A stretch of 64,000 bases of DNA from a bacterium HR19 (GTDB lineage Bacteria > Calescibacteriota > Calescibacteriia > Calescibacteriales > Calescibacteriaceae). Positions 1 to 64,000 of the stretch are shown here, in pieces (position 1 is the first letter of the stretch; each line of letters starts with the position of its first letter). Location: contig BEHV01000001.1 of assembly GCA_002898315.1 (NCBI GenBank), positions 1 to 64,000 of the forward strand. Reading direction: 5' to 3'. The notes beneath the pieces were generated by a model, which did not search any database, had not been told where the DNA came from, and saw nothing but the letters and a program-made list of their open reading frames with translations. Both the position numbers and the translations under genes were made by a program.

Positions 1-779
1 CGATAGTATCTCCGGAACTCAGGGGAGAAAACATAATTTTTGACCTCCCTCGCTCCTTCCCAGCATACGAAAAAATAAAAAAATTCCCAGAGGTATCTTC
101 GTCTTTTATAGATATGGAAAGCATCTGGAAATGGGATAATCCAACAGGACTACAAGTGAAAGGAATAGCAAAAGAGGAAGGAGGAAAATTCAAAGTTGAA
201 ATTTTTGAGATATACGATGTAATACCGAGAGCCGGAGTAGACCTCAACATACCAATTTATAGGAAAAAACTTATGTGGATGGAGACAAAGTTTATGAAGA
301 AGTTCAATTTTGATAGGAACTTCAAACCGGTTCCGCAAAATATGGTTCAGGAGCTGAATTCGGTCAGAGAAAAGGTTCACCGAAAGGGATTTCCCGCTGT
401 GGTGCTCACAATTAATCCATCAAATGGAGTTCCGAATGTTTCTCCGAGATGGATAGTAGAACTATCTGACAAATCGTGGGTTTATGGTGATTCAACAAGG
501 CATAAGACTCAGATCAACGCTGAAAGCCCTTCTCCGGTAGCAATTGCTATTTATGACTTCTCCACAGAAACAGGAGTACTTGGAGTAGGATGGGTTTCAA
601 CTACTGAATCTCCCGAACTTAAAAAGAAGATAGAGGATTTCTGGAAAACCAAAGGGTTTAACGCACAGGTAATAAGAGTAAATGAGTTTCATCCAGAGGA
701 GATTTACAGGTTATCAAGAATAGGTATAACAAAAATCTATGAATCAAGGAAAAGGAGCGAGTGGGTGAAGTTGTCTTAA
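1..779 (+). CDS. FMN-binding split-barrel / pyridoxamine 5'-phosphate oxidase-like protein (5' truncated at window edge)
   Basis: Open frame runs from base 3 through 779 (IVSPELRGENIIFDLPRSFPAYEK...); PNPOx-like pattern FPAVVLTINPSNGVPNVSPRWIVEL...VWVYGDSTRHKTQINAE. Confidence 0.55.
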   Translation, partial: IVSPELRGENIIFDLPRSFPAYEKIKKFPEVSSSFIDMESIWKWDNPTGLQVKGIAKEEGGKFKVEIFEIYDVIPRAGVDLNIPIYRKKLMWMETKFMKKFNFDRNFKPVPQNMVQELNSVREKVHRKGFPAVVLTINPSNGVPNVSPRWIVELSDKSWVYGDSTRHKTQINAESPSPVAIAIYDFSTETGVLGVGWVSTTESPELKKKIEDFWKTKGFNAQVIRVNEFHPEEIYRLSRIGITKIYESRKRSEWVKLS

Positions 780-1066
780 ACCTTTTATTTTCAATTCCTC
801 TTCACTTTTTTGGAGAGTTTCTCTTTATCCTTGCAGAAGATATGGGGAAGCCCTTATTGTTTGAAGAATTGAGCAGAACGCTTGAATTCCGAGAGTTTCC
901 TGATAACCCGTTTATCAAAAATTAACAAGAATTGCAATATAACGAAGAAGAATCTAAAATCATATTTTCATTGGAATGCCACTATATAACCAGATATTTT
1001 GCTCTTTCAATATCGCAAAGAAGTTAAATTTGCAAAGTTACTTTGGAAGAACTCAAAACTTGATCA

Positions 1067-1114
1067 TTTGATTATATTTGATTATAGATTACAATTATAA
1101 AAGGTTTGATTGTA
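1067..1114. repeat. Three copies of TTTGATTATA-type 10-mer upstream of the methylase gene (two in exact tandem)
   Basis: TTTGATTATA at 1067-1076 and 1077-1086; TTTGATTGTA at 1105-1114; ATG at 1128. Confidence 0.6.
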
Positions 1115-1127
1115 AAAATAGGAAAAT

Positions 1128-3278
1128 ATGCCTAAATATATTGAAGAAAAATTTCCGATAGCTTTTGTTAATTCTATCTCTACACCTGAACGCATCGCTT
1201 TAAAACCGGTTTATATGATGCATCGTATTTTCGGAAGACGTATAGGTTCTGTCCTGAGAACTATTCTTCTTTCAGCTCTAAAAGACGCTGATACCGATAT
1301 TGAAAGAGAGTTCTATTCTTCGCATAGAAATAACCCAGATACAAAAGACATTACCATTCTTGACCCTATGGCAGGTGGTGGAACAACTCTTATTGAAGGT
1401 TCACGACTCTCTGCAAAAGTAATTGGTTTTGAAATCAATCCAGTTCCCTGGTTTATTACAAAGTGTGAGCTTACAATAGTTAACATAGAAGAACTTGAAA
1501 ACAAATTCAAGCATCTGGAACAGAACATAGGGAGGAAAATTAAGAATATGTATGAGACGATCTGTCCTGTTTGTTTCTCCTCCGCTGAAATTATTTATGT
1601 CTTTTGGATTAAAGTTGTGGATTGCGTAAGATGTAAAAGGAAAATTGAACTTTTTAATGATTATATCATAACCTATGATAAAAAAGGCAAGAACCATTTT
1701 ATTCTTTGTCCTATCTGCTTCAATGTCTTTCATATATTCAGGGAACCGCATAAGGAGGAAAAATGTCCGTCTTGCGGGCATTTTTTCAATCCTTTTCAAG
1801 GTAGCATAAAGAAAAACCGAATAGAGTGTCCTTCTTGCTCTGTATTATTTGAACTCGTGGATGCATTAAAAAGCAAAAATAATCCGCCAGAAATCAAACA
1901 ATTTGCTATAGATGGATGGTGTCCTAAATGTAGATCCAGGTTTATAAAGCCTCCCGATGAAAGTGATTTTGCTCTCTATGAAAAAATCAAGCAAGAATTT
2001 GAATTGAATAAGGATAAACTTTTATTTCCTCGCAATCCCATTCCTGATGGTTTTAATACAAATCAAATGAAAAAACATAACTATAAATTTTGGTATCAGA
2101 TGTTTAATGAAAGACAACTTTTATCGCTTTCACTTCTTTTATCAGAGATAATGAAAATTGAAAAAGAAGATATTCGTGAGATTATGCTTTGTGCATTTTC
2201 TGAAACATTAAGATCTAATAATCTGTTCTGCTATTACGATAGGAGATGGGCAAAGCAACTGACACCGCTTTTTGCCAGAAAGGATTTTGCTCCGGTCAAT
2301 TTCCCATTAGAGCAGAATATATGGGGCTCTAAATTCGGACGCGGAAGTTTCAAACAGGTCTTCGAACGAATTCTTAAAGCCAAAAAATATAATCTCTCAC
2401 CCTTTGAGAGGAAATATATAGGTAAAAAGATAAAGCGGATTTATCTTGATGAAAAAATCGGTAGAAGCGACTGGCAAATTTACTGCGATGACGCAAGAAA
2501 TATGGATAAGTATCTAAAAGAACGGGTTGATCTGGTTGTCACCGATCCGCCATATTTTGATAGCATCAACTATTCTGAGGTTTACGATTTCTTTTATGTT
2601 TGGTTGCGACTTGCCCTCAAAAATAAATATCCCTGGTTTGAGCCAGAAACGGGGAGGCGGGAAGGTGAGGCAATTGAAAACGAAATCCACGGAAAAAAAA
2701 GGGAAAACTATAAAAGAATACTGACTGAGATTTTTAAAAAGTCAGCTGAACTCCTAAAAGATGATGGTCTATTTATTTTCACTTTCCACGACATAGAAGA
2801 AAGTGCATGGATGGATATGTATGAGATTGTGAAACAGGCAGGGCTTTCAGTGGTAAAAATTCATTTTTATCATGGTGAGAATGTGAGCGCAGGACATTAT
2901 GGAGGACAAAAAACTGTCTTTGACGCAATATGGGTGTGTAAGAAGGATTTAGCAAGAAGTCAAAAATATAAGAATATTCAAAATCACAAAAACATTGATG
3001 AAATAATCGGTAGGGTTAGAAGTGAGGTAAATATATTGGTTGATGAGATTCTGCGCAGTAAGTTTTTTAAACTTAATGAAGAAGATTTAAAAGTTTTTGT
3101 TATGGGTAAAACAATTGAAGTAGGAAAAGATATATTAACAAAAGAAATGTTCTACAAAATTTTGACTCATCTTACGGTGGAAAATATGAATTTATTGAAC
3201 CCAAAAACACAAGGGGATTCAAGTATTAATTTAAAAAGACAATTGAGTTTATTTGTAAAGTTTGTAAAGAATAAATGA
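1128..3278 (+). CDS. Zn-ribbon-containing DNA adenine methylase (COG1743/DUF1156-like)
   Basis: DPMAGGGTTLIEGSRLSAKVIGFEINPVPW (SAM motif), VVTDPPYFDSINYSEVYDFFYVWLR (catalytic DPPY), several CPxC zinc ribbons in the insert. Confidence 0.85.
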   Translation: MPKYIEEKFPIAFVNSISTPERIALKPVYMMHRIFGRRIGSVLRTILLSALKDADTDIEREFYSSHRNNPDTKDITILDPMAGGGTTLIEGSRLSAKVIGFEINPVPWFITKCELTIVNIEELENKFKHLEQNIGRKIKNMYETICPVCFSSAEIIYVFWIKVVDCVRCKRKIELFNDYIITYDKKGKNHFILCPICFNVFHIFREPHKEEKCPSCGHFFNPFQGSIKKNRIECPSCSVLFELVDALKSKNNPPEIKQFAIDGWCPKCRSRFIKPPDESDFALYEKIKQEFELNKDKLLFPRNPIPDGFNTNQMKKHNYKFWYQMFNERQLLSLSLLLSEIMKIEKEDIREIMLCAFSETLRSNNLFCYYDRRWAKQLTPLFARKDFAPVNFPLEQNIWGSKFGRGSFKQVFERILKAKKYNLSPFERKYIGKKIKRIYLDEKIGRSDWQIYCDDARNMDKYLKERVDLVVTDPPYFDSINYSEVYDFFYVWLRLALKNKYPWFEPETGRREGEAIENEIHGKKRENYKRILTEIFKKSAELLKDDGLFIFTFHDIEESAWMDMYEIVKQAGLSVVKIHFYHGENVSAGHYGGQKTVFDAIWVCKKDLARSQKYKNIQNHKNIDEIIGRVRSEVNILVDEILRSKFFKLNEEDLKVFVMGKTIEVGKDILTKEMFYKILTHLTVENMNLLNPKTQGDSSINLKRQLSLFVKFVKNK

Positions 3279-4249
3279 AAAGTAAAAGAGAGAATGATAA
3301 GTTAGATTATCAGAAACTTCTTAATGATTATACTTGGCTGAAAGAGAAAAATAAGATTATCATAAGTCCCGACGTCGATGGTTTTTTGTGCGGACTTCTT
3401 GTGTCATATTACCTTGGCTGGGAAATTGTCGGCTTCTATGATGGCTCCAAATTACTCGTAGATAAAGATGTACAAAACTGGCGAGAATGTGTTTTCCTAG
3501 ATATGGAAATTTATCAAAAAGATGTTCGTTCGGTCGGAAATCATTTATTACTTTATAACAAGAATAAAGAACCATCAACATGGAGGATAAATTTTACTCA
3601 GTGCATCAACCCAAACAATTTGAGAAAATTTGACAGGTTACATGATTTTAAAAGGAAATATCCTTTTGGAACGATTCATTTCCTTATTTGTCTTTTAGAA
3701 AACATGGGAAAAGAAGTCAAAATTTCTAAAGATGCTATCGGTATAATCCTATATGCCGATGGTGTTTTCAAGAGCCTTATGAATTATCCTGAAAACTGTG
3801 TCGACTGGCTAAACTGGTTAAGTGCAAAGGAGTTGGAAATTTTTAAGCACTTTAGAGATGCTAAACTCTCTAACATTATCCATAGTTTGGAAGAAATATT
3901 CCGAAGTTTGAAACTACCAAAGGGTAAGTTACAATTAAAAAAAATTAGTAATAATACATCCGATATTCAAGATAAAATGAGAAACTTTTTAAGACAGCTG
4001 TCTAAATTAACCGGATGGGAAATAAATGAAGATAATTGGAAAACTCTAAATCTTGATAAACTTCAAGAGCCGATAAAAATAGAGCGGGATAGAAAAGAAG
4101 GAATCAGCTCTAAGAAATATGAAAAAGTATTAAGTAAACCTAACTTAATTTCGTTCTCTTTCCCTTCGTATGACCGTCTTGAATATAGCATTTACATTCC
4201 GGTAAAAAGGAGGTCAAGATTACCATCAAGAATATCATCAAGCCGGTAA
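3275..4249 (+). CDS. DHH/RecJ-like phosphoesterase-like protein, 3' end truncated into antisense prfA
   Basis: ATGA overlap with upstream methylase; N-terminal [30 protein letters not shown] resembles DHH motif I; later D and GNH positions; last ~19 aa read through antisense of the prfA 3' end. Confidence 0.5.
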
Positions 4250-5202
4250 ATTGTGATCCCGAGTCGGTGATCTGTGACTCTGTTCTGCATGAAGTTATAT
4301 GTTCTGACTTTTTCCGACCTTTCAGCCGAACCTATTTGCTGTTTTCTCTCCTCCAAAATCTTCCTCTCCTGTTTCTCCTTTTCAATCTGGAAAAGCTTGG
4401 CTTTAAGGAGACGGAGAGCTTTTTCTTTGTTCATATGTTGTGAGCGTTCCTCCTGACAGGTGACAACTATTCCTGTTGGAATATGCTTTATTCTGACGGC
4501 GGAATCGGTCTTATTCACATGTTGCCCCCCAGGTCCAGAAGCTCTGAATGTCTCAATTATTATATCCTGCGGAGAAATATTTACCTGAACATCTTCTGGT
4601 TCTTCAAGAACAGCAACCGTTGCAGTTGATGTGTGAATTCTTCCTGATGACTCCGTCACCGGCACCCTTTGAACTCTATGGACTCCCGCCTCGTTCTTCA
4701 TGAAATCGTACACTCCTTTTCCTTCCATTATAAAAGCCATCTCCTTTATTCCGCCGAGGTCTGATCCCCTCTCGTATATCATTTTTATTTTCCAGCCCTT
4801 TTTATCTGCAAACTTTGAGTACATCCTGAAAAGGTCTCCCGCAAACAAAGCCGCTTCTTCTCCTCCTACCCCTGCTCTTATTTCAACTATGCATGAGTTC
4901 TTTGAACTAACCTGCTCAAATTCTCCAATCAGCTTTGACAATTCTTTTTCTAAATTTTTCTTCTCCTCAACAGCAAGAGAGATAAGTTCTGGGTCTGATT
5001 CAGATTTTATAACATCTTCAACATCTTCAAGTTCTTTTATAACCTCTTTGAGTTTTTCAAGCTTTTCCAATTTTTCTTCAAGCTTCCCCCTTTTTTCAAG
5101 TAGTGATTGGTCAAATTCGGAGGAGAGTTTCAGGTCTATCTGTTCTATTTCTTTTTTGATATTTTCCAGGTTTTTTATTAGTGTTTTTGCTTTTTCAATC
5201 AT
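4192..5202 (-). CDS. prfA: Peptide chain release factor 1
   Basis: [25 protein letters not shown] (GGQ motif), [20 protein letters not shown] (PxT motif of RF1). Confidence 0.95.
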
Positions 5203-5211
5203 AAATTTTGG

Positions 5212-5285
5212 AGGCGACGCCGGGATTTGAACCCGGGAATGAGGGATTTGCAGTCCCCTGCCTTAGACCGCTTGGCTACGTCGCC
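5212..5285 (-). tRNA. tRNA-Cys(GCA)
   Basis: Cloverleaf GGCGACG..acceptor/CGTCGCC, anticodon loop CTGCAAA, T-loop TTCAAAT, discriminator U73; CCA not encoded. Confidence 0.95.
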
Positions 5286-5357
5286 AAAAAGAAAAACACT
5301 ATGAAATATATATAAAAAGTATGAGACATGGTAGAGAATTTCACAAAATTGAAAAAA

Positions 5358-6011
5358 TCATGTCAAAAATAAAGATACATATATAACTGGCCATATCAGG
5401 ACAACAAATTTCCAGAACAGCGAGGCGCTTTCAATTGCAGGAGTTGATAACGAATGCCTCCTCCTACTTATGATAAAAGCTATAATAAGCCATATCAAGC
5501 CACCAAAAGCGTGAACCGCATGAGAACCAACTATGAGATAGAAAATTGAACCATACGAACTTGATGTCATCGTAAGCCCAAACCTGACGAGCTGAACCCA
5601 CTCCCGCCCCTGAAGCAAAATGAAAACAGAACCAGATAAAATAGCAAGTGAAAGGAAAACGAAATTTCTCTTTTTATCAAAAATATAAATAAGTATTCCG
5701 CTTGCGAACAGGAAAAGGGAGTTGAAGAAGGTCTGCAACGCAGGATATGATGGTTGCCCCGGCGGAGGCCAAACCTCATACTGACCCCTCATAACAAAAA
5801 AAGTGCTTATCAAGCCCCCAAAATACATAAGTTCTGCAACGATGAAAAAAATCGTCCCTATCTTCGCTACTTTTATTCTGTCCTCTACAACCGGTTCTCC
5901 CTCACTCCTGAAACTCATCTCATAAAAATCTACTTCTTCCTCTTCAATTCCCATGTTGATTAATTTCCTTCTTTCTTCTTCGTCATCTTTTTTGTTATCT
6001 TTGACCATCAA
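5358..6011 (-). CDS. ctaE: Cytochrome c oxidase subunit III
   Basis: FIVAELMYFGGLISTFFVMRG, GSHAVHAFGGLIWLIIAF, ESASLFWKFVVLIWPVIYVSLFL signatures. Confidence 0.88.
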   Translation of the reverse strand: MMVKDNKKDDEEERRKLINMGIEEEEVDFYEMSFRSEGEPVVEDRIKVAKIGTIFFIVAELMYFGGLISTFFVMRGQYEVWPPPGQPSYPALQTFFNSLFLFASGILIYIFDKKRNFVFLSLAILSGSVFILLQGREWVQLVRFGLTMTSSSYGSIFYLIVGSHAVHAFGGLIWLIIAFIISRRRHSLSTPAIESASLFWKFVVLIWPVIYVSLFLT

Positions 6012-6168
6012 AGAAAAGTTAGTATAAAATCTGCGGATTTCCGAAAAGCAGAAAGAAAATCTTTCCTGATTTTAAAATCTTCAAAATAAATCAAAACTAT
6101 TTTTCTACTTTTGAGAAAGTTCTGAAACCAAAAATAAAGTCATAATAATAATAAGGAGGGTGAAGATT

Positions 6169-6399
6169 ATGGGAGTTCCGAAATCAAAAAGGAGCAGGAT
6201 GAGAGCGAGGAGAACGAGAGCTCATCTTACAATATCTCTGCCAAACCTTGAAAGATGCCCCAACTGCGGAAGTTATAAACTCCCCCACAGAGCTTGTCAA
6301 GAATGCGGGTATTACAGAGGAGAAAAATTTATAAAGTCAGCCCAAGAAATAAGAGAAGAAAGAGCAAAGAAAAAAGAAGAAAGAGAACAAAAAACCTGA
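6169..6399 (+). CDS. rpmF: 50S ribosomal protein L32
   Basis: MGVPKSKRSRMRARR..; CPNCG..CQECGYYRG zinc ribbon; SD AAGGAGGG. ORF track start at 6160 is a GTG inside the SD region; ATG at 6169 preferred. Confidence 0.95.
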   Translation: MGVPKSKRSRMRARRTRAHLTISLPNLERCPNCGSYKLPHRACQECGYYRGEKFIKSAQEIREERAKKKEEREQKT

Positions 6400-6991
6400 A
6401 CTCAAATAATGCGGTACTTCAGCATACTCAAATAATTCATTAGAAGTTTTGTTAGTTAAAGATTCTAACGCTTTTTTATATACTTTTGAGAAATCGGTTT
6501 TTCTCGTTCTTATTATATTGAGCAACTTTATCTTCTCATTTTTTAAGTCAATTTTCCTTTTTTGAACTTAAGAATTATGGTTTCTGGATTTTCATTGTTA
6601 AATAATCGTGCTTCGTCTAAATCTATAATCACTTCTATTTTCCCAAATTTTATCAACATTTCCCGAACAAGTTTTGCATAAGTGTTATAGAAAAAATGAT
6701 ACGGAACAATATAGATAAGCTCCCCTCCTTCTTTAAGCAATAAAATTGACCTAATAATGAATGCATAATATATATCTCCTTCACTTGTTTTTATTATTCT
6801 TTTTACAATGTTTGCAATTTCAGGAGGTAGTTGATTGAAATGAACATATGGTGGATTACCAATAATTAAATCAAATTTCTGTTGAAAGAATATGTTAAAA
6901 AATCCCCCAGTATTATTTTAAAATCTTTCCCATACTTGCTTTCACAATATTCATAGAGATTTTTTTCTATTTCAATGCCATATATTTTGCC
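6400..6991 (-). pseudogene. Remnant of an N6-adenine DNA methyltransferase (type IIG/Eco57I-like)
   Basis: Reverse frames read KIYGIEIEKNLYEYCESKYGKDFKIILGDFL / FDLIIGNPPYVHFNQLPPEIANIVKRIIKTSEGDIYYAFIIRSILLLKEGGELIYIVPYHFFYNTYAK... / IDLKNEKIKLLNIIRTRKTDFSKVYKKALESL in different frames; NPPY motif; at least two frameshifts; N terminus missing; C terminus runs into antisense rpmF. Confidence 0.8.
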
Positions 6992-7118
6992 TCATCTTTG
7001 AGACATTTTTAAGATACATAAGAAAATCAAGGGTTCCATTGTTTCATTTTTGAGACAACTTCGGAAAAAAATGACTTTTGCTTATTTTTATCTATGAGAT
7101 ACTACTTTTTTATCTCTG

Positions 7119-7192
7119 GGCTCTTTTTCCCCGCTTCTTGTGTAGGTCGCCAGATATTTTTCATGGAGTTTGTGCTTTCTCACAAAAGAGCC
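7119..7192 (+). ncRNA. Possible structured 5' leader: 9-bp perfect stem GGCTCTTTT/AAAAGAGCC closing a 56-nt loop
   Basis: Inverted repeat 7119-7127 / 7184-7192, about 60 bp upstream of the Cyc2-like ORF. Confidence 0.3.
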
Positions 7193-7254
7193 GAGCTGTG
7201 GTCATAGAAGGCTGGCACAAATTTTGCTATATATAAAATAGAGGTAAAAGGATT

Positions 7255-8465
7255 ATGATAGGTCAGAAATCAAAAAAGAAACAACACTGGTTTATTTTAT
7301 TGGCTTTGCCGATATCTTTTTCTAATTTTTTTATTCCCGAAGAAAGTGAGGCGGTTCCTGCGTTTGCAAGACAGACGGGCTATACATGTACAACATGCCA
7401 CACAGCATATCCTTCTCTTAATAAGTTTGGGAGAAGGTTCAGAGAACTCGGTTACAGATTAACAGAAGCCCAGGACCCGAAAGGTCCGTGGGATATGAAA
7501 TTCTTACCGTTTGCAATTCAGGCAAACACAGGAGCAATAGGTGAAATAGGAGAAGCAGAACACACAAAAATTTCCATAGATGCACTTCAGTTTTTTGCAG
7601 GAGGTCCCGTTGCAAAAAAACCAGTATTTACATACATCATCACTTTATAATGGGAGATAAGCCAGGTCCCATTTATGAAGCTCAAATTGTGTTTTACAAA
7701 CCTTCTGACCTGCCGTTTTCTATAAGATTAGGGAAGTTTGAACCATGGTATGCAAAATCGCCGGGTAAAACACAAACACATTTTGGCTACTCACCCCTTT
7801 CTTTAACATCAGGAGCAAATGATTCAACACTTGCTAACTCAAAGCCAGGGATAGGAACAATATGGTATATCTCACAATCTCTTCTTGCTTTCGTTGATAT
7901 TTACTACCTTGAAGGAGGACCTGAAGGATTTATAAGATTGGTTGCTAAAACCCTTGATGGCGAGGTGGGAGTTTTTGTAAATAGTGGTTCTCGGAGATTT
8001 GATAGATTTCAGCAATTTGAAGATTTTCGCGACAACTATATAAGACCGGGGATAGATTTTGCTATTTTTCCTGTAAACTTTTTAGAGGTAAGCGGATTTG
8101 CTGCATTTGCACTCCATACAAATCCCACAGGTGAAGGAGAAAGAAAAGGGTATATTTCCTCATACCTTGAAACCGAGATTTTCCCTTTTCAGCTTTTTGC
8201 AGTAGTGTTAAGAGGGGAGCTACTGAGGCCACTTGAATTTCGCCATGAGGAAGGGACAACTGAAACAGCACATCAAGGAACGTCCCTTTTCCCGAAACAT
8301 GTTGAGGGGGGAGAATCCGCAGAAGGAGCAGAGACCACAATATGGGGTGTAATATCACTTCAGCATTACATAAGACAGAACGCAAAAATTCTCGCAGAAT
8401 TCAAAGCAAACTTTAATGAATTAGAAAAAAGTGTATTTTTTGTAGGAACGCATTTTGCTTTCTGA
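7255..8465 (+). CDS. Cyc2-like fused outer-membrane cytochrome-porin, interrupted by an apparent frameshift near 7630-7650 (ORFs 7255-7650 and 7650-8465)
   Basis: Signal peptide, AFARQTGYTCTTCHTAYPSLNKFGRRFRELGYRL (single CxxCH near N terminus), then beta-barrel-like region ending ...VFFVGTHFAF*; frames join as ...VFTYIHHHFIMGDKPGPIYEAQIVFY. Confidence 0.7.
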
Positions 8466-8506
8466 ATATGCCTATTTCTATTATACCTGTTTTCGCCACC
8501 GCTTTG

Positions 8507-9358
8507 CTAAACCGCCAGCGGGTCTGATTTTCTTCTCATAAGCAGGAATACAGAAGTGAAAAAAGCGATGGGAGAGATTACAGCAAGAGATAAAAATTCG
8601 TCTGGCTTAAGCGTATCTCTCATGAGCTTCATCAAGCCAAGAGAAAAAGCAGGACACATAAGTCCGACTTTGAGAAATCCAGCGAAGAAAAAAGGTACGC
8701 ATGACAGAGATGAGAAAGCTAAAGACAGATTGTAAATTGCCTCATTTTTTCCTTTTTTACCTTCTTCGGTGATAAGGTCAACAAAATCTTTACCAAATCT
8801 GCTATCTCCTTTATCAACAAAAATTTCAATTTTTCTGAATTTTAAGGTTTTCTCACCATCAAACAAAAAACCATCTTCTGCAACTATCTTTCCTGTATCG
8901 GTTTCTATGTCTCTTGCTACAAAAAGATTTCCCCTCTCCACTCAAAGATGTATTTCCCAATTCCTTCATAATACTTTTTCGGAATAAGATTTTCACTTTC
9001 TAACTTCATACGAATGAAAGCGCGGGGTGAGACATAAAAGAAAGACAAAAGCGAAACAGAAAAAACCAGAAGAGAAATAAGAAAAGAAAACCTCAAAACA
9101 ACCCGCCTTGCTCTTCCAAAAACTTCAAGAAACCTTGATTTTCTGAAGTAATTTTCAAGGTAGAAAAAAAGAGAACGAAAAAGCAAAAACAAAAAGATAC
9201 GGAAAAACAAAAAGAGAAAAAGGCAAAATAAGTGAAAAATTAAAAACACCATACCCCACAGGAAACCTCAAAGATGAAAAAACAAAAGAACATATATAAA
9301 AAAATGAGAAGAAAAAAACAAAGTTTTGCAGAAAACCGGATAAGAAGTATCTCTTCAA
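8507..9358 (-). pseudogene. LptF/LptG (YjgP/YjgQ)-like permease broken into three frames
   Basis: Pieces 9358-9155 (MKRYFLSGFLQNFVFFFSF..), 9252-8917 (..YLENYFRKSRFLEVFGRARRVVLRFSFLISLLVF..YYEGIGKYIFEWRG) and 8941-8507 (..GNLFVARDIETDTGKIVAEDGFLFDGEKTLKFRKIEIFVD..) are collinear. Confidence 0.5.
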
Positions 9359-9411
9359 GGAATTTTTATTAAAAACAGATTTATCAAAAACAGAAAAGTA
9401 AAAAGTTGAGG

Positions 9412-10257
9412 TTAGCCGTCTATCAAAGTGTTTGATCTTGTTTCCGCACTTTTTATGTCCTGCTCTCTTTGCAATTTAGTTTCGGCATGTTCTGATGGGA
9501 AATGTGATGGTACAAATGGAAGCTTAATTATAATTTTGATTACCTGAAAGAGAAGTTGAAAAGCAAATGGTATTTTTCTCGGGGAAAGAAGGAATCTGAC
9601 AAAAACTTCACTCAGTCCCACCTTCAAGATAGAAAGAAAATCATCGGGTGTCATAGTCATAGTGTAAATCCAGACAACGGGCGGGAGGGTTTTTCCATGG
9701 AGAACTATTACATCACCTTTATCTTCTGGTTTTTCTGTTCCGCACGGTATAACGAGATGACTTCTTATGCCAAGCCCCTTAGACCAGAATATCATACCAC
9801 CTTGGTAGAGTTTCCGTTCGGATTCCTCCGCATCGGCGCTCTGCCCGGAATTTTCTTTCTCAGAACTTTCTTCATGATTTATTGTACCGGTTTTTTCTCT
9901 CACTTTCAGTATAAGTTCATCTTCTTGTTTTTTCTCTCTTTTTCTGAAGAGCTTCCATATCACGACTTTTGGTGTTATTATGAGGAAGACCTTGAGCAGG
10001 TTTGACACAAGAAAAGAAATAAGGCGAAAGCGAAGATTCCTTTTGAGGAATGACAAAATGGTTTTATCATCTGCCATAAAACGGGTGAATTTTACCATAT
10101 CATAAGGGAAAAGGAAAATTTTATATGGCCAGTTCACTTTTTTCTCAACAATTCTACCTTTTATAAGAACATACTCGTCAAAATCATCTACCTGCTCCGC
10201 TTCATCAAGATAAAAAGGTAAGATGAGTTTTCCAAGACCTTTTGACCAGAGCCTCAT
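9412..10257 (-). CDS. Uncharacterised protein with internally duplicated ~95-aa WSKGLG domain
   Basis: Two copies: RLWSKGLGKLILPFYL..DDFDEYVLIKGRIV and IFWSKGLGIRSHLVIP..DKGDVIVLHGKTL, each followed by a hydrophobic helix region; SD AGGAGGTG. Confidence 0.8.
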   Translation of the reverse strand: MRLWSKGLGKLILPFYLDEAEQVDDFDEYVLIKGRIVEKKVNWPYKIFLFPYDMVKFTRFMADDKTILSFLKRNLRFRLISFLVSNLLKVFLIITPKVVIWKLFRKREKKQEDELILKVREKTGTINHEESSEKENSGQSADAEESERKLYQGGMIFWSKGLGIRSHLVIPCGTEKPEDKGDVIVLHGKTLPPVVWIYTMTMTPDDFLSILKVGLSEVFVRFLLSPRKIPFAFQLLFQVIKIIIKLPFVPSHFPSEHAETKLQREQDIKSAETRSNTLIDG

Positions 10258-10310
10258 GGCAAAACACCTCCTTTTTTGGAAAAAATGCTAACTTCCAAAT
10301 GCTCCACTCA

Positions 10311-11933
10311 TCATAAATACCCCCTTTGCTTTGCTTCTTTTATAGAAGGTATTTCCTCCCATTTCCATTCTCCGCCGAGATCTTCACAAACAACTTTTGC
10401 AACATTGTAACCAGGTCCCAAAATCACCATACCGCCGGGGTGAGTAGATGCTCCACCCAAATAAAATCCCTCAATCGGAGTTCTGTAAGAGGAACATTCG
10501 GGAGATGGTCTGTTGTACCCCATCTGAAGCGATGTATATGCCCCATGCTTTATTGAGCCCCTTTTCATAGTCAGGGTATGATTTTCTATATCAAGCGGAG
10601 ACCAGCTTATTTCAACAATGACGGTGGATTCGGCTATATCTGGTGAGTATTCAGCCCAGAATTCAAAGCATTTTTTCGCCACCTCTTTTTTCACCTCGTG
10701 CAACCAGATTTTCGTTCCATTTTCTTTGATTTCATACGGAGCCCTCATCTCCCACCTCAAAAGGTGATGCTCTCCATAAGGAACATGTGAAGGAACAAGA
10801 AGGGGGTCAAACACAGAAAGGCAGGAACCGTGCCCTTTTATTTCAATTTTACCCTCGGTGCAATTTTTTATGTGTTCAAGGACATCTTCCTCTGATTCAT
10901 ATCCCATAACAACATTCAAAAATTCAGATATATCCTCACCATACTTTGGATACATGGGTTTTTTACCTATTATTCCTCTGTGGCTTATGAAAAGAGATAA
11001 TCTTTCCCACTCCCATCTTTCCGCAACATCTTTGAGTTCCTCTCCAATCTCTCCCCCGAGGTCTCCGAGTAGTTCTTTGAAGTTCTGTTCAGGGTTCAGA
11101 GTACTTATTATAGCTTTTGCTCTGAGCTGAGTTCCATCTTCAAGCTCAACACCAACCGCCTTTCCATCTTCAAGAATTACTTTTTTGACATAAGCTGTTG
11201 TTATGACATGCCCTCCCGAGAATTCAACAACTCTTCGCAAAGATGAAGCAAGATGATGGGTTCCTCCTTTCACAAGCGCTGAATTGAGAACGCGAAGAAC
11301 ATATATTGGAACGAGAAACCCTATAATCTCATCTGGTTCAAGTCCGAACATTGTTGTTATGTAAAGCAGAGCTGCTCTGACGTGCGGGTCCTGAAAATCA
11401 TAGGAATTAAGGACTTCAAGAGGTGTCATCTCAGATATTTCAGCTATTTTCTTTCCGAGTTCATCTGATTTTTGGAGTTTTTCTGTCTGTTCTACTGGGT
11501 CAAGTGGGGGGAGATATGTTGCTGGGAGGAGGAATTTATCAAACATTTCTTTGAATTCAGCCCACATTTTTTTGAATTTCTCTGCATCTTTTTCAGAGAA
11601 CTGAGATATTGATTCTGCAGATTTTTGGGGGTCGGAATATAACATGAGCGTCTTTCCGTTTTTGAAGAGGAAAGCCATTTGTTTTTCAGGTCTTATAAAT
11701 TTCACTCCCCATTTTTCAAGTTCAAGGTCTTTGTAAGGTGGCATAAGCTCGCCAAGAAGCATATATGTTGCGTGGTGATTGAGTTTGAATCCGCATATTT
11801 CTTGAGTTACCATTCCACCGCCTGTTTCGGGTAGTCGTTCAAGCACGGCAACGCGGAAGCCCGCCTTCTGAAGATACGCCGCCGCCGTAAGTCCGTTCGG
11901 TCCCGCCCCTATAACCAAAACATCATATTCCAT
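10311..11933 (-). CDS. FAD-dependent oxidoreductase, phytoene dehydrogenase/PYROXD2-like (COG1233)
   Basis: VLVIGAGPNGLTAAAYLQKAGFRVAVLERLPETGG; C-terminal GASTHPGGMVILGPGYNVAKVV. Confidence 0.88.
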   Translation of the reverse strand: MEYDVLVIGAGPNGLTAAAYLQKAGFRVAVLERLPETGGGMVTQEICGFKLNHHATYMLLGELMPPYKDLELEKWGVKFIRPEKQMAFLFKNGKTLMLYSDPQKSAESISQFSEKDAEKFKKMWAEFKEMFDKFLLPATYLPPLDPVEQTEKLQKSDELGKKIAEISEMTPLEVLNSYDFQDPHVRAALLYITTMFGLEPDEIIGFLVPIYVLRVLNSALVKGGTHHLASSLRRVVEFSGGHVITTAYVKKVILEDGKAVGVELEDGTQLRAKAIISTLNPEQNFKELLGDLGGEIGEELKDVAERWEWERLSLFISHRGIIGKKPMYPKYGEDISEFLNVVMGYESEEDVLEHIKNCTEGKIEIKGHGSCLSVFDPLLVPSHVPYGEHHLLRWEMRAPYEIKENGTKIWLHEVKKEVAKKCFEFWAEYSPDIAESTVIVEISWSPLDIENHTLTMKRGSIKHGAYTSLQMGYNRPSPECSSYRTPIEGFYLGGASTHPGGMVILGPGYNVAKVVCEDLGGEWKWEEIPSIKEAKQRGYL

Positions 11934-12000
11934 CTTTTACACCTCCTTTCCCTTTGTTTTTTCACTTCTTTTTACTTACTTTTTCCTTCCATTTTAATTT

Positions 12001-12020
12001 TATCTACCTTCTGGTAGATA
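12001..12020. promoter_or_regulatory. Palindrome TATCTACC-TTCT-GGTAGATA (candidate operator or hairpin)
   Basis: Perfect 8-bp arms, 4-nt spacer, between two FAD-oxidoreductase genes; core CTACC-N4-GGTAG is also at 47526-47543. Confidence 0.6.
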
Positions 12021-12050
12021 GTTTAAAATTAAAAAATTTTGCTTTTGTTT

Positions 12051-13694
12051 TCAAACTTTTTTGAGTTCCGGCAGTTTTTTCAGGAAATACTCATAAGGTT
12101 TCCATCTCCACCATTCCTGCTTTTGTTTTATTCCGAGGTCTTGAGCAACGCACAAAGCAGCAACGTATCCGCTCCCAAGATGAGTCAAAGAAGCAGGCCA
12201 TATACCGTTTGAGAAATAAAGCCCCTGTATTTTTGAGCGTGGAGGAATTCTTCCTGTATACCACTGCGGACCCGAGACATCTCCCCCGAGTTCATGCCCG
12301 TATATAGCAGATGGGTTTCTCCGCCAGTTATCTATTGGTGTAAAATACATGCTATCTACAAGCGCCTCTTTGAAACCATCTACTAACCTTGAGAGGAGTT
12401 CTATGTGCCCTTTGTGGATTTCATCTGTGAAAGACCTATCGTCCCACCTTTTCTTACCTCCGTATCTTCTTAAGTTTATGGGATATTCCATTTCAAAAAC
12501 AAGGACATGGTAGCCGAGTTTGCTTCTTGCAGGGTCAACAGCAGAAAGGTTATACATTTCTGCGATGTCACCTATGACATCAAAAAGTTCTTCATTCTTC
12601 ATTTTCTGGACAGAAATTTTCGCATGCTCCCACGAATCGTAAGCTCTGAGAGGGAAGGGAACTTTCGAGATATCAGGATTCCACAACTCTGATTTCCATT
12701 TTATTCTCCCCTTCACAAGAAAGTAAGATGTAAATGCACAGTGACCTGTCATATCCCAATCTTTCATTTTTCTGAAAAGTTCGGGGTCCTCACGGCGAAG
12801 CATATCTTTATCTAATATTTCAAAAGATACAGGTGGACTTGTGTGCATAACAACTATGTCTGACTCAAACTCTTTTTCGGGATATGGAGTGTTCTCATCA
12901 AGGAAAACTCTGAAACCACCTCCTTCTTTTTTCTCAACTTTTCTCACCCCCGCGTTAAGAAGCAGGGTTCCCCCGTGATACTTGAAGCATCTTACAAGAG
13001 AATGAGGTAATGTATGCATACCACCACGCGGAACGCCGATCATTATTGTGAAAGCAAGTGCGAGCATAACAGCACCCTCTCCCTTTTCGGCAGGGTCTCC
13101 GAACACAGCTATATCAGCTGCTCCGAAAGATGCGGTCTTGAGCCATTCGTTTTCATAAAGGAGGTCAAGCATCTCTAACGCGTTCATTGTTCTGAAATCA
13201 GAAGGAGAAAATCCAAAGTATTTTGAAAGGTTCCAGAGGAAATCTTCTTTTTCTTCTTCTGCTGGGGAGAAAACAGCTGTCTCAAGAATCTCAGGAATAT
13301 CGGGAGATATGCGAGATGATATTTCCAGAAATGTTTTTGCGTCTTTTTCTGAGAATTTCGCTATTGCTTGCGCTGCTTTTTGAGGTATAGCATACCACAC
13401 AAGATTTTTATCTTCCCATACAGTTCCTGCGGGTGCTGTTGCGAAAATAAGGTCAAAACCGAATTTGTCAAGTTCAAGGTCTCCCCAAACAGGGCTCATC
13501 GGGAGGAAGCAAACCCCGGCATGTGTATCAACAGGAATTCCTCCGCCGAATATATCTTCTGTGAGTGCAAAGGGAGCTATTTCATTTCTTTTTTCAAGGA
13601 CAAGTGTTTTGAGACCGCTTTTTTGCAGATAACAAGCTGCTGTTATTCCGTTTATGCCTGCTCCAACCACAATCACATCAAATTTTTTACCCAT
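12051..13694 (-). CDS. FAD-dependent oxidoreductase, phytoene dehydrogenase/PYROXD2-like (paralogue of neighbour)
   Basis: DVIVVGAGINGITAACYLQKSGLKTLVLEKRNEIAPFA; SLTHLGSGYVAALCVAQDLG near C terminus. Confidence 0.88.
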   Translation of the reverse strand: MGKKFDVIVVGAGINGITAACYLQKSGLKTLVLEKRNEIAPFALTEDIFGGGIPVDTHAGVCFLPMSPVWGDLELDKFGFDLIFATAPAGTVWEDKNLVWYAIPQKAAQAIAKFSEKDAKTFLEISSRISPDIPEILETAVFSPAEEEKEDFLWNLSKYFGFSPSDFRTMNALEMLDLLYENEWLKTASFGAADIAVFGDPAEKGEGAVMLALAFTIMIGVPRGGMHTLPHSLVRCFKYHGGTLLLNAGVRKVEKKEGGGFRVFLDENTPYPEKEFESDIVVMHTSPPVSFEILDKDMLRREDPELFRKMKDWDMTGHCAFTSYFLVKGRIKWKSELWNPDISKVPFPLRAYDSWEHAKISVQKMKNEELFDVIGDIAEMYNLSAVDPARSKLGYHVLVFEMEYPINLRRYGGKKRWDDRSFTDEIHKGHIELLSRLVDGFKEALVDSMYFTPIDNWRRNPSAIYGHELGGDVSGPQWYTGRIPPRSKIQGLYFSNGIWPASLTHLGSGYVAALCVAQDLGIKQKQEWWRWKPYEYFLKKLPELKKV

Positions 13695-14039
13695 TTTTTC
13701 CTACACCTCCTTCTCTTTTTTATTTTTGACCTCAACACTTTCAATCATAATATAAAGTATAAATTTAAACTTTACACTTTTGTTATTTTTTGAAAATTTT
13801 TTCATTTATTTATTTTTTCAGAAAAGAACGAATTATGTAAATAACTTGGAATCAAAAAAACTAAAAGAGAATGCGGATTTTCAAAATACAAATTAAGCAA
13901 TCGCCTAAATTAATTAACTGTTGCGCTTGCAAAGGATAAAAACTTTTGCTTTGAGGTAAATTACCGCTTACATTTTTTCTAAAAGATAAAAAAATATCAC
14001 AAAACCTCTTGATCTAACTTATTAACTAAATTCTAAAAT

Positions 14040-15074
14040 ATGAAGCAAACAGAAAAAGTCGGAATAATCTACGATGATTATTTTTTAGAACACAAACCCT
14101 TCTACTCCCATCCTGAAAATCCAAACAGGTTGATTGCAATTGTAGAGACGCTGAAAAAATACGGATTATGGGATAAACTGAAAAAAATAGATATAGATGA
14201 TATAGAATACGCAGAGGTAGAAGAGCTACTTCATAAAGTCCATTCAGAAGACCATATAAAAATGGTTGAAAGTTTGAAAGGGCATTACGGCAACATAGAC
14301 GCAGATACTTACTACTCTCCCGAAACATCCTCTGTTGCTTTCAGAGCAGCACAGGCATCGGTAAAAGCGGTGGAAGAAGTAATGAAGGGAAAAATAGAAA
14401 GAGTTTTTGTCCTCGCAAGACCTCCCGGACACCACGCAACATTCTCAGAAGCGATGGGATTTTGCTTTTTCAACAACGCAGCAGTATCAGCAGAAAAAGC
14501 CAAAAGTATGGGGGCAGAAAGAGTTCTCATTGTTGATTTTGATGTCCATCACGGTAATGGAACACAAGAAATCTTCTGGAAAAGAGACGATGTCCTCTAC
14601 TTCTCATCTCACAGATACCCGTTCTACCCGGGAACAGGAAGATTTGATGAGATAGGAGAAGGAAAAGGGAAAGGATACACGATCAACCTCCCGCTACCCA
14701 GAGGTTTATCAGATGGAGAGTATGCCAAACTATATGAAGAAGTTCTCGTTCCTGTTATAGAGAAGTTTTCGCCAGATATTGTTATAGTTTCTGCTGGATT
14801 TGACGCGCACTATAACGACCCACTTGCAGATATGAAACTGACAGAAGATGGGTTCGCATATCTTTCACATCTCATAATGACATCAGCTCAAAAATCAAAA
14901 GGATTCGTATTCTTGCTTGAAGGAGGATACAACCTTGAGGGGACTGCGGAAAGCGTAAAAGAGGTTATTCTGACGATGATGGAAGCCAAAACTCCAATAC
15001 GCTCAGATACGCTGATAAACATAGATAGTATCTTATACGAAGCCAAAAAACACTTTAAGATATGGATGGAGTAA
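14040..15074 (+). CDS. Histone deacetylase-family / AcuC-like protein
   Basis: RPPGHHATFSEAMGFCFFNNAAVSAEKA, VLIVDFDVHHGNGTQEIFW, VSAGFDAHYNDPLADMKLT. Confidence 0.93.
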   Translation: MKQTEKVGIIYDDYFLEHKPFYSHPENPNRLIAIVETLKKYGLWDKLKKIDIDDIEYAEVEELLHKVHSEDHIKMVESLKGHYGNIDADTYYSPETSSVAFRAAQASVKAVEEVMKGKIERVFVLARPPGHHATFSEAMGFCFFNNAAVSAEKAKSMGAERVLIVDFDVHHGNGTQEIFWKRDDVLYFSSHRYPFYPGTGRFDEIGEGKGKGYTINLPLPRGLSDGEYAKLYEEVLVPVIEKFSPDIVIVSAGFDAHYNDPLADMKLTEDGFAYLSHLIMTSAQKSKGFVFLLEGGYNLEGTAESVKEVILTMMEAKTPIRSDTLINIDSILYEAKKHFKIWME

Positions 15075-15089
15075 AGTATTAATTTTCCC

Positions 15090-15503
15090 TTATGATTTCA
15101 CTTTTCTGAAAATGTGAAGGGTTAATCCATCTACTTCCTGAAAATCCCACTCAACCTCATCACCTATTTTTATATCTTCACCTTCTAACTTCGTGAGAAT
15201 TCTCCCAACTCCCTCAATTTCAACAAAACCTATTATATCGGGATAAACAAACCTCAAAGCTCTCTTCTGATTTGTGAAAGCATATACCCTACCTCTTTTT
15301 GGAATCTCTATCCACTCTATATTTTCAGAAAAGCAGTTTGTGCAGAAGTTTCTCGGTGGGAAGTCAATGTTTGAACAATCTCTACACTTTGTTGTCATGA
15401 ACTTCCTCTCCTTCAAAAAATCGTAGAACTTCAAAGTTGCCGAATCTCCATAATGCCTTATACCCTCTTTTGATGCTCTTGAAATGATCTCTCTTATATC
15501 CAT
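15090..15503 (-). CDS. Zn-ribbon/OB-fold DUF35-type protein
   Basis: CRDCSNIDFPPRNFCTNCFSENIEWIEIPKRGRVYAFT followed by OB-fold-like strands. Confidence 0.75.
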   Translation of the reverse strand: MDIREIISRASKEGIRHYGDSATLKFYDFLKERKFMTTKCRDCSNIDFPPRNFCTNCFSENIEWIEIPKRGRVYAFTNQKRALRFVYPDIIGFVEIEGVGRILTKLEGEDIKIGDEVEWDFQEVDGLTLHIFRKVKS

Positions 15504-15561
15504 ATCTGGCTAATTTTAAACGAATTTTCCGGATTTCGCAAAATTCAAAAGAATTTTCTCA

Positions 15562-16992
15562 TCAAAACCCTCTCATAAATGGACTAGAACCGTAGTAATA
15601 TCTTCCCGAAACTGATTCCTTTGCTAATCTGTTATATATATATAATCCTTCAAGGAAAAACTCAAGGTATGAAGCTAAAAATTCAGATTCTCTTCTTCCT
15701 CCAATACGTTCGGCGAGATTATAAAGATGTGGAACTTTCTCAAATACCATAGTATATTCCGACGAAGGTTTCATATCAGACGCCTCAAATTTGAAGTCCT
15801 CCCTGAAAAGGTTAAGAAGTGGTTCAAATTCATGTACCTTGTAATACTCATCAAAGATCACCTTAATTGTCTTTTTGAAGAGTTTTTCAAGAATCTCGGT
15901 TTCGCTTTTTTCCATAATAGATTCAACCTCTATTTTACCTATTGATGTATTTATCATGTAGTAAAGGTCAGAAACTCTGGGGACCGCTATTTTTTCCTTC
16001 AAGATATAAGCTCTTTTGTATGCGCTTGCTATAACTATATCGTAGTTAGATATTGTCATTCTGACAGATACTCCCGAGTGCTGGCTGACTTCATCAGATT
16101 TCCTCGCCTGCATGGTGAACTCAGAAATTATATCTCCGATGAACTTCGGTACCTCTATCTTTATTCCGTCTCTGACATCTTTGAAATTAGATTCTTGTTG
16201 AGCAATTTTCAGTTCTATATCTCTGCTGAGAGGATAATGAGTTCTTATCATAGAGTTGAACCTATCTTTGAGTGGAGTGACTATTCTACCTCTTGCGGTA
16301 TAATCTTCTGGGTTAGCGGTGGCAACGACTAAAATATCAAGTGGTAATCTTATCTTATATCCTTTTATCTGTATGTCTCTTTCTTCCATGACATTAAAGA
16401 GCGCCACCTGAACTCTTTCTGGAAGGTCTGGAAGTTCGTTGATAGCAAAAATTCCCCTGTTTGTTCTTGGAATAAGACCAAAGTGTATTACTTCTGGGTC
16501 AGAGAGAGGTCTTCCCTGAGCGACCTTTATTGGGTCAATATCTCCTATGAGGTCGGCAACAGTTGTATCGGGGGTCGCAAGTTTTTCTCCGAACCTTTCC
16601 TCTCTGTGAACCCATCTTATTTCAACATTATCTCCTTTTTCTCTTATCAATCTTATGCATCTTGCACATATAGGAGCAAACGGGCTATCGTTTATCTCAC
16701 AACCATCTACTGCTGGAATATACTCGTCAAGAAGAGTCACAATAGTTCTTATAAGGCGCGATTTTCCCTGCCCTCTTTCTCCAAGAAGAATTATATCGTG
16801 TCCAGCTATAAGAGCATTTATAAGCTGTGGTATTACTGTCTCCTCATAACCCCATATTCCCTCAAAAACTCTCTCACCTCTCTCAAGTTTCTCAAGAAGA
16901 TTTTTTCTTATCTCCTCTTTTACAGATAGGACTTTGTATTTTGCCTTTTTGAGATCGCCGATAGTTTTTATTTCCTTGATTTCTTTTTTCAT
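15562..16992 (-). CDS. MoxR/magnesium-chelatase ChlI-like AAA+ ATPase
   Basis: LLGERGQGKSRLIRT (Walker A), GIFAINELPDLPERVQVALFNVMEER (Walker B region), VVATANPEDYTARGRIVTPLKDRF. Confidence 0.85.
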   Translation of the reverse strand: MKKEIKEIKTIGDLKKAKYKVLSVKEEIRKNLLEKLERGERVFEGIWGYEETVIPQLINALIAGHDIILLGERGQGKSRLIRTIVTLLDEYIPAVDGCEINDSPFAPICARCIRLIREKGDNVEIRWVHREERFGEKLATPDTTVADLIGDIDPIKVAQGRPLSDPEVIHFGLIPRTNRGIFAINELPDLPERVQVALFNVMEERDIQIKGYKIRLPLDILVVATANPEDYTARGRIVTPLKDRFNSMIRTHYPLSRDIELKIAQQESNFKDVRDGIKIEVPKFIGDIISEFTMQARKSDEVSQHSGVSVRMTISNYDIVIASAYKRAYILKEKIAVPRVSDLYYMINTSIGKIEVESIMEKSETEILEKLFKKTIKVIFDEYYKVHEFEPLLNLFREDFKFEASDMKPSSEYTMVFEKVPHLYNLAERIGGRRESEFLASYLEFFLEGLYIYNRLAKESVSGRYYYGSSPFMRGF

Positions 16993-17078
16993 CAGCTATA
17001 TCCTCTTAATTTTAAAAATTTTGAAGTGATAAGGAATAATAAGCAAGAAAAATGAACAAATTCAAAAAGGGAAACCAT

Positions 17079-17957
17079 TCAAAAGATAATTGAAGCGAGA
17101 ACAAATTTTGGATTCATAAAGTATGTATCAAGCATAATTCTTGCCTTTTTTAGTTTCTCCCAAAAAATTATAGAAGAACTTTTAAACTTCTCTGCATTAG
17201 ATAGAAGAAAAACCTCAAAAACATCTAAAAACTTTCTCGCTTTTTCTCTATCCTGATCGATATAATACTCAACAAGATTTACGAAGTTGGACTTGAACTC
17301 TGGTTTTTCTGCCACAGCGCTTTCTATCATCTCCCATATCTTTGAAAACTCTTCCTCACTGTCTATCATATCAATAATAGAAGGGTTAGCAAAAGCTATC
17401 TTCTGAACGAGAGAGACAAAATTTTCATTCTGGAACTTACCTTTCAATTTTTCCATCACAAAAGTGTTGAAGTCCTTTGGGAAGAACCTAACTCTTATAC
17501 ATCTTGAAAGAATTGTTGGAGGTATAAAATCTATTTTAGATGTGACAAGGATATAGGTGACATACTGCTTTGGTTCTTCAATGGCTTTCAAGAGAGCCGA
17601 AAATGACTGTTGCGTCATAAGATGGGCTTCGGAGAAAATGATAAATTTGAAGAAAGAATACGGTTGAAACCTTGCAAACCTTATAGCTTCTCTGATATAC
17701 TCGGCTTTCAATCTTTCATCTCCTTCTTTTCTTGAGACGACAAGAATATCAGGGTGCTCCTCAAATACACACTGGGAGCAGAATCCACAAGGTGGCATAG
17801 TGCCACACAGAAAAGACCTCGCAAAAAACTTGGCAAATGATAGCTTGCCTATTCCATCGGGTCCCCAGAATATATAAGCACGAGATGAAGAAGAGTTCCT
17901 AACAACCTCCGAGAAAAATCTGAAGTTTTCAGGAAAAAGCTTTTCAAAAAAGTTCAT
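17079..17957 (-). CDS. holB: DNA polymerase III delta' subunit-like clamp-loader ATPase
   Basis: IFWGPDGIGKLSFAKFFARSFLC, zinc Cys cluster CGFCSQC, KFIIFSEAHLMTQQSFSALLKAIEEP, ILSRCIRVRF. Confidence 0.8.
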   Translation of the reverse strand: MNFFEKLFPENFRFFSEVVRNSSSSRAYIFWGPDGIGKLSFAKFFARSFLCGTMPPCGFCSQCVFEEHPDILVVSRKEGDERLKAEYIREAIRFARFQPYSFFKFIIFSEAHLMTQQSFSALLKAIEEPKQYVTYILVTSKIDFIPPTILSRCIRVRFFPKDFNTFVMEKLKGKFQNENFVSLVQKIAFANPSIIDMIDSEEEFSKIWEMIESAVAEKPEFKSNFVNLVEYYIDQDREKARKFLDVFEVFLLSNAEKFKSSSIIFWEKLKKARIMLDTYFMNPKFVLASIIF

Positions 17958-18025
17958 ATATAATAAAGGGAAAAAGAAAAAGCAAAAAATATGTTTCTTC
18001 TGAAAAATTTATTAATTTTTATATT

Positions 18026-18196
18026 ATGCCTGATGGAGTGAGAGAGATTTCAGGTAGGGAGATAGCACAACCCTCACCTCCCCCGAGGAGGGAGCCACCA
18101 CCCCCTCGGGAAAATCCCCCTCCTCCCCGTGAAAATCCCCCACCTTCTCCAAGAGAACAAAACCGTCCCCAGAGAATAATAGATACATTCGCATAA
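18026..18196 (+). CDS. 56-aa proline-rich micro-ORF with PPPREN repeats
   Basis: ATG at 18026: MPDGVREISGREIAQPSPPPRREPPPPRENPPPPRENPPPSPREQNRPQRIIDTFA*; below the ORF-track length cutoff. Confidence 0.45.
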   Translation: MPDGVREISGREIAQPSPPPRREPPPPRENPPPPRENPPPSPREQNRPQRIIDTFA

Positions 18197-18214
18197 AATA
18201 TCTTTATTCTTCCT

Positions 18215-19285
18215 TTACTTTGTATCAGATGAGTTCAAAAGGTGAGAAAGTTTTTGAGCTGATTTCTTCTTGACCATACCTCTGCTTAAAAAGTACTTTA
18301 CAGAATCCAAAAGTGCATCTTCAAGAGGAGTAATAGTATAGCCGAGCTCTCTTTTAGCTTTTTCAGAAGAGTAAAAGAGATTGAGTTTAGAAGCTTTCGC
18401 CTGAGCGCGAGTTATAAGAGGAGGGTTACCCGTTAAACTCGCCCAGATTTCAAGGATAAATCCTATAATCTGCCCTAAAAAAGAAGAGACACTGCGAGGA
18501 AATTTTATTGGCTTCCTGAACTTAGTAATCTCAGAGAGGATATCAAAAACCTGAGAGAGAAAAACATTGTGTCCCCCCAAAATATAAACTTCTCCTTTCT
18601 TCCCCTTCTCAAGAGCAAGAACATGCCCACGAGCGACATCTTTTACATTAACAAAACTGAAACCGACATCTGAGTAAAAAGGTATTTCTCTGTTGAGAAA
18701 TTTCAAAACAAGGAGTCCTGTAGGAGTTGGTTTGTAATCTCCCCATCCTATTGGTGCAGATGGGCAAACTATGACTATATCCATACCTTCATTTACTTTC
18801 TTGAAAACTTCGCGCTGTGCAAGAATTTTACTGCGCGAGTAGTGATCGCCCAAATTCCACGGGTCAAAAAAATACGGTGGAGGATTTTGGAGAGATGATT
18901 CATCAAGCGGTTCTGATGTTTTTGAAAGTCCTATCGCTCCTGTTGTGCTTGTATAAACCACCCTTTCAACTCCGCTTTCCCTTGCTGCCTGCAAGACATT
19001 CACGGTACCCTTAACATTCGTCTCGTAAAACACATGAGGATTTTTTGACCAGAAAAGATATGTTGCAGCAACATGAAAAACAAATTTGCATCCCTTCATT
19101 GCTTTGATCAAAGAGTCAAAATCTGTTATATTTCCATACCTTATTTCAACTTCTAATCCTTCAAGGTTAGTTATATTTGAGTTAGGTCTGACAAGAGCAA
19201 CAGGTTCGTACCTTTTTGTCTCTAAAACTGTGCGAAGAACATTGGCTCCGACAAAACCGTTAGCCCCGGTGATAAGACACTTCAT
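18215..19285 (-). CDS. NAD-dependent epimerase / extended SDR family protein
   Basis: MKCLITGANGFVGANVLRTVLE; YSRSKILAQREVF (YxxxK). Confidence 0.85.
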   Translation of the reverse strand: MKCLITGANGFVGANVLRTVLETKRYEPVALVRPNSNITNLEGLEVEIRYGNITDFDSLIKAMKGCKFVFHVAATYLFWSKNPHVFYETNVKGTVNVLQAARESGVERVVYTSTTGAIGLSKTSEPLDESSLQNPPPYFFDPWNLGDHYSRSKILAQREVFKKVNEGMDIVIVCPSAPIGWGDYKPTPTGLLVLKFLNREIPFYSDVGFSFVNVKDVARGHVLALEKGKKGEVYILGGHNVFLSQVFDILSEITKFRKPIKFPRSVSSFLGQIIGFILEIWASLTGNPPLITRAQAKASKLNLFYSSEKAKRELGYTITPLEDALLDSVKYFLSRGMVKKKSAQKLSHLLNSSDTK

Positions 19286-19393
19286 TTAGCTAATAAATTT
19301 TCTACTTTTTAAAAAATTTGTTTTTTCTCACAAAAAGCTTTTGCGTTCAGATAATACAACCTGAATCTCAAAGAAATATTTCAGGAACAAATT

Positions 19394-19591
19394 TTATTTT
19401 TTCTTCAGAGAATCAAAGGCAAATATAGTAAGTCCGAGACCGAGAGCAACAAAAAGCAGAAGAACAAAAGCTCCCACAAAGTAAGCTCCCACTCCAAAAC
19501 TTCTTTCCTGACCCACTCCACAGTAAGGGCAACCAAAGAAGTTAGGGAGAAAATCAAAAAAAACTCTCTTTATAAGTTCGGGCAAATCCAT
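19394..19591 (-). CDS. Small single-TM protein with CPYCG motif, next to the Alternative Complex III operon
   Basis: MDLPELIKRVFFDFLPNFFGCPYCGVGQERSFGVGAYFVGAFVLLLFVALGLGLTIFAFDSLKKK; same strand, downstream of actF. Confidence 0.55.
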   Translation of the reverse strand: MDLPELIKRVFFDFLPNFFGCPYCGVGQERSFGVGAYFVGAFVLLLFVALGLGLTIFAFDSLKKK

Positions 19592-19658
19592 CGCAATATA
19601 AAATTAATCCAAACTTATATGAGTGTTATGATAAGCAGGAAATAACGAGAAAATACAT

Positions 19659-20852
19659 TCAGAAATCTTCTGCCTCGTAAACAGGGTATCTCGGAACACG
19701 TCCAAGATAAAACTTTGATAAAATGTAGGCAAGAGAAATGAAAGTTAATGTGACCGATAGCTCAATCCACCCAAAAGTAGGTTTTTCAAGTTTTGAAATC
19801 TCAAAGTAAGCCACATCATAACACCTTATAAAAAGCCCAGCCAAAATTATCAAAGATATAAATGGTAAAATTTTTGGATTTGTCTTTATTGGTATATGAA
19901 GGAGTGTAAGGAAAGGGATAATAAACACAAAGAAAACTTCAAGCCAGAAGGTCAGACCCCACGGAGAGTAAATTCTTTCAACATACCAGTGGGAAAACTC
20001 GGGGATGTTTGCCATATAGATTACCACAATTTCTGCATAAAAAAGATATGACCAGAATATACAGAATCCAAATAGCAGAGTTCCAACATTGTGAAGATAT
20101 TTTTCTCCCACCTTTTCGGAAAACTCGCTCTTGGTCATAAGGATAGAGTTCAGTATAGAAAGAACTGCAAGATAAGAAATGTGCATGGTTATAAAAAATC
20201 TTGCTCCAAATATTGTGCTGTACCAGTGAGGGTCAAGATACATTGCTTGATCCCAACCGAAAACAGTGTAGAACAAAACAAAAAGAGCAAGAGCGATTTT
20301 GCTCAAGACCTCAATCTCTTTTTTCAAATTTTCCTTTGGCTTTTTATACAGAGGGAAAAGAGGCATTTTAACATCATCAAGAGAAAGAGATAGAGAAACC
20401 AATCGCCAGCTCAAAAAGTTCATAATGAGAAGGATTATAAAATCTCTCGTGAAGACAAAAGAAGGAGAAAGCCATCCATACCTGTGATGCTCTATATTTT
20501 CTGGATTAAAATAGGGGAAAACTTCCTTTCCACCCAAAATCCATTCCAGAACAAAAAGAAGCGAAATGATAGGTAGTAGGTAGATTGAAAAAGGTATAAT
20601 GCGAAGTATAGGTATTGACCAGTATCCTTTTGTTGTTTTAACAAGGGCGTAGAACACCGCGCCTCCCTGAGCTATACCCAAAAAGAAAATCAAATTTGTG
20701 TGGAAGATAGCCCAGAACCTTTTTGGTTCGGAAAAAGCGCCAAACAAAGATATAGCACCAAATAAAACAAACAAAATTATAAACGCAGGGTTTATCCTTG
20801 AGTCAAAAATAGTTCTTTTTGCTTCTTCCTTTGTTATTTCAAAGTATTTCAT
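19659..20852 (-). CDS. actF: Alternative complex III membrane subunit ActF
   Basis: Polytopic membrane protein in last position of the canonical actABCDE-F order. Confidence 0.8.
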   Translation of the reverse strand: MKYFEITKEEAKRTIFDSRINPAFIILFVLFGAISLFGAFSEPKRFWAIFHTNLIFFLGIAQGGAVFYALVKTTKGYWSIPILRIIPFSIYLLPIISLLFVLEWILGGKEVFPYFNPENIEHHRYGWLSPSFVFTRDFIILLIMNFLSWRLVSLSLSLDDVKMPLFPLYKKPKENLKKEIEVLSKIALALFVLFYTVFGWDQAMYLDPHWYSTIFGARFFITMHISYLAVLSILNSILMTKSEFSEKVGEKYLHNVGTLLFGFCIFWSYLFYAEIVVIYMANIPEFSHWYVERIYSPWGLTFWLEVFFVFIIPFLTLLHIPIKTNPKILPFISLIILAGLFIRCYDVAYFEISKLEKPTFGWIELSVTLTFISLAYILSKFYLGRVPRYPVYEAEDF

Positions 20853-21454
20853 TGTTGAACTCCACCCCCTCCCTGCTGAGCATTAAAAGTTCCTTTACTC
20901 ATACCCTGAATTTTCACCCTTATGTAATTTACTATATCCCATATATCTTTTTCGCTCAGACCTTTTTTCTGAGCTGGCATTATAACTCCACCACCAGATA
21001 TAGTCGCAAAGATATATCCATCAGATTTGCTTTTCACATAATCTGAGGTAAGGTCTTGTGGGGGAACCATTTTTTTCGCCACCGCTCCATCTCCCCTACC
21101 AGATTCTCCATGACACGGAAGACAGTAAATTTTATATAATCTCTCACCATTTTTCAAAGATTCTTCTGTTGGAGGAATGGGATTTTGGAGAGAGGACAGG
21201 GCATTTTTTACAAGAATTGGATTTTGAAATTTCCTTTTGGCGAGAGTAGTAGGATTAACTCCACCGCGTGGGATTGATTCCGCTTCTTTCAGTGGAGCGT
21301 TGTTGTATTTTGAAACTGGCGATTGATACATATCACGAGACCAAGGCCAGGCAGACAATTTATCTACAAAAATAAAAAACCACAAGAACAAAAACAAAGA
21401 GATTTTTACGAATAAGTTCTTCATTTTTCTCTTCCCTCCTCTCCTGCAAAACAA
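20849..21454 (-). CDS. actE: Alternative complex III monoheme cytochrome c subunit ActE
   Basis: YKIYCLPCHGESGRGDGAVAKKMVPPQDLT; single CxxCH, signal sequence. Confidence 0.85.
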   Translation of the reverse strand: MFCRRGGKRKMKNLFVKISLFLFLWFFIFVDKLSAWPWSRDMYQSPVSKYNNAPLKEAESIPRGGVNPTTLAKRKFQNPILVKNALSSLQNPIPPTEESLKNGERLYKIYCLPCHGESGRGDGAVAKKMVPPQDLTSDYVKSKSDGYIFATISGGGVIMPAQKKGLSEKDIWDIVNYIRVKIQGMSKGTFNAQQGGGGVQQ

Positions 21455-21468
21455 AATTGATTTAGGTT

Positions 21469-21981
21469 TCAGCTGTATTCTCTTATCTCTTCGGCTCCGT
21501 TTCTCTCAAAAATCGCCTTGACTTCATCTACTCTATCTGTGCTTACGGTTATACCAAACTTATCATCTGTGAGAGATGGTAAAAACGGTCTCCATCCTAT
21601 AAAAAGAACAATATCCGGGAGCCGGCAGAAAGCAATAAGACCGAGGAGGTTGAATATAGAACCAAGAAGAACTGTCAGCTCAAACATAACTATCACATAA
21701 GGTATCCACGCAACCACAGGTTTTCCGCCCACAGGTAAGATATAAGCAAGAGAGGTTATGAGAACAAGAGCAATAGCGCTTGCGAAACCTAAAACCCCGC
21801 CCGTGAAAACAGAGTACTTGACAGGACTATCAGAACCACCCAACTTTTCAATTATATGTTCAACAGGAAAAGGAGAAATAAAAGATATGTCTTTTTTGCT
21901 GTATCCTACTTTCAGAAGTTCGTCAATTACTTTTTCAGCATCATCTAAATATGTAAATTTTCCAAGCAGAACCTTTTTCAT
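21469..21981 (-). CDS. actD: Alternative complex III subunit ActD (DUF3341)
   Basis: KYSVFTGGVLGFASAIALV..; two TM segments; operon position. Confidence 0.85.
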   Translation of the reverse strand: MKKVLLGKFTYLDDAEKVIDELLKVGYSKKDISFISPFPVEHIIEKLGGSDSPVKYSVFTGGVLGFASAIALVLITSLAYILPVGGKPVVAWIPYVIVMFELTVLLGSIFNLLGLIAFCRLPDIVLFIGWRPFLPSLTDDKFGITVSTDRVDEVKAIFERNGAEEIREYS

Positions 21982-21982
21982 A

Positions 21983-23374
21983 TCAGTGTTCCCCCCTTTC
22001 TCTCAAAGGTTTTGGAACCAATTCCTTCGTTTCAGCAATAGATATGACAGGAAAGAATTTTGCAAAGAGGAGGAACCACATGAAGAACCAGGCAAAAGCT
22101 GCAAATGTGATAAGGAGTTCAGGCCAGCGCGGAAGGTAAGTCCCAAAAGCATAAGGCAAAAAGTCGTGAGAAAGAGAAATAATTATTATGTTGAACCTCT
22201 CAAACCACATGCCAATATTTACGAATATGGATAAAACAAACATAAGCCAGACATTTGTTCTGACCTTCTTTGAAATCATAAAAAGAGGGACGACACAGTT
22301 ACAGAACACCATAAGCCAAAAAGCCCATGCATAATCTCCCGTAGCTCTGTAAATGAATTGGTCATACTCGTATTTATTTCCCGAAAATATAGCAAGAGCA
22401 AATTCAACAGCATAAGAGTATGTGACTATAAGACCCGTGACGAGAATTATTTTCCCCATGTGGTCGTAGTGCCAGTCGGTGACGAACTTTTCGAGCTTCA
22501 TCAACTTTCTCAGTGGAGTTATGATTGTGACAACCATAGCCATACCAGAAAAGATAGCTCCAGCGACAAAGTATGGCGGAAAGATTGTGCTCTGCCAGCC
22601 GGGTATTACTCCCGACGCAAAGTCAAGCGACACAACAGAATGAACCGACACGACAAGAGGGGTTGCAAAAGCTGCAAAAAACATATAAGACCTGTTATAA
22701 TGCCTCCACTCCTTATCTGTTCCTTTCCACCCCAAAGATAAAATTGAGTAAATTGTTCTCCTGATACCTTTCGCTTTTTCTCTGAAAGTAGCAAGGTCTG
22801 GAATCATTCCGACATAAAAGAACATCAAACTAACAGTAAAGTATGTGAGGACTGCAACAAAATCCCACATAAGAGCTGACTTGAAATTCACCCAAAGCTC
22901 TCTCTGGTTTGGATATGGAACGAGAAAATAAAAATACCATTGTCGTCCTATATGAATGAGAGGGAAAAGCCCTGCGGTCATAACCGCAAAAACAGTCATG
23001 GCTTCTGCAACTCTGAAAATACCCCTTCTCCATTTTGACCTGAAAAGGTGTAAGACAGCCGAAATCAAAGTTCCCGAGTGAGCAATTCCAACCCAGAAAA
23101 CGAAATTAACAATAAAATGTATCCAGAATATAGGAGGAGTAAAACCTGCCGCACCCATTCCCACCATTACAAGATAAGCAACCGTTCCAACCCCGGCAAG
23201 AACAAGAGCAACACATATTCCAAGCCCCAAAAAATACCATATTGAAGGTTTTGCAGAAGCGCGATATATCTCTTCTGAAATCTCGGAATAAGTAAATTGC
23301 TCTCCGTATTCCTTTCCCTCTGGGGTTATTCCCTCGTGAATATTCACTCTTATCTTTTCTCTCTCTGCGTGCAT
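21983..23374 (-). CDS. actC: Alternative complex III NrfD-like membrane subunit ActC
   Basis: FVFWVGIAHSGTLISAVLHLFRSKWRRGIFRVAEAMTVFAV; polytopic; operon position. Confidence 0.9.
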   Translation of the reverse strand: MHAEREKIRVNIHEGITPEGKEYGEQFTYSEISEEIYRASAKPSIWYFLGLGICVALVLAGVGTVAYLVMVGMGAAGFTPPIFWIHFIVNFVFWVGIAHSGTLISAVLHLFRSKWRRGIFRVAEAMTVFAVMTAGLFPLIHIGRQWYFYFLVPYPNQRELWVNFKSALMWDFVAVLTYFTVSLMFFYVGMIPDLATFREKAKGIRRTIYSILSLGWKGTDKEWRHYNRSYMFFAAFATPLVVSVHSVVSLDFASGVIPGWQSTIFPPYFVAGAIFSGMAMVVTIITPLRKLMKLEKFVTDWHYDHMGKIILVTGLIVTYSYAVEFALAIFSGNKYEYDQFIYRATGDYAWAFWLMVFCNCVVPLFMISKKVRTNVWLMFVLSIFVNIGMWFERFNIIIISLSHDFLPYAFGTYLPRWPELLITFAAFAWFFMWFLLFAKFFPVISIAETKELVPKPLRERGEH

Positions 23375-23383
23375 AAATTTAAA

Positions 23384-26300
23384 TTATACCTCCTTTTCCT
23401 CAAACTTTTTATCTAACTCATCAATGAAAACTTTTTCAAGATATGTTATAGATGGTTCAGTCCCAAGTTCTTTCAGCACCCAATTTATTCTCTTTGATTT
23501 TCTGGCTTTTGAAACAGCTGAATTTTCATCTTTTATGTTTCCGAAAGTTATCGCGTCTGCTGGACAGACCTGAGCGCATGCTGGAACGACTTCTCCATCT
23601 CTTATATCTCTGCCCTCTATCTTCGCATCGTGTTCGGCATACTTTATTCTCTGAATACAGAATGTGCATTTTTCCATAACTCCCTTTGATCTCACAGTAA
23701 CACTTGGATTAAAAGCCATATTAAGCGGTTCGGGAACATTTTTGAAGTAGTCATGCCAGTTGAAATATCTTACTTTATATGGGCAGTTGTTAGCACAAAA
23801 TCTTGTTCCAACGCATCTATTGTATACCTGTGCGTTAAGTCCATCTGATGTATGCATGGTTGCATAAACAGGGCAGACATACTCGCAAGGAGCGTATTCA
23901 CACTGCTGACACATCATAGGTACAAAAACAACTTTATCTGGATCAGTTTCTCCGTTTTTGCTCGGTTCAGAGTGCCCCTTATGGTTATCACCCGACAAAT
24001 TACGCAACAATTCATCTGATGTGAAAAAGTATCTTTCTACTCTTACCCATGTCATCTCCCTCCCTCTTATAACTTCTTCTTCACCTACAAAAGGTAAATT
24101 GTTTTCTATCTGGCATGCAATCGTACAAGCAGAGCAACCTATGCATTTATCAAGGTCTATAACCATCTTCCACCTATATTTATTTGGTTTTGCAGAATCT
24201 CTTCCGTACTTTTCCCAATCACCTCGTGGGAACTTCTTCTTCATTATTTCTTCAAGTTCTCTGAATTTTTTCTTCGCATCCAATTTTGGCAGGATTGAAA
24301 GAGTTGTAAACTGAGCGATATCCCTCCCGAGCTGTCGCGGGACCCCCTCATTAGTAGGCAATCTTTTCAATCTTTTGCCTGTCTTTCTTATCTCAAATCC
24401 ATAGTAAATGAAGGATATTTCTCCTGATTCATCAAAAGATTCTGGTATTATTTCTAGGGGATTGACTCCTCTTCCGGTTGCAAAGCGCCCGTAATTTTTA
24501 TGCCCTCTTCCAAGAGATATAGCATAAACTCCTTCTGCAATTCCATAATAAGTTATAACCGGTAGCTCTATTTTCTTGCCATCATAAGTTATCTCAACAA
24601 TGTCTGCGTTTTTCAGACCGAGTTTTTCAGCAGTTTTCGGATTGACTTCAAGAGCATTCCTCCACGCAAGACGAGTTGAAACATCAAAAAATTCCTGAAT
24701 CCACGGAGAATTCGCCATCCTACCGTCATAAAGGTGATAAGAAGGATAAACGATTATAGCTGAACCATCAGAGTGAGCGGATTGAGAATTCATCACCCTT
24801 ATCGCATCTTTTATCTGTTCTGCTGGTTGCAACGAAATCTCCCCGGAGCCCGAAATATTCTCCGGGTCCACCGAGAAAATTCCTCCTTTCTCAAGAGCTT
24901 TCACCCAATCTTCATCACTGAACCCGTACTCAGCTCTGATATAATCTTTGAAAGACGAGACCTGAAATGCTCCCTCTTTCACAAGATTTGCAACCTCAAT
25001 AAGAACATCTTCTGTCTGCTTTGTATCGGGGTAAAGAGGAGATATAACCGGCTGGCAAAAAGAGACCAGACCTTTAATTATCTCCGCATCTCCCCATTTT
25101 TCAAGCTGATGATAATCAGGAATAACAAGGTGAGCAAACTGAGATGTTTCATCTTCATGGTATGAAAATGAAACAACAAAGGGAATAAGTTTTAGAGATT
25201 CTTCAAATCCAATGAATTTTGGGATAGTGAAAACAGGGTCATAAGCGTGTATTAGCAGGACATCAACTTTTTGTTCCCGAACTTTTCTGACAAATTCTTT
25301 TATGTCTTTTGGAGTGGAGAGTTTTGTATATTCAAAACCTTCAAGAACAATCTTATCTACTGCTCCCAAAAGGTAGTTTATTATAAGGCATATTGTAGCG
25401 AGCGATGTTGAATTTTCATCTCCAAAATACGGAGGGAAAATCAGAGGATTTTTAGAGTTCTTTATCTCCTCTACCAGAAGATCAATATACTTTTCAGGAA
25501 CTCCCGTAAGTTCTTCCACTTTTTCAGGAAAATATGTCCTGAACTTTTCTGCTATATCTTTATGCTTTACCGCTCCTTTTTCAATAAGTTTGTTGAGTAG
25601 AGATATAGCAAAACGTATCTCACCACCCGGTTTAACTTTGATCCATCTATCGGCATTCAGACCTGTGAGATTTCTCCTCGGAGATATGTATATAAATTTT
25701 CCTTTTGAGTTATTTTCTTCATTAACGGAATGAAATTTTGCAAACCATCGGGAGTAAAGGACTGTTGATGGACCGGTATCAAGGAAGTCAGCCCCGAAAG
25801 AGATAAGAAGGTCTGCCTTATCTATTCTGAATACGGGAACGCTTTCCTTGCCGAAAACGATTTTTGTAGCTTTTCTCAAAGGAGCGAAAGAGAAACTCTC
25901 CCACCTTATTATATTTTCCTCGGGTATGCCTATCTTGCTCGCAAAATCAAGATAAAACTTTTCTGTCTTACCAGTTATATTGCCAGTGAAGATGAAAACT
26001 TTCTCTGGGTTTGCCGATTTCAATCTTTCAGTAAGGAGTTTTACTGCACTTTGAATGTCTATTTCTTCAAAATTTCCGTCTGCTTTTTTCAACCTTGGTT
26101 TTTTGATTCTATCTGGCGAGAACAGCTGATGAATTATGGCTTGCCCTCTTGCGCAGGTTTTACCTCTGCTCAAAGGGTTATCTGGATTACCCTCTATCTT
26201 CCTTGGTATAAGGTCTTCAACTTTCACAAGTATCCCACAACTTGCGGGACACCCACTGCAAGTCGTAGCGAACCAATAAGGTATGCCCGGAATAGTTGTC

Positions 26301-26500
26301 TCCGGAAATTCAAGATAAGGAAGAAGTTTTTCCGGCTGAGGTTTTCTTGTACAACTCTCAATAAGAGCAAGAGTACCGACAGCAACAGATGTCTTACCGA
26401 AAATCTTGAAAAGCTCTCTTTTTCTCAGGTCAACACCGTCTGTAATTTTTTCTTTGCCATCTTCACCCATAGTCAAAACATTTTTGTTTTTCTCAACCAT
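23384..26500 (-). CDS. actB: Alternative complex III molybdopterin-like/Fe-S subunit ActB
   Basis: 1038 aa; molybdopterin-oxidoreductase-like N part; ferredoxin-like CIGCSACTIAC, CQQCEYAPCEYVCP, CVGTRFCANNCPYKVRYFNW, CTFC..CAQVCPADAITFG. Confidence 0.92.
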   Translation of the reverse strand: MVEKNKNVLTMGEDGKEKITDGVDLRKRELFKIFGKTSVAVGTLALIESCTRKPQPEKLLPYLEFPETTIPGIPYWFATTCSGCPASCGILVKVEDLIPRKIEGNPDNPLSRGKTCARGQAIIHQLFSPDRIKKPRLKKADGNFEEIDIQSAVKLLTERLKSANPEKVFIFTGNITGKTEKFYLDFASKIGIPEENIIRWESFSFAPLRKATKIVFGKESVPVFRIDKADLLISFGADFLDTGPSTVLYSRWFAKFHSVNEENNSKGKFIYISPRRNLTGLNADRWIKVKPGGEIRFAISLLNKLIEKGAVKHKDIAEKFRTYFPEKVEELTGVPEKYIDLLVEEIKNSKNPLIFPPYFGDENSTSLATICLIINYLLGAVDKIVLEGFEYTKLSTPKDIKEFVRKVREQKVDVLLIHAYDPVFTIPKFIGFEESLKLIPFVVSFSYHEDETSQFAHLVIPDYHQLEKWGDAEIIKGLVSFCQPVISPLYPDTKQTEDVLIEVANLVKEGAFQVSSFKDYIRAEYGFSDEDWVKALEKGGIFSVDPENISGSGEISLQPAEQIKDAIRVMNSQSAHSDGSAIIVYPSYHLYDGRMANSPWIQEFFDVSTRLAWRNALEVNPKTAEKLGLKNADIVEITYDGKKIELPVITYYGIAEGVYAISLGRGHKNYGRFATGRGVNPLEIIPESFDESGEISFIYYGFEIRKTGKRLKRLPTNEGVPRQLGRDIAQFTTLSILPKLDAKKKFRELEEIMKKKFPRGDWEKYGRDSAKPNKYRWKMVIDLDKCIGCSACTIACQIENNLPFVGEEEVIRGREMTWVRVERYFFTSDELLRNLSGDNHKGHSEPSKNGETDPDKVVFVPMMCQQCEYAPCEYVCPVYATMHTSDGLNAQVYNRCVGTRFCANNCPYKVRYFNWHDYFKNVPEPLNMAFNPSVTVRSKGVMEKCTFCIQRIKYAEHDAKIEGRDIRDGEVVPACAQVCPADAITFGNIKDENSAVSKARKSKRINWVLKELGTEPSITYLEKVFIDELDKKFEEKEV

Positions 26501-26523
26501 TTTTATTTCACTCCTTTTTTATA

Positions 26524-27126
26524 TCAGTAGTGGCAGGCAAAACACTCTGTTGATGCGTTCTTTTTTCTGTGGCAATCCAAGCACCACCCCATTGTAAGAG
26601 GTGCAACTCTCTGAGCTGTATCCATCTGAGCAACATCTCCATGACACTCCTTGCAATCTATGCCTCTGTTCACATGTATCTTATGAGTGAACCTCACAAA
26701 GTCGGGTAGGTCGTGTACTTTCACCCATGGAATTGGCTTGCCTTCTTCTGCATATTTGAATATCTTTTGGACTTCTGGGCTATTCATAACAGAAGCAACA
26801 TATCTGTGGCATCCAAGACATACTGAAACAGAAGGAACTCCGGCATACTTAGATTTTTCTGCGTAATAATGACAGAACTTGCAGTCAATACCGAGAGCTA
26901 TGTGCTTGTTGTGAGGAAATTTTATCGGTTGAGGAGGTTTTTCTGGGAAAGGTATCTCTCTGAAAACAGCTTTCCAAAAATCAAATTCTTTTTCCTTTAC
27001 TTTCTTTATATCTCTCGCTTTTGCGTTATCTTTATCAGCAGCGTAGATTATACCAGCTAAAACAAATAGAGTGAAGGAGAAAACAGCAAGAATTTTATGA
27101 GCGATTATATTTTGTTTTTCTCGCAT
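26524..27126 (-). CDS. actA: Alternative complex III pentaheme cytochrome c subunit ActA
   Basis: Five CxxCH motifs: CKFCH, CLGCH, CKECH, CLDCH, CFACH. Confidence 0.92.
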   Translation of the reverse strand: MREKQNIIAHKILAVFSFTLFVLAGIIYAADKDNAKARDIKKVKEKEFDFWKAVFREIPFPEKPPQPIKFPHNKHIALGIDCKFCHYYAEKSKYAGVPSVSVCLGCHRYVASVMNSPEVQKIFKYAEEGKPIPWVKVHDLPDFVRFTHKIHVNRGIDCKECHGDVAQMDTAQRVAPLTMGWCLDCHRKKNASTECFACHY

Positions 27127-27221
27127 AAATATACCACCTTTGAAAAAATTTCTTTACATCATAATAACTGATGATAAAGTGAAAAATTTTTCAGAAAAAT
27201 TTTGAAATCAGGAAATTCAAA

Positions 27222-28613
27222 TCAGCGCAACAATTTCAGAAAGTTTTTCGCTCTCCTCTCAAATTCATAAGATGAAAACCTTGAAACAAATCTCATCATA
27301 GAAGTAAAATTTTGCTTGACAAATCTACGGTAGAAGTTGATTTTCTCTCTGACCATAGATGGATTTGTGCTTTGAGGAGACCTTTTGAGATTTACAGACT
27401 CCTCAGGAGAAATATCAAGAGGTAATTTAGATGACTTTTTGATGCTCTCGCCTATCTTTCTGTGTATCTCTCTATAACTCCCTTTTCTTTCAAGGAAAAG
27501 TTTTTCCGCAATATCTGTCGCAAGAACATAAGAAGGAAGCTCTTTCTTCTTACCGTTTATGTTCCTGAAAACAATGGGCATAACTTCAAGAATAAAAGAA
27601 AATTCTTTCCAAGAACTGAAAAGTATTTTTTTATCTTCCTGAAGGTCTTTTGAGTATCCCGAAAGCAGACCTTTTTCTAGCGTGAGAATAGAGAGCAAAA
27701 ATCCTAAAAACTGTGATGATTTCGCTCTTATGAGTTCAAGGGTATCTGGATTTTTCTTCTGTGGCATCATACTTGAACCAGTGCATATTTCCTCCCCTAA
27801 CTCTACAAAGCCAACTTCATCAGAAGAAAGGAATATCATATCTTCTGCAATCCTTGAAAAAAGTATTGAAAAGGAGGTGAATGAAAAAATAAGCTCGGCG
27901 ATATTATCTCTGCTTCCGACAGAATCTATGCTGTTAGATGAGACCTTTGAAAACCCGAGAAGTTTGGAATATTTTTGAACATCAAATATTATTGAGGTCC
28001 CAGCTCCTGCTCCGCTTCCCATATGACAAACATCAAACTTCCTTATGGCTCCAAAAAATCTATCAGAACATCTCAAAAAGTACGAAAGATAAGAGAGAAG
28101 AAGATGAGACAAAAGAACGGGCTGAGCATACCTTGTATGAGTAAGATATGGAACTATATACTCCGCGTTCCTTTCGGCACAGTCAAGAATTGAATCTGCT
28201 ACGCTTCTCAAAAGAGATATAATATTTGCAGACCTACGCAGGACCCAAAGATATAGTGAGGTTATAACCTCATCATTCCTTGATCTCCCGGCTCTTAAAT
28301 TAAAGCCAACTTCCTCTCCTAACTCCTTGGTTATAAAAAACTCAATCGCTGAATGAACATCCTCAAATTTTTCTTTTGTATTCCTTACAGATTCAGCGAT
28401 TTTCTTCCTGCTCGCAAAGAAATTTTTCAGAGCAGAAGAACTTATAAACCCGAGATCACCCAGAGCAAAAGCGTGAGCAAAAGTCACATCTATATCTTCT
28501 TCAACAAGTTCTTTGTCAAAGTCAAAGGAGTCAAGAAAACCCCTCAGCTCCTGTGCAGTTTCTTTTGAGAAGACACCGCCCCAAAGCTTAAATTTCCCCT
28601 CCATAGAATTCAA
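27222..28613 (-). CDS. argH: Argininosuccinate lyase
   Basis: RAGRSRNDEV, GSSMMPQKKNPDTLELIRAK signature. Confidence 0.93.
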   Translation of the reverse strand: MNSMEGKFKLWGGVFSKETAQELRGFLDSFDFDKELVEEDIDVTFAHAFALGDLGFISSSALKNFFASRKKIAESVRNTKEKFEDVHSAIEFFITKELGEEVGFNLRAGRSRNDEVITSLYLWVLRRSANIISLLRSVADSILDCAERNAEYIVPYLTHTRYAQPVLLSHLLLSYLSYFLRCSDRFFGAIRKFDVCHMGSGAGAGTSIIFDVQKYSKLLGFSKVSSNSIDSVGSRDNIAELIFSFTSFSILFSRIAEDMIFLSSDEVGFVELGEEICTGSSMMPQKKNPDTLELIRAKSSQFLGFLLSILTLEKGLLSGYSKDLQEDKKILFSSWKEFSFILEVMPIVFRNINGKKKELPSYVLATDIAEKLFLERKGSYREIHRKIGESIKKSSKLPLDISPEESVNLKRSPQSTNPSMVREKINFYRRFVKQNFTSMMRFVSRFSSYEFERRAKNFLKLLR

Positions 28614-28690
28614 ATTTTAAAGAAAATTTTGTTCAAACGAAAATATAAAAGAATTCAACAGTCAATTTTCAAAAATCTAATCTTATTCTT

Positions 28691-29440
28691 ATGAACGGAG
28701 AAGATTTTGAAGAGAAAATCTATATCTCAGCAGAACTAATAAGAAAGAGTAATTTCATTGTAGTACTTACAGGAGCAGGAATTTCAGCAGAGTCAGGAAT
28801 ACCAACTTTCAGGGGCAAAGATGGTTTGTGGAATAAATACTCCCCGCAAGAACTCGCAACTCCACAAGCTTTCTATAAAAATCCCTCTCTTGTCTGGCAG
28901 TGGTACTCATGGCGAAGGAAAATAATAAAACAAGCACAACCCAATGCAGGACACTACTCAATAGCCAGAATAGAAAGTATAAAAAAAGAAAAGTTCTTTC
29001 TGATAACACAGAACATAGATGGTCTTCATCAGAGAGCTGGCTCAAAAAAAGTTATAGAGTTTCACGGAAATATTTTCAGAGAAAAATGCATAAGTTGTGA
29101 TTTTAAAAAATACAGCGAAGAAATTTACGAAGATATTCCAAAATGTGAAAAATGCGGGAGTATATTGAGACCAGATGTCGTCTGGTTTGGAGAACCGATA
29201 CCACAAAGTATTATTGAAGAATCTGCAAGAATAGTGAAAGAGGCAGACATTCTTTTATCTGTTGGCACATCAAGTGTGGTTTACCCAGCAGCTGGATTTA
29301 TTGAATACTTCATATCATCAGGGAAAAAAGTGATAGAAATCAACATAGAAAGAACACCTTTTTCTGATTTTCTTGTACACATAAGTGGTAAGGCGGGTGA
29401 AATTCTCCCAAAAATTGTGGAACTATTAGAGAAAACCTGA
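28691..29440 (+). CDS. cobB: NAD-dependent protein deacylase (sirtuin)
   Basis: VVLTGAGISAESGIPTFRGKDGLWNKY, TQNIDGLHQRAG, CISC..CEKCG zinc site. Confidence 0.93.
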   Translation: MNGEDFEEKIYISAELIRKSNFIVVLTGAGISAESGIPTFRGKDGLWNKYSPQELATPQAFYKNPSLVWQWYSWRRKIIKQAQPNAGHYSIARIESIKKEKFFLITQNIDGLHQRAGSKKVIEFHGNIFREKCISCDFKKYSEEIYEDIPKCEKCGSILRPDVVWFGEPIPQSIIEESARIVKEADILLSVGTSSVVYPAAGFIEYFISSGKKVIEINIERTPFSDFLVHISGKAGEILPKIVELLEKT

Positions 29441-29472
29441 AAAAAATGCCAGAGCTACTCCAAAATCACCAA

Positions 29473-30156
29473 CTACTCCAAAAACCTTCTTCCATCTTCC
29501 CCTTCGTTCAGTATAAGGTCAATCGCAGAAAGGTTAGGAATAAAATCTCCCCATAGCTGAGTATAAACGGGATGATTAAAATCCTGCCATATAACTTCTA
29601 TTCCTTCTTTTCTGAACTTCTCTTCTTCAAGATAGCCCTTCGCTCCTTTTCCCGACAGGTAATACTTCGCAGAAAATTCTTTGCAGATAGCAACCAACCT
29701 ATCTGTTTTTGTCTTATTTATTTTGAGCTCGGACGAAAAAAACATCGGTGTGTTTATCTTCAAAATATCTCTTATTATGTTTATTGAATCCATATTCACA
29801 TCAAGCAATTTTTCGTACTCCTTCTGCCAGATAACATCAAATCTCTGAAAAAGATGAAAATACCTTGCTTTTGAGTAGTATGTTATTATTGTGTTTTTGT
29901 TTTTCCTCTGCCAGGGAATATCGTTTCTTATGATAACCTCATTTATTTTCTGTCCGAATTTATGAAATACGGGAACCGTAATCCAAACCTCTCCATCTTT
30001 GCCTTTGACCCTGTTTCTGTTCTGCCATTCATTTTTTTTGAACTGGACATCATCTAATATGACGAAGACATCGGAGTTTTTCATCTTGTGGAAATATCCA
30101 AGGTATGGCATATATTGTGGCTGATGAGCAGAAAGGACTATATCTTTGTATCTCAT
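29473..30156 (-). CDS. WbqC-like family protein
   Basis: LSAHQPQYMPYLGYFHKMKNSDVFVILDDVQFKKNEWQNRNRVKG. Confidence 0.85.
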   Translation of the reverse strand: MRYKDIVLSAHQPQYMPYLGYFHKMKNSDVFVILDDVQFKKNEWQNRNRVKGKDGEVWITVPVFHKFGQKINEVIIRNDIPWQRKNKNTIITYYSKARYFHLFQRFDVIWQKEYEKLLDVNMDSINIIRDILKINTPMFFSSELKINKTKTDRLVAICKEFSAKYYLSGKGAKGYLEEEKFRKEGIEVIWQDFNHPVYTQLWGDFIPNLSAIDLILNEGEDGRRFLE

Positions 30157-30159
30157 ACA

Positions 30160-30708
30160 TTAATAGTAAATGTTATCGGGAAATTTTCTTTCATCTCTTT
30201 TTTCTATATCTCCGATATAATCTGGCTTTTCAATAAACCATTTTCCGTCCTCTGTTCTTTTGAACAAAGATAAATATGTTATGATTTTTACATCTCCGAG
30301 AGGATATTTTTTTCTGACCACAAAAGCAACCTCAAAATCGCATCTATTCTGCTCTGGTAAAAATTTTGAACCCAAAATACTATATTCCACTATATTTCCA
30401 TAGAAAGCTCCCTTCTTTCTTATCTCAAAAGTCATTTTTGCTATGAATAAATCTCTATCTTCTTCTGACTCAAAAAAACTTGATATGATATTGCGTGTAT
30501 CGGAGTCTCTTATATCGTATGTTTCAAGTATTTTGAAAAAATCTTTCAAAACCGCCTCTGCATCTGAACACTGATGAGATACAAAATTCAAATCAACTCT
30601 CTTTTGTGAGCAAGAAGGAATAAAAACCAATTGCGAAAATAAAAAGGCAATCCCAAAAAACTTTGAGTTCATAAAAAGAACTTCCCGACAAATTTTATAA
30701 AATCTCAT
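30160..30708 (-). CDS. Putative lipoprotein of unknown function
   Basis: LFSQLVFIPSCSQ lipobox-like signal. Confidence 0.55.
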   Translation of the reverse strand: MRFYKICREVLFMNSKFFGIAFLFSQLVFIPSCSQKRVDLNFVSHQCSDAEAVLKDFFKILETYDIRDSDTRNIISSFFESEEDRDLFIAKMTFEIRKKGAFYGNIVEYSILGSKFLPEQNRCDFEVAFVVRKKYPLGDVKIITYLSLFKRTEDGKWFIEKPDYIGDIEKRDERKFPDNIYY

Positions 30709-30775
30709 CTCAATCTTTCCCGAATATAGTAACCTTGTATTTCGCTCAAACCGGCTTTCTAAAACAGAACAAAAA

Positions 30776-31408
30776 TTATAATTTTTTCTCTTCTTTTCTT
30801 TTTATCCTGTAAATATCAACATCTAAAAATTCAACTTTCTTTCTGTGGAAAAAGTATTTTCTTCTCAGTTGAATTTTTCCTTTGAAAACCGAGCTCACCT
30901 CAAACCCATTTTCTTCGGAAAACTTTTTCACAAATGGTTCTGAATTTGCCGAAAGGAAAGTCCAGACAATATCACTTATCTCAAATGCTTTTTTCAAAAA
31001 TAATCTATCTGCTCCCTTATTTTTTATTCCGAAAGGTGGGTTCATAACACAGGTGTCAAATCTTCTCTTCACATAAAAGTATCTCACATCAGTGCAGATA
31101 AAACTGACATTTAAATTCAAGCCAAATTCATAAGCGAGTTTTTTCTTGTTTTCCACAGCTACTGCAAGAGCTTTCTTATCTATATCAACACCAAAAACTT
31201 TTTGAGCTTCACACATAGCAGACGCAAAAGAAAGAAAGCCCGTACCACATCCAAGATCAACAACATATCTTCTATAAATATCGTAATATGCTTTTTCCAT
31301 CAAAAATGCGCACATATCCCCATCTGTTTCATACTGCTCCATAAAAATCTTCGGGTTGCTAAATCCTTCAAGTTGAGAAATTATTATTGCAATATCTCTG
31401 AATCTCAT
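30776..31408 (-). CDS. METTL5/COG2263-like N6-adenine RNA methyltransferase
   Basis: FMEQYETDGDMCAFL..VVDLGCGTGFLSFASAMCEAQKVFGVDIDKKAL..FDTCVMNPPFGIKNKGADRLFLKKAFEIS; start placed at 31408 (MRFRDIAIIISQLEGF) rather than the ORF-track start 31477, which overlaps the upstream gene. Confidence 0.75.
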   Translation of the reverse strand: MRFRDIAIIISQLEGFSNPKIFMEQYETDGDMCAFLMEKAYYDIYRRYVVDLGCGTGFLSFASAMCEAQKVFGVDIDKKALAVAVENKKKLAYEFGLNLNVSFICTDVRYFYVKRRFDTCVMNPPFGIKNKGADRLFLKKAFEISDIVWTFLSANSEPFVKKFSEENGFEVSSVFKGKIQLRRKYFFHRKKVEFLDVDIYRIKRKEEKKL

Positions 31409-31424
31409 CCCCTCAAATCTCGCT

Positions 31425-31916
31425 TCACTTTTGAATTTCTTCTCTCTTCTGAATATATATCCTTCCGAGGTAATCAAAAAACTTTTCTCCGAGAATTCTC
31501 ATGTTCGGGACAAAATACGCACCATTTTTTGTTTCCAAAATGAACCAGAAATAAAACTGTTCCCCGGTATATAAAGGAAACAAATCTCTATTAAGTGTAA
31601 CCTTGCATAATCTTTCATCTTTCTCATCAGAGCAAGTCATCTGAAGGACCCCAAGAATATTGAACAAACCCTGAGAAACAACAAAAGAAACGCCACCTTG
31701 AAAATTTGTCTGAACCTCAAGGTCAATCTTATCTGAATCATAAGGGAAAAGCACTGATTTCTGAAATCTTATGTAGTACTTCTCGCTATTTAATGGGAAG
31801 GTTATTTTAACTTTTGGATTTTTGGCACAGGAGCAGAATATAAAAAAAAGCAAAAAAATAAATAACAAATTGAAAAATTTCCCAACCATTAGCGCCCTCA
31901 AAAAAATTTTAGACAA
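31425..31916 (-). CDS. Putative lipoprotein of unknown function
   Basis: FLLFFIFCSCAKNPK lipobox-like signal. Confidence 0.5.
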   Translation of the reverse strand: MSKIFLRALMVGKFFNLLFIFLLFFIFCSCAKNPKVKITFPLNSEKYYIRFQKSVLFPYDSDKIDLEVQTNFQGGVSFVVSQGLFNILGVLQMTCSDEKDERLCKVTLNRDLFPLYTGEQFYFWFILETKNGAYFVPNMRILGEKFFDYLGRIYIQKREEIQK

Positions 31917-32088
31917 TCTGATCTCATTTTGAAGTTCAAGGAAGTTTTTCTGAAACCCGATTTATCTGATTTATCTGAAAAAACATTTTAAAAAATTTTT
32001 CTGAATTTTAAAATAGAAAAACAGCGAGAAAATAAAATGAAGAAGATAAGCCGAAATCTTTGATATTAATTTAGGGAGGTGAAAAAGC

Positions 32089-32847
32089 ATGAAAATTCTT
32101 GTTCCGATAAAAAGGACGCACGATCCTAACTCAAAAATAAAGCTTAAAACAGATGGGTCAGGAATAGATACATCAAACATAAAGTTTGTTATAAATACAT
32201 TTGATGAGATAGCGGTTGAGGAAGCACTGAGGAAAAAAGAGGAGTTTGGCGGTGAAGTTGTAGTGGTATCTGTTGGAACTCAGGAGTGGATTGAACAGAT
32301 AAGAACCGCTCTCGCTATGGGCGCAGATAGAGGAATACTCGTTGATACAGGTGGCAAATACATTGATCAGGTAGGAATAGCGAAAATTCTTGTGAAGATA
32401 GTTGAAGAAGAAAAGCCAGACCTTGTGATAATGGGTAAGCAGGCGATTGATGACGATGCTAATCAGGTTGGACAGCTTCTCGCAGGATACCTCAACTGGC
32501 CACAGGCGACATTTGCATACAAAGTTGAAGTCAAACCAAAAGAGAAAAAGGTTATCGTTATAAGAGAAGTAGACGGCGGACTTGAAACTGTTGAATGCGA
32601 ACTCCCAGCAATTATCACAACCGACCTTCGCCTCAATCAACCAAGATATGCTTCCTTGCCCGGAATAATGAAAGCAAAACAAAAACCAGTAAAAACAATT
32701 AAAGTTGAAGAACTCGGAATAGACATAACTCCAAGAGTGAAAATTGAAAAACTTGAAACACCTCCACCAAGAAAAGCCGGAGTAAAAGTCAAAGATGTAG
32801 ATGAATTTATAGCTAAACTCAAAGAACTAAAAGCTTTACCATTCTGA
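32089..32847 (+). CDS. etfB: Electron transfer flavoprotein beta subunit
   Basis: MKILVPIKRTHDPNSKIKLK; ALAMGADRGILVD; GQLLAGYLNWPQATFA; SD GGAGGTG. Confidence 0.93.
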   Translation: MKILVPIKRTHDPNSKIKLKTDGSGIDTSNIKFVINTFDEIAVEEALRKKEEFGGEVVVVSVGTQEWIEQIRTALAMGADRGILVDTGGKYIDQVGIAKILVKIVEEEKPDLVIMGKQAIDDDANQVGQLLAGYLNWPQATFAYKVEVKPKEKKVIVIREVDGGLETVECELPAIITTDLRLNQPRYASLPGIMKAKQKPVKTIKVEELGIDITPRVKIEKLETPPPRKAGVKVKDVDEFIAKLKELKALPF

Positions 32848-32862
32848 AAGGAGGATGAAAAA

Positions 32863-33831
32863 ATGGGAATTCTTGTAGTTCTTGAAACAAGAAACGGAGA
32901 ACTCAAGAAAGCTTCTTTATCAGCAGTAACCTGCGCACGAAAAATATCAGAAATAACAGGATTAAAATATCGTCTTGCTATATTCAACCCAAATGAAAAT
33001 TCACTTGAAGAGGTCTCATATCTTGGAGCAGAAAAAGTGTTTGTTATAAGAGGCGAACAGTTCCAAAATTACACCGCAGAAAATTATACATTAGCCATTG
33101 AAAAAATCGTCAGAGATAATGGAGAAAAATATATAATCGCAACCGCAACAACATTTGGCAAAGATCTCCTTCCAAGAGTCGCAGCAAAACTAGATGGAGG
33201 AATGGTATCTGAAATAATAGAAATCATAGATGACAAAACATTCAAAAGGCTTATGTATGCAGGAAATATCATAACAACAGTGAAGTTAGAAAGCGATATA
33301 AAAGTTATATCTGTAAGAGGTGTTGCCTTTGATAAGGCGGGAAAAGTTGATTCAAAATCCCAAATTGAAGAGGTAAAAATAAACGAAAAATACGAAAAGA
33401 AGAAATTTGTAAAATTAGAGGAAACAAAGAGTGAAAGACCAGAACTTACAGAAGCTCAAATCGTTGTATCAGTAGGTAGAGGTATAAAAGACCCTGAAAA
33501 CATCAAATTAGCCGAAGAACTCGCAGATGTTCTCGGAGCTGCTATTGGTGCTTCAAGAGCAGTCGTAGACGCCGGATGGCTCCCCAATGACTTCCAGGTC
33601 GGACAAACAGGAAAAACAGTCGCACCACAGCTATACATAGCAATTGGAATATCAGGAGCAATACAACACATCGCAGGAATGAAAGATTCAAAAGTCATCG
33701 CAGCTATAAACAAAGACCCAGAAGCTCCTATATTCCAAATAGCAGATGTCGGATTGGTTGCGGACCTATTCCAAGTAGTCCCAGAACTTACTCAAAAGCT
33801 CAAAAAACTCAAAGAACAAGCAGGAGCATGA
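32863..33831 (+). CDS. etfA: Electron transfer flavoprotein alpha subunit
   Basis: VVSVGRGIKDPENIKLAEELADVLGAAIGASRAVVDAGWLPNDFQVGQTGKTVAPQLYIAIGISGAIQHIAGM. Confidence 0.95.
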   Translation: MGILVVLETRNGELKKASLSAVTCARKISEITGLKYRLAIFNPNENSLEEVSYLGAEKVFVIRGEQFQNYTAENYTLAIEKIVRDNGEKYIIATATTFGKDLLPRVAAKLDGGMVSEIIEIIDDKTFKRLMYAGNIITTVKLESDIKVISVRGVAFDKAGKVDSKSQIEEVKINEKYEKKKFVKLEETKSERPELTEAQIVVSVGRGIKDPENIKLAEELADVLGAAIGASRAVVDAGWLPNDFQVGQTGKTVAPQLYIAIGISGAIQHIAGMKDSKVIAAINKDPEAPIFQIADVGLVADLFQVVPELTQKLKKLKEQAGA

Positions 33832-34844
33832 AAAAGTATGTAATAGAAGGGTTTGAGCACTCTCCCGGAAAAAACTGCGGTTCTACCTCTTTATGGAACC
33901 TCGCAAAGTTCTACGGAAACAATATTGAAGAACATAATATATTCGGACTTGCCTCAGGTCTCCTTTTTTTCTACATGAAAAACGGATTCGGAGGTGCTGA
34001 ATATTCAATCGGTGGAAGAAACCCTTTACTCATAAAAGATTTCTTTGAAAACACCGGAATAAATAAAGAATGGGAAACCTATAACTACTTCCCCAAAGAC
34101 AAAATAAAAAAATATATTGACGAAAAAGTGCCAGTTTTAGCAAGAACAGACCTCTACTACCTCCCTTATTATCCTAAACCAGTCCATTTCCCGGGACATG
34201 AACTTGTTATATTCGGATACGAAGAAACAAAAGATGGAACAACCTTCATTGTCTCAGATAGCTCTTTTCACGAACCTCAAAAGGTATCAGAAAAAGATTT
34301 AGCCAATGCTATGGACCCACCAGAGAAAGTAATCGCATTTTTTGAGCTTGAAAATCACATAATGCCAGTAGAAGAATTTTATGTGAAGTTTGATCGAGAA
34401 AGCATAATAAAATCTATAAGCAAAGTTGTTTTCAGAATGCTGAAAGTAGGACAGGATTTTATGGGGTTAAAAGCCATGAGAAAATTCGCAGATACTATTG
34501 AACTGTGGGTTGAATCCAAAAACACAAGCTGGACTCTAAGATTTGCCTATCAGGTTATAGAGAGAAGAGGAACTGGAGGAGGTTCTTTCAGATTTATGTA
34601 CTCAGATTTTCTCAAAGATTCGTCTAAAATCATAGGAGGGAAAGAAGGAGAAATTTTGAAAGAAGCGGGAGAGATTATTTTCAAATCTGCGGAAAAGTGG
34701 AGACAACTTGCGTTAATACTAAAAGAACTATCAGAAAAACCGAAAGTAGAAAAAGAAGATATGCAGATACCAAAAAAATTGGCAAGCGAAATTTACCTCC
34801 TTGAAAAAGAGTCCTTTGAAAAAATTGAGCATATTCTCGGATAA
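33828..34844 (+). CDS. BtrH_N/DUF4872-like protein, translationally coupled to etfA
   Basis: HSPGKNCGSTSLWNLAKFYG..FGLASGLLFFY; ATGA overlap with etfA. Confidence 0.7.
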   Translation: MKKYVIEGFEHSPGKNCGSTSLWNLAKFYGNNIEEHNIFGLASGLLFFYMKNGFGGAEYSIGGRNPLLIKDFFENTGINKEWETYNYFPKDKIKKYIDEKVPVLARTDLYYLPYYPKPVHFPGHELVIFGYEETKDGTTFIVSDSSFHEPQKVSEKDLANAMDPPEKVIAFFELENHIMPVEEFYVKFDRESIIKSISKVVFRMLKVGQDFMGLKAMRKFADTIELWVESKNTSWTLRFAYQVIERRGTGGGSFRFMYSDFLKDSSKIIGGKEGEILKEAGEIIFKSAEKWRQLALILKELSEKPKVEKEDMQIPKKLASEIYLLEKESFEKIEHILG

Positions 34845-34942
34845 GTTCAGAAAAATCCCCTAAGATATTGCTCAAATGCACAACTACAATTAATTGATTG
34901 CAAAAAGTAAAGCGAAGTTATCAAATGATAATCCTTTAATTT

Positions 34943-36814
34943 ATGGCAGAAGGTTCAGAAGTCAAAAGAGCAAACAAATCGTATGAGAGTATAAGCTTGC
35001 AAGAAGTCATTAAAAAGGTCATAAGCTCTCCTCTATCCACTCACAGCAAAGATATAGGATGCGGTCAGGTATCAGAAGAACTCATAGGGAAAAAAATAAA
35101 GTTAGCAGGATGGGTAGAAAGTATAAGAGATCACGGCGGAGTGAAATTTTTAGACCTCGTAGATATGAGTGGTAAGGTGCAGGTGGTCATCAGACCTTCT
35201 AACATTCCCTCTGAAAAGCTCCCAGAACTTGATGAAATAGGAGATTTTTGGGTGTTGAAAATTGAAGGAAAAGTTGAAAGAAGACCAGAAGGAACAGAGA
35301 ACCCAAACATAAGCACAGGAAAAGTTGAAATCATAGCTCATAACTTTGATATCTTATCTAAATCAGAGCAACCGCCTTTCTCTCCAAAAGATAAAAAAGA
35401 AATATCTGAGGAGATTCGGCTCAAATATAGGTATATAGACCTCAGGAGAGAGAAAATGAGAAGAAACATTCTTTTGAGACATCTTGTATCTCGCAAGATA
35501 AGAGAGTTTCTCTGGAGCAAAAGTTTCGTTGAGATTGAAACTCCTTTCTTGACAAAGAGCACTCCTGAAGGAGCAAGAGATTTCCTCGTCCCCTCCCGAA
35601 TATACAAAGGAAAATTTTACGCACTCCCTCAATCTCCTCAGCTTTTCAAGCAAATACTTCAAGTAGCGGGATTTGAAAGATACTTCCAGATAGTAAGGTG
35701 TTTCAGAGATGAAGACCTTCGGGCAGATAGACAACCAGAATTCACACAAGTAGATATAGAAATGTCTTTCGTATCAGAAGAAGATATAATGAGAACTGTT
35801 GAAGAACTAATACGATTTGTCTTTAAAGAATCAATAGATGTTGAACTTCAAATCCCATTCCCCCGCATCACATACAAAGAATCAATTGAAAAATACGGTA
35901 CAGATAAACCCGATATATCTATACCCTTCCATATCCAAGACCTTACCAAAATTTTTTCTCAAAGCAAGCTTGATTTCATAAGAAGAGTTATAGAAAACGA
36001 AGGAAAAGTTCTCGGCTTTGGTGTAAAAGATATTGAGATTTCAAAGTCAAAACTTGTTTCATTAGAGAGAGAAGCAAAAAGCATGGGAGTAGGAGGGCTT
36101 ATGTGGTTCGTCATCAAGAACAGTCAGGTCTCCGCAAGCCCAGTTATGAAATTTCTCTCGGAAGAAGAAAAAAAATCAATATCAGATATATGTGAGAAAA
36201 ATGGTGTTGTCTTCGCAGTAGCAGAAAAAGAAGAAAAGGCTCGTTCAACAATATCAAGAGTAATGAAAATAATCTCAAAAGAGTTCGGATTTTATAAAAA
36301 AGGATTCAACTTCGTATGGGTCGTAGATTTTCCTCTCTTTTCGTATGATGAGACAGAGAAAAGATTTGTTTCAGAACATCACCCATTCACATCACCCAAA
36401 GAAGAAGATATTGCAATTCTTGAATCAGATCCGCTCAAAGTAAGAGCGAGAGCTTATGATATTGTACTTAACGGAGAAGAAGTGGGCGGAGGATCAATAA
36501 GAATTCACAGACCGGAGCTTCAAAGAAAAATTTTCAGAATCCTTAACCTATCTGATGAAGAAGTTGAAGAAAGGTTCGGTTGGTTCATAAACGCTTTAAG
36601 ATACGGCGCACCTCCCCACGGTGGTATAGCTTTAGGGCTTGACCGTCTTGTGGCTCTGATGGCAGAAGAAGAAAGCATAAGAGAAGTTATCCCCTTCCCA
36701 AAAAGCCAAAGTGGTATATGTCATATCACCGGCGCTCCCTCAGAGGTCTACCTAAAACAACTTGATGAACTCGGAATAATGATAAAAACCGAAGAAAAGG
36801 AAAATAATAAGTAG
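34943..36814 (+). CDS. aspS: Aspartyl-tRNA synthetase (~45-aa N-terminal extension)
   Basis: GWVESIRDHGGVKFLDLVDMSGKVQVV; FVEIETPFLTKSTPEGARDFLVPSR; RDEDLRADRQPEFTQVDIEMSF; GGIALGLDRLVALM. Confidence 0.95.
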   Translation: MAEGSEVKRANKSYESISLQEVIKKVISSPLSTHSKDIGCGQVSEELIGKKIKLAGWVESIRDHGGVKFLDLVDMSGKVQVVIRPSNIPSEKLPELDEIGDFWVLKIEGKVERRPEGTENPNISTGKVEIIAHNFDILSKSEQPPFSPKDKKEISEEIRLKYRYIDLRREKMRRNILLRHLVSRKIREFLWSKSFVEIETPFLTKSTPEGARDFLVPSRIYKGKFYALPQSPQLFKQILQVAGFERYFQIVRCFRDEDLRADRQPEFTQVDIEMSFVSEEDIMRTVEELIRFVFKESIDVELQIPFPRITYKESIEKYGTDKPDISIPFHIQDLTKIFSQSKLDFIRRVIENEGKVLGFGVKDIEISKSKLVSLEREAKSMGVGGLMWFVIKNSQVSASPVMKFLSEEEKKSISDICEKNGVVFAVAEKEEKARSTISRVMKIISKEFGFYKKGFNFVWVVDFPLFSYDETEKRFVSEHHPFTSPKEEDIAILESDPLKVRARAYDIVLNGEEVGGGSIRIHRPELQRKIFRILNLSDEEVEERFGWFINALRYGAPPHGGIALGLDRLVALMAEEESIREVIPFPKSQSGICHITGAPSEVYLKQLDELGIMIKTEEKENNK

Positions 36815-37509
36815 CAAAAAAAGTTCTTATCGGTAAAAATCTTTGATATTTCGTCGGAGGAGATGTAACCTTCTACTTCGCCATTTAAAAGCCCATAATT
36901 TGTCCCGAAGGAGTAATTGACTTTTGCGTAGTCAATCAAAACCTTTGGCGTCGTAAGTATGTAGATATCTCTGTAAATTCCGCCGTAATTTCGCCACGCC
37001 CACACCTGCGGTCGCAATGGTATAGTGGACTTTGAGTTAAGTTCATTGCTTATACGGATTTCAAGCACATTTTCTCCGATGTTCAACATTCTATCAGGAA
37101 TTCTTACCACAAACGAAGTATAACCACCGATATGCCTTGTGAGAAATTGACCATTGATGAAGATTTGACATTCATAATTTATGCCATAGGCAACAAGAAA
37201 TAAAGTTTTATCCCGGACAATTGAATCAGGAAGTTCAAAATTTTTTCTGAAAATAACTTTACCATTAAAATCATAAGCGGATGGGATTAAAACTTCCGAC
37301 CACTTTTTCTCTCCCTCAATTTTCGCAAGCCACTTTCCGGCAAGATCAATTTTTAATCTTGTGTTCGTGTCTTGAAACATCCCGGCGTCAATCCCAACTA
37401 AAGTCGGCTGACCATTGACGAGAAATTTTCTTTCATACGTTTGAAGTGCGTTTAACTCCAAAACCGAAACCAGCAGGGTTAAAATCAAAGCAAAGGTTTT
37501 TCTTGGCAT
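36748..37509 (-). pseudogene. Truncated glycoside hydrolase family 2 N-terminal (sugar-binding) domain, no catalytic barrel
   Basis: LAGKWLAKIEGEKKWSEVLIPSAYDFNGKVIFRKNFELP..GINYECQIFINGQFLTRHIGGYTSFVVRIPDRML..RPQVWAWRNYGGIYRDIYILTTP; ORF then reads into antisense aspS and stops. Confidence 0.75.
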
Positions 37510-37572
37510 ATTTTGTGGATGTTTATTGCTAAATACAATGCACAATTTCAAATTTAATAAAAATGGGGGAAA

Positions 37573-38144
37573 TTATTTGATTGGTCTTATATCCAAACCC
37601 GCTCTTATCAATGCTTCTACTGGATGAGTTCCGAGAAACACCTCTCCAAACATTGCGATAGCAAGCTGACTTCCAATTCTGTTTTCTGGAACATTTATAT
37701 TTAAACCTATATTTCTTAATTCTTTAAAAACTCTATTTATTTCTTCCTGCTTCTCCTCTGGTCGTCGTGTGAAATTAATATCTTCTTGCTCCAAAATCCA
37801 TTTCATCGCATAGAGAATATATTCTGCAGGATAACCAGGTAATTGAAGATTTCTCAAATCTTCAAGGACTTCTCTAACATCTTCACCACTCCATACTCTA
37901 ATTATTGATTGAAATAACTTTTCTGTCTTCTGGTAGTCATTACACAATTTACCATAAAAATCAATTAGAAAATGAGCATGTTTGGGAGTCATTGAGCGAC
38001 CTGTTTCGGGAAAGATAACTTTAACCTTAAAGTCATTTTCAGATTTTGAGTTTTCAGTTTTTATCAAAATCCAGCCATTAGATAAGGGAATAACCTCTTT
38101 ATAGTTTTACCTCTCCACTTTTTACCAGGTATTACTTCTTTCAT
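37573..38144 (-). CDS. Methyltransferase-linked small protein of unknown function, apparent frameshift near 38100
   Basis: ATG at 38144 overlaps the methyltransferase TGA (ATGA); MKEVIPGKKWRGKTI then a frame change to KEVIPLSNGWILIKTENSKSENDFKVKVIFPETGRSMTPKHAHFLIDFYGK.. Confidence 0.6.
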
Positions 38145-39658
38145 CTCTTGACCTCGTAAATTAGTAAGTATTGATGAATAATTGAAAGGAAATCTCGGTC
38201 GTTTTCAGGATAACCTGAAACATCTGGAACAGCAATCACAATTTCCTTAATTTTTAAGGATTTTTCTGAAAGTGTATCAATAACTCTTTTAGCTATTGGC
38301 TCTATATACCTCCCCACTCTGACATCTCTAACCTGCACCACCAAATACCCACCATCTTTTACAAACGGTAATTTCTGATAAACGAGTTTCCTTAACTCAT
38401 CTAAAAACTTCTCTACCATATCTTTAGAAACATGAACTCCCGATAAAAACGACGATTTGATAATGAGAAGGTCTAACTTCTCATATTCTTCTATTTCCTC
38501 GCCTGAAAATTTGTTTTGATTGATTGAAAAATCTAAAACAAGATAACTCCCCTTACAATATCTCAATAGAACATTAGAATTTAATATTTTATCAAAATCA
38601 TCAGAGGGTAATATCCACACGCTCGTTGTTTCAAACTTTTCAGGTAGTTCAGGTGTCAATTTCAATTCTTTCGGGATAATTTTAAAGTTATTCTGTATCG
38701 TTTGTTTTTCATTTTCTTTTTCTTTCTTTAATGGTTTTTCAAAAATTGCCAAGTATTCATGAGCTAAAAGTAAAAAATTTTGTTTTATGCTCTTTTCATA
38801 CCAAAAACCCGTTGTTTTACAGTTATGTTGTCTTTTTATAACAAGTTCATAAAGTTCAAAACCTTCTCTCAAATAAACATCTATAAGCTTAAATCCAAGA
38901 GGAACAATATATTTTTCCCTTCTAATATCTCCTATCAAAATAGCACATTTTTTCCCGGGTTTTAAAACTCTAAAACTCTCCTTTGCAACCTTCTGCATTT
39001 CAGAAAGGTAATCTTCAACATCAAGAAAAGATAAGTCCCCTTCCTTACCATCTGTATAATGAATTATATTTGCATACGGAGGATGAGAGCAGATAAGGTC
39101 AACAGAGTTATCTTTTAAGAATGATAAGTCCCTTGCATCTCCCACAATAAGTTCTGGCTCATAAACTTCAAAATCAGGAAAAAGCGAAGGAGGAATATTG
39201 AAATTTAAATTCTCCTTTGCCAATTCAATTGCTTTATCGTTTATATCAATAGCTATACATCTTCTACCTAAAAGTTTGCATTCAATTGCGGTCGTTCCAG
39301 CACCACAAAAATAATCAAGGACAAGGTCTCCCCGAGATGAGTATTTCAAAATCACATTTCTGGGTATATATGGAGACCAATTCCCTCTATAATCACCACT
39401 ATGCGTTGCCCAATTTCCTCTATTTTTAAAGCTCCATACACTCGTTTTTTCCTCTTGAAAATTTTCAGGTTCAAATCTTCTGATTCTCTTTTTTTTGTTT
39501 AATCTGCTTATATTGACACCTTTTTCTTTTGTTATCAATCTTTCAATATATTTGAATGAGACATTATATTTTTTGCCGATCTCTTCGTCGCTCAAACCTC
39601 TTTCTTTATCTCTCAAAATATCTTTTTCTCTTTCTTTATTGATGAGTTCTCTTTCCAT
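38141..39658 (-). CDS. Site-specific DNA methyltransferase (N4/N6 amino-methylating), catalytic half plus degenerate duplicate half
   Basis: LVLDYFCGAGTTAIECKLLGRRCIAIDIN (SAM motif), LICSHPPYANII (PPY); N-terminal helix-turn-helix-like segment LSDEEIGKKYNVSFKYIERLI. Confidence 0.88.
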   Translation of the reverse strand: MERELINKEREKDILRDKERGLSDEEIGKKYNVSFKYIERLITKEKGVNISRLNKKKRIRRFEPENFQEEKTSVWSFKNRGNWATHSGDYRGNWSPYIPRNVILKYSSRGDLVLDYFCGAGTTAIECKLLGRRCIAIDINDKAIELAKENLNFNIPPSLFPDFEVYEPELIVGDARDLSFLKDNSVDLICSHPPYANIIHYTDGKEGDLSFLDVEDYLSEMQKVAKESFRVLKPGKKCAILIGDIRREKYIVPLGFKLIDVYLREGFELYELVIKRQHNCKTTGFWYEKSIKQNFLLLAHEYLAIFEKPLKKEKENEKQTIQNNFKIIPKELKLTPELPEKFETTSVWILPSDDFDKILNSNVLLRYCKGSYLVLDFSINQNKFSGEEIEEYEKLDLLIIKSSFLSGVHVSKDMVEKFLDELRKLVYQKLPFVKDGGYLVVQVRDVRVGRYIEPIAKRVIDTLSEKSLKIKEIVIAVPDVSGYPENDRDFLSIIHQYLLIYEVKR

Positions 39659-39713
39659 ATCTCCGTATTCAAAATTTCAAATGCGGTGCAATATATAAAT
39701 CAAATGAAAACGC

Positions 39714-40619
39714 TCACTCTTCTATTATAAAAAGAAGTGGGTCTATCGGACGACCGTTATATGTCACCTCATAGTGAAGGTGTGGTCCCGTTGCCAATCC
39801 CGAATCCCCAACCATTCCTATAATCTGCCCCTTTTTCACAAAATCTCCCTCCCTAACGAGTATCCTTGAGAGATGTAGATAAACGGTATTTATGTTGTTT
39901 ATATGCTTTATCACTATGTATTTTCCGTTTTCCTGAGATGATCTTGCCCTTATCACTTTCCCGCTCGCAGTAGCATAAACAGGACTACCATACCTTACCG
40001 AAATATCTATCCCAGAATGAAACTGAGTATTCCCGTGAACCGGATGAGTCCTATAGCCAAACCTGCTTGTTATAAAACCTTCTTTAACGGGGTATATAGT
40101 AGGAAAATACTCAAAAACCAAATTTCTCTCCTTCAATTTATCATAGGCAAACTTCATATCTTTTGCTATACCATCAACCTTGTAAAAAAAGTACCTTCTA
40201 TCGTTTTCATTTAAGCCATCAAAACCTGCAAGCAAGAAAACGCTTTTATTTTCTTCTCCGCCAAAGATCGCAACCTTTCCGTTCCCCTTATCGTCCTTCA
40301 AATTCGCAAGCTCCATAAATGACTTTCTTAACATATCCAACGTCTCTATACTTTCTCTCAAATCTTTTGCCCTCATTATAACATAATCTTGGTCCACACT
40401 TCTCCCTTCTATAAAACTTTTCATTTTCTTCAACTCGTTTATTTTAGAAAGAGATACGAACCAATTTATGGCTAAAAAGTAGAAAATAATTATCGGTAGG
40501 GCTAAAACATACTTTCTCCACCCTGAAAGTTCAAAGTGAAAAATCTTGTCTTCAAACTCAATTTTTATTTTTATCTTCCCTTTTTTTCTGTATCTCTTTT
40601 CTTTTTCTCCAAAAACCAT
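39714..40619 (-). CDS. M23-family metallopeptidase
   Basis: GFITSRFGYRTHPVHGNTQFHSGIDISVRYGSPVYATASGKVI..GLATGPHLHYEV; N-terminal TM. Confidence 0.93.
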   Translation of the reverse strand: MVFGEKEKRYRKKGKIKIKIEFEDKIFHFELSGWRKYVLALPIIIFYFLAINWFVSLSKINELKKMKSFIEGRSVDQDYVIMRAKDLRESIETLDMLRKSFMELANLKDDKGNGKVAIFGGEENKSVFLLAGFDGLNENDRRYFFYKVDGIAKDMKFAYDKLKERNLVFEYFPTIYPVKEGFITSRFGYRTHPVHGNTQFHSGIDISVRYGSPVYATASGKVIRARSSQENGKYIVIKHINNINTVYLHLSRILVREGDFVKKGQIIGMVGDSGLATGPHLHYEVTYNGRPIDPLLFIIEE

Positions 40620-40786
40620 CTTCCCTGCTAAAAAATTTAGTTATCTTGACGAGAATTTTTCAATAAAAATTTCATTCTTCTTTGAAATTAAAAATAAAAA
40701 TTTTTCTGATGTTTTTCATTATTTTTTTCATTTCCGGGAAGAAAAAATATAGGTAACAAAAATATAAAATTTATAAATAGTATAAT

Positions 40787-42211
40787 ATGATTGAAGTTCT
40801 TTTAGTAGAAGACGACATTCAAGTTGCAAAGTCAATAAAAGATTTCCTTCAAAGAAAGTTTTCAGTCCACCTTGCTTTAACAGCAGAAGAAGCGCTGGAA
40901 GTTCTGCAAGAGAAAAATTTTTCGGTTGTACTGTGCGACCTCAAACTGCCGGGGATGTCAGGACTTGAGCTTCTCCAAAAAATGAGAACTCTCGGAATAT
41001 CCACTCCTTTCATCATAATAACAGCTTTTGGAGATATACCAACAGCAGTAGCAGCAACAAAGCTCGGAGCATCGGATTTCATAAGAAAAGGAGACATAAC
41101 ACCAGAAGAACTGATACGAAAAATAGAATCACTCGTAGATGAATCTGATTGGGAATTTGTATTCGGAAGTGAAACTATGAGAAATCTTCTAAAAGTAGCA
41201 AGACAGGTGGCGAAAACAGATTCAACAGTTCTGATACTTGGAGAATCAGGAGTGGGGAAAGAGATGCTCGCAAAATACATTCACAAAGCAAGTCCAAGAG
41301 CAGGAAGACCATTTATAGCAGTAAATATGTCAGCAATACCAGATACCCTTCTTGAAGCAGAACTCTTCGGATATGAAAAAGGCGCTTTCACAGGAGCAGA
41401 AAGAAGAAAACCCGGAAAATTTGAACTCGCAGACGGAGGAACACTACTGCTTGACGAAATCGGAGATATGCCTTTACATCTCCAACCCAAAATACTCAGA
41501 GTAATTCAGGAAAAAAAGGTTGAGAGATTAGGTCAGTACTCTCAAAACCCAATAAAAATTGATGTCAGAATAATCTGCACTACAAACAGAGATATAGAAA
41601 AACTCGTGAAAGAAGGAAAATTCAGAGAAGACCTCTTTTACAGAATATCTGTAATACCCATAAGAATACCCCCTTTAAGAGAAAGACGAGATGATATAAT
41701 CCCCCTCACAAAATACTTTCTGAAAAAGCTATCAACAAAGTACGAGGTAAATATATCTATGTCTGAAAAGAGCTACGAGAAACTTCTGAACTACGACTGG
41801 CCCGGAAATGTAAGAGAACTTCAAAATGTTGTGGAAAGAGCTTTTATTCTGAGCTGGACAGGTGGAAAAGAATCAATCATAACCCCCGAAAGCATTGTGT
41901 TTTCTTCTTATGAAATTCAGAACATCAATCTGAATAAAACCGACGGTAAAGAAATATCGGAAGGAAAAGAGACAATAAATTACGAAAAGAAAAATATTTC
42001 TGCCCTGTCGGGATTTCAAACTTCTCTTACAGATGACCTGAACATAAAAAATATGGAAAAGGTTTTCATCTTGAAAGCACTTGAAAGAACAGGAGGAAAT
42101 AAAACCAGAGCAGCAAAGCTCCTCGGAATAACAGTAAGAACTCTGAGAAACAAACTCAAAGAACTCAAACTTGAAGAGAGCGAAAAATCAAAAGAAGATG
42201 AAGAAGAATGA
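40787..42211 (+). CDS. Sigma54-dependent response regulator (NtrC family)
   Basis: Receiver (VEDD..LCDLKLPGMSGLE..), AAA+ GESGVGKEMLAKYIH, GAFTGAERRKPGKFELADGGTLLLDEIG, Fis-type HTH TGGNKTRAAKLLGITVRTLRNKL. Confidence 0.95.
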   Translation: MIEVLLVEDDIQVAKSIKDFLQRKFSVHLALTAEEALEVLQEKNFSVVLCDLKLPGMSGLELLQKMRTLGISTPFIIITAFGDIPTAVAATKLGASDFIRKGDITPEELIRKIESLVDESDWEFVFGSETMRNLLKVARQVAKTDSTVLILGESGVGKEMLAKYIHKASPRAGRPFIAVNMSAIPDTLLEAELFGYEKGAFTGAERRKPGKFELADGGTLLLDEIGDMPLHLQPKILRVIQEKKVERLGQYSQNPIKIDVRIICTTNRDIEKLVKEGKFREDLFYRISVIPIRIPPLRERRDDIIPLTKYFLKKLSTKYEVNISMSEKSYEKLLNYDWPGNVRELQNVVERAFILSWTGGKESIITPESIVFSSYEIQNINLNKTDGKEISEGKETINYEKKNISALSGFQTSLTDDLNIKNMEKVFILKALERTGGNKTRAAKLLGITVRTLRNKLKELKLEESEKSKEDEEE

Positions 42212-42308
42212 AAGAATATCGGGACTGAAATGAAATACCAAAAAACTTAAATGAAAAAATAAACTGAAAAAAAGCAGATTGGTTTCTGTTCGTAAAAACT
42301 CATAGATT

Positions 42309-43238
42309 ATGAAAAGTCACAACGAAAAATACCTTGAAAATAAAATAGAATCATTAAAAGATGAGCTTGAAAATTTCATCCGCAAAAGCTTAAAAGAAGA
42401 TTTTTCAAATTTTTCAGATATAACAAGAGAGATGGTGGAAAATTCGGTTATGTCATCTGGAAAGAGAATACGACCGCTACTTTTTTCTCTAATCTCCCTC
42501 TCTCTCGGGATTCCAAAAAAAACAATAATGCATGTATCTTATGGAATAGAGCTTTCACACGCATTCACTCTCGTGCACGATGACCTAATAGATAGACCAA
42601 TCCAAAGAAGAGGCAATCCACCTATTTTCAAGCTGGCAGGAGAAGAAATAGCTCTTCTCATAGGAGACCTGCTCTTTTCAAAATCAATAATCCCTCTCTC
42701 ACAATTCCCAAAATCCTCAAAATTCTTCATTGAAAAAATGTGCGATGTTATAGAAGGACAAATCATAGATGTCCTCTGGTCAAAAGGGAAGTTCAACTCA
42801 CACTCCCAAAGTGAAAAAGAAAAAATCATAGTAGAAATTCAATCAAAAAAGACGTCTTCTCTTTTCAGAATATCTTCTGTCCTGCCTGCTATAATCTTTG
42901 AAGAATCAAACAGATTAAAATCAGATAAAATGAGAAAAAGCGTTTTACTGCTTATCAAAAACCTTGACATGTTCGGATACCATTTTGGACTCGCTTTCCA
43001 GACCCTTGACGATATAAAAGATATTGAAGAAGATAGAAAAATAAACTCTCCGAATATCCTCTTAATTCTTGGAAAGGAGAAAACTTACGAACTCTTAAAG
43101 TCAAATGTGAGCAGAGCCGAAAAATACCTGAATGCGTGTGAAGAAATCATTTTAGCTCTTTCAAAAAAAGGTTTTAAATACATAGAATTGCTAAAATTTT
43201 TAGTGAAGGAAACCGTAGGATATGAAAAAATTATATAA
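42309..43238 (+). CDS. Polyprenyl diphosphate synthase (FPP/GGPP-type)
   Basis: SGKRIRPLLF, LVHDDLIDRPIQRRGNPP, FQTLDDIKDIEED. Confidence 0.88.
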   Translation: MKSHNEKYLENKIESLKDELENFIRKSLKEDFSNFSDITREMVENSVMSSGKRIRPLLFSLISLSLGIPKKTIMHVSYGIELSHAFTLVHDDLIDRPIQRRGNPPIFKLAGEEIALLIGDLLFSKSIIPLSQFPKSSKFFIEKMCDVIEGQIIDVLWSKGKFNSHSQSEKEKIIVEIQSKKTSSLFRISSVLPAIIFEESNRLKSDKMRKSVLLLIKNLDMFGYHFGLAFQTLDDIKDIEEDRKINSPNILLILGKEKTYELLKSNVSRAEKYLNACEEIILALSKKGFKYIELLKFLVKETVGYEKII

Positions 43239-43665
43239 TCTCCTTGTCTATGTGCGTAAGATACACGAAAACAGGAAAAAGTTAGAACTGCTCTCTGCTA
43301 TATCACAAAGAATACTCAAAGAAAAAGAACTTGAAGAAACAGAAAAAGAAAAAGAAAAAACCGCAAAAGACCTCTCAAAAAAAATAGAAGAAGAAGGGCT
43401 TCCCGCATGGTATGTGTCAAACTATCTGAGCTATCTGGATTCCCTCAGAGATTTGAAAAGAAAAAAATCAGAAGAACTGAAAGAAGCGGTAAAAATTGAA
43501 GAAGAAAAAAGAGAAGTATATGTTGAAACCAAAAAAGAGCTTGAAATAGCTCAAAAACTTCTTGAAAAAGTAAAGACGAGAGAACTGATCTCACTCTTGA
43601 AAAAAGAAGAAAAATTTTCAGATGAAATAGTGCTTATAAAAAACGCAAGAGAAAAAGATGAGTGA
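43222..43665 (+). CDS. FliJ-like coiled-coil protein
   Basis: 147-aa Lys/Glu-rich coiled coil beginning MKKLYNLLVYVRKIHENRKKLELLSAIS; next to a MotE-like gene. Confidence 0.45.
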   Translation: MKKLYNLLVYVRKIHENRKKLELLSAISQRILKEKELEETEKEKEKTAKDLSKKIEEEGLPAWYVSNYLSYLDSLRDLKRKKSEELKEAVKIEEEKREVYVETKKELEIAQKLLEKVKTRELISLLKKEEKFSDEIVLIKNAREKDE

Positions 43666-45182
43666 GAAAAAATTTTAGGCAAAAGGCAAGGGATTTACAA
43701 AACTCAATAAAAAGGAGGGAAAAAATGAACCTTTGGAAGATAAATTTGAAGATTTTACTACCTTCAATTTTCCTTTTTATCTTCCTCTCTTTCGTTTCAG
43801 CCCAAATTATGGAAGAAAGGAAAGGTGGCTTATCACCCTCGCCCTCCGAAAAATGCACAATAGTGTTCACCCCAAAATCTCTTGAAAACTTGGCAAAATC
43901 CCTTGAAATAAAAAGGAGAGAACTTGAAAAGAAAGAGAAAGAAATCGCAAAACGGGAAGCATATCTCAAAGTCCTTGAAGACGAGCTTTCATCAAAATTT
44001 TCTTCCGCTCTGAAATTCAAAAAACAAATAGAAGAAGTTGAATCTCTCTGTCTGAAAAAAATTGAAGAAGAAAGAGCGAAGTTTGAAGGAGAAAAATCAA
44101 AGATAAACATCTCATTTCAAGAGAAAATATCTGAAATCATATCTCAATACGAAAACAAAATTTCACTGTTAAAAAAAGAATCAGAAGATAAACTGAAAAA
44201 TCTTGAAGTAGCAAAAGCAAAGGAGATAGAAAACATCAAATCTGAGTTTCAGAAGAAAATAACTCAAATTGAATCTGAATGTCAGAACAGAATCCAAAAA
44301 GCTCAAAAAGATTGGTCAGAACAGACCACAAAAACAATATCAGATATAAGAAGGGATTGCGATAGAAGAATTTCAGAAATAGAAAAATCGTATAAAACAA
44401 GAATAGAAGAGCTTAAAAAGAACGAGGAAACATACAAAAAACAAATAGAAGAAGCAAAAAAAAGCGAAGAGAACCTTAAAAACAGCATTCAAAACGAAAT
44501 AGCAAAGGTCAAAAGAGAATACGAAAATCAGATAAAAAACTACGAGAGAAGAATAAGCGAAATATCGGCTGACTACGAGAATAAAATAAAGATTTTAGAA
44601 GAGGGAAAAAGAAAAGAAATCCAAGAACTCAAAAAACTTTTCTCAGATGCCATGACCTCTGTGATACAAAGCTACGAAAACCAGATAAAATCACTTTTAG
44701 AAATTTTGAGACAGAGAGAAACTTCTGAACTACGAGAAGAAAAAAAGCCACATGTTGAGAAAAAATTTGATGAAGAGACGATAAAGAAGATGGCAAAAAT
44801 TGTATCAAGCTCATCTCCAGAAGATGCTGCAAAAATAATATCATCTATGGATGAGAAAGCGGCAGCAAAAGTTCTCGGATACATTGAAGAAAAAAGAGCT
44901 GGAAAAATTCTTTCTCTACTACCACCCGAAAAAGCAAAGAAAATAAATAACTTTATGCTCGGAATAGAAGAGGAAGAAAAAAGCAATCCAGAAAGCAAAA
45001 AGCTTCAAAACCCTCGTTTTCCCCCATTCGGAAGGCAAGGAGGTTACGAAAACATAGAGCCAGAACAGGAAGAAGAAATTATGAATGAAGAAAACGAAGA
45101 AATGAAAAACCCTCTTTTTGATTATCCGCAGGAGATTTCTCCTCAGAACAAGAAACAGAGAGGAAACAGATTGGGAATATGA
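43662..45182 (+). CDS. MotE/MgtE_N-like coiled-coil protein, unusually long
   Basis: ~300-aa coiled coil then ASSSSPEDAAKIISSMDEKAAAKVLGYIEEKRAGKILSLLPPEKAKKIN (MgtE_N-type repeat). Confidence 0.65.
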   Translation: MRKNFRQKARDLQNSIKRREKMNLWKINLKILLPSIFLFIFLSFVSAQIMEERKGGLSPSPSEKCTIVFTPKSLENLAKSLEIKRRELEKKEKEIAKREAYLKVLEDELSSKFSSALKFKKQIEEVESLCLKKIEEERAKFEGEKSKINISFQEKISEIISQYENKISLLKKESEDKLKNLEVAKAKEIENIKSEFQKKITQIESECQNRIQKAQKDWSEQTTKTISDIRRDCDRRISEIEKSYKTRIEELKKNEETYKKQIEEAKKSEENLKNSIQNEIAKVKREYENQIKNYERRISEISADYENKIKILEEGKRKEIQELKKLFSDAMTSVIQSYENQIKSLLEILRQRETSELREEKKPHVEKKFDEETIKKMAKIVSSSSPEDAAKIISSMDEKAAAKVLGYIEEKRAGKILSLLPPEKAKKINNFMLGIEEEEKSNPESKKLQNPRFPPFGRQGGYENIEPEQEEEIMNEENEEMKNPLFDYPQEISPQNKKQRGNRLGI

Positions 45183-45236
45183 TTTTTCAACAATTCTCCC
45201 ATTTTTTTCTCTACTGATTAATTTATAGATTTATAG

Positions 45237-45308
45237 GGCGACGTAGCTCAGAGGTAGAGCAGGGGTCTCATAAGCCCTGTGTCGTGGGTTCGAATCCCAC
45301 CGTCGCCA
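45237..45308 (+). tRNA. tRNA-Met(CAT)
   Basis: GGCGACG acceptor, anticodon loop CTCATAA, T-arm GTGGGTTCGAATCCCAC; CCA not encoded. CAU could in principle be Ile2; Met favoured by overall sequence. Confidence 0.9.
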
Positions 45309-45320
45309 CTACGACAAAAA

Positions 45321-45707
45321 TTGAAACTATACTCAATTGAAGAAGCTGAATCACTAATACCAGAACTCAAATCAATACTGAAAGACATAAGAGAGAAGGG
45401 AAAAGAATATACAAAGTGCCTTATTGACTCCGCTCAACTCGTCATAAATTTCAGAAACAACCCATACGATACCGAAGGAGTCCTTGACAGAACAATAAAA
45501 ACAAGAAAAGAACTCCGAGAGCTTTTCAATAACCTTGAAAAATATGGAGTAATCCTGAGAGATATTGATAAAGGAGGTGTAGATTTTCCAGCAGAAGTTG
45601 ATGGTGAGGAAGTAATGCTATGCTGGAGAGCTTTTGAGGAGTCAAAGATAAGCTACTGGCACACAAAAGACGAAGCATGCATGATGAGAAAACCACTCAA
45701 AAGATAG
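45321..45707 (+). CDS. DUF2203-like protein, TTG start 12 nt after the tRNA
   Basis: LKLYSIEEAESLIPELKSILKDIREKGKEY..GVILRDIDKGGVDFPAEVDGEEVMLCWRAFEESKISYWHTKDE; ORF-track N terminus MSWVRIPPSP is translated tRNA. Confidence 0.8.
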   Translation: MKLYSIEEAESLIPELKSILKDIREKGKEYTKCLIDSAQLVINFRNNPYDTEGVLDRTIKTRKELRELFNNLEKYGVILRDIDKGGVDFPAEVDGEEVMLCWRAFEESKISYWHTKDEACMMRKPLKR

Positions 45708-45731
45708 AATTTTTCACACGACCTTTGAAAG

Positions 45732-47438
45732 TTGAGCACAAAATTTGCATTTAACATGAGAGCAGAGAAGATATTTATCGTAGGAGCGCCGGGAGCGGGA
45801 AAGACAACCGCTGCAAAAGAACTCGCAAAAAAAATCAATTCAGAATTCATAGATACAGATGAACTAATAGAAAAACAAGAAGGGAAAACAATCCCAGAAA
45901 TCTTTGAAGAAAAAGGAGAAAAATATTTCAGAAACCTTGAAAATCAAGTAATTCAAAGAATCGTAGATTTACCAGAAAAAGAAAAAATCGTGGTATCACT
46001 CGGAGGTGGAGCGATAACCAATCCCGAAAACCTCCATAAAATAAGAGAAAAAGGAATAGTAATATGCCTTTACGCAGAACCAGAAGAAATATTAAAAAGA
46101 ATCCCAAAAAACTCAAGACCACTTCTCAAAGGAGATAATCCCCTTGAAAAAATCAAAAAAATCCTTGAAGAAAGAGAAAAATGGTACAGAATATCAGATT
46201 TTTACATTGACACAACAAACATACCAAAAGAAGAAACGATAAAGCAAATTATAGATTTCCTGAAGATTGCCGAAAAGCTACACTTTTCAAGGGTTAACCT
46301 TGCGGAAAGGTCTTATGATGTGATTGTAGGAGAAAACTTATTCCAAGATGAAAATCTGAGGGAATTTCTCAAAAGAAAACTGAAGAACACGCTCAAAAGC
46401 GCAAAAAAAACCTTTTTGATAACAACAAGCCCAATAAAAGAAGTGCCATACGGAGAGGAAAACCTCGGAAAAGTTGTCAGCAGATTTCTCTCCGAAAACT
46501 TTGAACTTTACAGTGTAAATCTGCCGGATGGAGAAAACACAAAAGATGCCTTCTATGCGATATTTCTCTGGAACTTCCTTGCAGATAAAGACATCAAAAA
46601 GAACGATTTTTTGTCAATCCTTGGTGGCGGAGTTCTGGGAGACCTCGGCGGATTCGTCGCTGCAACATACCTCAGAGGAATAAGCTACATAAATATACCC
46701 ACAACACTGCTCGCGCAGGTTGACTCATCTATTGGTGGTAAAACAGGAATAAACACTTCACTCGCAAAAAACATGGTTGGAATCATTCATCAGCCCGCCA
46801 TAGTTATATCAGATATAAGCATACTGAAAACTCTTCCCGAAGAAGATTTCCTTTCGGGACTCGGAGAAGTCATGAAATATGCTGTTTCACTTGAAAAAGA
46901 ACTTCTTGAATTTCTTATATCAAAAAGAAAAGAAATTTTTGAGAGGGATTTGCAAACCTTAAAGCATATTGTTTCCAGATGTGCGGATATAAAAGCAAAG
47001 ATAGTATCAGAAGATGAAAAGGAAGAGAAGAAAACGCGTATGCTTCTCAACTTCGGACATACAATCGGACACGCATTAGAATCGGCTCTGAATTTCTCAA
47101 TACCTCACGGATTTGCAGTATCTATTGGAATACTTGCTGAGACAAAAATCAGCGACATCATAATGTCTAAAAACCTGTTCCCTCAGTGCCTTGAGATATT
47201 CAGACAATTTTTCAATGAAAAAACTCAAGTCATTCTGAAAAGATTAGAAAACATCAACACTGAAAAATTTTTCAGCTCCATGAAACTTGATAAGAAAACA
47301 AGAGGAGACGAAATAAATTTCACACTTCTTGAAGAGTTTGGCAAATCAAAAATTGAGAAGATAAAAATAGAGGATTTTGAATCAGTTGTAAGGTCTGTTC
47401 TCGGAGAGGTCTTGAAAAATCTTTCCTCCATAGCATAG
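45732..47438 (+). CDS. aroKB: Fused shikimate kinase - 3-dehydroquinate synthase
   Basis: IVGAPGAGKTTAAKELAKKI..VVSLGGGAITNPEN (AroK); GGGVLGDLGGFVAATYLRGISYINIPTTLLAQVDSSIGGKTGIN (AroB). Confidence 0.95.
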   Translation: MSTKFAFNMRAEKIFIVGAPGAGKTTAAKELAKKINSEFIDTDELIEKQEGKTIPEIFEEKGEKYFRNLENQVIQRIVDLPEKEKIVVSLGGGAITNPENLHKIREKGIVICLYAEPEEILKRIPKNSRPLLKGDNPLEKIKKILEEREKWYRISDFYIDTTNIPKEETIKQIIDFLKIAEKLHFSRVNLAERSYDVIVGENLFQDENLREFLKRKLKNTLKSAKKTFLITTSPIKEVPYGEENLGKVVSRFLSENFELYSVNLPDGENTKDAFYAIFLWNFLADKDIKKNDFLSILGGGVLGDLGGFVAATYLRGISYINIPTTLLAQVDSSIGGKTGINTSLAKNMVGIIHQPAIVISDISILKTLPEEDFLSGLGEVMKYAVSLEKELLEFLISKRKEIFERDLQTLKHIVSRCADIKAKIVSEDEKEEKKTRMLLNFGHTIGHALESALNFSIPHGFAVSIGILAETKISDIIMSKNLFPQCLEIFRQFFNEKTQVILKRLENINTEKFFSSMKLDKKTRGDEINFTLLEEFGKSKIEKIKIEDFESVVRSVLGEVLKNLSSIA

Positions 47439-47500
47439 CTTTTTATCTTAAAAATCTTTCACATCAAAAATTTTCAATTTTCAACAAAATTTCAGAAAAA

Positions 47501-47518
47501 ACATTAATATTTTAATGT
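47501..47518. promoter_or_regulatory. Palindrome ACATTAA-TATT-TTAATGT
   Basis: Perfect 7-bp arms; centre lies 25 bp upstream of the centre of the next palindrome. Confidence 0.45.
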
Positions 47519-47525
47519 GTTTATA

Positions 47526-47543
47526 ACCTACCGTATGGTAGGT
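47526..47543. promoter_or_regulatory. Palindrome ACCTACC-GTAT-GGTAGGT (candidate TetR-type operator)
   Basis: Perfect 7-bp arms, just upstream of SD AAAAGGAGG; shares CTACC-N4-GGTAG with 12001-12020. Confidence 0.65.
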
Positions 47544-47568
47544 ATAAATTGAAAAGGAGGAAAAAGAT

Positions 47569-48573
47569 ATGGAGAACAGAGTAAAAAGAGAAAAAATCAA
47601 AGTTTTAAATAAAGAAACAGAGATTTCAGCGATAAAAACTTTATACGACACAATATGGGTCTATTCATACGAATCGGAAATAGAAAAACTTCTTGACCTC
47701 TACGAAAAGGCGAAAAAAGAGCAGTGGAACGCATCACAAGATATAGATTGGTCAATAGAAATTGACACAGAAAAAATGGCTTTAACATCTCAACTTCCTC
47801 CGCTGCTTTTCCAAGAAATATGGGAAAAACTCAGCGAAAAAGAGAAAATAAACCTTGCAACATCGCAGATAAGCTGGATAATGTCTCAAATACTGCACGG
47901 CGAACAGGGAGCGCTCCTCGTCGCAAGCCAGCTCGTCACCTGCGCTCCACTTTACGACGAAAAACTCGTCGCTTCAACACAAGTGATAGACGAAGCAAGA
48001 CACGTAGAGGTCTTCCACAGATACCTAACACAAAAAATGGAAAAAGAATTCCCAATCTCACCTCACCTTGAATCGCTTATCAGAAACATACTCTCTGAAT
48101 CAAGATGGTATTTCAAGTTCGTCGGAATGCAAATACTCGTTGAAGGACTGGCGATGGGAATATTCGGAACACTTGAACAATTCGGAGAAGAACCACTTGG
48201 AGTTCAAATAGTGAGATATGTTATGAAAGATGAAGCGAGACATGTTGCGTTTGGCGTGCTATCTCTGAAAGAACACATAAATGACCTTCCTGAAAAAGAA
48301 AAGAGAGAACTGGTAGAATTTGCATACGAAGGTTGCGTCGCACTCCGAAACAGAATAACCGATATGTCTATGGTCTGGGAAGATGTTGGCTTGCCAACTC
48401 ATCAAATGCAAGAGACCGTTGAAAAGTCCCCAATATTCCAAGAATTCCTTATCCTTATGTTCTCGCGAGTCGTCCCTAACCTCAAAAAACTTGGACTCCT
48501 GCCCGACTATATAAGACCCAGATACGAAGAACTCGGAATACTCAAATTTGAAAATCTTGAAATCCCCTTCTGA
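47569..48573 (+). CDS. Ferritin-like diiron protein (R2/AurF-like)
   Basis: LHGEQGALLVASQLV, VIDEARHVEVFHRY, EGLAMGIFG, MKDEARHVAFG: two E/DxxH-type iron-ligand motifs. Confidence 0.8.
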   Translation: MENRVKREKIKVLNKETEISAIKTLYDTIWVYSYESEIEKLLDLYEKAKKEQWNASQDIDWSIEIDTEKMALTSQLPPLLFQEIWEKLSEKEKINLATSQISWIMSQILHGEQGALLVASQLVTCAPLYDEKLVASTQVIDEARHVEVFHRYLTQKMEKEFPISPHLESLIRNILSESRWYFKFVGMQILVEGLAMGIFGTLEQFGEEPLGVQIVRYVMKDEARHVAFGVLSLKEHINDLPEKEKRELVEFAYEGCVALRNRITDMSMVWEDVGLPTHQMQETVEKSPIFQEFLILMFSRVVPNLKKLGLLPDYIRPRYEELGILKFENLEIPF

Positions 48574-48592
48574 AAACTCAAAATGTGATTAT

Positions 48593-49273
48593 ATGAAAAT
48601 AAGAAAGGAATTCCTTCTGCCCGGGTCAATTACAATCTCCATAACTATGATTTCTCTTCTGCTTACAAAAAACATTTTGGTGGCAATACCATTTTTGGTT
48701 TTACTCATCTTCCTCCTTAACTTCTTCAGAGACCCAGAAAGAATTCCCGAAGAACAATCGGAAAACTCCTTGATCTCACCAGCAGACGGAAATGTCTTTA
48801 TAAAAGATGAAATTGAAATAGATAAAACAGAGATAAAAGAGCTTTTCCCGCAAATTTCAGAAAAAAAGATGAAAAGAATCGCAATATTTATGAGCCCTTT
48901 TGATGTCCACGTAAACAGAGCTCCATGCGACGCAGAAATACTTGGAATAGAGAAAAAAGAAGGCGGATTTGAAAGAGCTTTTCTTGAAAAATCTGAAAAA
49001 AACTCACGCGTCCTCTGGTGGTTAAAAACAAACGAAGGTAAAGACATATTGCTGATACAAATTGCAGGAGCAATAGCGAGAAGAATCTCCACCTTCAAAA
49101 AAAAAGGTGATTTTGTAAAAAAGGGCGAGAGAATAGGAATGATTTACCTCGGCTCACGAGTTGATATGCTCATACCAGAAGATTGGAATTTTTCTGTATC
49201 GGTCGGAGATAAGGTTTTAGCAGGAAAAACAAAAGTAGGAGAAAAAAACTCAGACAAAAAAGAGAATACCTAA
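48593..49273 (+). CDS. psd: Phosphatidylserine decarboxylase (short form)
   Basis: NFFRDPERIP, MSPFDVHVNRAPCDAEI, YLGSRVDMLIP (GS cleavage site). Confidence 0.88.
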   Translation: MKIRKEFLLPGSITISITMISLLLTKNILVAIPFLVLLIFLLNFFRDPERIPEEQSENSLISPADGNVFIKDEIEIDKTEIKELFPQISEKKMKRIAIFMSPFDVHVNRAPCDAEILGIEKKEGGFERAFLEKSEKNSRVLWWLKTNEGKDILLIQIAGAIARRISTFKKKGDFVKKGERIGMIYLGSRVDMLIPEDWNFSVSVGDKVLAGKTKVGEKNSDKKENT

Positions 49274-49284
49274 ACTGATTTTTT

Positions 49285-50370
49285 TCATTCAGGACAGGAA
49301 ACCGGAACACTTTCTGGTTCTGGCTGATATTTTTTTATCTTCAAATCAGTTATTTTAGATCTAGAAGGTATTAAAAATCTTGTGGTGCGGTCTTTAACTT
49401 CTTTCTCCTCTACTACACCATTATCTATTTTTAGCTCTGCAAAACCTTTCCAGCAATTTCCTTCACCATCACACCCCAAAACATCAATCTGGGGAGAATC
49501 ATATTGAGCTGACTTACAAAAATAAAGCTTACCAGAAATAGATAGCTCAACATCATAAATCATTTCAGAGTAGAAGGAAGTTTTTCTTTGTATAAAACCA
49601 CCACCGCCAGAATCATAAAGAATATTGTACAAAGAGAAATTATTTCTGCCGATTTTTACAACCTTTACTGTAAGTTCATTCTGAAATGCTTCACTTCCAT
49701 CATTTGCATAAACAGAAACTGTGTAATCTAAAAGAGAATTCCCGGAAACTTGAATGGGTTCTCTGTAAGAGAACTCATCCGCGGAACAAATTATGTGGGT
49801 GCTTTGTTGAGGACAGATGTAAAACCTTGGGATAAGAGCATACTGACCGCACGAGCCGAATAAACAAAATTCTCCCCCACTCACAGCCTGCTGAGCTTCA
49901 AAAATAAATATAAAAGGAGAAATACCGGCTGTAACAACAAAGAAGTACTCATCTTCCAGACCTCGCTTCAAAATTTCTGCACCTTCACAAACCATATTAT
50001 CAATATCGCAATAGAATATCACAAAGTCAAAGTCAGGTGAATCTATCTTGATAACATATCCTTCCCATTTTTCTGGGATTTCATATTCGGTATCATGTAT
50101 GGTTATTTTAGAGACCTTCTGAGGAGAGTGGACTACAATTCTTTTATCTTCACTGAAAAACCAAAATTCTTTTTCATATTCTACCCTCTGGACAGAATAG
50201 TTTTTTATGTAGTTGAGGAGAGAAACGCTTCCCTGTCCAAATGGAGCCAAGAAATCTTCCTCAGACAAAACTTTTTTCTCCACTCTCTTACAGGAAAATA
50301 GAGAAAATGAGAACAATAAATAAAGATAGAAGATAAAGGTGGATTTATTCCGGGATTTTCTTTTATTCAT
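49285..50370 (-). CDS. Putative lipoprotein of unknown function
   Basis: LYLLFSFSLFSCKRVEKK lipobox-like signal. Confidence 0.5.
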   Translation of the reverse strand: MNKRKSRNKSTFIFYLYLLFSFSLFSCKRVEKKVLSEEDFLAPFGQGSVSLLNYIKNYSVQRVEYEKEFWFFSEDKRIVVHSPQKVSKITIHDTEYEIPEKWEGYVIKIDSPDFDFVIFYCDIDNMVCEGAEILKRGLEDEYFFVVTAGISPFIFIFEAQQAVSGGEFCLFGSCGQYALIPRFYICPQQSTHIICSADEFSYREPIQVSGNSLLDYTVSVYANDGSEAFQNELTVKVVKIGRNNFSLYNILYDSGGGGFIQRKTSFYSEMIYDVELSISGKLYFCKSAQYDSPQIDVLGCDGEGNCWKGFAELKIDNGVVEEKEVKDRTTRFLIPSRSKITDLKIKKYQPEPESVPVSCPE

Positions 50371-50379
50371 ATCTGAAAT

Positions 50380-51138
50380 TCAAAAGTAAGTGAGAAGCGA
50401 TTCACGCAAAATTTCTCTTATATCTATCACAACTATCGGATTATCATCTTTTCTCAGTATTCCTCTTGCATACTTTGAGCCGGAGAATTTTATTGAGGAG
50501 ATCGGTTCAAGCTCGTCAACATAGTATAAAGATACCTCACTTACATCATCTACAAGCACACCCGCATGAATACCCTCCTCTTCATCTTCAACAACAAGAA
50601 TCTTACTTTTTTTTCCTATATCCACATCTTCCATGCCAAAGAACCTTCTCAAAGATATAACTGGGAATATCTTTCCTCTGAGGTTCATTATACCAAGAAT
50701 ATGGTAATGTATGTTAGGAACTGGCGTGATTTTCACTATTCTGACGACTTCTCTGATATTTTCTACATCAACTCCATAGAACTCATTGCCGAGTTTGAAG
50801 TTAAGCATGTATGAAGCTTTTTTTGCTGTTGCCGTTTCGGTTTTCTTCTTCAAATCTTTTGGTTTTTCTCTTTCTGCTCTCTCTCCTTTCAGATGAGGTT
50901 CAGGAGGAGCAGCAGGCGGATACTGATAATAAGGATATGGATATGGCGGGAAAGGTATCTGAGGCACCACCTGAGGAGTTACGATAGGTATTTGCTGTTG
51001 AGGTTGTTGCTGTGGCTGTATCTGTTGATTTTGAAGCGGGACCTGCGGTTCTCCCTCGGGCGGTTTTGTCCATATGCTCTCTTCAACGATCTCTCCTTCC
51101 AAATCTTCAAACGGGTCTTTTCCGTAAATATCCATCAA
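50380..51138 (-). CDS. cheW: CheW-like chemotaxis coupling protein with Pro/Gln-rich N terminus
   Basis: LNFKLGNEFYGVDVENIREVVRIVKITPVPNIHYHILGIMNLRGKIFPVISLRRFFG; QQIQPQQQPQQQ tract. Confidence 0.88.
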   Translation of the reverse strand: MMDIYGKDPFEDLEGEIVEESIWTKPPEGEPQVPLQNQQIQPQQQPQQQIPIVTPQVVPQIPFPPYPYPYYQYPPAAPPEPHLKGERAEREKPKDLKKKTETATAKKASYMLNFKLGNEFYGVDVENIREVVRIVKITPVPNIHYHILGIMNLRGKIFPVISLRRFFGMEDVDIGKKSKILVVEDEEEGIHAGVLVDDVSEVSLYYVDELEPISSIKFSGSKYARGILRKDDNPIVVIDIREILRESLLTYF

Positions 51139-51191
51139 AAATAAATATAATAAATCTTCGTTAAAATAAGCTATTTTTTAACTATTTGAAA

Positions 51192-53282
51192 TCAAATAAA
51201 CTCTGGGATTCTCATTATATCTACAACGGGAATTATCTCTTTCGTTCCGTCTTCTCCTATTTCTTCAACAACCGCCGAGATACCTCGGAGCATAAGAATA
51301 TCTTCATCAAAATTCTTCATAACCGAATCCTTTATATCTACTATCTCTTCAACTACAAGTCCGACCTCTGAGTACTTTCCTTCTCCCGCTTCAACTATAA
51401 GAATAAAGAATTTATCTGGCAAATTTCCTTTTTCTCTCCCGAAAATCTCATCAACAGTAATAAGTGGATACTCTCTTCCACCGAGTTGAGCTATTTCTCT
51501 TCCCTGAATAGTCCGTATAGATATATCTTTGCTTTCTGGAAAGACCTCTGTTTTGAGTATAGGAGAGAGAGGCAGAGCAAATTTTTCTCCTTTCCATTTG
51601 AAAATGACAACTTCAACGACTATTTTTGTTGTAGGTATGATTATTGTGAAAGTTGTCCCCTCACCTACTGCTGATTTGACCAATACTTTTCCTTTCATGC
51701 TCTCTTCTATTTCTTTTTTCACCTCATATAGTCCTGCTCCTCTTCCTGCTCCCTCATCTGCCTGATTTTTTGTAGAAAATCCCGGCAAGAAAAGAATCTG
51801 ATATATTTTTTCTTCTATCCATGAGCCGTCTGGTCTTTTGAAATCAAGTTCTGTTTCTCCAAGATTAAAATGTGAAGCGAGCTGTGGGAATTCTTTTCTC
51901 CACGCAAAGTATCTTTCAAGGACTTTTTCTGGGATTATACCTTTGCCGTCATCTGTTATATCTATTGATATAAACTCGCCCTTTCTTTGAACTCTTATTT
52001 TTATTTCTCCTTGGGGTTTCTTACCTGCTCTTATTCTTTCTTCTGGGGGTTCTATTCCGTGAGAAACCGCGTTGCGAGCAATATGAAGGAGAGCAGTTCT
52101 CAACCTTCTTCCTATCTCCGCATCAATCGTAAGATTCTCTCCTTCTCTTATAACAACCACTTCTTTTCCGAGCTGTCGCGCAGTGGTGAGAATCGTTCTT
52201 TCTATCATCTTCAATATATCTTCAATCGGTCCCATACGAACATCAAGCACTATATCTTGAAGTTCTCTTATTTTTCTTCCCATTTCAGATATGTTATCTC
52301 TTATTCTCTGGGCAATTTCTTGGTTGCCGACCAAATTCATAAATTTCTCCATTGAAGATTGAATTGCATTTTTGACTATCACCATATCTCCTATGATGTT
52401 CATTATTTTCTCAACTTCTGATATTTCTATTTTCAGAGAAACCTTCTGCTGTTGTGATAAATCAACCTGGTGAGTTTTCTGCGCTCCTCTCCATAAATTT
52501 TGAAGCTTTATTATTTTTTCAAGTTCTTTAATATCAGGGTTATCTTTGACAGGAGAAATAATGAAATTAACTACGACAAAATCTCCTTCTATTTTCATTA
52601 TGGTTGATATTATCTCAAATCCGAGTTCTCTTATCTTTTCCATTGTATCTCGGCCTTTCTTATCAAAATCTTCTTCAAATGATAATTTTAAAAAACCAAG
52701 GTATATATCTTTTCCTTTTTCTATGCTGTTTTTCAGCTGGAGAAGTTCTGAATCAGAAAGTTCGTTCAAGAGCTGTTCGTCTTTTATTCTCTCAAGAACA
52801 TACGACCTTACATCTTTTTTATCGTCTTCAATTTCTTTCGCAATTGCTCTTTTCCGCTCACTTTGTGATTCCGCAACCGACTTACGAGAAACCTGCGAAT
52901 CTGTATAATCTGCCCTCAAAATACTCTCAACATCAAACCGAATGTTTTCATCTGATGGAGATTCTTGATGTGAAAGAGCTGAAATAAAATTTTTCAGGTT
53001 CTGCGCTATATCTATCATTTTGAGAATCATATCGTAGCTGAGCTCAATTTTTCCGTCCCTCACGCCTACGAGAATATCTTCAACTTTATGTGCTATATCT
53101 CCTATTTTCATAAAGCCAACACTATACGAGCTCCCTTTTATTGTGTGAAATCTTCTCATAAGCTCATTTATTACATCGATAGAATGCTGATATGGGTCTG
53201 ACCGAAGAACATCAAGATTGTCTAAAATCTGGTCTATAAGCTCCTCGGTCTCATTAAAGTAAATCCTTAAAAGGTCATTCAT
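51192..53282 (-). CDS. cheA: Chemotaxis histidine kinase CheA
   Basis: HPt RRFHTIKGSSYSVGF; HATPase RTALLHIARNAVSHGIEPPEERIRAGK, DDGKGI; C-terminal CheW domain. Confidence 0.93.
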   Translation of the reverse strand: MNDLLRIYFNETEELIDQILDNLDVLRSDPYQHSIDVINELMRRFHTIKGSSYSVGFMKIGDIAHKVEDILVGVRDGKIELSYDMILKMIDIAQNLKNFISALSHQESPSDENIRFDVESILRADYTDSQVSRKSVAESQSERKRAIAKEIEDDKKDVRSYVLERIKDEQLLNELSDSELLQLKNSIEKGKDIYLGFLKLSFEEDFDKKGRDTMEKIRELGFEIISTIMKIEGDFVVVNFIISPVKDNPDIKELEKIIKLQNLWRGAQKTHQVDLSQQQKVSLKIEISEVEKIMNIIGDMVIVKNAIQSSMEKFMNLVGNQEIAQRIRDNISEMGRKIRELQDIVLDVRMGPIEDILKMIERTILTTARQLGKEVVVIREGENLTIDAEIGRRLRTALLHIARNAVSHGIEPPEERIRAGKKPQGEIKIRVQRKGEFISIDITDDGKGIIPEKVLERYFAWRKEFPQLASHFNLGETELDFKRPDGSWIEEKIYQILFLPGFSTKNQADEGAGRGAGLYEVKKEIEESMKGKVLVKSAVGEGTTFTIIIPTTKIVVEVVIFKWKGEKFALPLSPILKTEVFPESKDISIRTIQGREIAQLGGREYPLITVDEIFGREKGNLPDKFFILIVEAGEGKYSEVGLVVEEIVDIKDSVMKNFDEDILMLRGISAVVEEIGEDGTKEIIPVVDIMRIPEFI

Positions 53283-53373
53283 ATATATTAAAAAATTAAT
53301 TCGGAAAGAAATAAGGAAAAAAAAGAGATAAATAAATGAAAATCAAAAGGCATTAAATTATTAAAAAGGCAAT

Positions 53374-53622
53374 ATGCTGTCTGATCTTTTAGAGTTCGCC
53401 CTCTCACTCGCTATCTTTTCTATATCACTTACCACACTTCTGATTTCTGGAAATTTAAACCTACAAAAACAGAGAAAAATTCAAGAAATACTGGGCAAAT
53501 CAGGAGAAAAAATAGAGGTAATTCTCAAAGGTTCATGCTATTTGCCAGAGTATCGGGAAATAACAACCTCAAAAGGTAGCAAATTCCTGTGTGGGAATGG
53601 AGAGGTGAAAGAAAAAAGATAA
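53374..53622 (+). CDS. Small pseudopilin-like membrane protein
   Basis: MLSDLLEFALSLAIFSISLTTLLISGNLNLQKQRK. Confidence 0.35.
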   Translation: MLSDLLEFALSLAIFSISLTTLLISGNLNLQKQRKIQEILGKSGEKIEVILKGSCYLPEYREITTSKGSKFLCGNGEVKEKR

Positions 53623-53634
53623 GCAAAACCAAAA

Positions 53635-54258
53635 ATGACTGAGATAATAAAAATAACTCTCTTTTCGTCAGTGCTTTTTGCATTCATTTTCCAGATGTCA
53701 GTAATAATAAAAAAATCAAGAGAAACCATAGAAAAAATTAGAGATTCGGAAGAACTATCGTTCGTATCGTATCTTATAAAAGAAGACCTTTCAAAATCTA
53801 TCAACACGATAACTATTGATGACAGAGTTCAAATTTATGGGTTTATGATGTCTCTTTCAGAAGAGAAAAACGATTCTGAATGGGGAATTGTAGGGGAGTG
53901 CAGAGACGGAGTAGCAAGTGTTTTCAACCTCAATCCACAAGGTCAAGTTTTCGTATTGAAAGAAGATAAAACCGTAGAAACCAAAAAAGTCATAATGAAA
54001 CAGAAAGTGGGGACAAAGCTTTTCAAAGTATGGTTTCAAGATTGCGGAGGTTTAGAGGAAGGTAAAGTGATATTTTCAGATTTTTACAGGGTCAGCTGGT
54101 ATTCTGAAAATGGGAAAATATACAGAGAAGTTGAAAGGTATTACGAAGGTAGGTCAGCAAAGTCAAAATTCTTTGTTTCAAAAGGTGTGATAGAAACAGA
54201 AGGTAAAAAGATAGAGATTAGAATAAACTCGTCAAGTTTATCTTTTGAGATACCATAA
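53635..54258 (+). CDS. PilW/GspJ-like minor pseudopilin candidate
   Basis: N-terminal TM then SRETIEKIRDSEELSFVSYLIKEDLSKSI. Confidence 0.35.
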   Translation: MTEIIKITLFSSVLFAFIFQMSVIIKKSRETIEKIRDSEELSFVSYLIKEDLSKSINTITIDDRVQIYGFMMSLSEEKNDSEWGIVGECRDGVASVFNLNPQGQVFVLKEDKTVETKKVIMKQKVGTKLFKVWFQDCGGLEEGKVIFSDFYRVSWYSENGKIYREVERYYEGRSAKSKFFVSKGVIETEGKKIEIRINSSSLSFEIP

Positions 54259-54275
54259 GATACATCATCAAAAAT

Positions 54276-55130
54276 TTACTTTTTTGATTTAAGGTATGAG
54301 TTTGCACAGAGTTTCGCTAAATTTCTCACACGTGATATAAGTTCTGCTCTCTTTTCATAGCTTATCACACCACGAGCATCAAGCAAATTGAAAATGTGAG
54401 AACACTTTATACAGTAATCATAAGCTGGTATGTACAAATCATCAGATACAAGGCGGAGACCTTCTCTCTCAAAAATCTCAAAAAGGGAAAAAAGGACTTG
54501 TGGGTCTGACTTTTCAAAGTTGTATATGCTCCACTGCTCTTCCCTTTCTTTATAGAAGTATCCGTATGTTATGTTTCCCCATTGGAGTTCAAAAAGATTA
54601 TCTTTACGGGTGATGAAAAGAGCTATTCTTTCAAGACCATAGGTTATCTCAAAAGAGATAGGGTCAAGGTCTATTCCAGCCATTTGCTGGAAAAAGGTGA
54701 GCTGAGTTATCTCCATGCCATCAAGTCGCGCTTCCCATCCGAGTCCCCATGCTCCAAGTGTTGGAGATTCCCAGTTATCTTCAACAAGTCGGAAATCCCT
54801 TTTTGAAACATCTATTCCGAGGTGAAGTAAGCTTTCTATGTAAAGGTCAATAGAGTTTGGAGGAGCAGGTTTGAGAATAACCTGAAGCTGGAAGTAGTGT
54901 TGAAGTCGCTGTGGATTTTTTCCGTATCTTCCATCTTGTGGTCTGCGAGATGGTTGAACATATGCGACATTCCACGAATCTTTTCCCAAAACACCAAAAA
55001 ATGTGGCAGGATGAAAAGTTCCCGCTCCGACTTCAACATCATATGGCTGAAAGACCGTGCATCCTTTCTGTGCCCAGAAGTTAAGTAGTTTATCTGTGAT
55101 ACGGAAAAAATCTTGTGTTAGCTCATTCAT
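54276..55130 (-). CDS. glyQ: Glycyl-tRNA synthetase alpha subunit
   Basis: [60 protein letters not shown]. Confidence 0.96.
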
Positions 55131-55141
55131 AATTTACCTTA

Positions 55142-55798
55142 TCAGTGTCCCTCTTCACCAACAGCAAGCGCTATGTAAATCAAAGACAAAATAGAAAAGA
55201 CAAACGCCTGAACAACAGAAACAATCGTCCCCAAAATTAAAAACGCAACTGGGACTACAAGATATGTGAGATGGGTGAAAATTTCAAGAACCGAGTGGTC
55301 TCCTGTCATATTCCCTGCAAGACGAATAGATAAACTCAATATTCTGAAAACATGAGATATAAGCTCTATCGGAAAGTAAAGGAAAGCAACGGGCAAGAAA
55401 GGTCCAAGAAAGTGCTTTATATATCCCAGACCATGCTTTTTGAAACCATAATAGTTGTAGTAGAGGAATACAAAAACAGCAATTCCTAAATTTGTGTTTA
55501 TGTTCATGGTAGGAGGCATAAAACCGGGAATAAGCCCCAAAAGGTTCATAAAGAGTATAAAGAGAAAGAGAGCGGAAATGAAATTTGTATGTTTTTTGAC
55601 TTCTTCTTCTGGCAAAAGAGATTGGGCAAGACCTCTCCAAAATTCAATCACCGCTGAAAAAATCTTTGCCAGAGGAGAATCTTTTTTCCTGATAGCAAAA
55701 AATCCAAGAGTAATCAAGATAAAAAGAGCAAAAAGCTCAAAAATAATATGCTGACGAGAACTATCTACTCCAAAAATTTCCGTCAAAATCGTAGGCAT
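55142..55798 (-). CDS. atpB: F0F1 ATP synthase subunit a
   Basis: LIPGFMPPTMNINTNLGIAVFVF, LSLSIRLAGNMTGDHSVLEIF, VQAFVFSILSLIYIALA. Confidence 0.93.
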   Translation of the reverse strand: MPTILTEIFGVDSSRQHIIFELFALFILITLGFFAIRKKDSPLAKIFSAVIEFWRGLAQSLLPEEEVKKHTNFISALFLFILFMNLLGLIPGFMPPTMNINTNLGIAVFVFLYYNYYGFKKHGLGYIKHFLGPFLPVAFLYFPIELISHVFRILSLSIRLAGNMTGDHSVLEIFTHLTYLVVPVAFLILGTIVSVVQAFVFSILSLIYIALAVGEEGH

Positions 55799-55937
55799 AA
55801 TGATAATAAACCGTAAAAAATTTCAAAGCAATAAAAATTTTTTCAAGTTTGTTTTCTGTGATTGAAAAAGAGAAAATTTAGGATGATACGAAAACACCAC
55901 AGCAGAAAAGTTGAAAAAACAAGATTTCCCAAAAACT

Positions 55938-58274
55938 TCACTCAGAGATCTCAAAAAAAATTGATAAAGGGATTTTATATCCCAGCAAATTGATAGGGGT
56001 AGCTCTCTTGAAATATCTGCTCTCAAAAATCAAAGCCGATTCAGGGAAGATAGTCCTCAAAATCAACTTACCATCTTCTGACTCTTTTATACTCAAACCT
56101 ATGTTATCTTTTATACTGAGGAGAGAGAACGATTGCGGTAAAGAAGTGGTTCCGGCTTTCCCTTCGGCAATATACAGAGGGAAGTAAAAAGAGTACGATT
56201 CCCTGAAAGAATCAAAATCTCCTGATGTATCATTTTTGACAAGAACTTCTGCGATAAACGGTCCGTCTTCGCTCATATCTCCCGGAGGACCTAAAATATC
56301 GTATTTTTCAAACCTGACATTTCTCCCCAAAAAAACATCAACACTTTTTTCAGAAGTTAATGCAACTCCCTTCCCTCCCTTGAATGACAGTAAAAACGTC
56401 CTCCCATCTTCAAGATATACCTTGAAGAATGTCAGAAAAGGAAGGAAAGCAGGTTTATATATTTTCAGGTTTTCCTGAAACTCTGTTAGTCCTAAATGTG
56501 ATTCTACACGCAAAGAATTTACTCTGCTCTGGAAAGAGAACCTGAGAGTGAGAGAGTGTCCCTCTGGAATTGACTCTGTAAAAGCTTTAACAAATATTGT
56601 TTCTCCTTCCTTCTCAAAAGTTATCTTTACTGGAAATGTTCCAATTTCTGAAAACTCTCCCGGAGGAGTTTCAGAACCTATCCTCCACGCTCCCCCATCA
56701 TCTTTCCATAAGACCGCCTGAACATCAAAATCAAAGGGTTTTTCTATCTTCTGCGGCGGTTTATTAACGAAAGTCAAATCTCGTATTATAAATCCGAAAG
56801 ATGGAATACTTTCTCTTTCAACACCGAGCGGGTTTATAATTATTTTTTGTCCTACCGCCACTTTTTTAGAGAAAAGTTCAAGAATCTGTTTTTCAAGTTC
56901 GCTCAGTTCAGTTTCTATCTCATGGGACAGCGGTTTTGTTTCTTTTTCTTCTGTATCTTTATATGATGTCCCAGCTCCTGAATCGTGATTTGTCAGCATT
57001 GCGATTTTGAGCCAGAGAGCAGACATTTTTTCTCTCAAGGCATTTTCAACATCTGTTTTCTGATTCTGAATTAAGCCGAGTTTTTCTGCCATAACCATCA
57101 TGTTCTCAGAAGATACGAGACGATATATTGAGGAGAAGAGAAGCCTTTTGAGATATGTGCGCGAGCCATAATAACCTGTCCAGTAAGGAGCAAGATGTCC
57201 TTCAAACCTCGGAAGATTATCTTTTTCTCCTTCAACAAGAGATATGAAATCAGAAAAAGAGGCAATCGCAATGTAAGTTCCAGTGATCGGGAAATATCTT
57301 TCGTTCCAGTAATCCACAAATTTTCCAAGTTCCTTTTTTGGTTTTTCAAAATCCCAACCTATGGGTATAAAAACGAACTTTGAATTGGGTTTTACTCGTG
57401 AAAGATAGGATTGAAGTTTTTGAGAAAATGTTTCTTCATCTGCTTTTTCTCCAATACATTCTGAGTCTGGATTAATATAGACCTGAGGTGGTAAATCTAA
57501 CTTGCAGAAAAGGGATGAACCGACGCCATAGAGGTTATGCATAAAGTAGAGAATAACTTCGCCTATTTTTCCTTTCCAGATGACGAGCTGTCCGAGCCGA
57601 AAAAGTTTTTGTCCAGCTGAACCATTTTCAAAATCCGCATCAGTTATGGGTTTTAGATATTTTTCTGTTTTTGTAAAGCCATTTACTCTTGAAAGAGCAA
57701 CAGACCTGAAACCAAGCACGTATAGCAAATCTGGCGTAGATTCTGAGAATCCGAAAGAGTCAGGAATCCACGCATCTTTTGGAATTGACAAACCGGCGAC
57801 TTTGAGCCATTTCCTGCCGCGCATATAATTCCCTATTATTCCCTCTGTTGGAACAACCAGAAAATCGTCTGTACCTATACCTCCTCCCTCTATGATTATC
57901 TTCCTCTTCCTGAGGAAATTTAAAAATCTTTCTCTGAGCTCCGGCTCTCTGGATATGAACTTATCTATCCAGAATATCTCTGCAAAAAATATTTTGTGTT
58001 TTGCATGTTCTTCAATGAAATCAAGGGCAGATGTGAATATATTTTTAACCATTTTCTGGTAGTATTCTTCTGATGTGTATACCCATGAGATATCAAGGTG
58101 GCTTGACTGCCCTAAAATCACAACAGTTCTCGCATCTTTTGGATAATCTATTACTTTTTCATTCTCCACTCTCCCGCCGCAACAGGAGGAAAGTAAAACA
58201 AGCACTGCTATCTTTATTACAAAGCTGAATTTGAGGTTAAAGCTCTTTTCAGTATTCCACGATAATTTTTCCAT
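55938..58274 (-). CDS. Glycoside hydrolase family 38 alpha-mannosidase-like lipoprotein
   Basis: LLSSCCGG lipobox; SHLDISW, WIPDSFGFSESTPDLLYVLGF, NHDSGAGT. Confidence 0.8.
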   Translation of the reverse strand: MEKLSWNTEKSFNLKFSFVIKIAVLVLLSSCCGGRVENEKVIDYPKDARTVVILGQSSHLDISWVYTSEEYYQKMVKNIFTSALDFIEEHAKHKIFFAEIFWIDKFISREPELRERFLNFLRKRKIIIEGGGIGTDDFLVVPTEGIIGNYMRGRKWLKVAGLSIPKDAWIPDSFGFSESTPDLLYVLGFRSVALSRVNGFTKTEKYLKPITDADFENGSAGQKLFRLGQLVIWKGKIGEVILYFMHNLYGVGSSLFCKLDLPPQVYINPDSECIGEKADEETFSQKLQSYLSRVKPNSKFVFIPIGWDFEKPKKELGKFVDYWNERYFPITGTYIAIASFSDFISLVEGEKDNLPRFEGHLAPYWTGYYGSRTYLKRLLFSSIYRLVSSENMMVMAEKLGLIQNQKTDVENALREKMSALWLKIAMLTNHDSGAGTSYKDTEEKETKPLSHEIETELSELEKQILELFSKKVAVGQKIIINPLGVERESIPSFGFIIRDLTFVNKPPQKIEKPFDFDVQAVLWKDDGGAWRIGSETPPGEFSEIGTFPVKITFEKEGETIFVKAFTESIPEGHSLTLRFSFQSRVNSLRVESHLGLTEFQENLKIYKPAFLPFLTFFKVYLEDGRTFLLSFKGGKGVALTSEKSVDVFLGRNVRFEKYDILGPPGDMSEDGPFIAEVLVKNDTSGDFDSFRESYSFYFPLYIAEGKAGTTSLPQSFSLLSIKDNIGLSIKESEDGKLILRTIFPESALIFESRYFKRATPINLLGYKIPLSIFFEISE

Positions 58275-58354
58275 TTCAAATATTATATTATTTTAGTTTT
58301 TATAGTTGCTTTTTAAAGTGTAAATTGGGAAGATTTTGCTAACTGCGATTTTTT

Positions 58355-58702
58355 TTACTGCTGATATGGCGGAGGACAGACCTGAGGAGTTAATCCAGAT
58401 GGCATAGTTTGCGAAAAGGGATAAACCTTCGGGTTGCTATCATCGCAATCTCCGTATGTCATTATAAGTTCATCAGCAGTGTAATATCCTTCCTGTTTTA
58501 CGCAAGATGTTATACCATCTGAGAATTTATCACCGTCAAAATCTTTGTAATAGACCACCGAGCAATCCTTACCGGTGTTTCCATTCTCTTTCACCGCAAT
58601 CTTATCGCATCCAAAAGCGAAAAAAACGATGAGACAAACCGAAATCAAAAGACGAAAATTAATATTTCTCAAATCTGAAAGTATTTTCAAGTGAATAAAC
58701 AC
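58355..58702 (-). CDS. Small lipoprotein with putative metal-binding DFDGD...GDCDDSNPKVYP motif
   Basis: IVFFAFGCDK lipobox; KDFDGDKFSDG..TYGDCDDSNPKVYP. Confidence 0.7.
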   Translation of the reverse strand: MFIHLKILSDLRNINFRLLISVCLIVFFAFGCDKIAVKENGNTGKDCSVVYYKDFDGDKFSDGITSCVKQEGYYTADELIMTYGDCDDSNPKVYPFSQTMPSGLTPQVCPPPYQQ

Positions 58703-58804
58703 AATACCTTATAAAATAAAATTTAAATTCATTTGTTCTATGTTGCACCTTCAACAAAACTTATAAAAACAAAAATCAAAAAGAAAAATTTTAAAATTTA
58801 AGAT

Positions 58805-61777
58805 ATGAAAAAGAGAAAATTTTTTTCTCTGACATCAAGAGTTTTTCTGCTTTCGGTTATTCTCGTAAATTCGTGCTCACGCGAGAAAAAAGGTCCATAC
58901 TCTCTGCAAAATCCAGTCCATGTTATAATAGATAGATGTGGAACCCCTCACATATTTGCCGAAGATGATAAAGATGCTTTTTTTGTCTTCGGATACATTC
59001 AGGCACATTACAGATTGTTTCAGATGGACATTTCAAGAAGAGAAGCTATGGGAAAACTCGCCGAAATATTCCCAGATCAGATCACACAAGATATTATAAA
59101 CAGAATGCTGAGCTTCAAATTGATGGCGGAAATATCAAAAGAGTCATTTGAGAAAACCGGAATGCTGAAAAAGATTCAAGCTTTCGTAGATGGTATAAAT
59201 AAATACATAGACGATGCAAAAGCTGGAAGAGAATTTGGCGGAATCAGAGCGAGAATCCCACCTCAATACCAAGCGCTTAAAATAGAACCAGAGCCATTTT
59301 ATGTTGAAGATGTTATAGCGGTAGGTAAGAAGAGAGCTTTTGACCTCGCAGGCGGAGGACTTATAGACCTCGCTTCAAAACTTATGCAACTTGTCTTCGG
59401 AGAGAATTTTGAAGAAAAATTCTCAATATCTTCCATAGAAAAAGTAAGTGTAGTTGATGACTTTCCGAAAACGAGATTATCTCCATTTGAGAACAAAGAA
59501 AATATAGATACCCAAGAACTAAAATCAGCAATTGAAAAAATATCAGCAAAAGTCAAAAGTTTAAAAAATTTGCTGGCTCTCAATTCAAATAACTTTGTCG
59601 TATCAGGCAGAATAACAAAAACCGGCTATCCAATTTTAGAAAACGACCCTCATCTTGCGGTCATATCTCCATCTACATTCTTCCCATTTCAGATAAACTC
59701 ACCTCAGTACTCAGGTTTCGGATTCACATTTCCAGGAATACCTATCGCTCTTGTAGGTGGGGGTAAAAATGTGTGCTGGGGTGTGACAACAACCCTCATA
59801 GACGCAATGGATGTCCTCTTCACCCCAATAATAGAAGAAAACGGAAAATTTTTCATAGTATGGGGTAAGAAAAAGTTAGAAGCGATTCCGAGAGAAGAAG
59901 AAATCTTTTACCTTGAGAACGGAGAAAAAAAATCTAAAAAGATAAAGTTTCTTTTTGTTCCGAACATAGGTATTGTTCTTGACGCGGGAAACAAAGAAGG
60001 ATTCTCATCTATAATACCTTATCTTTTCGGCATAGTGGGAGTCCCGGGCGTAGAAGAAAGTATATCAAAAATACTCAAATACGTTTTTACTCTTGGTATG
60101 AATGTTGATAGAAAGGAAGCTGGAAATTTAGGGATAGTTCTGGCGTGGACGGGTTATAAACCCACAAGTGAGTTTGCCGCTTTTTACGAAGCACCATCTG
60201 CCGAAGATATTTTTTCCGCAATGATATACTACAAATTTTTCCAAACCGGAATACAGAACTTCATCGTTGCAGATATAAAAGGAAACATAGGATATTTCCC
60301 TCATGGTGAAATACCGATAAGACCTTCTGGGACAAAACCTTATCTTCCCGAACTCTCTGAAAATCTTTTCTGGCTCGGTAATATTGAGCCCGACTTTATT
60401 CCGAGAGCTGTGAACCCACAATCTGGATACATCGTCACCGCAAACAACGATATAGTAGGAACTTCTTTTGATAACAATCCATTAAACGAGAGGTTCTATC
60501 TCGGTCCAGTTTATGATTTCGGATTCAGAGCAAAAAGAATAAGTGAGATGATAGAGGAAAACAGAGGGAAAATAGATAAGTTTGTCGCGGCATCAATAAT
60601 AAACGATGTCACATCTCCTCTTGCGAGAAGGTTTGTAAAGGTATTCCTGAATTTTGTCTCTGAAAAAGACATTGAAAACCTTGACGTTGATGAAAACAAA
60701 AAGAAATTTATGATTTTTATCTTGAAAAAGCTGAGAGATTGGAACTTTGAAGAAGATGTGAATTCGTTTGAGCCACTCGCTTATGAGATGATAATGCGAA
60801 TGTCTTTCTCTGAATTCGCCTGGAAAAACTTCTCAAATAACTATGTGAAATATAAATTCAAAGATATAATTTTCTCCGCCTTGAAAGGAACAGATTTAGA
60901 GAGTTTAGCAGGAGCGATATACGAGTTAGGGTCTGAACCTCTAAGCGAAGCTCTGTTTCAACTCTCCTCTGACCCACAGGTTATTGTTCGTTCAGTTCTG
61001 CCAATTCTTCAAGGAGAAAAAGGGGCTCTTTGTGATAACAAAGGAGGGAAGAATTTATCAGATGAGAGATTTGTGTTTTTAGGGGAAGATGGGTGTCCAA
61101 AAGATGAATTTCTTTCTGCAATTTCAAAAACCGCAGATTACCTTATTGAGAACGCAAAAATTTGTAAGAGGAAAGAAGGTGATTTATGTGCTGAATTTTT
61201 ATGTAAAGATGGACTGCCAGAAAACTGTGTCCTCGGAGATTTTTCAGCAAAAAGGTTCAACTACATAGCAGATATTCCCGGAAAAGAGAACTTTGAAGCG
61301 AAATATTTTGGAAGCTTGTATTTCAGGAAATCGGGAGGGACAGCACTTGTATATGCGAGCGATATTGATACAGTAGAATTAGATAAAAGTAGCAAGGAGA
61401 TAGTTTTCAAAAAACCCATCACAGAAAATGAATTTGTAGCTTTTCAGCAGGGGGAAGGGGGTCAGACCCTCAAATATATCTGCGAAGCCAAACCAGAAGG
61501 TGTTGAGATATGGTATGCTATACCGGGAGGAGTCGCGGATGACCCATCTTCTCCATACTTTGCAAACATGATCACCGCATGGGCTTGTGCAAGAGAATGG
61601 CTCAAAGGTATAACACAAGGATACTGCTCTATACCAAAAGATATACTCCCAGAAGATAGAGATTATTTCAAAATCATATTTTCAAAGCTTGAAACCAACT
61701 TTGAAAAGCTAATAAGTTCAGATTATCACACCTCACCTCTATGCAATCAAAAAGAGATATATCTTATTTTCAGATAG
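58805..61777 (+). CDS. Penicillin acylase-family (Ntn hydrolase) lipoprotein
   Basis: IIDRCGTPHIFAEDDKDAFFVFGYIQAHYRLFQMDISRREAMGKLAEI; LNSNNFVVSGRITKTGYPILENDPHL; LVNSCS lipobox. Confidence 0.88.
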   Translation: MKKRKFFSLTSRVFLLSVILVNSCSREKKGPYSLQNPVHVIIDRCGTPHIFAEDDKDAFFVFGYIQAHYRLFQMDISRREAMGKLAEIFPDQITQDIINRMLSFKLMAEISKESFEKTGMLKKIQAFVDGINKYIDDAKAGREFGGIRARIPPQYQALKIEPEPFYVEDVIAVGKKRAFDLAGGGLIDLASKLMQLVFGENFEEKFSISSIEKVSVVDDFPKTRLSPFENKENIDTQELKSAIEKISAKVKSLKNLLALNSNNFVVSGRITKTGYPILENDPHLAVISPSTFFPFQINSPQYSGFGFTFPGIPIALVGGGKNVCWGVTTTLIDAMDVLFTPIIEENGKFFIVWGKKKLEAIPREEEIFYLENGEKKSKKIKFLFVPNIGIVLDAGNKEGFSSIIPYLFGIVGVPGVEESISKILKYVFTLGMNVDRKEAGNLGIVLAWTGYKPTSEFAAFYEAPSAEDIFSAMIYYKFFQTGIQNFIVADIKGNIGYFPHGEIPIRPSGTKPYLPELSENLFWLGNIEPDFIPRAVNPQSGYIVTANNDIVGTSFDNNPLNERFYLGPVYDFGFRAKRISEMIEENRGKIDKFVAASIINDVTSPLARRFVKVFLNFVSEKDIENLDVDENKKKFMIFILKKLRDWNFEEDVNSFEPLAYEMIMRMSFSEFAWKNFSNNYVKYKFKDIIFSALKGTDLESLAGAIYELGSEPLSEALFQLSSDPQVIVRSVLPILQGEKGALCDNKGGKNLSDERFVFLGEDGCPKDEFLSAISKTADYLIENAKICKRKEGDLCAEFLCKDGLPENCVLGDFSAKRFNYIADIPGKENFEAKYFGSLYFRKSGGTALVYASDIDTVELDKSSKEIVFKKPITENEFVAFQQGEGGQTLKYICEAKPEGVEIWYAIPGGVADDPSSPYFANMITAWACAREWLKGITQGYCSIPKDILPEDRDYFKIIFSKLETNFEKLISSDYHTSPLCNQKEIYLIFR

Positions 61778-61782
61778 AATAA

Positions 61783-62058
61783 TCAGTATTTTATCTCAAA
61801 ACTCCTGAAAGTTCCCTCATATGGTAAAAATTGATATTCAACCTTTTCAACTCTTGCTGATTTAGGTCCTTTTTTAGCCCACTCAATAAGTTCTTCTAAT
61901 TTCTCCTTTTCACCTTCAGCTAATATTTCAACCTCTCCGGTTTCAAGGTTTTTGACATATCCCGTAAGACCTAATTCTTTCGCTTTGTAGTAAGTACTTG
62001 CTCTGAATCCAACTCCCTGAACTAAACCATAAACCTTTATATATACTCTTGCTTTCAT
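61783..62058 (-). CDS. acyP: Acylphosphatase
   Basis: VYIKVYGLVQGVGFRASTYYKAKELGLTGYVKNLETGEVEI. Confidence 0.95.
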   Translation of the reverse strand: MKARVYIKVYGLVQGVGFRASTYYKAKELGLTGYVKNLETGEVEILAEGEKEKLEELIEWAKKGPKSARVEKVEYQFLPYEGTFRSFEIKY

Positions 62059-62085
62059 GTTCGCATATCACTTATGAAACTATTT

Positions 62086-62475
62086 TCAAGTTTCTTCAAC
62101 AAGCTGTTTATACTCCTCTGGCGTAAGAAGAGAAAAAGAAGATAAATCTTGGTCCAACTCTATTTCCATAAGCCAACCCTGCTTATACGGATCGTCTAAG
62201 ATGATTTCTGGATTTTCAATAACTTCTCTGTTTATTTTCTTTAATCTTCCAGAAACAGGCAAGATTATCTCTATTGAATCGTCATCTTTTGTTATTATCT
62301 CTCCTACAACATCTCCTACATAGAGGATAGAATTTTCATCACCATCTATGGTTATCTTTTCTATATCTTTGTCTGATATAAGGTGTTCGGTTATTCCTAC
62401 AAGAACAGTGTTTTTACCTTTTGGCATAACCCATAAATGGTCTTCTGAATAGAATATTTTCTTTGGTTTCTTCAT
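62086..62475 (-). CDS. Glycine cleavage H protein-like (non-canonical lipoyl site)
   Basis: FYSEDHLWVMPKGKNTVLVGITEHL..YVGDVVGEIITKDDDSIEIILPVSGRLKKIN..NPEIILDDPYKQGWLMEIEL; start moved to 62475 with SD GGAGGAG. Confidence 0.8.
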   Translation of the reverse strand: MKKPKKIFYSEDHLWVMPKGKNTVLVGITEHLISDKDIEKITIDGDENSILYVGDVVGEIITKDDDSIEIILPVSGRLKKINREVIENPEIILDDPYKQGWLMEIELDQDLSSFSLLTPEEYKQLVEET

Positions 62476-62670
62476 AATTTTCTCCTCCGTTCCTCTAATA
62501 TTCAAAAATTTTCAGAAAAGTTAAGATTTGGTCAAAAAAGATTTTCTTTCTAATTTTTGCATCCAAAAAACTTTTTTTCAAAAAATTTTGGATTTTGTTA
62601 ATATTTTAGTTTCCATCTTGATTTTGCAAAATATAAAAAAATTTTCTGAGAATGCAATAATATAATCTTT

Positions 62671-62967
62671 ATGATAGTGATTTTGTGGATACTTGAAATA
62701 ATAGTTGGAATTTTGCTTGTTATATCTGTTCTTCTGCAGGTTCGGGGTGGAGATGCCGGAGCTTTTTTTGGCGGGACTCAATCTGTATTCGGTCCAAGAG
62801 GTCCTACTACAATTTTGGAGAAAATGACCTATGGTCTTATAGGCGCTTTCTTCATCATAACTCTGCTCATATCTAAACTCTCAAGTTCCGAAAGAATCAC
62901 TCCAACACAAGAAATCCCTTCTGCTCCCTCTCCCGAAGAAGTATTGCCAGAACCCACCACAAAATAG
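62671..62967 (+). CDS. secG: Protein translocase subunit SecG
   Basis: LLVISVLLQVRGGDAGAFFGGTQSVFGPRGPTTILEKMTYGLIGAFFI. Confidence 0.9.
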   Translation: MIVILWILEIIVGILLVISVLLQVRGGDAGAFFGGTQSVFGPRGPTTILEKMTYGLIGAFFIITLLISKLSSSERITPTQEIPSAPSPEEVLPEPTTK

Positions 62968-62989
62968 AAAGAGAACCGCTTAAATCTCC

Positions 62990-63469
62990 TCATCTGAAAA
63001 TAAACCTCCTTGAAATCATAAAACTTATAAAGCCAACAATAACAGAAGTCATAAGTTGAGAGATAACCTTGGGTATATGCAATACTTCAACCTGAAAATA
63101 AAGGAGCGAAGAGAAGAAGGGAGTATTGAACACCGAAAGAGCAAAAAATCTGAGATACCTTTTGAGCCCATCATAAGACCTTATCTTGAATTTTGAGTAG
63201 TTTTTGAAGGTGAATTTTCTGTGTAGTATGAAGTTTTGAGTCATGGCAAAAAAACCGGCAATAGGACCTGCTATCATATACCAAACTTTCGCAACATAAA
63301 CAAGAAATGAAAACAATGCGAGGTTTGAAGTTATTCCTGCCACTCCTACTGAACCATATTTTATCGCTTGAAATATAAAATCTCTGTTGAGGAGCTGAAA
63401 AATTTCTTTTTTCTTATGGACCGAGTCAGATTTACTCTGCTCCGTCTGATAATCATGTTCTTGAAACAT
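62990..63469 (-). CDS. GtrA-family membrane protein
   Basis: FIFQAIKYGSVGVAGITSNLALFSFLVYV..NFILHRKFTFKN..ISFMISRRFIFR. Confidence 0.85.
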   Translation of the reverse strand: MFQEHDYQTEQSKSDSVHKKKEIFQLLNRDFIFQAIKYGSVGVAGITSNLALFSFLVYVAKVWYMIAGPIAGFFAMTQNFILHRKFTFKNYSKFKIRSYDGLKRYLRFFALSVFNTPFFSSLLYFQVEVLHIPKVISQLMTSVIVGFISFMISRRFIFR

Positions 63470-63529
63470 AGCTTGTAAGATTTTTCTTTCACTTCATAAA
63501 TCAGGTTATGAAAAACAAAGCTAAAATCA

Positions 63530-64000
63530 TCAAGATGATGAGAATATTATTGAATCTATCTCGTGAGATGTAAGGGTTTCTTTTTCAAAGAGCATTGTTG
63601 CAAGCTTATGAAGTTTGTCTATATTTTCTGTTATAATACTCTTTGCTCTTGCGTAGCATTGGGAAATTATGTTCATCACCTCTTGATCTAGCTTTCTCGC
63701 TGTTTCTTCGGAAATATCCTCGTGCCTTGCGATCTCTCTTCCCAAGAATATATATTCCTCTTTTGATTTAAAAGCTATCGGACCGAGAGAACTCATTCCC
63801 CATTCATAAACCATTTTCCTCGCTATGTCTGTTGACTTTTCTATATCGTCTGCTGCACCGGTAGATATTGTTTCAAAAACTATCTCCTCAGCTGCTCTCC
63901 CACCGAGCAAAACTGTTATCTTCTTGTAAAGATAATCTCTATCTATCACATACATATCTTCATCTGGTATCTGAACAGTAACACCCAGTGCTTTTCCTCT
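63530..64000 (-). CDS. ftsH: ATP-dependent zinc metalloprotease FtsH (N-terminal part outside window)
   Basis: RGKALGVTVQIPDEDMYVIDRDYLYKKITVLLGGRAAEEIVFETISTGAADDIEKSTDIARKMVYEWGMS; frame open to window edge. Confidence 0.92.
   Translation of the reverse strand, partial: RGKALGVTVQIPDEDMYVIDRDYLYKKITVLLGGRAAEEIVFETISTGAADDIEKSTDIARKMVYEWGMSSLGPIAFKSKEEYIFLGREIARHEDISEETARKLDQEVMNIISQCYARAKSIITENIDKLHKLATMLFEKETLTSHEIDSIIFSSS

Follow-up and report, generated by a model that had tools for sequence, protein, structure and literature searches.

DNA methyltransferases of the DUF1156/N6_N4 type (PF01555, NF042963, and phrog_10183) have relatives on plasmids, where the neighbouring genes encode DUF499 or nuclease proteins. 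In Thermotogales, chromosome rearrangement is reportedly linked to multiple CRISPR loci. Linear DNA can be captured by illegitimate or homology-facilitated recombination during natural transformation. The insertion of mobile R-M systems has been documented together with inversions, translocations, and illegitimate joins at 1–3 bp (PMC3031569). Analysed here are the 64 kb at the start of contig C1 (hereafter the window) in a 1.88-Mb MAG, G000 (22 contigs, 82% complete). At the first of three sites in the window, a 716-aa methyltransferase matches the DUF1156/N6_N4 models over much of its length, but its score against NF042963 is 115 bits versus a cut-off of 1000 bits, and its partner belongs to an undescribed family instead of the DUF499 or nuclease types. 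As in mobile R-M systems, lineage-specific methyltransferase genes lie at synteny breaks and the joins show very short or no identity; unlike those systems, the sites show neither an IS nor a long target duplication (the flanking segments are single-copy, and 62 bp were replaced at site 3), and the recent site-3 piece does not come from an R-M system. This piece resembles DNA captured by natural transformation in part only, being a short cross-phylum gene fragment with 83% DNA identity to Kryptonia and no accompanying element.

The whole of G000 was compared with G001 and G002, which belong to its genus, and with G003 and G004 from its family; the five genomes are 82–86% complete. G002 is a close sister species of G000, with 93% amino acid identity in prfA and ~83–91% identity in most long DNA blocks, and nearly all of G000 was aligned with 577 kb of G002. 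An earlier note on this DNA had described the sites at prfA, rpmF, and aspS as three independent methyltransferase-linked insertions, each cut off against the 3' end of a core gene. The three junctions exist, with the ORFs and antisense overlaps where they had been placed, and they represent three separate events; these events are, however, of three different kinds, namely a gene module, a rearrangement breakpoint, and a glycoside hydrolase (GH2) fragment (Table 1).

Table 1. Features at the three sites of the window (G000) and CRISPR array sites of the sister genome (G002)
Feature	Position	Strand	Remarks
gene114	114..779	+	Left core flank of site 1; ends block conserved in G002:C66 (92% aa)
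Noncoding left part of site-1 insert	780..1127		No other genome copy; missing from the 577 kb of G002 compared
716-aa N6/N4 DNA methyltransferase	1128..3278	+	PF01555; phrog_10183; GC 34%
324-aa methyltransferase-linked protein (site-1 edge ORF)	3275..4249	+	DHH-like by motif only; GC 32.5%; overlaps prfA by 58 bp
prfA	4192..5202	-	C-terminal tail ends FTGM; tail longer in G001, G003, and G004
rpmF	6160..6399	+	G002 similarity stops at 6392; last codons changed
Site-2 remnant ORF	6337..6525		Overlaps rpmF by 63 bp
Eco57I-type N6-methylase pseudogene	6393..6990	-	Three frames, both ends missing, GC 27%
Remaining G000 interval, rpmF to next G002-shared block	6991..13973		Shared block starts at 13974
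aspS	34943..36814	+	Intact; end common to G002
Site-3 GH2 ORF	36748..37551		Overlaps aspS by 67 bp
G000-specific 758-bp piece	36819..37576	-	5' part (~240 of ~865 codons) of Kryptonia-type GH2 gene
164-aa small gene	37573..38067	-	Predates G000/G002 split; last three codons and stop lost versus G002
505-aa DNA methyltransferase	38141..39658	-	Predates G000/G002 split; frameshifted in G002
M23 peptidase gene	39714..40619	-	Right core flank of site 3
G002 array sites	C10:53739-53962, C10:61513-61740, C11:14883-15110, C11:19977-20274		
G002 array sites, further	C26, C29, C39, C41, C66, C70		

Junctions at aspS, rpmF, and prfA

At site 3, the window is collinear with G002 leftwards from aspS and rightwards from the M23 peptidase gene. 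The methyltransferase and the small gene occupy the same place in G002 (85.6 and 75% DNA identity, respectively), where both are frameshifted and pseudogenised. This shared position indicates that the methyltransferase module entered before the two species split, and its recent insertion is thereby ruled out. Site 3 is thus not one insertion, as first thought; only the GH2 piece is recent, and the search for empty sites in relatives, which had been suggested as a check, revealed a near-empty site for this piece (758 bp in G000 versus 62 bp in G002) but none for the methyltransferase. Pfam supports the GH2 assignment (PF02837, with the first ~240 residues encoded). In a scan of the genomes of 84,980 species, all four GH2 matches were to Kryptonia, the best being an 865-codon gene of Candidatus Chrysopegis kryptomonas (81% amino acid identity, and 83% DNA identity over 637 bp). 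Absence from near relatives, a best match in a distant phylum, and a clean site in the sister together mark the piece as an inter-phylum transfer. Kryptonia are described as geothermal-spring bacteria (PMC4737851), and a habitat shared with G000 is plausible. The Kryptonia homology reaches position 36819 and abuts the last G002-shared base on the aspS side (36818), and the upstream ~120 bp of the piece cannot be aligned with the C. kryptomonas genome. The methyltransferase module, being older, was already in place between aspS and the M23 peptidase gene when the 0.76-kb piece was joined just past the aspS stop codon, replacing ~60 bp; this piece may have arrived as a short stretch of linear DNA.

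Sites 1 and 2 bound a single 2.2-kb conserved block (prfA-coxIII-rpmF), and synteny with G002 is lost on both sides of it. In G002, a 2.25-kb segment encoding a cytochrome P460 and a chemotaxis protein separates rpmF from the block at C3:123743 of G000, and the counterpart of window position 13974 is joined to C3:123655. These two points are only 88 bp apart in G000. The difference at site 2 is therefore a two-break rearrangement, of which the rpmF-13974 adjacency is one side, and not the simple insertion proposed originally. The joined methylase pieces match PF07669 (Pfam, E=1.3e-20), which confirms the methylase as Eco57I-type; they form a decaying remnant at the rearrangement endpoint and may or may not have had a role in it. 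In G003 and G004, rpmF has yet other neighbours. The 6.7-kb segment at 7255–13973 of the window has no DNA-level match at this place in G002 and includes two FAD oxidoreductase genes, distant relatives of which adjoin aspS in G003.

At site 1, the insert (780–4203) lies between prfA and gene114, and the block that ends in gene114 goes on in contig C19 of G000. The two genes of the insert overlap by 4 bp. In the four relatives, the methyltransferase has no ortholog and only distant matches, and the 324-aa protein has no match. The sequence of the 324-aa gene is native to ~4203, and its final ~15 codons are prfA antisense. Homologs in unrelated genomes are 324, 327, and 321 aa long and can be aligned along their length; the closer ones stop ~9–10 residues past a conserved EYT motif, whereas the G000 protein keeps six residues after EYT before the prfA antisense begins. 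The gene has therefore lost only ~3–5 residues and its stop codon, and its near full-length alignment rules out the truncated fragment that had been assumed.

The lengths of the three antisense overlaps match those of chance run-on into core-gene antisense (expected median 42 bp, mean 69 bp), and overlaps of at least 50 bp are uncommon in conserved convergent gene pairs (5/74). The antisense tails may thus represent chance read-through once a gene's own stop had been lost beside a convergent gene. As stated in the earlier note, neither a recognisable element nor a target duplication is associated with the sites. No transposase was found among their annotated ORFs, and no IS-like second copies of 780–1127, 6393–7255, or 36815–37577 exist in the whole G000 genome; no repeats were found at the junctions checked (700–1200 and 6380–7300). 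With insert ends lacking repeated copies, a common element at all three sites is ruled out, and neither the further copies nor, in the two regions checked, the terminal repeats expected of an IS or transposon were seen. There is no support for a viral origin of the genes at sites 1 and 3, since there are essentially no relatives in IMG/VR (two distant methyltransferase matches only).

Placement of junctions in the genome and origin of the joins

A genome-wide check of the predicted enrichment at core-gene 3' ends went partly against the earlier note. A hand-curated list, resting on the 577 kb of G002 and on ORF-based gene calls, contained 20 events with usable context (indels of at least ~300 bp and synteny breaks, sites 1–3 included), located in convergent (7/20), tandem (10/20), and divergent (3/20) spacers. 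The G000 genome contains 337 convergent (13.8 kb), 1032 tandem (63.6 kb), and 322 divergent spacers (35.3 kb). The excess in convergent spacers (P=0.085 by count and 0.007 by length) is in the proposed direction but modest, and selection against broken promoters would produce it; the bias of event sides towards 3' ends was not significant (24/40, P=0.13). Across G001, G003, and G004, the neighbourhoods of prfA, rpmF, and aspS are nearly all unconserved, even inside the genus (L035-L042), and gene order at these genes differs in nearly every family genome examined. These data point to unusually fast gene-order change in the family and indicate that core-gene 3' ends are ordinary breakpoints here.

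Methyltransferase genes were also found elsewhere, and some inserts are more than cut fragments. An apparently complete methyltransferase + HNH pair is present at C3:92594-94409 of G000, and the same spacer in G002 (C9:66560-67250) contains a fragment of another methyltransferase; a further fragment lies in a lineage-specific segment of G002 (C41:132706-133708). A further insert, C12:54021-54805, contains an ORF that resembles an IS1-type transposase by eye.

On balance, we favour the explanation that non-shared DNA was joined, without a recognisable element, to dispensable 3' tails of core genes in a fast-reordering genome. It is supported by the near-empty GH2 site and its Kryptonia donor, by prfA and rpmF tails that differ in each genome compared, by low GC in both the site-1 module and the remnant at site 2, by the absence of site-1 orthologs and of a repeated element, by the chance-like run-ons, and by the convergent excess. 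It is weakened by the weak 3'-end bias, by the many insertions that sit in tandem spacers with intact genes, and by the lack of a common history among the three sites. The absence of Ku also weighs against it: a search in which the positive control was detected found Ku, one of the agents suggested earlier, in none (0/5) of the family genomes, which are 82–86% complete, so that capture by NHEJ is not indicated in these five genomes. The same applies to the microhomology anticipated at the junctions; a run of T at the site-3 join might conceal up to 3 nt, and nothing beyond this was demonstrable. Joining may have followed an illegitimate route, perhaps after DNA uptake, with retention by tolerance, and selection would keep those joins that spare promoters and the functional parts of core genes. 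Of the three sites, site 3 agrees best with illegitimate joining that a gene end can tolerate. For the GH2 piece, whose donor phylum and near-empty site were identified, there is good support for the non-homologous joining of foreign DNA put forward in the earlier note; at site 1 such joining is plausible, and at site 2, the end of a two-break rearrangement, it is unproven.

The main rival, which is well precedented, is that R-M genes act as selfish mobile units whose DNA breakage drives rearrangements, the location at gene ends being incidental. Methylases edge two of the three sites and occur in the three further segments mentioned above. Against this rival, the recent site-3 piece derives from a glycoside hydrolase gene and not from an R-M system, the gene at site 2 is defunct, target duplications were not observed, and endonuclease activity is not known for the partners. 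We regard this rival as possible but rather unlikely. Tolerance at gene tails can explain such junctions with no need of a dedicated mechanism. Most of this is known biology, with a few junctions unusually well resolved; they provide base-level views, before and after, of cross-phylum DNA and defence genes placed beside essential genes without a mobile element. Two loose ends stand out in interest: the family of proteins linked to methyltransferases, and the CRISPR arrays found at the junction where its G000 member lies.

The methyltransferase-linked protein and CRISPR arrays at prfA

A DNA methyltransferase gene adjoins the partner-family gene at 5/5 loci (G000, G144, G393, G499, and G332), corresponding to about four independent cases, as G144 and G393 belong to the same genus; the partner is split in G499. 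Because the methyltransferase is its neighbour in all five genomes with a copy, a functional two-gene module at site 1 is likely. The partner represents an uncharacterised family and is the side finding of most interest. Its motifs DxDG, GHH, and TDGTF resemble those of DHH phosphoesterases by eye only. None of the five members has a Pfam match, and comparison with RecJ of G000 itself (hhalign) gave a 22-column match at 0.4% probability; the profile similarity that, together with motifs, would place the site-1 partner in the DHH phosphoesterase superfamily was thus not found. Its predicted structure has a pLDDT of 43, obtained from a 3-row alignment. Of the components of a type II R-M system, the methyltransferase is present at site 1, and the linked partner matches no nuclease family.

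In G002, prfA runs straight into a CRISPR array, the first repeat of which (GTTTAAATTCC...) supplies the prfA stop codon, and the gene114 ortholog also adjoins an array and its leader, at a contig end. With both flanks on arrays, the prfA/gene114 interval contains CRISPR material in G002 and the methyltransferase pair in G000. A near-complete two-gene module therefore lies in G000 where its sister has array and leader, one presumably having replaced the other in a direction and order that we can only infer. We consider it doubtful that defence modules are exchanged for one another in this interval, the slot being occupied by either a CRISPR mini-array with leader or a methyltransferase with a partner acting as a restriction enzyme, of a nuclease type new to restriction systems. 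Should the partner turn out to be a nuclease, restriction biology would gain a new type of enzyme. A degenerate CRISPR repeat at 780–1127 of the window was also considered and rejected, as the G002 repeat had no match there at up to 3 mismatches; a short look-alike, which has the wrong orientation, was discounted.

Approximately ten small array sites are dispersed in G002 (Table 1); they have a single repeat in common, and their leaders are nearly identical. Two of the leader copies carry the first codons of a SpoU gene. In G000, the sites corresponding to C10:53739 and C41:72950 are almost empty, so that the arrays of G002 appear to have been copied together with the leader. They are not always at gene 3' ends, their orientations being mixed. 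Contig C11 of G002 passes from leader into a SpoU-family gene, the counterpart of which is located elsewhere in G000 (C1:131976), beside one of its own arrays; this join could reflect array–array recombination or assembly misjoining. As in Thermotogales, dispersed same-repeat arrays lie at synteny breaks in G002; the SpoU codons in its leaders and the prfA stop codon supplied by a repeat set G002 apart, and misassembly is possible. Recombining arrays, present with their leaders at several loci, might have shuffled their neighbours, including the prfA flank, and in G002 arrays are found joined to prfA, to gene114, and to the SpoU segment alike. However, none of the three window sites contains an array, the pattern could equally arise from short-read misjoining at repeats, and sites 2 and 3 would be left unexplained, which makes this account improbable. 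An assembly artefact, with the foreign pieces introduced by the assembler itself, is highly improbable: G000 is an incomplete MAG, contig C1 begins 114 bp ahead of the gene flanking site 1, and its end (C1:1-441) overlaps C19 at 98.6% over 441 bp beside this site, a sign of strain mixture or variation in G000, but the GH2 piece lies inside a 262-kb contig, between flanks that are each collinear with G002, and an artefact would require two misjoins separated by 758 bp; site 1 is also contig-internal with conserved genes on both sides.

Cas1 was not found in the incomplete MAGs G000 (82% complete) and G003 and was found in G002, G001, and G004. G000 nevertheless retains arrays, at C1:131613-131839 and C10:16444-16801, whose repeat has diverged (GTTTAAATTCCACTTTGGTGCATTGCAAC, with a variant).
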